A DNA stretch of 64,000 nt. It comes from Nymphaea colorata (taxonomy: Eukaryota; Streptophyta; Magnoliopsida; Nymphaeales; Nymphaeaceae). The notes below the pieces were generated by a model. That model saw only the letters and a list, made by a program, of their open reading frames with translations. It ran no database searches and was not told the origin of the DNA. Shown here in pieces: positions 1 through 64,000 of this stretch (position 1 is the first letter of the stretch; every line of letters begins with the position of its first letter). Position numbers and translations under genes: made by a program. The stretch lies in NCBI RefSeq assembly GCF_008831285.2, contig NC_045147.1, positions 14,300,854 to 14,364,853 of the forward strand, written 5' to 3'.

Positions 1-1970
1 ACGGCCATGCAGCTTCCAGGAAGGAGAGGAATTGGCGTTTAATGGTGGAAATAAGGTGAATGAAGGTGACTTGTGGGGGAAGGTCAAGTTGTTCTTGCTT
101 TTGGTTTTGTTAGGCCACCCCCACTTTCCTGGTGCCTTCCTCCTTCTTCCCTTCATTGACATTCATATCTTTACAATAATGCTGCACTATTCTATAGTAC
201 CCGTTTCGTATCGGCAGCTTGGTACCGGCTTTATTGTTTTTTAGAAAACTCGAGTTTGATTCGAAACCACAAATAACATCTCAGAGTTTTAAACAGCGAG
301 GTTTTTTTCAGGTATAATATGGTGACCTTGAAAAAAACAAGAAAAATATGGTGATTTTTTTTAAATTTTAAAAAAATTAAAAATAAAAAAAAATAAAATA
401 AGTAGGAAACTAATAACACAAACATCAAAAGATAAGTAGATTTGTAATAAATAAAAAATAAAAATAAATTGTTTGGCATTAAAAAAACTAAAAAAAGTGA
501 AAAAAAACACATTCTTTTTTAACTTAAAAAAAACGTATTTTTTAAAGTTTTAAACCGTCATTTAATTTATCACGTATTAAAAAATGTACTTTTTAAACTT
601 TTCTAAGGCTTGTCAACAAACTCGAATTTGGCATAAAAAAATGCATTTTCTACGACTATGCGACAAACTTGACTTGAACTCCACCTTCAAATGTCGGCCG
701 ATACGTATAGCAGCTGCAGCATCGGTTATGTCAATTTTATATCAATTGTTTCAATAAAATAACGATAATAATAATAATACTGATAAACTGATCTTTCAAG
801 TGTTCAAATAGAAAAGCATTTAAAAAAGACTGGCAGATCAACGGAAAAAAAAAAAGACTCGCATTAATTTTGGTGCTAATGTTGACAAAATTTTATTGGG
901 GATGTGGTTGGTCGCCTAGTCTTTATTGCATAGTTTTCTTGTTTATCAAACAGTAGATAATCGTATTAGTGTACTTAATTTTCACAATAAATATATTCTA
1001 ATTTTTTTTTTAAATACCGCCTTTGGTGAAAACGTTAAAGCGAGCTTTTAATATTGTCACCACAGGACTTTCAGTTTGCTTTTATTAAAATATATAAATG
1101 AGGACAATAGTTCTTGCACAAAAAGCTCAATGAAAATGTGTGGATTTGGAAAAGTTGCCTCTAGAATGTCAACAGTGAGTTGCCGATGGCAGCACACACA
1201 AATTTATTTATAAATAGAGGTATATAAAAAATTGCATATAGATGTGTCCAATTCAGTGTAGCAAGGATCTCTCTCACTATATGTATAGAAAAATTGGTAG
1301 GTTGAAACCTTTAGTTAACTTTCTCAATCTTCGAATTTTTTCGTATTGACTGTTGAGAGAGAAAAAAAGAGAAAGGTTTTTTAAGAGTTTAGGACCTGAA
1401 GATCTGACACCTACTAATCTCTCACTCTCTCTCTTTTGGCAATCTAACCTTATACATATAATCTTAGAAGTGGTTTGGTTTGAAACATATATTAGGTTAG
1501 TTATTTTTTGCTTTAATAATGTTTTTCATAAAAAAATGAACAGCCCCTATAACATCTAAATTTTGATATTAGATAGTTCAATTTTTTGACAAAGATAACT
1601 TAAACTAAAACATGATTTGTATTAAATTAGTAGTTATAAACGCATTAGGCAGCTTACATTTTGTTTAAAACACTTTTTATGGTTTTTATCCCATACCAAA
1701 ACAATCTGGTTTTTACTAATCATTCACACACACACATATATATAGACACACATTGGGTTTGGTTTTCACCAATCCAACTATATATATGTATCCAAAATTT
1801 GAAACTTAGGTATGTTTGATGGATTGGAAACTTGGAATTGAAAAAATATTCTTGAAAATAAGTTTCTTGGAATAAAGGAATTGAAAAAATCTTTCCGATT
1901 CTCATTTTGATGTGTGTGTGATGCCTTCTTAGTTTGATGGAATCGAAATATATTTCCAAGTGAAAAAGGC
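1..1970. other. AT-rich intergenic DNA, no gene seen
   Basis: This stretch is strongly AT-rich, with many A and T homopolymers around 300-600 and 1000-1020, and a short CA/TA microsatellite near 1725-1745. Open frames here are short, lysine/asparagine- or phenylalanine-rich, and match no family I recognise. I see no splice-bounded coding segments, RNA gene or terminal repeats. Confidence 0.6.
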
Positions 1971-1972
1971 GA

Positions 1973-2125
1973 GTGAGGGAGGAAGAAGGGAGGTGCAAAA
2001 AGAAGGGAGCGAGGAAATGGAGAAAGGAGGAAGCGAGGGAGGAAGAAGGGAGGCAGAGGAAAAAGGGAGCAAGGGAGGTGCAAAAAGAAGGCGAGCGAGG
2101 GAGGAAGAAGGCGAGCGAGGGAGGC
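1973..2125. repeat. Purine-rich degenerate minisatellite
   Basis: About 150 bases of almost pure purine (G/A) on the plus strand built from repeats of GCGAGGGAGGAAGAAG and GGAGGTGCAAAAAGAAGG in varying order. The open frames across it (Arg/Lys/Glu-rich on plus, Leu/Pro/Phe-rich on minus) are consequences of base composition and not genes. Similar purine-rich blocks occur at 6248-6346 and 16236-16490. Confidence 0.7.
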
Positions 2126-3235
2126 AGCAGATGTAACGGTCAAAAAAAAAAAACCGAAAAAATTTTTTCAGCTCTCAACTGAAAATTTTTTTCCGAAAAT
2201 ATATTTTCGTTTCCAGAATTAAGTATATCATGCACAGAAAAGCACAACAATAATGCAGAAGGACCCACTAGCGATAGAATATATGAAAGTCCTTTTGGGT
2301 TCTCAAGAGACTCCAGCTGAAGAACAAAGAACAATTTCCTAGACCTTAGGCTTATATTCTTGCCTTTGTGCGGCCATTGCAGGCCTCACATCAAGCAATG
2401 TAAGTAGCGTCCAAACGTCTCCATGATGATAAAATTATGTTTCTAAATTGCGAGCATATTCATACTTGGATTCCTCTATATCTGGTCAATTTGCAATAAC
2501 AAATTGCAGAGACTGCACCACTTGGATAGCTGAATAAGGCCGCAACCGCGAATTGTGCTCATGCCAAGGTGGCTCCACCACTGATGGAGACTCGCATATA
2601 AAAACTCTATATTTAGGGGTAGAGCCAGAAATTTTTCTTTGAATTGTATTTTTAGAGATTGTACAACGGCCGAACAATTTTTTTTTTTTAGAATTTCTGT
2701 ATTAACATTTTTTAAAATTATAAGCATAATTTTATTTTCCAAAATCTGAGGAGGAGCCATGGCCCCTGCCGGACCCCCCTCCGTCCGCCCCTCAGAACCT
2801 TACAGCTGGATAGGCTGTTCGCTTTTATGCAACTCAAACTTGTCTGTGTAAGCTTAAGTCGAACTCGACTCGTTTAATATTTAATATTTGCATTTTGATA
2901 TCTTTGATACTCGGTTTGATACTCGGTCAGCCCAAGTATCAAATAACCAGCCCAAGCTCAGCCCATGTATCCATTAGGTACCAGGCCCGTTGCCCGCCCT
3001 TATCGAAGAAAGATAGGTAGGTCCAAATCCAACTTGCATGAGAGAAGTTTACTATCCACTGATGATGAATTGAGGAGCTGAAAAAGATTCATTTGGTGTT
3101 TCTTTTGTAAGTGACAAACCAATTCAAGTGACACCCACATCCCTATAAACTTGTGTATCCTTGTGACTAGGATCATTGAAGTAATGACAGAAGCTATTCA
3201 GTTTCTGCACATGAAAGTGTTTCCAGCCACAGTTA
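2126..3235. other. Intergenic DNA, no gene seen
   Basis: No coding segment is recognisable. Around 2840-2960 there are phrases such as AAGTCGAACTCGACTCG that resemble the interior of the hAT-type MITE at 8394-8827, so a fragment of a related element may lie here. The part next to 3239 should contain the last exon of the neighbouring P450, but I cannot find one. Confidence 0.4.
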
Positions 3236-3238
3236 TAC

Positions 3239-4334
3239 CTGTATCTGGCGGCCAAGTGATGAAGGAAAGCTGCCATCATCACCCTGCTGAAGTCTGCACA
3301 TGAAATTTGAGAGCAAAATCTGTGACTGTAATCTGCCATCTAACAATTTGCTCCAAATAGTTGCACTAAAAAAGGCACCCTGACTACTTCTAAGGTTTAC
3401 CTCCCATCTTGATGGTTCAAAGGAAAATAGATCAGGAAACAAATCAGGATTCATGTGCACTGAAATTGTGGACACAGCTGCAGTCCAATCTTTGGGAATC
3501 GTGTGTCCTGCATCAAACAGGTCATTGAAGCCATGGAAGACTGATCTGTCCTGCAGAAAACCATATCTTTTGTAATATATACCTTTTGTGGTGTTATCTG
3601 CCAAAGATTTTCTGAATATAACAGGTGCAATGTTGCCCAATCTAAGTGTCTCCTTTATCACCTGAAATTGTTGTAATGGTGTAAGAAAAGTGTTTATATG
3701 AATGAGGTGCTCGAATATAGAAGATCTCTTGAATTTGCAGTGGCCAGGACGCACAGCCAATGTGAGAAAGTTCTTTGCATTTCCTTAATACAAACAAGAG
3801 GGAAGAGAGTTCCACCAGACTGTGAGTCGAGATTAACTTTCACTATGACAATATAGTACCTGGGAAGTGTAAGTCATGGATTTATATTCCTTCCAAGAAA
3901 TCCCCATTTGCTCGTCATTCCTTCTACTGAGAATTTTGTGATGTTGCTTCTGATTGACACACACAAAAACTTGCGAGCTGTTAACGGAAGTGAACTGGAA
4001 ACCAACAAAATCAGTTTGTTTGATGCCTTCAGTTTTAAGTCCTTTCTGAGTGAGGCTTTCATGTTATAATTTGACTTACTGTTAATTCCTCCAGCACCTC
4101 AGGATGGTCTGCGAGAGCTTCGTTCATGCAGAAGGTTATTGACTGAGTTGTGGTCTCAAAGCTTGCAAAGAGAAGAACAAAAAGGAGGTCAAGTGAAATG
4201 GCCTTTGTCAAGGTTGATCCTTCCTTGTTCAACTCCTTTACAAGGAGATCAATGAGGTCTTTTTGCTCTTCCCTCGGCTGATCAAGCCCCTGTTCCACCA
4301 TACTCTTCAAGGTTTGCATCACCTTCTTCCGACC
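3239..4334 (-). pseudogene. Cytochrome P450, CYP87-like, partial and decayed
   Basis: Five exon-like blocks on the minus strand read as the C-terminal half of a P450 close to the plant CYP87 family: 4334-4080 (I-helix, FASFETTTQS), 3949-3860 (ISWKEYKSMTYTSQ), 3661-3583 (K-helix KETLRL, then NIAPVIFRK), 3507-3401 (GHTIPKDW and the PERF-like FEPSRW) and 3293-3239 (ADFSRVMMAAFLHHLAARYRY). The first four blocks join in frame with GT-AG introns. The exon that should carry the haem-ligand loop FxxGxRxCxG, immediately before ADFSRV, is not visible. The N-terminal half upstream of 4334 and the terminal exon after 3239 are also missing. Without the haem cysteine the product could not be a functional P450, so I call it a pseudogene. 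A complete gene split by unusual introns is possible but unlikely. Confidence 0.8.
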
Positions 4335-6247
4335 CTATCCAAGATATACAAGTGGTGATCAGAAGCCAGGGCTCCCTGAAGTTTCCATCTATTTTTTACT
4401 TAAATTTGGTAGAATGGATTAGATATAATGCATTTGTGCAGTTTTTGTGAAATTGTATTGCAGAAGCAAATTTGGTAAGTTGGTTTTCACGAGTCTGAGC
4501 ATATAAAAGTGAATTACACGATTAAAAAACTAGGAATGCATAGATGGACTAGATTGATTGGATGCCAAAATAAGATTTTATAGCTTAGAGAAATTCAAAA
4601 GTTTTAGATTGTTGAAACTTCAGTCCTCTCATCACATATTTAGACAACATTTAGATATTAATGCAGGTACTCATGTTTTGCTAAAACAGTATGCTTACAT
4701 AAATCAATAACTGTACTTCCTATAATACCGCCACCATGGTTTGAACAGACTTTAGAATATACAATCCACAAATTGCCCTCCCACTTTATCATTTCAAAAC
4801 ATCATGCTAGTTTAAGAAAATAATTGACCTGTTCATAAATTGTTTCCTTTAACTTTACAGTTACAAATATTTTGCTAGATACTCATTCAACTTATAAATC
4901 ATGATTTTCCCTTTCCGTCATGCATCCTGCCCTCAATTCAAGGTCTGAGTCTGATCATCTATATGTATACCCACTCCACATACACATTTTAATCATATTT
5001 TGAGATCCATATCTAAAAAGAATGCCATGGAGTTAATTGACCAGCAATCCAAACTAAAAGTTAAACAATCAATTCAATCAAAATGTATGGAAAATGACGT
5101 CACGGTCTGATGCCATACCTTCATACATAGGTAATATGCAGTGACAGGAATATTGAATGGAAATGAGAATAACCTATGCATGAAATCATGAAAATGCTTT
5201 TTCAGGTTTTTGGGTATCTTCAGACGGGTCATAACTTATCAACTTCTTCATATGAGAATCTTCATATCAGAAGGAAATAGGATACGAGTTACAGAAGTTT
5301 TTTTCAATTTTTTTCTTTTTCATTCTACTTTTCAGGAGACGGTCTTTGTAGAGGTGCAGGTAGCTTGCCAAGCCCGCCAGGTTGAGGTCGGAGCCATTCT
5401 TTACCAAGTCCAACCTGGTCGGATCTGATATATATTAGTTGTGGATTTAGAACCAGATCGACTTGGTTGTCTGAAACCAAAAGTTAATCGATCTGGGTCC
5501 AACTAGAGTAAAGGTGTTCGACTCATGTGAAGGTGCGTGCAGTTCAGATCTGGGGCTGTTTGTAACTGGATCCTGTTTTCTTTACCAAACGCCATATGGA
5601 CCCAAATTCGGATCAGTACCACCCATTGACATGTCACTAAAAATTGCCTTCCTTCATAGGCCCAATAAAATTGTTCATTTATTAATTGAAATTTCTTAAC
5701 AGTTTCTAGATGCCCCTTAAAATTTTTGGATTATATAACTAGTACCCTTTAGTTAAAATTTTGTGGCTTTTCGGCCCTGGTTTCAGATACGAATCAGACC
5801 GGTATTGGTTTGGAGTTTAAGCAACCAAACCAGACGGAGATTGACAAGGTTCCAACTGTAAATCTTGGACTACGCCTCTTTGATCTGGATTAGATTTTTA
5901 AAATTCAGGACAGATCCGAGTTCAATCCAATTTAGGGGAGATCTAATTTGGACGAATATGGCAAAAAGTAAATCCAGATTAGGTCCAAATCGTTTCTGTC
6001 CTTAGAAGAGGACAGCTGGATTACACGACGTAAAATCATGAATCTGGTGGCAAAGAACTTGATCTAGAAGCTGTAAATATAATTTCATGAAACCAAAGAT
6101 TTTATGACCGAATTAAATTCAAGCTTCAAATCCGCATTCTACTCTTTTACAATCACGAAGTATCTACTCTAATATGAGAAAAGAGAAAGTTTAATATATA
6201 TGAAAGGGGAGCTGAGAGGGCGAGAGGCTTTCATGCGCAGGCAAGAA
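4335..6247. other. Intergenic DNA upstream of the P450 remnant
   Basis: The missing N-terminal P450 exons would be expected here (minus strand) but I cannot recognise them. Between about 5330 and 6000 the sequence repeatedly contains phrases like CAGATCGACTTGG and GATCTGGATTAG, the look of an old repetitive element, but I cannot define its ends. No other gene is apparent. Confidence 0.4.
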
Positions 6248-6346
6248 GGAGGCGACCAAGGGAGGCAGCAGCAGCCGGAGGGAGGCGACCAAGGGAGGCA
6301 GCAGCAGCCGGAGGGAGGCGACTAAGGGAGGCAGCAGCAGCGGGAG
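6248..6346. repeat. 33-bp minisatellite, three copies
   Basis: Three consecutive units of about 33 bp begin at 6248, 6281 and 6314, each starting GGAGGCGACCAAGGGAGGCA and continuing GCAGCAGC. The third copy differs by a C-to-T (GACTAAG) and a GCAGCGGG end. The block is purine-rich and includes CAG-type triplets. Confidence 0.9.
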
Positions 6347-6564
6347 GGAGGCTCTCCTCTTTATTATCACAAAAATACCTCTTTACGTTCAATACGTTTC
6401 ACCTCTTGCCATGAAACCTGTGAAACAGAACATTATCTTTCAAACAGTTTCGACGATCAAACAACCTCAACCTCTGAAAGAAAACATTGTGATTTGTTGG
6501 TGCGAGAAAAAGAAAGTTTACAGATTCATTCGCCTCTTTGAGTTCACTAGCGGGCAGTTCCGCC

Positions 6565-6872
6565 CATGAGAGGAGACTGGCGGAAATGCGGCTTCGTCAA
6601 TCTCAGGGAGCAGAGATTGCTTCAGATTTTCGGGGCCAAAGAGGGTCATGACTCATGACGAGGCTCTTGAGATACTTGAAAAGGAAGCCATGGAGTTCAC
6701 CGATGCCATGTTTGCCGAAGATCTCCTTGAGCGACTCAGGATAAGAGATCTGAAAGCATCGACCTTCCTGACCGAAGATGAAATTGTTGAAGTCCATTTC
6801 TGTTGGAAGATTATAGGCTTCCCTGCCAAGTTGGTCTTCAAAACCGGGCCATACCTGCAACAGGTTTTTTAG
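6565..6872 (+). other. Possible coding fragment, unrecognised
   Basis: A local open frame on the plus strand from 6648 gives an acidic, helix-like peptide (begins MTHDEALEILEKEAMEF, later LLERLRIRDLKAS) with normal-looking amino-acid composition, ending at 6872. A frame starting at ATG 6568 (MRGDWRKCGF) overlaps it but stops before it. I do not recognise a family. It could be an exon of an unknown gene, a degraded gene fragment, or chance. Confidence 0.25.
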
Positions 6873-7174
6873 ATTTCCTGTAAGTAGAAAAGAAGTAGAG
6901 AAACCAAAAAATAATTGCTGTGGTTCCGTGTAAGGCAACTGCCCACACAAGTCCATGCATAGCTCCCCTAGTGGTCGGAGAGCATATGATACGTGGTTAC
7001 CTTCTTGTTCAGTTTATAATGTGAGTGTGAATGTGAGTGTGAATGTGAGGAAGTCGGAAGAAGCATTGGTGGTGAAGAACTGGAAGGTTTCGCCGAGCAG
7101 AGGGAGTCAATCCCGTAACTAATACATATCAACACCAATGATATACCATGCATGCTGTGAACGCCCACATCTTT

Positions 7175-7250
7175 AGAGAGAGGATGAGAGACTGTAACCT
7201 AGAGAGAGGATGAGAGACTGTAACCTAGAGAGAGGATGAGAGACTGTAAC
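7175..7250. repeat. 26-bp tandem repeat, three copies
   Basis: Units starting at 7175, 7201 and 7227 share AGAGAGAGGATGAGAGACTG followed by TAACCT; the third copy ends at TAAC. The first two copies are identical. Confidence 0.9.
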
Positions 7251-7678
7251 CATAGTCCATAGGAGATGGGTGCAAGTCGATGGGCAACGGCTGTCCTTGT
7301 ACAGAAGAGACAATGGGAGTGTCAGCGGGTCGGAAGCCATTAGGAATAAGCACTCCAGGTACGAATCCAATTTGGATGTGTAGATAGTGGTTCCAGATCT
7401 GGATATTATCAGATCCTTCATGCGAATGACCAGCTACATATAAGCAGGTGTAGGCAGTTGCCCACCAAAAACTTTATATTTTCATATTGATGCATTAAAA
7501 GATTTACTCATTTATATACTAAGGTGCAAGGGTTTTTTAGCTAGGCCTCTTAGGTCAAATTACTTGGCTCCGCTGCTGCCCAAGTGCCGTCCGTTAAAAC
7601 CATAAGAACTAATCAAATCATACCTGCCCATAGCCAAATGTATCTATTAGTCAGTCCTTGCTGAATGGGCCTGGATGC

Positions 7679-7825
7679 TAATGGGTTATTTGGCAGGGGG
7701 AACACTGCGATGAGTGTCTCATGATTTACCCTAAAGATTAACAAATTCAAGAAATGCTAAAACTAGTGTTTCATAAACATACTCCAACTTTTTAGGCAAA
7801 TTTATCGGACACCAAATGACCCATA
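7679..7825. mobile_element. Small MITE-like inverted-repeat element
   Basis: The left end TAATGGGTTATTTGGC and the reverse complement of the right end, TTATGGGTCATTTGGT, match at 13 of 16 positions. The element is about 147 bp, AT-rich and non-coding. The inner ends also share the theme of a GTGTC/GTGTTTCAT stretch seen in the element at 11111-11258 and in sequence at 8840-8985. I cannot define a clear target-site duplication. Confidence 0.4.
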
Positions 7826-8393
7826 AAGTCGGATTTAATTGTTTTGTAGCATCGAAACTTGAGCTCATTCACGATCAAAGGTGTAGAAACATGGTCGAAA
7901 GAAAAAAATCTCTATTTGATTGGGCTTCTTCCTATACATTTGAATTCCATTGGACCCAGAAATGATACATTGTAATAATCTTTTTGGTCTCCCAATATCA
8001 ATAGATTGATTGTTTCGCTCCCGTATCTTATAAAAGGAAAAAGATATCTAAGATTTGTTTCATGGATTCGAAAGGGAGTACTTGGATCCTCCCAATAATT
8101 AAAAAGTGTATCATGTCTGAATCTAACTGGGGTTCACGGTGTCCCCAATAGATGCATGCTGAATATAGTGGTGTATTGATCTTTTCATGAGGTGGTGGTT
8201 TGAACTAAGTCTTGGTGAATTGATTTATAGGTTCATTAATCATATCCAACTGCTTTATGTTGTAATAACTGAGTGGCCTTTCCTATTGCTACCAATCAAT
8301 TATCATGCTCATACAAAACTTATAGAGGTTGGCTACTATCTTGAGCATGATATATAAATTTGATATTATCGGAACCTCTTATGGACCTTTAAG

Positions 8394-8827
8394 TAGGGTG
8401 AACACGAGCCCAGTTGGGCCCGACTTTAGTCAACTCGAACTCAGTTTGACTAATGAAACCTCGAGAATGGCTCGACTCGACAATTACATGTTGAGCTCAA
8501 GCTCAACTGGAATAAGGCTAGACAAACTCATTTCAATAGAATTGATATTCATCGTTACGTGTTGAGTTCGAGCTCGACTCGATTAAGGTTTGATAAACTC
8601 GTAAACTTTTTTTAATATATCGACTTGATTAAGGCTCAACAAACTCTATTAAGGCTTGAGTTCGACTCGGCAGTTACATGTTGAGCTTGAATTCAACTCG
8701 ATTATTTGAACGAGTCGACTCATGAATTCGAGCTCGACTCATTAAGCAAATGACTTGGTTCGAACTCGTTCACGAGCTAAGCTTTAACGAGTCGAGCTCG
8801 AGTAACTCAACTCGATGTTCACCCCTA
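8394..8827. mobile_element. Non-autonomous hAT-type MITE with 8-bp TSD
   Basis: The element is bounded by identical 8-bp direct repeats CCTTTAAG (8386-8393 and 8828-8835). Its left end TAGGGTGAACACGAG pairs with the reverse complement of its right end, TAGGGGTGAACATCGAG. An 8-bp target duplication and TAGGGGTG-type ends are hallmarks of plant hAT elements. The 434-bp interior is non-coding and consists of diverged repeats of CTCGA / GAGCTCGA / AACTCGA phrases in both orientations, so it can form many alternative stems. No transposase is present. Confidence 0.85.
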
Positions 8828-9257
8828 CCTTTAAGCGGCCATTTGGAGTTAGAAATACTTTGTGAGTGTTTCATAAATCTACCTCAAAATTATAATAGAA
8901 TCATGAAACACGTGATAAGTGTTTTATGAGTCCAGATTCACGAAACGCGCACATATTGTTCTCAATGCCATACAACCCATAAAGTTCCAACTTGCTTACT
9001 TATTTACTAAAGTGATTTGGCACGAACAATTTCTACGGTCAAACCCAAATTGGGCACCGAAGATTTTCACACTCCATTTGAAGGCTAGGGAAGCAAAACA
9101 CTGGGCTTGATAAACAAATGATAAGGCAGTGGCGACAGTTAATTAATTGTGAAGCAAATAGCAGGACTAGGTTATTGATTTAGATTATAACCCTAAGATC
9201 AAGGACCGTATTTTGTAAGTCATCCTTCTCGTTATAAATATGACACCATCTCTCAAA

Positions 9258-9321
9258 ATGAAAACATGAAAAATAACATAGAGATATAAATGAAAACATG
9301 AAAAATAACATGGAGATATAT
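9258..9321. repeat. 32-bp tandem duplication
   Basis: Two adjacent units beginning at 9258 and 9290 share ATGAAAACATGAAAAATAAC followed by ATAGAGATATA or ATGGAGATATA. Only one substitution separates the aligned parts. Confidence 0.85.
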
Positions 9322-9798
9322 GCAAAGAAGTTCATGGTTCACTGCTAGAAAGAACATCTTTAAAGAGGGATGAAGCGTGATCAGTAAAAGTTTTACTTGC
9401 TGCAATTTGTGGCATGGCTTGAAGAAAAACGCTAACGAAGGTCGTGCCACTGATCATTTGGTGACGGAAGGCGCAAATGTCAATGAAGAGACGTTCAGAA
9501 ATACTCCAGGAAGACGTCACAGAAGGTAGACCAGACTAGAACGAGCACCAGTGGCGTAGTATTCATGTCAATGAATGGTCGTCAACAATGGTGCAAAAGA
9601 ACGTCAGCCTTTGTCAACGGTGACACGCTTCTCATGTCAAAAGGGACTATATGGTCTCATAAACCGTCATTGACATGACGTTGGCGTCAGTGATTCATCA
9701 CAGTAGCGCGCTATCTGTGCCAATGAGATGAAAACGTTAGTTTTGTATAGCTTTTAGTGACGTGAGAGAATGCATTACTGGCAATCTGGATTTTTTAG

Positions 9799-9857
9799 TG
9801 ACTCAACATGTTGAGTCAATGATGATTGATCATTGTTTTTTAAAACAATGATCAATC
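9799..9857. repeat. 20-bp palindrome followed by a 16-bp-arm hairpin
   Basis: Positions 9799-9818 form a perfect palindrome, TGACTCAACATGTTGAGTCA, containing two opposed TGACTCA motifs (the core bound by plant and fungal bZIP factors). It is followed at 9824-9839 and 9842-9857 by perfect 16-bp inverted arms (GATTGATCATTGTTTT) with a 2-nt centre. Upstream (about 9340-9800) the sequence is rich in GACGTC/CGTCA-type words, suggesting an old non-autonomous transposon, though I cannot define its ends. Confidence 0.7.
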
Positions 9858-11110
9858 CCTGCTACCAAACAAACCCTGTTTGAAAACATGAAAAAAAATG
9901 TACATTAACCACTGGAATAATCGACTTCAAATAAGTGGGGCTCTATGCTATCTGCATCCCAAAGAAAGCAAAAGGAGAAACAAATTAATACCAACATAAT
10001 ACTAAAGACGATAAACATTAAAGAATGATAGTAACAACTCTATCATGGCGACAAAGAAAATGTGACAGATTTCAACAAACAGAAAGAAGAATTGGAGCGA
10101 GAAGACAGGAAATTACTGGAAGAGCGGCTGTACAAATCAAGCGGCCGCCTTTGCTGCTACACAAGAAGCCAATCAAAGGAACAGACAAATCATGAGAGAT
10201 AAAGAGACAGGGAGAGAGATAAAGGTTCTATTTCCTGGATGTAGATAGTTGTTTCTCTTCTTGCTGTAAAGTGCAAACTTCACACTTCTTTTATATATTT
10301 TTCTGTAGATGGTTATCATTAATTTAATAAAAATTAGTAACTAGATCGATAATAAGTACAAGGCTTTGTTATCAAAAAATTGATGGAAATTTTGAAAAAT
10401 GACAGAAAATCATGGAATATCATGTTGGTGCGTATAGTTAGTTTTTGGCAAGCATTCTTACAAAAATTTGTTCGGGACGTGATTGGCTGGTTCTTGTCCA
10501 AAACAAGGTGCTCTCAAAGAGTCATTATTAGAATATAGAAAATACAAGGAAGTCAGGTTTTCCTAAAACTGATTGTAAATGTATTGTCTCCTTGCTCACG
10601 AGTTTACTGCCGATCAAATCGGACTCCATCATCTACATTGTCATGAGTATCTTTGTTCTCTTCTTTGGATCTCATCTCATTGTTCTGGTTGATCTGAAAA
10701 GTTACCATAGATGTTATGTATATGGTTAATTTATTCAATAAAATATCGTTTGTCAAATCAACACGACATAACACGTACATGCACGAGAATCTTTCTGATA
10801 GCAAAGATTGACAGTAAAACAACAAGAATTGCATCCAACAAATATGCTCACTGATGTGAACAGTATCGTGTTCACATATTTATTGGTGCTGTTCTTTTGT
10901 CATTTCTATAAAGTTCTTGTGGTGATAAGTAGGAATTGTTTGGCGAATAGAACAATTTATCAGTATTTCATGAATCTGTTTCAAAGATTGATGTAAACTC
11001 ATTAGCACCTAATTCTAATGTTTTATAAATTTGCCTCAATTTTTAGGGTATATTCATGTAAAACTTACTTAGTGTTTTAATTGTCAAACAACCTTATAAT
11101 GTATCTTTTT

Positions 11111-11258
11111 GGTCATTTGGTAGGAAGAACACTGAGTGAGTATCTAATGAATCAGCACCAAATATTCAAGTAGGTTTATGGAAGAATAGAGTTATTGTTC
11201 TTAATGTTTAGGACAGATTCATTGAACACTCTCTCAGTGTCTTTCCTGCCAAACGACC
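11111..11258. mobile_element. Small MITE-like element with ~30-bp inverted ends
   Basis: The left end GGTCATTTGGTAGGAAGAAC continues ACTGAGTGAGT. The reverse complement of the right end reads GGTCGTTTGGCAGGAAAGAC followed by ACTGAGAGAGT. The two ends therefore pair over about 31 bp with only a few mismatches. The 148-bp element is non-coding and AT-rich inside. No clear target duplication is visible, so the superfamily is uncertain. Confidence 0.6.
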
Positions 11259-12749
11259 TCATAACGCCATGTGAGATTAACTACTTGTGAATGTAGGGTA
11301 TAATGATATCTTTCATTCAAACCACATATATAAATACCTGCTGGTTTATTCTAATTCTTTTGGAGGCCATAGGATCTAGTTTCTGAACATATAGAAGTCG
11401 TGAGACAAGAGTGATTTTTGTGTACGAATGTGTACATTACACTCCTGAAATGTGGTGTGCAAGGTCCATCTTGGTAGATCAAGTTGTGTGCACCCACGGC
11501 AACAAACATACAACCATCAAAAAACGAGAAAGTGTTGGAGCATTTTAAATTTTTTTTTATCAAGATGTGTACTTTTTAGTCTTTTTACTTTTTATAATTT
11601 CCTTTTTATATGGTCATTACATGCAAGAAGGTGCATATAACCAGTTTCGCATTCTTGAAGGCATTGAAAGAAGCTCCTAATTGAGCAATTTCATGTGTTT
11701 GCTAATTATTTGCTCTTCATTTAAAAAGCCGCTGTTACTTCTGCAGAAAAAAGATTAAAAAAAAAAAGTGTCATTAGGCTCAAGATCCAAACATATCGTG
11801 AACGACTTTAGTGTGTTCTGGAACACATTGTAGTCAATTTCATGTTCATGCTCAAACATGGTCAAGATTCTGCTTGGTGTTGTACTTGTTTTTACCTTAT
11901 TTTCTTTTTATTATGGGATTATATTGACAGCTTTCTTGATTTTTTTTTATTTTTTTCTACTTTACAAATTTTTTTTTTTTTGAGAACTAGCGATTTAAGC
12001 GGTATCGATTGAGATAGATCAGGTAAACGCGTGGACAAGCCCATATATATGATTTAGCTCAATACAACCACAAAATGAATTGTTCAATTTTTTAGCAAGG
12101 TGCAGAATGTTAATGTCAAATATTCAATATGATTTTACAAAATCTATTTTAGTTCATCTAAGTGATTTCATCTTTTTGGTCAATTCAAGGGAAATTTATG
12201 ATTACTGCTTAGTGTCAGCACTGAATATGAAAAAAGAATATCTAAACAGATTAAATTTATATGTTTGCAGTTTGCAGAAGGAAGGAACCATGGAAAGGTG
12301 TCAGATTCTCCTCATACATGTTCGCTGAGGTGTCTTACAATCTCTGGATATCATTGAGACAAAATTTGGTATGAAGTTGAGATGTTATCCAGCTGCATAA
12401 AAATACAATTACGGATTAAAAAGACAAATCTAACCTTCCACCCAGTTTTTGCAACACTTGAATGAAAACCAGGTTTTCACTAAATTGAGTTTTTTTTGGA
12501 ACCCAGTTTCGTGCCTTCTCAAACGCCTACTAAAGGACGGCATTTTACCTCTACACGTCTTTTTTTAGACCCCAGGGGTCTACAAAATTGAGAATTAGGT
12601 GAGGAAAGTGCCAACATAATAAAATTATAATAATAATAATAATAACAACAGCAATAATAATAGAGTAAGTTATATGTAAAATATGGTTCCTTAATCTCTT
12701 TCTCTATTTTTCTTGTTTATTTGATATATTTAATAATATTCAGTTTCAG

Positions 12750-12975
12750 CGACGTGGATTTTGGTCAGGCAGCCGTCGCCGCCAATTCTGGAAAGAGAAA
12801 CTCTTCTCTCGGAGACTCGGACGAGTCATCAAAACGCTCTTGGCAGCAATCCGCGGTTGTCTTCGACAATCGCCATTGAACAATCAGGTCGGTGTCTTCC
12901 TCGTCTGATGATTTTACTTGAGTTTTTTTTTTAGTTCCTTTGTTTAACTTTTTTTTACATTGCATTAGAAAACTC

Positions 12976-13014
<39 letters not shown>

Positions 13015-13020
13015 ATGGAT
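12750..13020 (+). promoter_or_regulatory. Probable 5' leader region of the Yippee gene with (CT)n tract
   Basis: GC content rises here relative to the AT-rich upstream sequence. A pyrimidine-rich tract with (CT)n lies at about 12979-13011, typical of plant 5' UTRs. The Yippee coding start at 14234 is preceded by a splice acceptor (ACAG before 14193), so the leader is probably interrupted by an intron of about 1 kb and the first exon would lie here. The exact transcription start and donor cannot be set from sequence. Confidence 0.45.
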
Positions 13021-14233
13021 GCCGCAATTCGGTGTTTGCGTTGCTGAACTTTTTCCCCTTGTCCTCTGTAGTTTTGGTGTCTATTTAGTAAGAAAATCTA
13101 CAGTAACCCGACTCTTTGATCTTGAAATTGGAGTTCCCAAATGTATAAATTCTTGATGGGTCGCGTGCAATTCGGTGTTTCTAACTGAAATACGAAGGCG
13201 ATCCCCATTGGTTCTCAGTTTTGCATCTTCTTCCTTTGGTTTGAGTTCTTTCCTTGCCGATGAGGTTTCTTCCTGGATAAGGTATTGGGGCTTTCGATAC
13301 AAAGGGACAGCTTGGTGTGGCCGAATTTCTAGAGATATCTTGTGTTCGAGTAATTCCTTGTTTTGACTTTCCCTTGTTTCTTACTGTTCCTGCTAAGCTG
13401 TCTTTATCAGGATTACCTAATAAGAGGATTTTCTACCATATCTCTTCGGTGAAGGTTGTGCGGAAGTTATGCGCCTGGTGCATCTTCTTGATGAATAGAG
13501 ATATTTGGGCACTGTGATGGAAGAAACTGGGGGTGGGTGTTACGCCAGTGAAATGATTTATAAATGTCTGTATTTTAGCAATAACCTGAGATATGATGTT
13601 CCGCTTGTTGTTGCCACCTTGAAATTATTATAAATTTATGTTTTCTTAAGCGATAACCTGAGTTGTGATGTTCTGTTTGTTTGTTGGCATCTAGCAACTT
13701 TGCATTCTTTGGCAGGTTTGATCTAATTGCTGATTTTATTCAGGGTCGAAATATGTGTTATGAACTGCTTGGCGTCTTTTCATAATATGAATCTTTTGCG
13801 ATTAGTATAGCGTCAAGTAAACACGACACATGAAACTTAGGAAGAAATTATCGTGTCTGCTTGCTGTAATTAAAGATGAACTTCCTATTTTCTAGCTCAT
13901 ATGCTTTAGGCCAGGTTATTTATTAACGTCAAATGGTTGATGGATAAGAATAAAGCTCCTGATCTACGTCGTTTTTTTGTTTTATTATTTTATAAACTTG
14001 TTCGGTTTTGATGCCTTCTAAGCATGGTGTTTATTCTTTACACTCTGCTTATTTTTATTTTTAGTGCTGATGTTTTGGTTTCAGTATTCCTTCGGACATG
14101 GATTTGTTCTTGAATGGAAGTTAGCATGCTTGTCATGACTAAGTTTTAAACTTGTTTGGTTTCAATTTTACTTGATGATGTAGTGATCTTACAGAGTGAA
14201 GTAGCATCTGTTGAGCTGTACAAGACAGAACTG

Positions 14234-14784
14234 ATGGTTGAATCGGATGGACCACGACTATATAGTTGCTGCAATTGTCGGAATAATGTCTCTCTTCACG
14301 ACGATATCATATCGAAGGCATTTCAGGTGACTGCTTTTAGCCATTGCAGACTTTTTTGTGTCTTAGCATCTGACTTGTTTTTGGGGATCCCTCATAATGA
14401 CCTGCAACAGATTTCTCTTAGTTTACTTAGAAATTCTCTTCCTAGCTGCTTGCATTCTGTTTTGCTGAATTCAACTCAGCTACCAATTTTCCTCCAAATT
14501 TGCACTTTCATTCTATTTTCACCATAGTGTATTAATCGTGTCTGTAATCTGTCTAGGGAAGACATGGCAGAGCATTCCTCTTTGCTCATGCAATGAATGT
14601 AGTTTTAGGGCCAAAAGAGAATCGGCAGCTGATGACCGGTTTGCACACAGTTGCTGATGTTCATTGCTGTGAATGTCGGGAGATCTTGGGATGGAAGTAT
14701 GTAAGGGCTTATGAAGAAACACAAAAGTACAAAGAAGGAAAATACATATTGGAAAAGTTAAAGATTGTCAAGGAAAACTGGTAG
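14234..14784 (+). CDS. Yippee-like zinc-binding protein (intact copy)
   Basis: Two exons, 14234-14326 and 14557-14784, join in phase 0 to give 106 aa. The Yippee fold signature is complete: C12-x2-C15 and C68-x2-C71, separated by the family's 52 residues, with the conserved GLHTVAD and GWKY segments between and after. Length and the ending KIVKENW closely resemble Arabidopsis At4g27745. Yippee proteins are small conserved eukaryotic zinc-binding proteins; their structure resembles the cereblon thalidomide-binding domain, and the plant function is not settled. An upstream frame is open back to the acceptor before 14193, but the ATG at 14234 gives the family-typical N-terminus ([13 protein letters not shown]). 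This copy is intact; the one at 27414 is frameshifted. Confidence 0.93.
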
Positions 14785-16142
14785 CTCTTTCTGTTCTGCT
14801 TTGTGCTGATGTCTGCGACTTCTTTGGTGGTGCATCCAGATGTTCATCATGTACAGAAATCTTGATAGATGAAAATATTCAGCCATTGCTGATTGTGTAT
14901 CCTCTGTTGCTGCAGCCGGTGGTCTGTGTTCTGGATTCAAACTGCTATCTGTTTTATTCTTATTAGTCTTGTTCATTCATAAAGTCAACTGTATATAAGT
15001 GGAAGTTCCAAAACGAAGGATTTCTGTTGACAGTTCATCCTTCACTGAACTGGACATGAATTCAATGTGAACAGTGTGTACCTTCTTACATGGTGCTTGC
15101 ATATCTGAGAAAATGGTTTTAGATGTTTGTTATCGTTGCAGTCCACTTTATGATTCCCTCCTACTCTTGACTTGGAAATAAGCGAAGTGAAAGTCTTCTT
15201 GGAGACAACCGGTAAGTGTGAAATTATAGAGACAAGAATAGCGTGGAGCCCGTGCAAGGATGACACATAAATGACTAAGTGAAATTCTTGCAAAGACAAG
15301 TTACGTATTGAGGGGAGGCATAATTGCCATGCATGAAAATTCAGTGGTGTTTTGATGATGACCGCACAAGTTGTCTGTGGAGAAATGTAAGTGGCAATGT
15401 AGAGGCATTCTTTAACAAAATTGAAAATGCTAGAATGCCTGCAGGACAACCAGATCTTTGTTCTCTGTAAAGTACTTGGTGTTTGAATGTCTATGGAATG
15501 TTTACGTACTTTTTGAGGTATTGAGATCTGGTCACTGCTTGGACAATACATCTGTTGTGCCAATTGAAATCCATGGCGGCCTTATCTCTATTGACCTCGT
15601 GGGTATACTGGTAAGCTTTAAGGCAAAAATCACAGCTTAGTGACTAAATACCGGCAAACGATCGGATAAACTCGTGGGCAGTGGCAGTAGAGTGTTTATC
15701 CTATCAATCTTATGTAACTCTGCAGGTAAATCAAATGAGAGGTGGTTATTACCAGTGTATGGACAGACATAAATCGGATTTGAATACAGTACAAGCGTCA
15801 TTTTCAAGGTTGAAAAGACCGTCAGCAATCTCATTAGTTTGAGATGGGTCATTAAGATCGACCATTGAGTCACGCAAGCCCGCAAGTTGTCGTGGGGTCT
15901 TCAAAAATTGGTAGCCATCAAAATGGGATAACGTGGTGAGCACGATTCAAAGTGCCTTCTTATCAAATCATGTTGATCACTTTATGATTTTGACTAAAAT
16001 AAGTGAAGTTAAAAAGCCCATTATCCCATGGTCGGTAAAGCGGTTCATTTCAAAGGGATTTGGGTTACAAATTCTGCGATCGCTGTTATGATCTAGCCAT
16101 GCAACCGCGCCCGCCCGCGAGGATCGAGTGAAATTTCACGCA
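14785..16142. other. Yippee 3' flank and intergenic DNA
   Basis: The first several hundred bases probably include the Yippee 3' UTR (TTATTAG and ATAAAG words near 14955-14985). I see no further coding exon on either strand. The open frames on the minus strand are short and unrecognised. Confidence 0.4.
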
Positions 16143-16177
16143 AAAAAAAGTCGGCCCTGCCAGGGCCGACTTTTTTT
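16143..16177. repeat. Perfect hairpin: GC core with A7/T7 tails
   Basis: Perfect 17-bp inverted arms (A7 + GTCGGCCCTG and its complement) flank a single central C. The palindrome is nested in imperfect repeats of GAGTGAAATTTCAC / GGGTGAAAGTTCACCC on both sides. The shape resembles a bacterial intrinsic terminator but in this plant context it is more likely the core of a small fold-back element. The same structure is at 29321-29355 in the right copy. Confidence 0.85.
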
Positions 16178-16235
16178 CGGGTGAAAGTTCACCCGTCGTG
16201 GCCCTTACCCATCGACGACTTGCAAGGGCCGAAGC

Positions 16236-16490
16236 GGAGGGGACGAGTGAAATTGGAAGAGGGGGAATGGGAGGACGCAGAGGGGGAAGGGAGTAGCGGA
16301 GGGGGAAGCGACGACGGGTAAGGGAGAAGCGGAGGGGAGAAGAGGGGGAAGGGAGAAGCGGAGGGGGAAGAGGGAGAAGGGAGAAGAGGGGGAAGGGAGG
16401 AGCAGAGGGGGAAGGGGGCTGTCCACCGGACTACGCAGAGGGGGAACTGTCAGGGGGAAGGGAGAAGCAGAGCGGGAAGGTTGGAGAGGG
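16236..16490. repeat. G-rich purine minisatellite (GGGGGAAGGGAGAAGC-like)
   Basis: About 250 bases of repeats such as GAGGGGGAAGGGAGAAGCGG on the plus strand, with many runs of three to five G, giving G-quadruplex potential. Long open frames here (Pro/Ser/Leu-rich on the minus strand) are composition artefacts. The right copy at about 29410-29670 differs by several one-base run-length changes. Confidence 0.85.
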
Positions 16491-16699
16491 AAAGAAGAGA
16501 AATAAGGAATAAGGGAGACCGTGAGACCGTGATCTCTTGCAGTCATGGCCGTGGTAGAGAACGCCGGCGTGGACTTGGGGCGTTTGATTGTCATTGGCTG
16601 GCCGGAATTTTGGTGACAAAGTGTTTTTTCAGATTTCAACAGTCACTTAGAAAGTCTCTCATTCATTTTACCATGTGCATCAAACACAGTTAATTTTAG

Positions 16700-18421
16700 T
16701 TAATTTTACCTGCAAAAAACTTTCCTATAGATCCTCAAATCGAAGGTAGGTTAAGTTTCATCTTGTATTTTTTTTTAGAAAAATTTACCGTAGTAAATTT
16801 ACCACGTTAAATTTTTCCTTGCCATCAAACGAGCCTAAAGGAAAGAGAAAAAAAAATGTGAAGTTTTAGCTAGATTTCAACTAAAACATTTTTTTTTTCC
16901 TTTGTTGTATGTTCCAGATTTTGAAGAATGGCCCGGCGTATGATATACACACAAACCAAATAGAACCCAATTCGCTTTGCCAATGCATATATGTGGATCT
17001 TTGATGCTCTTCATTATCGTAATTTTTGGATAAGAAACAAGATGTAAGTCGTGTTATTTCATAAATAAAAGAGTATCATTAAGACTTTTGAAATATTACT
17101 GCCGGCTATGAGAACCTAAGCCCACTGATCTAAATCGGTAGATAAGCTAAACCAGTGGGATTTAATATTGCCAATTCAAAAGGATAATTGCGATCATGCT
17201 TTCTTTCAAAACTTGTTCTCCGTTTATTCATTTATTAGACGTTCTGATTTGGCTTTAGTCATATTTGGTAATGTTTATATATTAATACATACTCTTTAAA
17301 GCCCTGAGTTCTTTGGAACGCAATGTTCCAATAACAAAAGGGGAGTAAATCAAACATCGGGTGAAGAATGTGTTCCCTCTTTATGAAAGGGGAAATGAAC
17401 AGAAGGGAAATTTATGCCAACCCTTCCTCCCGCGCGCACGCTTGGTTCATGCTCCTCTCCGCCCTCATACCGCTTCATTCGCCAGGTTCTCTTTCTGTCG
17501 CTCAATCTGCCTCCCTCTCTCTCGCATGATGCCGCATGTCTCAGGGGTCTCTCTCTTTCTCTCTCTCTCTCTCTCGCCCCTAAACTCTCACAAGACTTCT
17601 CCATCAGTGCGACCGTGGAAATATCTGATGTGGATGTGTGGTGCATGCGGATTGAATGATCCATTTACATCTATTGTTTGTTTGCCTTCAGAGAATTGGA
17701 GAGCGTAATTTGCCTATTCGACCCGTCTTTCTCCGTCAAACTGTTGTGCTATATGTTACACGCTTACATCTTGTCTCCTAAACCGTAAATAATCTGAACT
17801 CTGCAACTGCTTAGGTTTCCCGATAACAGTAATGTGGTTAGTCTCTTACGCCTCGCTCCCTTGCCCTCGTCCTTTTAATTACTCAGATTCTGCTTTACGT
17901 TGCATAGGCAGAAGCTATGCCCTCAGAGCAATTTATTTTCGACTCTTGCATTCTGATTGTGGTTAATCTTGTTGCTTCCGCTTTTTCATGCATCTATTGA
18001 TCCAATTCTTGAAACTTGAAATTCGAGATACTTTGAGGATTTCACCATATGATGTTCTGAAAGGGATGATAGTTCTGTCCTTCTAGGCGAATGTCTCTAT
18101 ATGTCCGAAGTCGGTGTTTAACCCATCTTCACCAAACGTTCAAATAGTATTGAAACAAGTATAGTCACCGCAAGGGTTCCTTTCTCGAGGACATATTATT
18201 CTATTTGTTTCGCACTTGGATTTCAACCTCAATATACTAAAGGCATTTTCCATCTCTTGAATTGATTCTTCATTTTCTTTCTTCGGGTAAAATTTGTTGT
18301 GCATGGAACTTATTTATTTTTCAATTAGTTGCAATTACAGCATTTCACAATTGGACAGGTACGAGGATAGTTTGTAAGATATTATTGTAGTCAGCTCCAG
18401 TGGAACTGCTAAGTTCTTGAA
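16700..18421 (+). promoter_or_regulatory. Upstream region and probable 5' leader of RPC10
   Basis: The segment from about 17350 to 17700 is pyrimidine-rich, with a (CT)n tract at 17539-17575, as in plant 5' UTRs. An acceptor-like TTGGACAG ends at 18359, about 60 bp before the RPC10 ATG, implying a spliced leader. The short frames overlapping on both strands at 17350-17708 have low-complexity Ser/Leu or Arg/Glu stretches and are not convincing proteins. Confidence 0.35.
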
Positions 18422-19239
18422 ATGTTGTTCTGCCCAACCTGTGGCAACATGCTGCTAGTGCAGCGCCCGAACCTTGGTCAATCTTCAAGGTTCTTCTGCC
18501 CAACCTGTCCATATGCGTATCCTATAGAACGTGAGGTAAGTATCTCTGGGCTTCTTTCTTGCATTTGTTGTTATTGTTTCTGGTTACTATACCTACTTTG
18601 TTGTTTAACAGCACTATTATTTCATGATATTGCAGATTTCTGTCAAGCAAAAACTCAAAAAGAAAAAATTAGATTTAGTATTCAACTACGAAGAAGCCAT
18701 GAAAAATGCGAGCAAAAGTCAAGGTATCTTTCTGTTTCATAAGCACTTTCACTGCATTGAATGTCTATGACGACGAGTTCACGCTTGGATGAAGTGCACA
18801 TATCAATTGCAGTTTCCACCGCATTCAATCTTGACCATTGAGGTCTCTAGTAAACATCGCTAGCCAGTAGACCCCATAGGAAGCCTGGGTGGTATCTGAA
18901 AAAAAGCAATGAAATGACTGGTAGAAACTCAATAGCTAAATTGCCTGCAGTATTTAAAGTATACATGCTTCGCTCAAAGCGAATATTATAATTAAATGGC
19001 CATTTATGTAAAAATATTAAAATTTTTAACCGTTATTCATTGTCACAGAAATACAAGCACATGTAACAGTAAATTGATATAAGGCTTCAAATTAATCAAT
19101 ACCCCGTTAAGCAATGTACTTCAACAGTTGGCGATGAACAGGACATTTTAGATATATGCCATATATGCAACAGCTAGAAATTCCATATATTGCATCATGA
19201 GACAATACTAACGATATGGATGGAAATGAAGCTGAGGAT

Positions 19240-19274
<35 letters not shown>

Positions 19275-20934
19275 GAGAGAGAGAGAGAGATTACTGTATC
19301 AATTTACCTTAAAACCCATAGGGAACAAAATTTCAGGAGATAAAAGGATTCTTTCTTGACTGGGTACTTAATCAATGAATCAGCTAGGTGGTCTAATTGA
19401 TATCGGATAGGTACTGTTAGGGTCGTCCTAGTTAAAGACTGGGAATGATTAGGCCAACTAGTACCCATCTTGACAAAGCCAACTCGGATTAGCTGCATTA
19501 TTGAGGTGAATTGCAACAATCGCATTATTTACATCTCGAGACAATTGTATGATGTTTTGGAAAAAAAAAACATTCTCTTGCTCACATTTTTGCAATAAAA
19601 TTACCAGTAGAAATGACAATCATCTGTGTGAGGAAGAACAGAATGCAAAATTATGTTTTCAGATGAAAACGTGCTTTCTTCAGGAGCTTTTCACAAAGAT
19701 ACGTTGCAATGAAGAATTAAAAGATTCATTAGCATTTTATAACAAAATGTTTTGATATTTATCAAACTATCCTGGTAAAAAGTTAAAATTGACAATAGAT
19801 GAAACCATTTATTTTACTATGAAGAACGGTTGGAATGTTTCACTTGTACACTTTGTTGATGTCTAACCAAACGAATGTTACAAAGGTTATAAATGAAGTT
19901 GTGCGCCGATGGACCTCTCCTCCAGCATTTCCAAATGGAAGTTGTTATTCCACTGTTTCTCTTCAAGCCAGATTCTTTATGGTTCGTATTAGTCAAACAG
20001 ATAAATAAAAATGAAATAACACATTATGCAGCACTTATTGTCTGCAAAGCTTTTTTTCCGAACTGATTGACTTCCAGTAGAAACTACAGTCCTAATTGGA
20101 ATCCTACAAAGATTAAGCTTGTGTTACCTTGTGGACTAAGATACCTGAACGATTGGTTTCCGTATAGCTTAGGAGTAATGGCTACGGGTGGACTTGGTCA
20201 AATTTAGATCGACTAACCTGTCAAGGCCATAAACCCATGGCCTCCTGGAAACTGTCAAATGCTGAGTTGTATGCCTCTAAGTTTGATGAGGTGAATGTCT
20301 AATGTCAAGGAAAGTTTTTCTAATCATCTCATGACTGGTGTGTTTATTCTATGTTGAAACTTTAAATGGTATTTTCATTTATCATGTTTTAACCATCTAG
20401 AGGTTGATCGGCATTTATGAGTTTGGTGAACTTCATTTAAATTCTGAGTTGTCCTGTAAGGCCTTCTTTCAATGGCAATCAAAGACTTCAGTGGCTGACG
20501 TCGAAAAGTTTTCCTCATTTGAACTGAAATGTTCTGTCATTTGTGATCTCGTGCTTTTTTCTTTGTTTTATCTCCAGGAGTTGAAATACGCCTTTTAAGC
20601 TATGAACACCCCTGCTGAGAAATATGTCCTGAATATTGTATGGTTATGTTGATCTAATGATAATGTGGGATGGGTGAAAGTTTCTCTTGCAGTATCAAAT
20701 GGTCTTCAATACTCTTAAAAGTCCCTGCATATCTGTCATGAAAGCATTCCTTTTTTCATCTTATCTTCATGTTATGATAGAATTATTGCAAGTTTTTCAT
20801 TTCATTTTCATTCATAAGTTTCCATTTACTATGATTTCTTTCTCATAAAAACATATGCCAGTGGAGATTTCCAAGAACAAAGTTGATTTTCTTTTTTTTG
20901 TCGATGCTGCACCCAAGTGTTAATTTATCCTATT

Positions 20935-20973
<39 letters not shown>

Positions 20974-21481
20974 TGTTTGCTTGAGGCACTGAGTGGTGGA
21001 TTGGTAGGAAGTCCTGGTTGAAGAAGAGAGGTCAATTTGCCCCTAAAACATATGGTACTTACTGGGTCCTAAGGAGCTCAAAAATTTTAATGGAATAATC
21101 TGAGATGCGGCTGAAATGACAGGATAGATTTCTCCATTTTGCATTGGATCATCATGTGTGGCCTGACACAAAACTCAGACAATGCGTTACTAGTACTTTT
21201 CAATAAAACAGGCAAAACATTTTTGCTTTACTGTTGGCTCGATTTCCCGTGTAAAAACAATATTAGAAGAATTGTCCATGTTTTACAGTGAACAACTAGG
21301 GATGTTTTTTACCAGTTTCACCAATTGTTTTTTCTTTACTCATGCAGAAACCTGCCCACGATGTGGTCATGGGGAAGCATACAGTTATGACATGCAGACG
21401 CGATCTGCTGATGAAGGTGCAACAATTTTTTTCACATGCTGCAATAGATCGTGTGGGCACCAATGGCAACACTTCAATTAA
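18422..21481 (+). CDS. RPC10: DNA-directed RNA polymerase III subunit C11 / RPC10 (POLR3K homologue)
   Basis: Three exons (18422-18535, 18636-18723, 21348-21481) join in frame to give 111 aa, near the ~108 aa usual for the family. The N-terminal zinc ribbon has C4-x2-C7 and C26-x2-C29. The C-terminal TFIIS-like ribbon has C70-x2-C73 and C98-x4-C103, and carries the RSADE loop at 86-90 whose Asp-Glu pair drives transcript cleavage. In other eukaryotes this subunit provides RNA cleavage, proofreading and termination/reinitiation for Pol III (tRNA and 5S rRNA genes) in the nucleus. It is distinguished from Pol II RPB9 by its start MLFCPTCGNML and by the CCNRSCGHQW ending. Intron 2 is long (2.6 kb) and contains two microsatellites. 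The second copy is at 31602-34660. Confidence 0.95.
19237..19291. repeat. (CA)n-(GA)n compound microsatellite in RPC10 intron 2
   Basis: A CA-dinucleotide run is followed by TAGAGAGAGAG. It lies inside intron 2 of the RPC10 gene. The copy in the right duplicate (about 32417-32470) has the same length, which would be surprising for two old, independently evolving loci. Confidence 0.9.
20935..20969. repeat. (GA)n microsatellite in RPC10 intron 2
   Basis: An uninterrupted GA run of about 15 units lies in intron 2. The right-copy counterpart is at about 34116-34149. Confidence 0.9.
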
Positions 21482-23161
21482 CCTAGTCTGTCAAGCCAGA
21501 GAGGGTTTGTCAAGAATTGACAGCAAGCATTTCCATCATTTTTGCATGGTTATTTAGCTTGCTAGCTCCTTATCTTTGAAGTTTGGGTAGTAACCTGCTC
21601 TTAAGCTTCTCTGTGTTCTACTCCCTTGAGTTCGGTGTCTGCTTGACTGTTAGTTTCCAGGCTATATTAGGCACTTTTCGCCATGCAGACATTCGTCTCC
21701 TTGTTGTTCTTGCTTTTTTCTTTACATTGTTTCCTCAGATGGTTCCCAATCAAAACAGGATGAAAAAATAGGACTGCTGTTTGGTGAAATATAGATATGA
21801 CTTAGGAGAGTTGAACTTTATTAAAACTATGGTTTAAAAAAAAAAACAGAAAACAAAGAAATCCTTTCGGTTTACTTTATCATTCTATGATTGGTGGTGT
21901 ATGGAGATTCTTCTCTCTATTATGCGCTCGCCAACAAGATCTCAGAACACCTGGTTAAGGGATTGACTTAACGCCTTCAAAATTTGGGAGCTGAAAAGTT
22001 ACGTACATATGAACATCCATCATATGGTTGGTGTAAATCCATTTGCAGTTTAAGTTGACCTTAAGTAAGCTTCCTAATGTTAGGTTGTGTTTGCAGAATT
22101 AAGCTTTGTTCCTGGCAACCCCAGTATATATGTTCGCCACACTAAAGCCTGTATCGATTAATGAAGAACGATATTTGTGTAGTTGGGGGTTTCTTTGATG
22201 GGGTTGTCTATAATACCTGCCTTGAAATAGCATGGAACTTGAGAACATTGGGTGGATTTCATTGTCCCAACGGTCGGTATTTTTTAAGATTGTTATTTCA
22301 GTATTTTATTTTCTTTATATATTATTTGCTCAAATTTTAAGGATCCCTTCTCTCCTTGATGAATATTTTCGTTCAAGGTTCTCTCTCTTTCGACGATAAT
22401 TGCAGTACTCTGATTTCTCCGGGGGGGTCCTCACTTTTGCTGAGAACTGCCAAACGAAAGTTGAGATTAAACGAAACTTTATACTTGTTATAATCCTTCA
22501 GCTTTTAATTTTAACATTTTTGGCAAAACGCGTATATCGGGCAAATGAGAAAAATGAGGCCTTGTTATGATTACTGACAAAAGTTGCTTCCTGATTCGAA
22601 TTTCTCTAGAAAACCCTGCGACTTGAATCTGGCGTCTCCCTCGTTGTGAAGAGGAATTTTAAACTTTAACGGCAATGGTTGTTTATGTTTCCGCTGTTTG
22701 GTTTGCGTGGCGCGTTAACTTTTTTTACAACTTGAAATGCATGAATCTAATTTTTTCGAGCACGTGTCGATTGATAGTTCAAGCACTGACTGAACAACAC
22801 TATCTTTTGCCGAGAAGAGTTCGATTGACCTGCCAAGACGTGCTCCTAAGTCCTTGAATCTGATGGAGGTGAAGAGATTAAAACCAGCACTCTTTCTTGC
22901 TCTTAACTTTATACAGAGATAGGAAGGGGAGTCCAGGAGTCCTCTTAACTAGTCAGCAGCACAATCAAGCACATCATGACTGCTTGCTTGAGAATCTTCT
23001 GAGAAAACTCTTTAATTCATCATGATATTTCCCCACACAGAGAAAGTTGATAAAGAAAATCAAGACGTTGCTCGAACGGAACAAGTTTATTTTCGAGCAA
23101 ATGATCAAAGACATTCCTCGAAAATTAAGGGAAACAATGATCAATGTCAAGCTAATTAGCG
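21482..23161. other. Convergent 3' flanks of RPC10 and WNK
   Basis: RPC10 (plus) and WNK (minus) end tail-to-tail. The segment should hold both 3' UTRs. No additional coding exon is recognised. A run of seven G at about 22420 is six G in the right copy. Confidence 0.4.
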
Positions 23162-25423
23162 TCAAGCAGCTGGCTGTTTATTCTTTGTGGCCCACCGCTT
23201 CCTAGCCTCCTCAAGTGCTTCATCACGCTGCCTCGAGAGTTCCTGAAACCATTGCTGGTACTGCTGGCTAATCAAATCAAATTCCGCTTTCAACTCCTCA
23301 TCCTCGTCTTCCTCCAAAGACGATGAGGCATAGCTCCGGGTGTTCGCAATATCAGCAAAATCGTTTAAATTACAGACTGACAAATCTAAATTTGCCACAT
23401 CTGCGACGTTGTTTTCCCTCGTTTCAGGAACCAAATCAACAACATTAGAACATTCAGTTGAGACCCCAGAGGCAACTGACTCAAGGGATTCCTGGTCCGC
23501 TGCAGCAGCAGAACTTGAAGGGGAATCAAATCCACCATGGGACATGGCATCGTCTGGTTTTGTAAATGCACCATCCTCATGCTGCCGCTTTATGGAACCC
23601 TCCACAGAACTCAGATCAATGCAATAATTCTCCAAATCTGACCCAGACAGGACATCTTCTATGCCTTTGACAGCACTGCTTCCATGTACTCCATCCCATG
23701 AATAACCAACGGAGAACCGAGCATGCTCCGGCACCTTAGATTCTGTCCGGACACAGTTTGTTCCATTTTCTGAGGGGGGAACGGAAGGTTCCCACTCAGG
23801 TATTAGTTTCATTATCAGGAAATCAATGAACTCTGCAATAAATGTGACATCTTGATCAGAGAGATCTAGCTGCTCCACCATCTCACTGGCCACCGAAAGT
23901 GCCGTGTCACTGTCAAGGTAAAACATAAAATGCACATTCTTCACACGACCTACAACAAAAGATATCTTGTCATTACGAAGCTATGGCTATAATTGAAACA
24001 ACCAAGGCCCAAGGATTGTCTAATGTAACTGACGTGCAAATTCAGTTAATTAATCTTCCCACCCATTATATCAGATCATCACTTACCATCAGGGCCAGCA
24101 ATCCTCAGAACTAGAGATATAGAATTAGCATCAGTTTGTCTCCCTTCAACCTGAACGAATAGTTCTTTTTGGACCTCTCGTATTCCAAGCTTGGAAAGCA
24201 GTGGGTATTTATGCTGTTCCTCGAATTAGTGCTCATAGATGACTGCTTGTAGTCATAATCTATGTCCATTGATAATGGTCCAGACTTCACCTGAGTAACA
24301 GAAGCCGCATCAGAGTGCACAGACGAACCTTCCAAGTTTGAGGTTTGGGGCACTAAAGTGGGTAATTGCAGAGAGTTGCAGGCTTGCTCTTTTAAATCAA
24401 TGTGCTGAAGAAATTGATATTTCAAAAGCTCCCTTGCAGAAGGCCTTTCCGATGCTGGGGCTAGACATTTCTCAATAAGCAACTTTACTTCAGGATCATT
24501 AACCATGTCTAAGGCTGCAGGTTTGATCCCCTGAAAGGGAAATAATGGATGAATAGCAATACCAGACATAATAAGATCAATTTAACCTAACACATCAGCA
24601 AGCTTACAGAAGAGACTTTCTTATAAATCTGGGCTGGGTTCTTGCATTCACTGTAAGGGTACTCAAATGTGACCATCTCCAATAAGCACATGCCGAAGGA
24701 ATATATGTCAACAAGTTCGTTGTACTCTTCTTCATAAAGCTCTGGAGCCATGAACTCAGGAGTCCCTAAGGTAAAGAGAGTTGGATAGCAGTAAAGATTG
24801 ACAAAAACCAAAATCAAAATATCAACCCACAAACAATTCAAGTTATTAGTTACCAATCACGCTTCGGGCACTAGGCTGCTGCATAATAGTTGCTAATCCA
24901 AGATCTCCGATCTTTACTTGCCCATGATTTCCATTAACGAAAATGTTATCACATTTCAAATCTCTGTGAATAATGGGTGGATTATGCCCATGAAGATATT
25001 GCAGTCCACGAAGAATCTGTCTGGCCCAGTTCTTTACAGCCTTCATGTCCACCTTTTTATGTTTCAGACGGTACCTAATATTATTTGAAAATTTATTTCA
25101 CTGCCATATCTACAAAGATCTCAAAGTATACCACAAAAATTAAGAATTTCATGATAAGTCATGAAACAATAATTGAAAGGGGTGACTCCAACTTACTTTC
25201 TTAGACTCCCAGACGTAAACAACTCCGTAATTATGTTGATGGTCTTCTTCTGCTCATCGACCCATGAACTAAAAATTTGATAATGTTATCGTGTTTAAGC
25301 GATTTCAGCAAATGCACTTCCGAATACAATCTCTCTAAATCTTCAGGCGACCGTAAGACATCGCCCATTTTGACTTGGTTCCATGCCACTTCTATCCCAT
25401 CTACTTCATCAAATGACCTGTAT
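23162..25423 (-). pseudogene. WNK kinase, left copy: 5'-truncated and frameshifted
   Basis: Exons corresponding to exons 3-7 of the intact copy: 25423-25197, 25074-24854, 24765-24608, 24530-24087 and 23949-23162. Relative to the intact copy at 36344-39067, exon 3 lacks one A in the run before the SSWVDE codons. Exon 6 lacks one T, converting GDKTDANS into a different reading frame that stops soon after. Exons 1 and 2 are absent because the sequence turns into its own inverse at 25510. Both frame breaks are one-base losses in homopolymers near a contig end, so I read this as an assembly-damaged copy of a functional gene, not an evolved pseudogene. Confidence 0.9.
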
Positions 25424-26871
25424 CTGGATAGACAAGGTTAAGAGGCCCAATCCCAACTCTCTTTGTTCTTCACCTTCAAATTTGGATAAACGATGGAAAG
25501 AAAAATGGAAGTTTTGGGTAAGGGAGCATTCAAGACTGTGTATCCTTCAAAATTTCCATTTTTTCTTTCCATCGTTTATCCAAATTTGAAGGTGAAGAAC
25601 AAAGAGAGTTGGGATTGGGCCTCTTAACCTTGTCTATCCAGATACAGGTCATTTGATGAAGTAGATGGGATAGAAGTGGCATGGAACCAAGTCAAAATGG
25701 GCGATGTCTTACGGTCGCCTGAAGATTTAGAGAGATTGTATTCGGAAGTGCATTTGCTGAAATCGCTTAAACACGATAACATTATCAAATTTTTTAGTTC
25801 ATGGGTCGATGAGCAGAAGAAGACCATCAACATAATTACGGAGTTGTTTACGTCTGGGAGTCTAAGAAAGTAAGTTGGAGTCACCCCTTTCAATTATTGT
25901 TTCATGACTTATCATGAAATTCTTAATTTTTTGTGGTATACTTTGAGATCTTTGTAGATATGGCAGTGAAATAAATTTTCAAATAATATTAGGTACCGTC
26001 TGAAACATAAAAGGTGGACATGAAGGCTGTAAAGAACTGGGCCAGACAGATTCTTCGTGGACTGCAATATCTTCATGGGCATAATCCACCCATTATTCAC
26101 AGAGATTTGAAATGTGATAACATTTTCGTTAATGGAATCATGGGCAAGTAAAGATCGGAGATCTTGGATTAGCAACTATTATGCAGCAGCCTAGTGCCCG
26201 AAGCGTGATTGGTAACTAATAACTTGAATTGTTTGTGGGTTGATATTTTGATTTTGGTTTTTGTCAATCTTTACTGCTATCCAACTCTCTTTACCTTAGG
26301 GACTCCTGAGTTCATGGCTCCAGAGCTTTATGAAGAAGAGTACAACGAACTTGTTGACATATATTCCTTCGGCATGTGCTTATTGGAGATGGTCACATTT
26401 GAGTACCCTTACAGTGAATGCAAGAACCCAGCCCAGATTTATAAGAAAGTCTTTCTGTAAGCTTGCTGATGTGTTAGGTTAAATTGATCTTATTATGTCT
26501 GGTATTGCTATTCATCCATTATTTCCCTTTCAGGGGATCAAACCTGCAGCCTTAGACATGGTTAATGATCCTGAAGTAAAGTTGCTTATTGAGAAATGTC
26601 TAGCCCCAGCATCGGAAAGGCCTTCTGCAAGGGAGCTTTTGAAATATCAATTTCTTCAGCACATTGATTTAAAAGAGCAAGCCTGCAACTCTCTGCAATT
26701 ACCCACTTTAGTGCCCCAAACCTCAAACTTGGAAGGTTCGTCTGTGCACTCTGATGCGGCTTCTGTTACTCAGGTGAAGTCTGGACCATTATCAATGGAC
26801 ATAGATTATGACTACAAGCAGTCATCTATGAGCACTAATTCGAGGAACAGCATAAATACCCACTGCTTTCC
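24193..26871. repeat. 1.3-kb-arm palindrome (fold-back) abutting a gap
   Basis: Arms at 24193-25510 and 25554-26871 are inverted copies of each other, separated by about 43 bp. Their spans are equal (1318 bp), and they differ only by a few one-base run-length changes. The right arm stops directly at the run of N. The loop contains part of WNK exon 2 and the start of the next intron. This geometry is typical of a chimeric fold-back read extending a contig end. Confidence 0.95.
25508..26871 (+). pseudogene. WNK kinase, inverted fragment (exons 2-6, broken)
   Basis: On the plus strand this repeats WNK exon 2 (partial, to 25539), exon 3 (25642-25869), exon 4 (25993-26211), exon 5 (26300-26456) and exon 6 from 26534 until cut by the gap. 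Exon 4 is two bases short and exon 5 one base short of the intact copy, each in small homopolymers or repeats (for example GGAATCATGG for GGAAATCATGG), so the frame is broken. It forms the right arm of the palindrome and is very probably an artefact. Confidence 0.9.
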
Positions 26872-26971
26872 NNNNNNNNNNNNNNNNNNNNNNNNNNNNN
26901 NNNNNNNNNNNNNNNNNNNNNNNNNNNNNNNNNNNNNNNNNNNNNNNNNNNNNNNNNNNNNNNNNNNNNNN
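26872..26971. other. Assembly gap of exactly 100 N
   Basis: One hundred consecutive N, the customary placeholder for a scaffold join of unknown size. The left flank is the palindrome arm. The right flank restarts at sequence already seen at 13795. Confidence 0.99.
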
Positions 26972-27413
26972 TTTGCGATTAGTATAGCGTCAAGTAAACA
27001 CGACACATGAAACTTAGGAAGAAATTATCGTGTCTGCTTGCTGTAATTAAAGATGAACTTCCTATTTTCTAGCTCATATGCTTTAGGCCAGGTTATTTAT
27101 AACGTCAAATGGTTGATGGATAAGAATAAAGCTCCTGATCTACGTCGTTTTTTTTGTTTTTATTATTTTATAAACTTGTTCGGTTTTGATGCCTTCTAAG
27201 CATGGTGTTTATTCTTTACACTCTGCTTATTTTTATTTTTAGTGCTGATGTTTTGGTTTCAGTATTCCTTCGGACATGGATTTGTTTCTTGAATGGAAGT
27301 TAGCATGCTTGTCATGACTAAGTTTTAAACTTGTTTGGTTTCAATTTTACTTGATGATGTAGTGATCTTACAGAGTGAAGTAGCATCTGTTGAGCCTGTA
27401 CAAGACAGAACTG

Positions 27414-27963
27414 ATGGTTGAATCGGATGGACCACGACTATATAGTTGCTGCAATTGTCGGAATAATGTCTCTCTTCACGACGATATCATATCGAAGGCA
27501 TTTCAGGTGACTGCTTTTAGCCATTGCAGACTTTTTTGTGTCTTAGCATCTGACTTGTTTTTGGGGATCCCTCATAATGACCTGCAAACAGATTTCTCTT
27601 AGTTTACTTAGAAATTCTCTTCCTAGCTGCTTGCATTCTGTTTTGCTGAATTCAACTCAGCTACCAATTTTCCTCCAAATTTGCACTTTCATTCTATTTC
27701 ACCATAGTGTATTAATCGTGTCTGTAATCTGTCTAGGGAAGACATGGCAGAGCATTCCTCTTTGCTCATGCAATGAATGTAGTTTTAGGGCCAAAAGAGA
27801 ACGGCAGCTGATGACCGGTTTTGCACACAGTTGCTGATGTTCATTGCTGTGAATGTCGGGAGATCTTGGGATGGAAGTATGTAAGGGCTTATGAAGAAAC
27901 ACAAAAGTACAAAGAAGGAAATACATATTGGAAAAGTTAAAGATTGTCAAGGAAAACTGGTAG
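27414..27963 (+). pseudogene. Yippee-like protein, right copy, frameshifted
   Basis: Exon 1 (27414-27506) is identical in coding sense to the left copy. Exon 2 (27737-27963) loses one T in GAGAATCGG, which creates an early stop shortly after GPKEN. It then gains one T in ACCGGTTTTGC and loses an A in GAAGGAAAATAC. One-base indels of this kind within 1 kb of a gap point to unpolished sequence and not to selection-free decay. The intact version is at 14234-14784. Confidence 0.9.
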
Positions 27964-29320
27964 CTCTTTCTGTTCTGCTTTGTGCTGATGTCTGCGACTT
28001 CTTTGGTGGTGCATCCAGATGTTCATCATGTACAGAAATCTTGATAGATGAAAATATTCAGCCATTGCTGATTGTGTATCCTCTGTTGCTGCAGCCGGTG
28101 GTCTGTGTTCTGGATTCAAACTGCTATCTGTTTTATTCTTATTAGTCTTGTTCATTCATAAAGTTCAACTGTATATAAGTGGAAGTTCCAAAACGAAGGA
28201 TTTCTGTTGACAGTTCATCCTTCACTGAACTGGACATGAATTCAATGTGAACAGTGTGTACCTTCTTACATGGTGCTTGCATATCTGAGAAAATGGTTTT
28301 AGATGTTTGTTATCGTTGCAGTCCACTTTATGATTCCCTCCTACTCTTGACTTGGAAATAAGCGAAGTGAAAGTCTTCTTGGAGACAACCGGTAAGTGTG
28401 AAATTATAGAGACAAGAATAGCGTGGAGCCCGTGCAAGGATGACACATAAATGACTAAGTGAAATTCTTGCAAAGACAAGTTACGTATTGAGGGAGGCAT
28501 AATTGCCATGCATGAAAATTCAGTGGTGTTTTGATGATGACCGCACAAGTTGTCTGTGGAGAAATGTAAGTGGCAATGTAGAGGCATTCTTTAACAAATA
28601 TTGAAAATGCTAGAATGCCTGCAGGACAACCAGATCTTTGTTCTCTGTAAAGTACTTGGTGTTGAATGTCTATGGAATGTTTACGTACTTTTTGAGGTAT
28701 TGAGATCTGGTCACTGCTTGGACAATACATCTGTTGTGCCAATTGAAATCCATGGCGGCCTTATCTCTATTGACCTCGTGGGTATACTGGTAAGCTTTAA
28801 GGCAAAAATCACAGCTTAGTGACTAAATACCGGCAAACGATCGGATAAACTCGTGGGCAGTGGCAGTAGAGTGTTATCCTATCAATCTTATGTAACTCTG
28901 CAGGTAAATCAAATGAGAGGTGGTTATTACCAGTGTATGGACAGACATAAATCGGATTTGAATACAGTACAAGCGTCATTTTCAAGGTTGAAAAGACCGT
29001 CAGCAATCTCATTAGTTTGAGATGGGTCATTAAGATCGACCATTGAGTCACGCAAGCCCGCAAGTTGTCGTGGGGTCTTCAAAAATTGGTAGCCATCAAA
29101 ATGGGATAACGTGGTGAGCACGATTCAAAGTGCCTTCTTATCAAATCATGTTGATCACTTTATGATTTTGACTAAAATAAGTGAAGTTAAAAAGCCCATT
29201 ATCCCATGGTCGGTAAAGCGGTTCATTTCAAAGGGATTTGGGTTACAAATTCTGCGATCGCTGTTATGATCTAGCCATGCAACCGCGCCCGCCCGCGAGG
29301 ATCGAGTGAAATTTCACGCA

Positions 29321-29355
29321 AAAAAAAGTCGGCCCTGCCAGGGCCGACTTTTTTT
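29321..29355. repeat. Perfect hairpin (right copy)
   Basis: Second occurrence of the 17-bp-arm palindrome with A7/T7 tails described at 16143-16177; the core is identical. The G-rich minisatellite that follows it extends to about 29670. Confidence 0.85.
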
Positions 29356-31601
29356 CGGGTGAAAGTTCACCCGTCGTGGCCCTTACCCATCGACGACTTG
29401 CAAGGGCCGAAGCGGAGGGGGACGAGTGAAATTGGAAGAGGGGGAATGGGAGGACGCAGAGGGGGAAGGGAGTAGCGGAGGGGGAAGCGACGACGGGTAA
29501 GGGAGAAGCGGAGGGGAGAAGAGGGGAAGGGAGAAGCGGAGGGGGGAAGAGGGAGAAGGGAGAAGAGGGGGAAGGGAGGAGCAGAGGGGGAAGGGGGCTG
29601 TCCACCGGACTACGCAGAGGGGGAACTGTCAGGGGAAGGGAGAAGCAGAGCGGGAAGGTTGGAGAGGGAAAGAAGAGAAATAAGGAATAAGGGAGACCGT
29701 GAGACCGTGATCTCTTGCAGTCATGGCCGTGGTAGAGAACGCCGGCGTGGACTTGGGGCGTTTGATTGTCATTGGCTGGCCGGAATTTTGGTGACAAAGT
29801 GTTTTTTTCAGATTTCAACAGTCACTTAGAAAGTCTCTCATTCATTTTACCATGTGCATCAAAACACAGTTAATTTTAGTTAATTTTACCTGCAAAAAAA
29901 CTTTCCTATAGATCCTCAAATCGAAGGTAGGTTAAGTTTCATCTTGTATTTTTTTTTAGAAAATTTACCGTAGTAAATTTACCACGTTAAATTTTTCCTT
30001 GCCATCAAACGAGCCTAAAGGAAAGAGAAAAAAAAATGTGAAGTTTTAGCTAGATTTCAACTAAAAACATTTTTTTTTTCCTTTGTTGTATGTTCCAGAT
30101 TTTGAAGAATGGCCCGGCGTATGATATACACACAAACCAAATAGAACCCAATTCGCTTTGCCAATGCATATATGTGGATCTTTGATGCTCTTCATTATCG
30201 TAATTTTTGGATAAGAAACAAGATGTAAGTCGTGTTATTTCATAAATAAAAGAGTATCATTAAGACTTTTGAAATATTACTGCCGGCTATGAGAACCTAA
30301 GCCCACTGATCTAAATCGGTAGATAAGCTAAACCAGTGGGATTTAATATTGCCAATTCAAAAGGATAATTGCGATCATGCTTTCTTTCAAAACTTGTTCT
30401 CCGTTTATTCATTTATTAGACGTTCTGATTTGGCTTTAGTCATATTTGGTAATGTTATATATTAATACATACTCTTTAAAGCCCTGAGTTCTTTGGAACG
30501 CAATGTTCCAATAACAAAAGGGGAGTAAATCAAACATCGGGTGAAGAATGTGTTCCCTCTTTATGAAAGGGGAAATGAACAGAAGGGAAATTTATGCCAA
30601 CCCTTCCTCCCGCGCGCACGCTTGGTTCATGCTCCTCTCCGCCCTCATACCGCTTCATTCGCCAGGTTCTCTTTCTGTCGCTCAATCTGCCTCCCTCTCT
30701 CTCGCATGATGCCGCATGTCTCAGGGGTCTCTCTCTTTCTCTCTCTCTCTCTCTCGCCCCTAAACTCTCACAAGACTTCTCCATCAGTGCGACCGTGGAA
30801 ATATCTGATGTGGATGTGTGGTGCATGCGGATTGAATGATCCATTTACATCTATTGTTTGTTTGCCTTCAGAGAATTGGAGAGCGTAATTTGCCTATTCG
30901 ACCCGTCTTTCTCCGTCAAACTGTTGTGCTATATGTTACACGCTTACATCTTGTCTCCTAAACCGTAAATAATCTGAACTCTGCAACTGCTTAGGTTTCC
31001 CGATAACAGTAATGTGGTTAGTCTCTTACGCCTCGCTCCCTTGCCCTCGTCCTTTTAATTACTCAGATTCTGCTTTACGTTGCATAGGCAGAAGCTATGC
31101 CCTCAGAGCAATTTATTTTCGACTCTTGCATTCTGATTGTGGTTAATCTTGTTGCTTCCGCTTTTTCATGCATCTATTGATCCAATTCTTGAAACTTGAA
31201 ATTCGAGATACTTTGAGGATTTCACCATATGATGTTCTGAAAGGGATGATAGTTCTGTCCTTCTAGGCGAATGTCTCTATATGTCCGAAGTCGGTGTTTA
31301 ACCCATCTTCACCAAACGTTCAAATAGTATTGAAACAAGTATAGTCACCGCAAGGGTTCCTTTCTCGAGGACATATTATTCTATTTGTTTCGCACTTGGA
31401 TTTCAACCTCAATATACTAAAGGCATTTTCCATCTCTTGAATTGATTCTTCATTTTCTTTCTTCGGGTAAAATTTGTTGTGCATGGAACTTATTTATTTT
31501 TCAATTAGTTGCAATTACAGCATTTCACAATTGGACAGGTACGAGGATAGTTTGTAAGATATTATTGTAGTCAGCTCCAGTGGAACTGCTAAGTTCTTGA
31601 A

Positions 31602-32419
31602 ATGTTGTTCTGCCCAACCTGTGGCAACATGCTGCTAGTGCAGCGCCCGAACCTTGGTCAATCTTCAAGGTTCTTCTGCCCAACCTGTCCATATGCGTAT
31701 CCTATAGAACGTGAGGTAAGTATCTCTGGGCTTCTTTCTTGCATTTGTTGTTATTGTTTCTGGTTACTATACCTACTTTGTTGTTTAACAGCACTATTAT
31801 TTCATGATATTGCAGATTTCTGTCAAGCAAAAACTCAAAAAGAAAAAATTAGATTTAGTATTCAACTACGAAGAAGCCATGAAAAATGCGAGCAAAAGTC
31901 AAGGTATCTTTCTGTTTCATAAGCACTTTCACTGCATTGAATGTCTATGACGACGAGTTCACGCTTGGATGAAGTGCACATATCAATTGCAGTTTCCACC
32001 GCATTCAATCTTGACCATTGAGGTCTCTAGTAAACATCGCTAGCCAGTAGACCCCATAGGAAGCCTGGGTGGTATCTGAAAAAAAGCAATGAAATGACTG
32101 GTAGAAACTCAATAGCTAAATTGCCTGCAGTATTTAAAGTATACATGCTTCGCTCAAAGCGAATATTATAATTAAATGGCCATTTATGTAAAAATATTAA
32201 AATTTTTAACCGTTATTCATTGTCACAGAAATACAAGCACATGTAACAGTAAATTGATATAAGGCTTCAAATTAATCAATACCCCGTTAAGCAATGTACT
32301 TCAACAGTTGGCGATGAACAGGACATTTTAGATATATGCCATATATGCAACAGCTAGAAATTCCATATATTGCATCATGAGACAATACTAACGATATGGA
32401 TGGAAATGAAGCTGAGGAT

Positions 32420-32454
<35 letters not shown>

Positions 32455-34113
32455 GAGAGAGAGAGAGAGATTACTGTATCAATTTACCTTAAAACCCATA
32501 GGGAACAAAATTTCAGGAGATAAAAGGATTCTTTCTTGACTGGGTACTTAATCAATGAATCAGCTAGGTGGTCTAATTGATATCGGATAGGTACTGTTAG
32601 GGTCGTCCTAGTTAAAGACTGGGAATGATTAGGCCAACTAGTACCCATCTTGACAAAGCCAACTCGGATTAGCTGCATTATTGAGGTGAATTGCAACAAT
32701 CGCATTATTTACATCTCGAGACAATTGTATGATGTTTTGGAAAAAAAAAACATTCTCTTGCTCACATTTTTGCAATAAAATTACCAGTAGAAATGACAAT
32801 CATCTGTGTGAGGAAGAACAGAATGCAAAATTATGTTTTCAGATGAAAACGTGCTTTCTTCAGGAGCTTTTCACAAAGATACGTTGCAATGAAGAATTAA
32901 AAGATTCATTAGCATTTTATAACAAAATGTTTTGATATTTATCAAACTATCCTGGTAAAAAGTTAAAATTGACAATAGATGAAACCATTTATTTTACTAT
33001 GAAGAACGGTTGGAATGTTTCACTTGTACACTTTGTTGATGTCTAACCAAACGAATGTTACAAAGGTTATAAATGAAGTTGTGCGCCGATGGACCTCTCC
33101 TCCAGCATTTCCAAATGGAAGTTGTTATTCCACTGTTTCTCTTCAAGCCAGATTCTTTATGGTTCGTATTAGTCAAACAGATAAATAAAAATGAAATAAC
33201 ACATTATGCAGCACTTATTGTCTGCAAAGCTTTTTTTCCGAACTGATTGACTTCCAGTAGAAACTACAGTCCTAATTGGAATCCTACAAAGATTAAGCTT
33301 GTGTTACCTTGTGGACTAAGATACCTGAACGATTGGTTTCCGTATAGCTTAGGAGTAATGGCTACGGGTGGACTTGGTCAAATTTAGATCGACTAACCTG
33401 TCAAGGCCATAAACCCATGGCCTCCTGGAAACTGTCAAATGCTGAGTTGTATGCCTCTAAGTTTGATGAGGTGAATGTCTAATGTCAAGGAAAGTTTTTC
33501 TAATCATCTCATGACTGGTGTGTTTATTCTATGTTGAAACTTTAAATGGTATTTTCATTTATCATGTTTTAACCATCTAGAGGTTGATCGGCATTTATGA
33601 GTTTGGTGAACTTCATTTAAATTCTGAGTTGTCCTGTAAGGCCTTCTTTCAATGGCAATCAAAGACTTCAGTGGCTGACGTCGAAAAGTTTTCCTCATTT
33701 GAACTGAAATGTTCTGTCATTTGTGATCTCGTGCTTTTTTCTTTGTTTTATCTCCAGGAGTTGAAATACGCCTTTTAAGCTATGAACACCCTGCTGAGAA
33801 ATATGTCCTGAATATTGTATGGTTATGTTGATCTAATGATAATGTGGGATGGGTGAAAGTTTCTCTTGCAGTATCAAATGGTCTTCAATACTCTTAAAAG
33901 TCCCTGCATATCTGTCATGAAAGCATTCCTTTTTTCATCTTATCTTCATGTTATGATAGAATTATTGCAAGTTTTTCATTTCATTTTCATTCATAAGTTT
34001 CCATTTACTATGATTTCTTTCTCATAAAAACATATGCCAGTGGAGATTTCCAAGAACAAAGTTGATTTTCTTTTTTTTGTCGATGCTGCACCCAAGTGTT
34101 AATTTATCCTATT

Positions 34114-34152
<39 letters not shown>

Positions 34153-34660
34153 TGTTTGCTTGAGGCACTGAGTGGTGGATTGGTAGGAAGTCCTGGTTGA
34201 AGAAGAGAGGTCAATTTGCCCCTAAAACATATGGTACTTACTGGGTCCTAAGGAGCTCAAAAATTTTAATGGAATAATCTGAGATGCGGCTGAAATGACA
34301 GGATAGATTTCTCCATTTTGCATTGGATCATCATGTGTGGCCTGACACAAAACTCAGACAATGCGTTACTAGTACTTTTCAATAAAACAGGCAAAACATT
34401 TTTGCTTTACTGTTGGCTCGATTTCCCGTGTAAAAACAATATTAGAAGAATTGTCCATGTTTTACAGTGAACAACTAGGGATGTTTTTTACCAGTTTCAC
34501 CAATTGTTTTTTCTTTACTCATGCAGAAACCTGCCCACGATGTGGTCATGGGGAAGCATACAGTTATGACATGCAGACGCGATCTGCTGATGAAGGTGCA
34601 ACAATTTTTTTCACATGCTGCAATAGATCGTGTGGGCACCAATGGCAACACTTCAATTAA
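31602..34660 (+). CDS. RPC10: RNA polymerase III subunit C11 / RPC10 (second copy)
   Basis: Exons 31602-31715, 31816-31903 and 34527-34660 encode the same 111-aa protein as 18422-21481. Coding sequence and both introns appear identical apart from a single missing C in intron 2 (ACACCCCTG versus ACACCCTG). Near-complete intron identity, including equal microsatellite lengths, argues that this is the same locus represented twice. If a real duplication, it would be extremely recent. Upstream sequence from 28000 to 31600 duplicates the Yippee 3' flank and RPC10 leader region. Confidence 0.93.
32417..32470. repeat. (CA)n-(GA)n microsatellite (right copy)
   Basis: Counterpart of 19237-19291, same repeat structure and length, in intron 2 of the second RPC10 copy. 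Confidence 0.9.
34116..34149. repeat. (GA)n microsatellite (right copy)
   Basis: Counterpart of the GA run at 20935-20969. Confidence 0.9.
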
Positions 34661-36343
34661 CCTAGTCTGTCAAGCCAGAGAGGGTTTGTCAAGAATTGAC
34701 AGCAAGCATTTCCATCATTTTTGCATGGTTATTTAGCTTGCTAGCTCCTTATCTTTGAAGTTTGGGTAGTAACCTGCTCTTAAGCTTCTCTGTGTTCTAC
34801 TCCCTTGAGTTCGGTGTCTGCTTGACTGTTAGTTTCCAGGCTATATTAGGCACTTTTCGCCATGCAGACATTCGTCTCCTTGTTGTTCTTGCTTTTTTCT
34901 TTACATTGTTTCCTCAGATGGTTCCCAATCAAAACAGGATGAAAAAATAGGACTGCTGTTTTGGTGAAATATAGATATGACTTAGGAGAGTTGAACTTTA
35001 TTAAAACTATGGTTTAAAAAAAAAAACAGAAAACAAAGAAATCCTTTCGGTTTACTTTATCATTCTATGATTGGTGGTGTATGGAGATTCTTCTCTCTAT
35101 TATGCGCTCGCCAACAAGATCTCAGAACACCTGGTTAAGGGATTGACTTAACGCCTTCAAAATTTGGGAGCTGAAAAGTTACGTACATATGAACATCCAT
35201 CATATGGTTGGTGTAAATCCATTTGCAGTTTAAGTTGACCTTAAGTAAGCTTCCTAATGTTAGGTTGTGTTTGCAGAATTAAGCTTTGTTCCTGGCAACC
35301 CCAGTATATATGTTCGCCACACTAAAGCCTGTATCGATTAATGAAGAACGATATTTGTGTAGTTGGGGGTTTCTTTGATGGGGTTGTCTATAATACCTGC
35401 CTTGAAATAGCATGGAACTTGAGAACATTGGGTGGATTTCATTGTCCCAACGGTCGGTATTTTTTAAGATTGTTATTTCAGTATTTTATTTTCTTTATAT
35501 ATTATTTGCTCAAATTTTAAGGATCCCTTCTCTCCTTGATGAATATTTTCGTTCAAGGTTCTCTCTCTTTCGACGATAATTGCAGTACTCTGATTTCTCC
35601 GGGGGGTCCTCACTTTTGCTGAGAACTGCCAAACGAAAGTTGAGATTAAACGAAACTTTATACTTGTTATAATCCTTCAGCTTTTAATTTTAACATTTTT
35701 GGCAAAACGCGTATATCGGGCAAATGAGAAAAATGAGGCCTTGTTATGATTACTGACAAAAGTTGCTTCCTGATTCGAATTTCTCTAGAAAACCCTGCGA
35801 CTTGAATCTGGCGTCTCCCTCGTTTGTGAAGAGGAATTTTAAACTTTAACGGCAATGGTTGTTTATGTTTCCGCTGTTTGGTTTGCGTGGCGCGTTAACT
35901 TTTTTTACAACTTGAAATGCATGAATCTAATTTTTTCGAGCACGTGTCGATTGATAGTTCAAGCACTGACTGAACAACACTATCTTTTGCCGAGAAGAGT
36001 TCGATTGACCTGCCAAGACGTGCTCCTAAGTCCTTGAATCTGATGGAGGTGAAGAGATTAAAACCAGCACTCTTTCTTGCTCTTAACTTTATACAGAGAT
36101 AGGAAGGGGAGTCCAGGAGTCCTCTTAACTAGTCAGCAGCACAATCAAGCACATCATGACTGCTTGCTTGAGAATCTTCTGAGAAAACTCTTTAATTCAT
36201 CATGATATTTCCCCACACAGAGAAAAGTTGATAAAGAAAATCAAGACGTTGCTCGAAACGGAACAAGTTTATTTTCGAGCAAATGATCAAAGACATTCCT
36301 CGAAAATTAAGGGAAACAATGATCAATGTCAAGCTAATTAGCG

Positions 36344-39067
36344 TCAAGCAGCTGGCTGTTTATTCTTTGTGGCCCACCGCTTCCTAGCCTCCTCAAGTGC
36401 TTCATCACGCTGCCTCGAGAGTTCCTGAAACCATTGCTGGTACTGCTGGCTAATCAAATCAAATTCCGCTTTCAACTCCTCATCCTCGTCTTCCTCCAAA
36501 GACGATGAGGCATAGCTCCGGGTGTTCGCAATATCAGCAAAATCGTTTAAATTACAGACTGACAAATCTAAATTTGCCACATCTGCGACGTTGTTTTCCC
36601 TCGTTTCAGGAACCAAATCAACAACATTAGAACATTCAGTTGAGACCCCAGAGGCAACTGACTCAAGGGATTCCTGGTCCGCTGCAGCAGCAGAACTTGA
36701 AGGGGAATCAAATCCACCATGGGACATGGCATCGTCTGGTTTTGTAAATGCACCATCCTCATGCTGCCGCTTTATGGAACCCTCCACAGAACTCAGATCA
36801 ATGCAATAATTCTCCAAATCTGACCCAGACAGGACATCTTCTATGCCTTTGACAGCACTGCTTCCATGTACTCCATCCCATGAATAACCAACGGAGAACC
36901 GAGCATGCTCCGGCACCTTAGATTCTGTCCGGACACAGTTTGTTCCATTTTCTGAGGGGGGAACGGAAGGTTCCCACTCAGGTATTAGTTTCATTATCAG
37001 GAAATCAATGAACTCTGCAATAAATGTGACATCTTGATCAGAGAGATCTAGCTGCTCCACCATCTCACTGGCCACCGAAAGTGCCGTGTCACTGTCAAGG
37101 TAAAACATAAAATGCACATTCTTCACACGACCTACAACAAAAGATTATCTTGTCATTACGAAGCTATGGCTATAATTGAAACAACCCAAGGCCCAAGGAT
37201 TGTCTAATGTAACTGACGTGCAAATTCAGTTAATTAATCTTCCCACCCATTATATCAGATCATCACTTACCATCAGGGCCAGCAATCCTCAGAACTAGAG
37301 ATATAGAATTAGCATCAGTTTTGTCTCCCTTCAACCTGAACGAATAGTTCTTTTTGGACCTCTCGTATTCCAAGCTTGGAAAGCAGTGGGTATTTATGCT
37401 GTTCCTCGAATTAGTGCTCATAGATGACTGCTTGTAGTCATAATCTATGTCCATTGATAATGGTCCAGACTTCACCTGAGTAACAGAAGCCGCATCAGAG
37501 TGCACAGACGAACCTTCCAAGTTTGAGGTTTGGGGCACTAAAGTGGGTAATTGCAGAGAGTTGCAGGCTTGCTCTTTTAAATCAATGTGCTGAAGAAATT
37601 GATATTTCAAAAGCTCCCTTGCAGAAGGCCTTTCCGATGCTGGGGCTAGACATTTCTCAATAAGCAACTTTACTTCAGGATCATTAACCATGTCTAAGGC
37701 TGCAGGTTTGATCCCCTGAAAGGGAAATAATGGATGAATAGCAATACCAGACATAATAAGATCAATTTAACCTAACACATCAGCAAGCTTACAGAAGAGA
37801 CTTTCTTATAAATCTGGGCTGGGTTCTTGCATTCACTGTAAGGGTACTCAAATGTGACCATCTCCAATAAGCACATGCCGAAGGAATATATGTCAACAAG
37901 TTCGTTGTACTCTTCTTCATAAAGCTCTGGAGCCATGAACTCAGGAGTCCCTAAGGTAAAGAGAGTTGGATAGCAGTAAAGATTGACAAAAACCAAAATC
38001 AAAATATCAACCCACAAACAATTCAAGTTATTAGTTACCAATCACGCTTCGGGCACTAGGCTGCTGCATAATAGTTGCTAATCCAAGATCTCCGATCTTT
38101 ACTTGCCCATGATTTCCATTAACGAAAATGTTATCACATTTCAAATCTCTGTGAATAATGGGTGGATTATGCCCATGAAGATATTGCAGTCCACGAAGAA
38201 TCTGTCTGGCCCAGTTCTTTACAGCCTTCATGTCCACCTTTTTATGTTTCAGACGGTACCTAATATTATTTGAAAATTTATTTCACTGCCATATCTACAA
38301 AGATCTCAAAGTATACCACAAAAAATTAAGAATTTCATGATAAGTCATGAAACAATAATTGAAAGGGGTGACTCCAACTTACTTTCTTAGACTCCCAGAC
38401 GTAAACAACTCCGTAATTATGTTGATGGTCTTCTTCTGCTCATCGACCCATGAACTAAAAAATTTGATAATGTTATCGTGTTTAAGCGATTTCAGCAAAT
38501 GCACTTCCGAATACAATCTCTCTAAATCTTCAGGCGACCGTAAGACATCGCCCATTTTGACTTGGTTCCATGCCACTTCTATCCCATCTACTTCATCAAA
38601 TGACCTGTATCTGGATAGACAAGGTTAAGAGGCCCAATCCCAACTCTCTTTGTTCTTCACCTTCAAATTTGGATAAACGATGGAAAGAAAAAATGGAAAT
38701 TTTGAAGGATACACAGTCTTGAATGCTCCCTTACCCAAAACTTCCGTATACTGATAACAACCATACAAGATCGCAATCAAATAAATGCTAATGCAAATAT
38801 CATAAGATATAAGCTATGAACAAATAATACAACAATAGATTCAATTATTTGAGGGAGAAAAAAAGAACCTCCATCAAAAATCAGTCTGAGAATCCTATAA
38901 ACATAAAACGAATTTTCGATCATCTTTTCACAGATGAGAATGAGGCCATTCCCATTGTCGACAGAACTCACCCGGATGTATCGACCACTAGGGTCCGTTT
39001 CCGCAATCTCCAAATCAGGCAGCTCTGATTCGCCGGAACACCGGTCTCCGGTCGGCGAGCCGTTCAT
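36344..39067 (-). CDS. WNK-family serine/threonine kinase (intact copy), WNK8/WNK10-like
   Basis: Seven exons (39067-38972, 38750-38713, 38610-38383, 38259-38039, 37950-37793, 37715-37271, 37131-36344) join in frame to 657 aa. WNK hallmarks: the glycine loop carries the displaced catalytic lysine (K43 in GKGAFKTVY), and the usual VAIK lysine is Asn (N60 in VAWNQV). The catalytic loop is HRDLKCDN (D159), the metal motif is DLG (178-180), and the activation segment ends [12 protein letters not shown]. An OSR1-type C-terminal module follows (RLKGDK...VLRIAGPDG...FYLDSDTA). The C-terminus is a charged coiled-coil-like segment ([20 protein letters not shown]). Kinase sequence resembles Arabidopsis WNK8, whose clade acts in V-ATPase, sugar and flowering signalling. 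The start at 39067 follows an acceptor-like TTTTTTAG; an in-frame ATG at 39154 would add 29 residues. Confidence 0.93.
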
Positions 39068-39660
39068 GTTATCGGAATCCCTAAAAAATGATGCAAGCCA
39101 ACGCAAAAGGACCCCGCAGCCTCGCCTTCTCAGAGACGAGCCACGGCAGTCCATCGCATCGGCATCTCACTGCGCCTACCAGCGAATCCTTCGGACGCGG
39201 CCGCGGACAAAGACGAACCAAACGCCAACCGGAACCGCAATCGACACCAAAGGCCCACCCTACCTCTCTGCGACGACCCCAAAATCATTCCCCCCTTAAT
39301 CGATGCTTCCATTCCAGAAACACCCTTTATCCACAAGAACTACCAGGTCCTAACCCCCACGCCGTGCCGCCGTGGGGCCATCTTCGCCGTCGCCGCCGCA
39401 GAGAGGTGAAACCAAAACCTCCCTTAGAAACCAAGCCGTACCATCTCTGCAATCCCTGCTGGAAGAGGATGAACCAAGAGAAGAGAAGAGAAGGCAGCTG
39501 AAAACCCTAACTGATGGAATTGGGCAGAGAGAAAACCCTACAATTATGCGGAAGGGGCATTCTAGGGTTCGGTGGTGGCGCTAGGTGGCGCCAGAGCGGA
39601 AGAACCGGATGAATCAAACAGATGGATGGCACCGGGAAACCCCTCGCTTCCCTCCCTTCC
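39068..39660 (-). promoter_or_regulatory. WNK leader and proximal promoter with telo-box
   Basis: GC-rich sequence upstream of the WNK start. A telo-box AAACCCTAA is at 39502-39510 (plus-strand orientation). Further AAAACCCTA (about 39533) and CTAGGGTT (about 39552) words follow within 60 bp. Telo-boxes are common in plant promoters and leaders of growth-related genes. The open frames here on both strands are composition-driven and carry no recognisable domain. Confidence 0.4.
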
Positions 39661-39699
39661 CTCTGCGCCAAGATGGACACCCCAACTACCTAACTTACC

Positions 39700-42600
39700 T
39701 GTCACCTATTTATCATTTTTTTCCTTTATTTCATTATTTTATTTATTAACTAAATAAAGTTATTTGTTTTCCCAAATAAATCTTCTCTTATACAAAAATA
39801 ATGTGCATAATTTTTTTTATTTATTTTGGAAGCTTTATTTGCAAATAAATGATTCATGGGATGCTCACAATATTCCCAACACATTTGGGTCAATTGTAGA
39901 AAGAATCACAAGAAGGCCTGGCATCCTCTTTTTTCATTTCTTTTTTCCCAAAATTTTAATGGTAAAACTTCACGGATCCGATCACTTAATCAGCATGGAC
40001 CCGCTTAAGTATCATTTCACTCCGGCACATATGCTTGTTCATTTCCTTTTGTTAAAATATGATTTTTCAAATAATTTAACTTAATTAAGAAATAGTTTTT
40101 TTCTGAAAAACTATATCACAAATGATACCATAATGATAAATTGAAATAGATTTACCATACTATTTATGTAGAATGAATTTACAAAATCAGTCTTTTTAAC
40201 ATGTGGGTTAAATATTTAGACCTTTAAAAGACTCCTGGTCTTTTGTCTTAAGTTTTCAAAGACATCTCAACTACACAAGTTTCTCATGTTTTCCAAATTT
40301 TTAGGCAAAAAGAATTATGTTTTAGTAACTTTTTAACGAAGATATCAGGTATGCAGCAAGCAACGCAATTAATATCAATAAAACTTATTAAAAAAGTGCA
40401 TGGAAAAGCATTAATGTTGTGCCTTTATTGTTTTAAGTATTTTTAGAAATATTCCAAGTACATTAAATATATCAAATAAATTTCATTACCAACAGCATGC
40501 AAAGTTTAGCTCATTTTTTACTCACACGGCTTTGGTTCAGGGGACGTATCGTTCAAATTTCTGTCCCATCAATTTTTTCACGGCCTGAATGCCGGAGATG
40601 CAACATTTTAAATGTTTGCCCATTGATTCATGAAAGACAAAAATAAACGAAAATTTCAGCAACCAAAAACTTTAATTGATGATAATCGTTTGATTTATTT
40701 ATGGTTGAGCAAAAAACAGAAAGAAAATTGTGATGAGCAGATGAACGTTTTTCTTTTTATTTTCTTCACAACTGGATGATAACCATCGTTCATTCACCTC
40801 AATATATAAATAAACATATATCCACTAATATTACTATTATCTAAAATATATATATGTATATTTAATAACCGAAAATTGTTTATTTTTCCAACTCCTTTTT
40901 AAGAAGGTGGACACAAAGAGACATTTATTTATTACAAAATCAGGCCCGAGACCCAAGGGATTCGAACACAATAAATGCCTTAAAATTTGCTTCGTATTTG
41001 CCAACCTCGTCAGTGTCCAAAAAAGGAAGGATTGGATTCATGTATGGATTTACGTTTAAAAATACTTCTTTTTTTTTTTTTTTAAATGGGAAGTAACTAT
41101 TACCATATCTAGCTATTTCGATTTTCGATGTTGCTTAATCCAACTTGGAATGATATACGAATTCCAATGAAAAAATTACAAACGCGATCCGGAAGTATAT
41201 ATCGGGTATCCATAAGATTAACCCAATTAGATTACTAATCACATATTCGATATAGGATTTACCTTATCCAACCGCTTGAATCATCAATGGAATTGTTGGT
41301 CTATGTATGTCTTTGGTGCATTTCGTGCCACAACTTTTTTAAGTGTCCGTATTAATCTGCAAAGTTCTTCATTGCTTTGATTTTCATTTCATAGAAGAGA
41401 ACTCATATTAATCTACAAAGTTCTTCATTCCTTTGATTTTCATAAGGAAAAATATACACCTCGGTCTCTTATCTATATGCCCTTTTAAACTTGGAGGATG
41501 TTGCAAATAACTTTGCCAAGAGGAAAATTTAGAACCCAGTATAATTTTTCTTAAAAAGAAAAACTGTAACAGTATTTCTATACTCTCTCTGTTTTGTCAA
41601 AATTGAATCATACATGTACTAGATTTCCTATCACGTAGTAGCCTACACAAGACAGTACAACTCTTCTAACATAAACTAACACATACCATCCTTAACTGAT
41701 TAAGATTTTGTATGAAGAAAGGCAAGTTGTCCATTTCGAGTCGAGCTTTCTGTGAATTCATGAACAAAGTGTCTTCTCTCGTGCTGCGGAAAGAGAATAC
41801 AAGGGTTTCAAGAGCTTCGGGCACGCATGCTCACAAAATCTTCTTTTTCGTTATAGCAGAAGCAATCTTATCAACCCTCAAAATCATCTTCTTTTCTGTT
41901 ACAGCATAAGCAATCTCATCAACCCTTCCTAGAAATGAGTTGGAAGGGACACCCGTGCCTGAATCCTTGTTGAAATAGCAGCGAAGCACCCTAGTTCCTA
42001 CATGTGCATTTCTCGAACACCAGTATGATCTCATCATTCTAGACCGTGTCGTTAGTGCCATCTTTTGCTTAGACCACTTCAAATTGAAAAATACATCTTG
42101 AATTCCACGATCTGTCAATCTGAGCAAGTGATTCAGGAGCCACTCACGATAATAATTAATGGTGCAATGTCCTGTCTTAATGAACATACAACTAGAAGTG
42201 GAAGCTACATAACTGCTTACACCATATTGGATTAGTAGATGCTTGTGCAATCCCCATGGAAGATGTTCTCGTCACCACAGGCACAACCACTGTCCATCAA
42301 AAACATGAAACTTTCTCATTATATCAATCAAATCGAGAAGATAAATCAGAAATTACATCTAAGCTTGAACAGTATCTACACTTTTGCCAAATTTTCATGC
42401 CATCATATGCCACATAATGTTTCTATATTTAAAAAACCCAGAAACTGAGAACAGAAGTCACAACTGAAAGATGATGAGCTAAGAGAACCTAATACTAGTA
42501 ACTGTCACGGGGGCAATTGGCCAAATTTTGAGGTAAACAGTAACTAGTGCACCAACCAATTTCCTTCAGCATCAGCGTGCAAACTGTCAAAGAGATCCAG

Positions 42601-43355
42601 CATGTGACACTGGTCCAATCACAGTAGAGGCTCACTAATAACCAGAAGGTTATCCGTAGATAAAAGCAAACAAAATCCAATAACATGTGTTTCATTGATG
42701 AAATATGTACTTGATGTCAGTAAACACTCATATTCTTCACAAGGTAAGAGACAAATACATGTTCTTGCAACTTTAAGAACGAGTTATGGATTGACGCCAC
42801 AAGAAGATAATCCAGGCAATATTTGACCAGCCATTTATGAAATGAAATCACTGAGAAAAAAAAAATTAACATAATATAGGGATGGACTGACATGATAAAA
42901 GAAATGACCTCTATATAGACCACAAAGAACATATAAAAAATTCACCCAATGGATCCAGCAGTGAATGAATAAACAAATTAAATAAATTCTAATATGTAGA
43001 TCATGATACAGTTGCTGCACAACGTATTTCTTACATTCGTTATGATCCAACACGTTCTTTTCCCTTTTTCTCTTTTTCACAAGCTAAAAGACAAACACAT
43101 ATATGTCTCACTGCCTTGAAGTTCTGTATTTTTTCCCTGCCCCGTGCTGGCTGGAAGGAATCTCAAACTCTAATGGGAAAGTAGCTTGAATTCTATCTCC
43201 TTTCCTGCGTGATACTCCAAGTTCCAATGACTGTTTCTCCATTCCTCTCTTTCCATCGTTATCAACTTTTTACCTTCAGTCATCCAGTTGCAAAGAATGC
43301 AAAACTGCAGCTTGTTGTTTTGTATCTCCTAGTGTCAATCAGTTGAGAAAAATTT
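39700..43355. other. Intergenic AT-rich DNA between WNK and the PPR gene
   Basis: WNK (minus) and the PPR gene (minus) are separated by about 4 kb. It holds a 56-bp imperfect tandem duplication at about 41351-41453 (ATTAATCTGCAAAGTTCTTC and its variant ATTAATCTACAAAGTTCTTC) and AT-rich runs. The weak minus-strand frame at 41831-42250 is described separately. No other gene-like structure is seen. Confidence 0.4.
41831..42250 (-). other. Weak open frame with an internal tandem duplication, unrecognised
   Basis: The minus strand is open for 139 codons. The segment RVLRCYFNKDSGTGVPSN followed by FLGRVDEIAYAVTEKK looks protein-like, and RVD(E/K)IA(Y/S)A(V/I)TEKK/TKKK then repeats once because about 48 bp of DNA (about 41835-41930) are tandemly duplicated. 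I recognise no family and see no matching splice-linked exons nearby. It could be a remnant exon or chance. Confidence 0.2.
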
Positions 43356-45773
43356 TTATGTCAATAATCTTCTGCCTGAAAGATGAAACAAATATGCAAC
43401 AAATTAGAGGTGAAAAGGAGAACCGCTACAAAAGTTAAGGACTCAACAATACAAATATACAATTATAGGCATAGGAAAGGGAGCTAATCAGATCGAGAAA
43501 ATAATGAGTCACTACTTTACTGTTGGCATAGAAAAAGAGCTAGTAAGCTAAAGAAACAATGAGTTACCAGTGCTGCGCCTCTGAATCCTAATGGCTTCAA
43601 TTTCCAGCTCTTTAGCAGCCTCAATCATCCCCCTTGCATCATATGCCTGGACCATGGAAGCAAAAGTGATATCATCAGGCTGGCACTTCCTCCTTTTCAT
43701 CTCCCCAAACATCTGCTTCATTGCTTTCAACTCCCCAGCACGACCATAGGCACTGATAATGCTGTTGAAAAATGTTGTGTCCAAAACTACATTAGAGTTA
43801 TTTATTTGTCTTAGAATTGTTCCAAACTTATCGAGTCGTCCTGCTTTACTATATCCAGTGATAAGCGAAGTGTACGTGATGCAATTAGGCTTCATTCCTT
43901 GCTTCTTCATCACATCAAAGAAATATTCCATTTGTTGGATATTTCCAGCTTTACCAAATATCTCAATAATTATATTATAAGTAACTATTTCTGGTGAAAA
44001 AAAACGCCTCTTCATAAACTCCAAGACCAATTCAATCTTCTCATAGATGGCTGACTTACCATATGATTTGATCAAGATATTAAATGTTGTCAAATCCGGT
44101 TCAATGCCCATGACTTGAAATTCTTGATACCATGTTTCCATTTTCTCTATTTGGCCAGCATTCCCATAAGCCCATAAGAAAGAGTTCATTGTATATATGT
44201 CAGGCAAACATTTGCCGCCTTCCAGCATATCCATAAGCAAATCTTCCATCAATTCAAGCTTCCCCATCTTCCCATACCCATCAATGATTGTGTTATAAGT
44301 TACAATGCTGCAGTCAAAACCCAAATAGGACATCTCTGTCAGCAGCTTGTTGATCAGATCAAACCGATGCGACTTGCTGCAGCAGTTAATGAGAAGCGTA
44401 TAAGCATATACATCTGGTTTGCATTCACAAACAGTCTTCATCTCGTCAAGTACACGAAATGCCTCATCCAAACGTCCGCTAAGGCCATAAACACCCATTA
44501 AAGAGGTGTAGACATCAACAGTTGGCTTCAGCCCTTCAGACAACATGAGTCTGAAGAGTTCACTTGCTTGTCCAGGTAGTTTGGACCTCCCAAGCATTCT
44601 AAAGAGTTGTACATAAGTTTGACATTTTGGAGTATACCAGTGTTGTATCCGAAGTAATCCAAATATCTGCAAATGCCAAAACAAACGAAAGCTACCACTT
44701 GATACTTCTAAAAACCTCTTACAAACATCCTATTATAAAAAATGCGAAAAATAAACATGATTTGTTTGGCAACGTTATGATCTTTGTCCGGATACGTGCA
44801 AAAGCAATTTTCGATTTCCTTGCAAAAACAATGTGAAAATCTATACGTAACTCAACAGATAAAAAAAGAGGCCCCACGTGACACATTCCCAACCATGTCC
44901 ACCATAGCAAGATTAACAAGCATCGACTGAGATAAAACCTACTACTAATGAGACATTTTTATTTAAATATCCCAGTTGTTTCAAAAAATGAGAGAAAACA
45001 ACGAAATTCGTAGACTCACCGGGCGAATCCCCTGAGATATTCAGAAAAAATTGCGCACAACCAGGTGAACTCTAAGCATTTGAAAACAACAAACCATAAT
45101 CCTTATCAAAACAAAATTACCAAAATAAAAAAGAAGAATGCATTTAATCCCCACAAATGAGAACGCCATAACGGGAGCATAAACGAATAACCAATGAAAA
45201 GAAGTTTAATCCAGTGTCGATCGATTTCTCAAGCCGAATAAAGAGAACGCACTGTACCTACCAGTATCCAACGACTCAAAAGTAGGTAGAAAGTCCCCAA
45301 AAGAAGTACCTTCGAAAAACCAAATTTTTTAGTTCTGCAGACTCCCACTATCAATTACGTTCCTAAACCTCAATAAACACTTTAATTCTCCGCCTTTTTC
45401 ATACCCTAAGAGCAGACTCCCACTGGTCCTGCTCGATGCTCTGAGATAAAGCCTCGAGTACAGCCTTTGGCCACAGCCGACCGGAACGCGAGAACCCTGC
45501 CTTACGCTGGACACTTCCAATAGCGGCCTCCGTCCTCAGGATCTGAGACATCCTCCGCTTCTCGTCCTTCTGGATGCCCTTGGTCGTCACCTCGACGGTC
45601 TTCTTCCCGGAGCTGGTGACGACCGGGACCGATATGGGTTGCCTCCATTCTCCGGAGACGTGCCGAAGAAGGCAAACGCCAGGAGGGCACCGGACTGGAG
45701 AACCGAAGACGTCGAGGGAGGCGGAGGACCCGAGCTTCGCCGGGTCGGCGAAGGCCGCGGAGCATAACGGCAT
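43356..45773 (-). CDS. P-class pentatricopeptide repeat protein, At3g53170-like
   Basis: Three exons: 45773-45405, 44666-43568 and a 20-nt terminal exon 43375-43356 encoding the last residues RRLLT plus stop. The product is 495 aa. The N-terminus, starting MPLCSAAFADPAK, looks like an organelle transit peptide. It is followed by the block RRMSQILRTEAAI...LWPKAVLEAL, then about ten 35-residue P-type repeats without E or DYW extensions. Order and sequence (LLRIQHWY, MLSEGLKPTVDVYTSLM, FGKAGNIQQMEYFFDVMKK) match Arabidopsis At3g53170 throughout. Such proteins bind organellar RNA; the target is unknown here. The frame is open upstream of 45773 but has no ATG there. If the terminal exon is not used, the second exon reads through its donor to a stop at 43548, changing only the final few residues. 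Confidence 0.92.
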
Positions 45774-46001
45774 GCCTAATTCCGAGTGACCGCCGGCTCG
45801 CCCGATGGAAATAATATCCTGGGGTTGGCCGGAAAAATGAAGGTGAAAGAGTGATGACCTCCCCGTGAAGCCCAATCAGCGGGAAAGGTTGACAAATTTT
45901 ACGAGTACAGACGAAACTTTTTAGCGGAAATACAATAACGAGGTCGTGTTTAACTTTTTTCTTTCACATTTAGTGGAAACTTAAGAATGTGCCTAAAATT
46001 T

Positions 46002-46100
46002 TTTGACATATTAGTGTTCTTTTTGCCAGGCTCCTCAAACTTCGCCTTTCCTTTGCAAGTTTTTTTTTTTTAGTGGCAAAAAGAACACTAATATGTCAAA
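46002..46100. repeat. Perfect 27-bp inverted repeat (hairpin) upstream of the PPR gene
   Basis: Arms at 46002-46028 (starts TTTGACATATTAGTGTTC) and 46074-46100 are exact reverse complements over 27 bp, with a 45-nt spacer. The structure lies about 230 bp upstream of the PPR start codon. It could be a fold-back transposon remnant or a transcribed hairpin. Confidence 0.9.
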
Positions 46101-47890
46101 CGTTTTTTGAAGAGTCATTTGGTAACAGTAATACACTATTATTGTTTCATAAATTTGAGATATTTTTTTTAGAAAGAGTTATTGTTTCATGAATTTGATT
46201 AAAAAATAAGGCACATTTTTAAAACAATATATTGTATTGTTTTGTAGAAGCATCTTTATCGCTATTAAACTATCTGGAGTTTTTGTAAAATTACATTTGC
46301 ACATAAACCCAAGTCATAAGCATGAATCTATGTCATTGTTTGAGCCAATTGATGGGACAATAACAAATGGATTTGTCCTACAAAATAAAGCACATTCATA
46401 AAACAATATGCAATGGTGTAGTGATTTACAATTTTTTTCTATTTTGAGATAGATTCATAAGATAATAACAGCACATTACTGCTTTATAAATGGCTTCGTA
46501 AAATCAAGAGTTAGAGAGGCCGAAGAGGCTACTTGTGTCTTTTTAGCTCCATTAAATTTTCTAATCTTTTTGTAAAATTACATGTGCACATTAACTCAAG
46601 TCATAAGCATCATCATGTTTCATGTTTTAACCAAGTGGGTAGTGAGTTGAATTATATGGCTCTGCTTTCTCTTTAGAGGTATAAAGACACTTTTTAGGTG
46701 CCATAAATCAACCCAAAAAATTAAGATAAGTTCATGAGACACTATAATTTTCGTTGTATGAATAGTAAATTCACGAGACACTTACAAAATGTCCTTGTTA
46801 TTACCAGGGTGGCTTGGTCGAGTGTGTAGCGCAGCAAGGGTGAACAACAATGAAGAAAAAAATGTTTAAATATTATATGAACAACTACTAAATGCTTAGT
46901 CACTTGGGAAGATGGTGGGTCAATGCCTTGATATTATTAACGTGTATAACAATTATTGCACTTGAAATCCAATGAAAATTTTAATATGGGTAATCTGAAG
47001 ATGTTTTAGTGATGTTTAAAGAAATAATTAGGAAAGCAAAGTGAATACTTATATAAGGTACCTATTTGTAAAATGGAAAAAATAGTTACAAATTTTAATA
47101 ATTGTCTCGTTTTAGTGAATCCACTCCCTCGACATGGAAGTTTCGTACCGATAGGTGTAGCATATGTCACCTACATGTGGTGGTGCCGGTGCTCGATACG
47201 GCACATTTAAAAAAGTACGATATTTATTATTATTATTATTAATTTATTATTATAATATGTTATATATATATAAATATAAATGACAAAAAATTATAAACAT
47301 TATATATAATATATATTATATCAAACAAATATTCAATTTGTAGCCAGGCCAACTGCGCACGCATGTTACACACCGGCGGCCGATACTTCCTTTGGTGCGC
47401 TCCACGGGCTTCGATACGCTGACCACGTGTAGGCCACACCCTCTTCTCCTCCTCTATTTTCCTTCTGCTACTTTCAACGTGCTTTTCCCTTTCCCTTCCC
47501 TTTTATAGGGAGTCGAATAATCCATTGTTTTACTCTGGCCACTTTTCTTGAGTATTTTGGCCTTTGCTTTCCCCAAATTAAGCGGGAAGCTGAGTTTCTG
47601 CTGGTCTCTGATGCATCCCATGGTCAATCTCTATCTTACATGCATGTGCAGGATGATGGCTGGTCTGCGATCCACTTCTCTTGATTAACTTCAGAAAATT
47701 TTGCACCCGGATATTCTGCCATTCTCTCGAGCAAAAAATGGTGGGAAAATTGCTCATTTGCTCATTTATTTTCCTTTATTTGATCAATAATGGCAACTGT
47801 TTCTTGGCGTCCTGTTTGTGGTATGTGTTTTCTTCTTTTTGTTCTCTAACTATTCATGTTGGATTGGTTTCTTTCTCTGTTGTCTATTTT
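46101..47890. other. Intergenic DNA and probable 5' leader of the ITPK4-type gene
   Basis: 46120-46800 contains scattered GTTTCATAAATTTGAG and ACATTTGCACATAAACC-type words that recur within the stretch, suggesting decayed MITE-like repeats. 47220-47330 is almost pure AT. From about 47440 GC rises, and the interval to 47890 probably contains the leader exon(s) of the downstream gene, with a possible donor after 47819 (TTTGTG/GTATGT) and the acceptor TTTTTGTAG ending at 47895. I could not identify the HAD-like N-terminal domain that full-length ITPK4 proteins carry. Confidence 0.4.
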
Positions 47891-47907
47891 TGTAGGCAGT
47901 AGATGAA

Positions 47908-53489
<5,582 letters not shown>

Positions 53490-54292
53490 ATAAAAGGTTT
53501 ACTTTCAGCATCAACAGACAACTGAAACTTCTTGTGTACCTTTGACAGTATGTTTCCTTGGATTGTGGAGGCAGATTGTTAATGTGCGCTTGGTCTTTGT
53601 TTTGTGATCATTATGAACAATCTTGGCCCTTTGGAAACGGGTATTTTGGTGAATTGATATATTAGCACTTTTGATGTTCAATGAATTAAAGAATTATAGA
53701 ATTAGACTAATGAACTCGAATTAGAGAATTTTTTTTTTAGAATTAAGTAGAAGGAAAAAAAACTAGAGCTGAACCTCCTTGAGATCAGCAGCAGTGTGTG
53801 CTCTCAGTAGTTACACTAAAATGTGGCTTTAGATTCGAGAACTTTTGGATATGAAGGACGTACCGCTCCTCCCATCGGATCTTAAAGCAAATTTTCAGCA
53901 ATACTTTTTGGCAATTGTCAGCCAAAAATATTCAGAGAAATTGAAAAACTGGTTGATTTTAGATCTAGTTTAAATTAGATGAATTAATAAAACTTGTATT
54001 TGTAAGATTAGAGGATTCGTATCACAATCAGAAATATCCCAAACACGAGAGAACGTTTTCATACTTTGTTGTTTTTGTCGAAAAATATTGTACGAGATGA
54101 ATCTCAGTCCACCGACGCCCCGTTTCTGAGGTTTTCTTTCACGCGGAAATTCTGGTAAAAACGCACCAAGACGAACGAAAGCAAACGCGGGAAGTCACTT
54201 TTCCCGTTGGAGAGCACAACGATTGAGAGAGAGAGAGAGAGGCAACGGAAACCGCTGACTGTACGTCCAGGGCGCGGATCAGCGGCTTGGAG
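53490..54292. other. ITPK4 3' flank and FKGP leader
   Basis: This 0.8-kb interval should hold the ITPK4 3' UTR (to about 53.7 kb) and the FKGP promoter and leader. A GA run (about 54225-54241) sits within the probable FKGP 5' UTR. No other coding feature is visible. Confidence 0.5.
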
Positions 54293-56316
54293 ATGGAATC
54301 GAGAAGGCAGACGAAAGGCAGCCGGAGGAAATCGCCGGCAATGGAGGTGCTGAGGAAGTTGTGGTACCTTCTCCGGCTGTCGGTGCGGCACCCGTCTAGG
54401 GTTCCGACGTGGGACGCGATCGTCCTAACTGCCGCGAGCCCCGAGCAGGCTCACCTCTATGACTGGCAGCTTCAGCGCGCCAAGCGGATGGGACGGATCG
54501 CCTCCTCCACCATCACCCTCGCGGTGCCGGACCCTCATGGAGCCCGCATCGGATCCGGCGCAGCCACCCTCAACGCCCTGCGCGCCCTTGCCAGCAGATT
54601 GACTCAGGTAGCCGTCCGTCATTTTACTCCCGTTCTCCCCTCCAAGTCGATAATGGTCTCTCCGTTCTTGATTTTGTAACCTTAGTTAAATCCAAAATTC
54701 AGAATAGTTTGGTGCTGTGGTCGAATCCGATACGGTTATCGCAACCTAAAGTGGTGAATTATTTGGATGATGCTCAAAAGTTATGACGGTCCATGGTGAT
54801 TATAGATCCCGACAATGTATCTCTATGCTTAGTTATCTGCATATTTGGAGCTTGAGCGAGTGAAGTTCACCTAGCAACTGTCTCCAGCTGCTGATTTTGG
54901 ACTGCTTAATTGGAACCAATGCCTAACAGTCATCAAAAGTTTGGAGATCTGCAGCGGGAGCTACAGAATCTCTCTGCATGCTTTTCATGACTGGGAGAGT
55001 AGATTCGGAGGCCTATTGATATCATGGTCATGCCTGTTGATTCTTATGCAATTACTACGTGGTGTCTGTCTTATTAGTTTGAGTACTGGATCACAAGAAA
55101 CACTGTCATATAGTTTACTGCTCGATCACAAAAAATACAGGGATACAACCATAGGATCCCATACTCCTCCTGAGGCCTCTGACGATTTATAGGTTTCGCA
55201 TACTTTTCTTTCATCTGGAGGGTTTACTCTTGTGGCTTGGTTAAACGCAGGAAGAAACATGTCCCCATTGTATCCGGAGACGGACCAAATGGACTATTGA
55301 CTGCATTTCTAGATTCTTGCTTGTATGTTTCTATCAGGAGATGACACATCCAACCTTTTAGAGACAAGAAATTGTGGCATAGGGCATTGTGATAATTGTC
55401 CAATGGATGCAACTCGTATTCATTCTCCATTGGTGGCAGACTAATATTTTTGGTAAAATCATTAAGCAGACAGTGACATTTCTTTTCCTCTACAAATTCC
55501 AGTTTGGTGTATCAAGAATCCATGCTTATTTGAAGTGTGTTCAGTGACAATTGTTGTGCACCGGCATCCCTTTGCGTCTAGTTTCACAAACCTAGGGGAA
55601 AAAAGTGAGAAGACGAATTGAAAAGAAAGTGTTATTCCCTTTTGGACATTTCACCGGTATGTGCAACACGGTGGTGTTTTGAAGTTGTGCGACTTTGGGA
55701 CATGGGTGAGGACGCGACAACAAGGTGACAATTTGAAGTTATTCAAGTCACAAGTGTCAACACCTCAGGACACCGATGCAACACTGTACACGCTGATTTG
55801 ACTGCTCAAATTAGTGGCTGTTTGAAGTGCTATCCGGCATTTCGAAGTCTTTTTCATACATCTAACTGCATAGATAAATTAAGAATGTCCAAATGAAATT
55901 AAAAAAAAAGTTATTTCAATGCGTAGGTCAGTTGTTATAAGCCGAAAAGCCTAAGACAGTCAAGTTTTAGACCACAATAATTTTTCAATTCTTAGATTGG
56001 ATTTTATAAGTTGAAAATATATGATCACTGTTTTTTAAATTCTTACTGAATTCCATCTACACGTAAAATATCATGTTTCTTCTATTCTTATATTTTTGGA
56101 CATATGAAATCCTTATCCAAAGTTAGATTTCTTATAAAAACTCAAAATTCTGGACAGGTAGAACAGCACTCTAGATGGCAGATGCAGTGGATGGCTGAAT
56201 CTAACACATCATATAGCCTATTCAGAAAATATCATGCTTTAGTTTGATAGTACGTCTGCTATGTTTTTTTTTTGTATTTAGTAGTTTAATTTTTTTTGTC
56301 TACTCAGATTTCGGAA

Positions 56317-56348
<32 letters not shown>

Positions 56349-59300
56349 CTGCTTAGTGGATAAGTCGCAGAGAACTTTCGTGATAAATATTAAGAAAAGG
56401 GATAAAAGAATCAGTTTGGAGTCTTTAGACTGTCCTCGTTGTGCCACGAAGATATTTTATGTAATTCTTTTGTACATTTACCTTTGCTGTGAAACCTTTT
56501 TTATGGAAGTTTAGGGGTGTAAACAATGTTCTTGTGTTCAACTTTCCGTGCTCCAGCAAATACTTGGGAGGTGCTTGAATGATCTTGAAGTCAATATGGA
56601 AAATTTTATAGCATTTTTGACATAAAGATACTGTTTAGGTTTCCATGGTTCACATATATTGAGGTCATCTAGAAACTGAATTGGTTTCCGCCTGTTTTTT
56701 TAGCTATCTGTATTAGTCTCTTAAAGTTTTTACTCCTTCATAACGTTTATCACATGCCTATCTCACGTGCTGAGATTGGCTTGTTTACAATCTTTCCAGT
56801 CTCTTTTAGTCCTTGATAGTATCTGTCGTCTGCAGGTATCACGTGCTGAATATGGCTTTTTACAATCTTTCCCACTGCATGACAGGGTCAATGACGAAGT
56901 AACAGATGAATCATTGGTTTTGAAGTCAATGGTCAAAATGCATATACTACTACTTCATGCTGGTGGTGATTCTAAGAGGGTTCCGTGGGCAAATCCCATG
57001 GGAAAGGTTTTCCTGCCTCTTCCATACTTGGCTGCAGATGATCCAGATGGGCCAGTTCCTCTGCTTTTTGACCATATAGTTGCAGTTTCCTCTGGTGCAG
57101 TACAGGCATTTGAGAAAGAAGGTTGCTTCTTCATCGTAGCCTACTTTTGATTGGTTTAGAATCTTTAGAGTAAAAAAGTAAATACATGCACAGACACAGA
57201 CAGAGATACGCACAGAGAAAACAATATTACACAACACAGTGCAACTATTCCGGCTTCATTATTAGTACTTTCTCTTTTGTATTTTGGCAGGTGGGCTTTT
57301 CATTATGACAGGAGATGTTCTCCCTTGCTTTGATACATCAACCATGGTTCTGCCTAATGATGCGTCTTGCATCATTACAGTCCCGATCACCCTTGATATT
57401 GCTGCCAATCATGGTGTTGTTGTAGTATCTGAGAATGAAATTTTGGATCCTGCTACTGTGAGAGAACTGAAGTTGGTTGGGGATCTATTACAAAAACCCA
57501 GTATCCAAGAGCTTTCTGATAAGCTGGCAATTAGAAGTGATGGTAGGGCTTTGCTTGACACAGGAAATATATCAGTTAGAGGTAAGGCATGGGAGGACCT
57601 TCTCAGACTATCAAGTTCAAGTGACCTGATGATTGAGGAGCTTTTGAGAAGCAGAAAGGAGGTAAGTTGCATAAATAAATACGACCGGGAATAATGAATA
57701 ATGTGTCATTTCTGCTTCTTGTTTCTCTTCCATTCTTCATGGCATCTATGCTCGGTACTGGATTGGTAATCACCTCAATAATTTGAAAGCTTTTGTTTAG
57801 TTGGTAGGTATGTAAACGATAATTGTCTTGTTCAATGACCATACAGCTGTAGGAGGCGATGTGTTTTTCCCCTAGAAAAGACACTTCCTTATGAGCCTTT
57901 TTAGAGCTTGGATATTGGTAGAGGTGCACATGAACCAAGCTGGGGCAGCTTGAGTTTGGCTTGAGTCTTAGATGATGCCCATGGTTTTTGAACTAAAATA
58001 CGTCTGTTGAATCCAACCATGGAGGGTGCTTTGTACACCAAAGGCAGATCTTGTGATAAAAATGTAAAACATGCTATATTTATGCTCATCAGTTAGCTTA
58101 CATGAGCTGAGTATGATTAACTTAGAGCCCAGGCACGATCCATTTGGTTAAATGAGCTCACCTTTTAGCTTAAATTGTTTGATTAACAAGTTGAGCCTGG
58201 GTGCAACTTATGAAATTGAGCTCATGTGAGTCAAAGTTTGTGTTGAGCTTGATTTGCTCAACTGCTTGGTGCTGTCTTTAGAATCTTAGATATTTAGTAG
58301 CTCAATTATGAAATTGAGAGATGGTATCTTAAGACAATCTTTAACACATATAACCTTTTAAGAGTAACTTGTCCTGCACATTATGATGCCTTATGTCTAG
58401 CAACATAATACTATTAACCATAATGCTGGTACTTTGACCCTACAGAATGAATTAATTCAATGTTTCTATTTATCACTTCAGAAAATCTTTATTGTACTGC
58501 TAGCAAGGGAAACTGTTTCCTGGTTCTCTTTAATCATGTTTTCTATTGCCTTACTACACACTGTTAAAGTTGTGAAAATATTTCTGTGGCATCTTTAATG
58601 CACTGATTGCCACAATATATGAGGGAGAATTGTTGGGTGCAAGCCTCGATTGTTCACAGAATCACAGTATTTTTCATTGGATTGTTCACAGGATTTATCC
58701 TTTTTGAGATGTTTCACATATCTTTTCCACACATGCTTGGCTGTGCTAAAACTGTGTTGGGAAGTTAGTTGATTCTTCACAGCTATGTAGTACTTCTTAA
58801 AAAAAAAAATTGAAAAAAGCAAAATCCGCGGGTTTAGTTTTCAAAAAAGGACGAGAGTGATGTCATATGGTCCCTTGTTTCTTTTCCTTTTGATTCAATT
58901 AGGTGAAAAGGAAGGAAATCATGTCTGATCATCTCTTTTTTGCCTTGATGTCTATGTATTTTTAATTCATAAATTTTGTTTTGCTTTCTTCCAGATTATC
59001 ATTACTTATGTGGGTAATTTGACAGTATTGAACTGCTTGTAGACAGTTTCTTTTGGATACTAAGTGTAATTTTTACACAGTATGGGTTTCTTTTAAAATT
59101 GTGCAGATGAGTTTGTATGAGGAATTAGTTGCAGCCTGGGTGCCTTCCAGACATAATTGGCTGAAGTCCCGTCCCTTGGGAACAGAACTAATTAATGGCT
59201 TGGGAAATCAGAGGCTGTTCAGCTATTGTGCATGTAATTATTTTTGAATTAGATATAAATTTGGAATCTGATGTTGCCATTATCTGATTGTCTTAAAAAA

Positions 59301-62300
59301 TCTGTTGGAGGACTCCAAGCTTTTGAAACAAATTTTGCAAATGCTTCTCTTTTTGGGCAGAATGTGTTTGTTTTTACTCTTTATTCAATTGTTAAAGTTC
59401 AATTACTAATTAGTAGATTAAGGTAGTCCAGGTGATGCTCTTTCTTTGGTTTCCCAACGTGGGAAGATAGGTAGATGTAGTTGGTGTCCTAGATTCTTTT
59501 ATCCACTTCTAAGCATCACTCCCTTATTAATTATTATTAAGTAGCCTTGTTAATTATTATTAAGCAGGGGACCAAGTTTCAACATTAATTATATTGGGGA
59601 CGCAATTTACCATTAAGAGTTTGTGTTCACAGCTGCCAGTTAGGGCTTTGCTCTTCGACAATTTTTCATCTTTGTGGTGAATCGAGGTTGTATTAGCATC
59701 AACTTCTTTGTCTACTATTTTGAAAATCCAAGCATGAGTTGGACTATGCTGCCAGGCTGCCAGCTCTTTCCTATGAAGTGGATCACTTCATGGTCCTCGA
59801 CAATCACGGGGACATGAAGTTCAATTGAGGTAGCTATAGTCAGAAGAAATTTGTAAAGATGCAGGCAAGTGAATTTCTAATAGTTTAGTGAAAGGTGGTC
59901 AATTATTTTTGTTGAAGGTAAGTTGCATATTATTCAATTTTGCATCCACTGAAGCAATTTGGTTCCTATTGATTGGTCTACTTAGCAAAATATATTTTTT
60001 ACATTGTGATCGCAATTAGTTGCTGCAGGAAGTCCTTTTACTAAGTAGCTGTTTTGTAAATCTTAGGTTGTTAGCTACTTTGAAACGATTAGTTTAATTT
60101 CCATGTACTGCATTTAGCAAGATAGGCTTTCTATATAAACAAAGTTAGTTGCTGCAGAATTCCGTGTACTAACTTGCTGGTTAACAAGATTGGTAGTTAG
60201 GATGTGTTTTGTAATACATGCTTTTCGGGTCCATGTTCACATGCTGAAGATGGAATTTACTTATATGGATCATTCCTTGCAGATGATCTTTCATTTTTAC
60301 ATTTTGGTACTTCCAGTGAGGTTCTTGATCATTTAGATGAGGCCCATACCAGGTATGTGGGACGCAGGCATTTGTGTTCAATACCAGCCACAACAGTGTC
60401 TGACATTTCCGCATCTGCTGTTATCCTTTCAAGTCAAATTGATGCTGGGGTTTCAATTGGGGAAGACTCTTTGGTTTATGATTCATTGCTTTCAGGTGGA
60501 GTGCAGATAGGTTCAAGATGCATTGTTGTTGGGGTTCACATCCAAGAAGAAAAGGGAAATGAATCACTTCTTGATGTAGCCCCTTTCACACTACCAGATC
60601 GCCATTGTCTTTGGGAAGTTCCTCTGTTAGGGCGATCAGAAAAAGTCATAATCTTCTGTGGACTCCATGATAATCCGAAAAATTCATTTGCTAGAGATGG
60701 AACTTTTTGTGGTAAACCTTGGAAGAAGATACTACATGATAGTGGCATCCAGCCAGATGAATTATGGAGCTCTTCTAGTACTGACGAAATGTGCTTGTGG
60801 AATGCCAAGATTTTCCCCGTAATGCCTCTGTCTGAAATGCTTAGTTTGGCTATGTGGCTGATGGGCTTGAACGGCCAGCACCATGAGCACATGCTGTCTG
60901 CATGGAGGACATCCTACCGTGTCAGTCTCGAACAAATGCATAGATCAATTGACTTTAAACAACTCTGCATGGATTCTAGTAATCATCAAGCAAATATTGC
61001 AGCAGGAATAGCCAAGGCTTGCATTAAATATGGTTTACTCGGTCGCAATTTGTCCCAACTATGTGCAGAAATTTTGCAGAATGAGAAAACTGGGATTAGC
61101 ACTTGCATGGAATTTTTTAACCTGTGTTGTAAGTTTCTGGATAAGAACTCCAGGATTCTTCCTTTAAGTAGAATATATCAGGTACAAGTAGACTTGCTTA
61201 AGATGTGTGGGGGTGAAATAAAAGCAAACCTAATGGAAAGAAGTGTTTGGATGGCAGTTGCTGATGAAACTGCTGCAGCTGTAAAGTTTGGTCTTGAAGG
61301 TAGTTATGTTCTTTCGTTCGTCAACTTGACTAACAGATGGTTCTGAATTTGCAGTTATGCAGTGACTTCTAATAGACTAATACATCTTAGTTCTTGCAGT
61401 CACCTGATAAAAATTTCTCAATTGACTACTTTCTTTTTCTTTTTCTTTTTTAATCTTTAGATCATCTCTTGGACTCATTCACTGTATCAGCACGTGATGG
61501 CAATGGTCGTTCCCCTTGTCAATCAAAGCATTTCCATTCGTGTAAAGTTAAAGTCGAGTTACCTGTTCGTGTAGATTTTGTTGGTGGTTGGAGTGATACA
61601 CCACCATGGAGCCTTGAGCGTTCTGGTTGTGTTCTGAACATGGCAATACTTCTGGAGGATTCTCTTCCAGTTGGTGCACAAATGGAGACAGTACCAACTG
61701 GGGGTATATGGATAAGTGATGATGCTGCTAATCAAGTATTCATTGATGACGCCACATCTATTTCTGCACCATTTCACCAAGAAGACCCTTTTCGTCTTGT
61801 CAAATCTGCACTGCTTGTGACTGGTTTTGTTCAAAGTGAAGTCGTACCAGGACTTAGGATTATTACTTGGGCTAATGTTCCTCGTGGCAGTGGTTTAGGG
61901 ACTTCAAGTATCTTAGCTGCAGCTGTTGTCAAGGGCCTTCTACGGATAATGAATGGAGATGAGAGCAATGAAAACACTGCAAGGCTTGTCCTTGTTTTAG
62001 AGCAGCTCATGGGCACGGGTGGAGGTTGGCAGGACCAGATAGGTGGTTTATATCCTGGTATCAAATGTACAGCAAGTTTCCCCGGGAAGCCTTTGAAGCT
62101 ACACGTGATACCATTAGCTGCATCACCTAATTTAGTAGAGGAATTGGAGCAGCGGCTCTTGGTGGTATTCACAGGGCAGGTAAGTAATTTGGTTCTTTCA
62201 CATTTCATATTATTGCCGAAGGCGCAGCTTCCTTTGGGTGGAGCTATATGTTTCATTTACTAATGAAGTTCTGAGTCTTGGTGCAGCTTAATTGACGTAC

Positions 62301-62773
62301 ATTACATTTCCTTGTCTGTATAATTTCGATGGCACCTTGAACAGGTGAGGCTGGCTAATCAAGTTCTGCAAAAGGTGGTGACTCGTTATCTCCAACGTGA
62401 TAGCCTCTTGATATCTAGCATTAAACGTCTCGCTGAACTTGCAAAAATTGGTCAAGAAGCACTCATGAATGGCGACGTGGATGAATTGGGATCTATAATG
62501 TTGGAGGCCTGGAGACTGCATCAGGAACTGGACCCGTACTGCAGTAATTCTTTTGTGGATAACCTCTTCAAATCAGCTGAAAAATTTTGCTGTGGTTATA
62601 AGCTAGTTGGTGCTGGTGGTGGTGGGTTCGCGCTGCTGTTAGCACGGGACAAGAACTGTGCTATGGAATTGAGAAAACTGCTTGAAGTGTCAAATTTGGG
62701 TGTCAAAGTGTATAACTGGAAAATCCATTTTGATGGCTCTGATGGTGATAATTTCACATCATTTTTCAGATGA
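54293..62773 (+). CDS. FKGP: Bifunctional L-fucokinase / GDP-L-fucose pyrophosphorylase
   Basis: Seven exons (54293-54607, 56836-57121, 57291-57661, 59107-59233, 60283-61299, 61461-62179, 62345-62773) join in frame to 1087 aa; Arabidopsis FKGP is 1055 aa and matches along its length. The N-terminal half is the pyrophosphorylase: GSGAATLN at 87-94, LHAGGDSKRVPW, MTGDVLPCF, then a left-handed-helix region with FLHFGTSSEVLDHL and ILSSQIDAGVSIGEDSL. The C-terminal half is a GHMP-family kinase: VDFVGGWSDTPPW near 743, the ATP loop NVPRGSGLGTSS at about 844-855, and LVGAGGGGFALLLA. It salvages free L-fucose to fucose-1-phosphate and then GDP-fucose for cell-wall and glycoprotein synthesis in the cytosol. 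The ATG at 54293 is the first in frame. The donor of exon 2 (GTTGCT) is weak. Introns 1 and 3 contain TE-like and AT-repeat sequence. Confidence 0.96.
56321..56348. repeat. (AT)n microsatellite in FKGP intron 1
   Basis: About 14 uninterrupted AT units, intronic. Confidence 0.95.
57915..58300. mobile_element. Possible hAT-MITE relative in FKGP intron 3
   Basis: The stretch begins TAGAGGTGCACATGAACC and is filled with TTGAGC / GAGCTCA / GAGCTTGA phrases like the interior of the hAT-type MITE at 8394-8827. I cannot find a clean matching right end or target duplication, so this is only a resemblance in composition and start. Confidence 0.3.
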
Positions 62774-63690
62774 AAGCTAGTCTACTATTTATGATTCAAA
62801 CCTTGTTTTAGAATGTTTTCTGTCATGTAGTTACATAAAAGAATTACTCAAGAACCGGGTATTGCCTGCCGAGAGATTGCTTGAGTAAATATGTTGTAGT
62901 ATGTGTATGATAATTATCTCTTCATAATAATTCCTAGTCAAATCTTTTCTGTTTCCAGCATAATACCGGTTGATGGCCATGTCGTTGATTCATGATTATA
63001 TATCTTGAAGCATATAAAACAGTGTATATTTAAGTAAAATGATCTAATGGTTCAAGATCCGAGAGGGCCACAAGCATCATAGGTTTAGGTTTAAGAACAG
63101 AACCTGACCCATAGAACAGACATATGAACCAACCCAGGAGCACGCCAGCATACACATGGATAAGGCAAGTTATAATTCAAACACAAACTAAATTACGTAT
63201 TTAACAGCTCTAATATAACTAAGAAAAACACAAAGTAAATGCTGTTTTGCAATGTGTTCCATCGGTCAGCGAGCCGTTTTCTTTAAAAATATCATGAAAA
63301 AATGAATTTAACATTTTATGTATTTCTTTATTAATCAAGAGGTTGAAAAAAATTTTGTCATAGGTCCAATTTGCAACATAAATTTGCAATAGGATCATCA
63401 CGCCAAGAATTTCCTCCACTATACTAGAAAACGAAACTCGATTTTGAGCCTTCGAGTTGATGATAGTCAAGTGTTTAATACTTGACTGGGTCTCTTTTGG
63501 CCCGATTTGCCAACATCTAGCTTGTTTAACAAGGACATGTCCGAGATAAAAAGTTTCATAATCATTGCGTTCCAAAAAAGAGTGATTTTTTTTTTTCTAT
63601 TCAACAAGTGTCTCAGACACAAACATCTATCAAAACATGGGGGAAAGTGGCTTGAAAAACTCATTTCCCACTGTCCTAAAAATAAATTAG
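62774..63690. other. FKGP 3' flank and intergenic DNA
   Basis: The first 200 bases probably contain the FKGP 3' UTR. No further gene is recognised; the open frames on the minus strand are short and unmatched. Confidence 0.45.
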
Positions 63691-63724
63691 AGACGGTGCC
63701 TTTATTTCAAAAATTGCAAGTAAT

Positions 63725-63991
63725 GTAAGAAAGAAATACCTCAAGGAACATGGTTTGTGGCATGCTATGTCTTTCATTAAATGTTCTATAATTTGGAAAG
63801 ATATAGTTAAATCTTGTAAGCAAATCAATGACAAAGTCTGTTGGCAAATTAAAGATGGCAAAAGAGCCAAATTTTGTATTGACAGTTGGGCAGGAAGGTT
63901 CCTAGCAGCGTTGATTGATGTTAATGACTCAATTCTTGAGGTTATTAATCATAGAATCACTGTCAGAGAGGTTATGTATGACCCTAATTAG
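63725..63991 (+). mobile_element. LINE-type retrotransposon fragment (reverse-transcriptase C-terminal region)
   Basis: An open frame from about 63725 to the stop at 63989-63991 contains SIIWKDIVKSCKQ, then VCWQIKDGKRAKFCIDSWAG and later HRITVREVM. This fits the region after the reverse transcriptase of plant LINEs (IWK.I, W.I.DG...F..D.W...). The reverse transcriptase and endonuclease domains are not present upstream, and the frame ends at a stop soon after, so it is a degraded fragment. It runs to within a few bases of the window edge, so the element may continue beyond. Confidence 0.65.
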
Positions 63992-64000
63992 GCAAGTTGT

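Follow-up and report, generated by a model that had tools for sequence, protein, structure and literature searches.

A gene-bearing direct repeat across a scaffold gap in Nymphaea colorata is very probably an unmerged contig overlap whose left contig ends in a foldback

Does a repeat that carries genes on either side of an assembly gap record a real gain of those genes or a failure to merge two contig ends? The question arises in a stretch of 64,000 nucleotides from Nymphaea colorata (NC_045147.1, positions 14,300,854 to 14,364,853 of the forward strand; hereinafter the window), in which the initial annotation had pointed to a direct duplication across a 100-N gap. A blastn comparison of the window against itself recovered this duplication as a plus/plus match of 13795-25516 with 26972-38704, with 99.68% identity over 11,746 alignment columns. 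The ends given earlier for the two copies, 25510 and 38698, proved exact, being the final bases before the sole substitution between the copies (25511/38699), and the intronic microsatellites held to be equal in length are the same in both (AC ×14.5 at 19242-19270 and 32422-32450; GA ×17.5 at 20938-20972 and 34117-34151). We use copy A for the end of the left contig, copy B for the start of the right contig, and copy C for an inverted piece that lies between A and the gap (Table 1). Taking the evidence together, we think it very probable that two contigs of the same allele, overlapping by ~11.7 kb, were set end to end with a 100-N join and left unmerged, the left contig ending in a foldback chimera of ~1.36 kb.

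Table 1. Coordinates of the features discussed, in positions of the window.
Feature	Positions	Strand	Details
Copy A, left-contig end to foldback junction	13795-25510	+	Yippee, RPC10/POLR3K-type and WNK exons; blastn self-comparison and event list
Yippee C-terminal exon, intact in A	14557-14784	+	Pfam 3e-08; B counterpart at ~27737-27985 frameshifted by 3 indels
RPC10/POLR3K-type exons, copy A	18413-21481	+	Zn_ribbon_RPB9 at 18413-18742, Zn_ribbon_TFIIS at 21194-21481 (Pfam)
Foldback junction	25507-25516	+	GGAA common to both arms, then the sole A/G substitution (25511), then TTTTG
Copy C, foldback flush with the gap, holding an inverted WNK fragment	25507-26871	-	Reverse complement of 37378-38745
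100-N scaffold gap	26872-26971	.	Sole N run in the window; blastn self-comparison
Copy B, right-contig start, overlapping copy A	26972-38704	+	blastn self-comparison and event list
WNK kinase exons, open in B	37263-38813	-	A counterparts at 25231-25437 and 24111-24581 frameshifted
Imperfect inverted repeat GGAAATTTTG ... CAAAACTTCC at the foldback turn	38695-38745	+	9 of 10 pairs, one A.C mismatch, 31 nt between the arms

The two direct copies are arranged as a dovetail: the first base of the right contig aligns within the left contig, and the true end of the left contig lies within the right. Copy B starts with the first base 3′ of the N run, and copy C stops with the last base before it. Over the aligned columns, A and B are distinguished by 37 single-base indels and one substitution. 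When each indel is scored in the longer copy, 35 of the 37 fall in runs of at least 2 bases and 31 in runs of at least 3, against expectations for random single-base deletions/insertions of 49%/45% and 22%/19%, respectively. Their positions are non-uniform (KS p = 2e-5): 25 are concentrated in 13795-17274, the counterpart of the right contig's initial ~3.5 kb, 4 occur in the 5.7 kb between 17274 and 23000, and 8 lie between 23043 and the point where A ends, with A being the shorter copy in every one of these 8. Among the first 25, B is longer in 14 and A in 11, and it is within the Yippee exon alone that the question of which copy errs in these 3.5 kb is settled. Homopolymer length errors that crowd toward contig ends are expected of a thinly covered long-read consensus; alleles or older duplicates are expected to show substitutions.

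A purine-rich minisatellite (16231-16418 in A) has three single-G indels relative to its counterpart in B. It is adjoined by a palindrome of ~68 bp at 16125-16195 (29303-29373 in the second copy), which is present in both copies, is 88% identical to its own reverse complement, and is centered on AAAAAAAAGTCGGCCCTGCCAGGGCCGACTTTTTTT.

A further clue, absent from the initial annotation, is the inverted third copy. The region 25507-26871 matches 38745-37378 on the minus strand with 99.78% identity, no mismatches and 3 single-base indels (blastn), and the larger interval 24193-26871 matches its own reverse complement with 98.8% identity (10 mismatches and 18 gaps over 2,690 columns). The left contig turns back on itself for ~1.36 kb and ends at the gap. 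As 25507-26871 is an inverted third copy, there is no unique sequence between A and the gap, and because copy C is the foldback of the left contig, the 'third WNK gene' is a mirror-image fragment. The count of two Yippee, two RPC10 and three WNK genes obtained at face value most likely reduces to one Yippee, one RPC10-type and one WNK gene, as had been proposed. Copy B reads straight past the turn point into further sequence, including an ORF on the minus strand (38625-38813) with the kinase glycine loop; this uninterrupted passage through the turn point argues for an artifact. In the region common to all three copies there are six indels, of which three are private to A, three to C and none to B, and one of the three indels between C and B lies outside any homopolymer.

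The gene content reported earlier is supported by Pfam for Yippee, for an RPC10/POLR3K-type subunit and for a protein kinase; for the last of these, WNK1/WNK3 rank top in a search of PDB sequences with one kinase exon, occupying the top 15 of the 50 rows listed. These Pfam searches covered 1-13794 and 40000-64000 in six frames, 26972-40471 in two of the three minus frames, and chosen ORFs in the rest of the window. The Yippee exon of A is open for 75 codons and matches Yippee-Mis18 (3e-08), and that of B alternates between two frames because of its 3 indels. With stops read as X, A scores 3.7e-08, while the best of the three B frames reaches 6e-05, below the cut-off, and the other two have no match; by this reading all three indels would be wrong in B. 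The exons with the Zn_ribbon_RPB9 and Zn_ribbon_TFIIS domains, those of the RPC10/POLR3K-type RNA polymerase III subunit, have the same translations in B (31593-31922 and 34373-34660) as in A.

The WNK exons are damaged the other way round. The exon with the FDEVDG motif keeps an open frame in both B and C and is frameshifted in A. In B and C it matches Pkinase at 2.7e-06 (27.4 bits, below the cut-off of 31.7) and PK_Tyr_Ser-Thr at 3.2e-06 (27.1 bits, above the cut-off of 23.1); with stops read as X, the Pfam match is 2e-06 in both, and none of the three A frames matches a kinase. In a further WNK exon, an indel at 24135 cuts the A version short and the B version is open; since neither version matches Pfam, the judgment that B is correct here rests on the general WNK sequence pattern. 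Copy C has frameshifts of its own in the kinase exon that follows, for which A and B agree. The C-terminal part of WNK gives a sub-threshold Pfam match to OSR1_C. Across the tested exons the damage is reciprocal: each contig is damaged close to its terminus and intact in the exons that are damaged in the other. The unmerged overlap proposed by the initial annotation is thereby supported on several sides, namely by the dovetail geometry, by the kind of difference (37 of 38 are indels of a single base, which cluster near the beginning of the right contig and for the most part affect homopolymers), and by frames broken reciprocally.

The turn point itself has a distinctive structure. Copy A ends on GGAA (38695-38698 in B), and the inverted arm opens with GGAA, the complement of TTCC at 38742-38745; the 43 bases in between (38699-38741) are confined to the inverted arm, making the turn asymmetric. 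The predicted minimum-energy DNA fold of 63 bases at this site includes the 10-nt GGAAATTTTG ... CAAAACTTCC stem; given its composition, this junction hairpin is of ordinary stability (z -1.33, equaled by 18 of 200 shuffles). A stem with at least 9 of 10 pairs and a loop of up to 60 nt is possible at 56 of 12,929 sites in 26972-40000 (0.43%, which serves as a guide only because the stem criteria were chosen after the junction was seen), and the four terminal pairs by themselves can form at 3,086 of these sites (24%). The sole A/B substitution falls at the foldback junction, at the mismatch of the stem, and carries the base of the other arm, as predicted if a 3′ end had snapped back and been extended by copying. 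Most likely, during library preparation or amplification, a 3′ DNA end would have snapped back on this short imperfect inverted repeat (38695-38745) and would have been extended by copying its own strand, after which the assembler may have followed the chimeric molecule into a dead end. We infer an in vitro origin for the foldback, and such a chimera at the end of the left contig may be what kept the overlap from being merged.

Comparable artifacts have been described for both parts of this picture. In homotype false duplications, the copies have a gap between them and their differences are sequencing errors (PMC9516828). The locus resembles these in that near-identical copies on one scaffold are separated by a gap, with B flush with the N run, in that the differences are of the sequencing-error type with none that is haplotype-specific, and in that the result can be misread as gene gains (PMC9516828); it differs in that a foldback at the contig end adds an inverted partial copy, and in that the class is assigned here from the assembly sequence alone. 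Long-read foldback artifacts, for which the authors consider library preparation the most likely source, likewise run forward and then back across the same place on the opposite strand (PMC12870357). Here too the same locus lies on both strands back to back, with C adjoining A through 4 shared bases, but in an assembled contig end rather than in reads, and the turn, located at a short inverted repeat, has an asymmetry of 43 nt. Whole-genome amplification has also been described as giving rise to palindromic chimeras detrimental to assembly (PMC6218980); as in the present case, these contain artificial inverted repeats that complicate de novo assembly, although nothing here indicates an amplified sample.

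An alternative origin of the palindrome concerns a sub-question of the contig-overlap explanation, in that it keeps the same overlap and derives the inverted arm from a PacBio read whose SMRTbell adapter was missed, instead of from a snap-back. We regard this as unlikely: no 14-mer of the adapter occurs in the window on either strand, and the 43 bases at 38699-38741 are absent from one of the two arms, which join at a common GGAA with no untemplated base. In its favor, missed SMRTbell adapters are a named cause of palindromic reads (PMC6218980). Turning to readings that dispense with an overlap of one allele, A and B might each represent one haplotype of a diploid, set one after the other, i.e., a heterotype false duplication. 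The high identity of A and B and their separation by a gap are compatible with this, and in five of the six vertebrate assemblies tabulated in one study, heterotype cases make up the greater share of false duplications (PMC9516828). Against it, the 11.7 kb, most of it non-coding, contain no allelic substitution at all; the changes are single-base and mostly of run length, as would be seen only in a plant that is very inbred or homozygous in this region. In the absence of allelic substitutions we rejected the two-haplotype reading, which we consider highly improbable.

The copies could also be real, as the product of a very recent complex A-C-B rearrangement through microhomology-mediated template switching, with the gap falling at the right-hand junction by chance. 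The order of the copies, with 4 bases (GGAA) common at the A/C junction, resembles duplication/inverted-triplication events, which have been described in other genomes, and near identity is compatible with a very young event. Yet such an event would have to be squared with the absence of any substitution outside the junction in 11.7 kb as against 37 homopolymer-type single-base indels, with genes broken reciprocally toward the contig ends, and with the end of C and the start of B both being flush with the N run, which requires the gap to sit exactly at the other junction; we give it very little credence. Very improbable, too, is the variant in which the homopolymer errors at the gap were superimposed on a real and very young direct-inverted-direct rearrangement around Yippee, RPC10 and WNK, primed by snap-back at the 10-nt imperfect inverted repeat. 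A plain tandem duplication would be marked by independent substitutions and by a junction inside a contig; the left edge of B is a contig end, and the sole substitution sits at the foldback junction, which counts against a true tandem duplication even though a brand-new one would lack substitutions too. We rejected this candidate on the substitution count, the type of the differences, the flush gap and the reciprocal frame damage. The type of the indels, the foldback and the reciprocal frame damage fit overlapping contig ends of one allele, and not a tandem duplication or, probably, two haplotypes.

If the contig-overlap explanation holds, an annotation taken at face value would, beyond inflating the gene count, list 'pseudogene' copies with frameshifts and an inverted WNK neighbor that is false. 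From this one case, we suggest as a practical aid in checking assemblies that a contig merge blocked by a foldback may be recognizable by a self-palindrome that abuts a gap, beyond which the sequence preceding the palindrome recurs in direct orientation.

Several minor features were recorded elsewhere in the window, in which ARAGORN and Rfam (at the gathering threshold) gave no matches. Just left of the start of the overlap at 13795, a 72-bp unit is repeated approximately twice (13549-13686; 80% matches), and further into the left flank there is a small tandem array (6245-6352) consisting of a 75-base direct repeat with a 33-base offset and 96% identity. The CT microsatellite at 12970-13020 and the GA microsatellite at 20927-20981 (34106-34160) give mutual inverted-repeat matches that reflect simple-sequence similarity only. 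To the right of the overlap lie two further loci which, with the Yippee, RPC10-type and WNK genes, suggest a land plant from gene content: a pentatricopeptide-repeat gene on the minus strand, with its best stretches at 43845-44534 (PPR_2, 4e-56), and exons for a fucose pyrophosphorylase and a GHMP kinase on the plus strand at 56926-62653, resembling the plant fusion enzyme FKGP.
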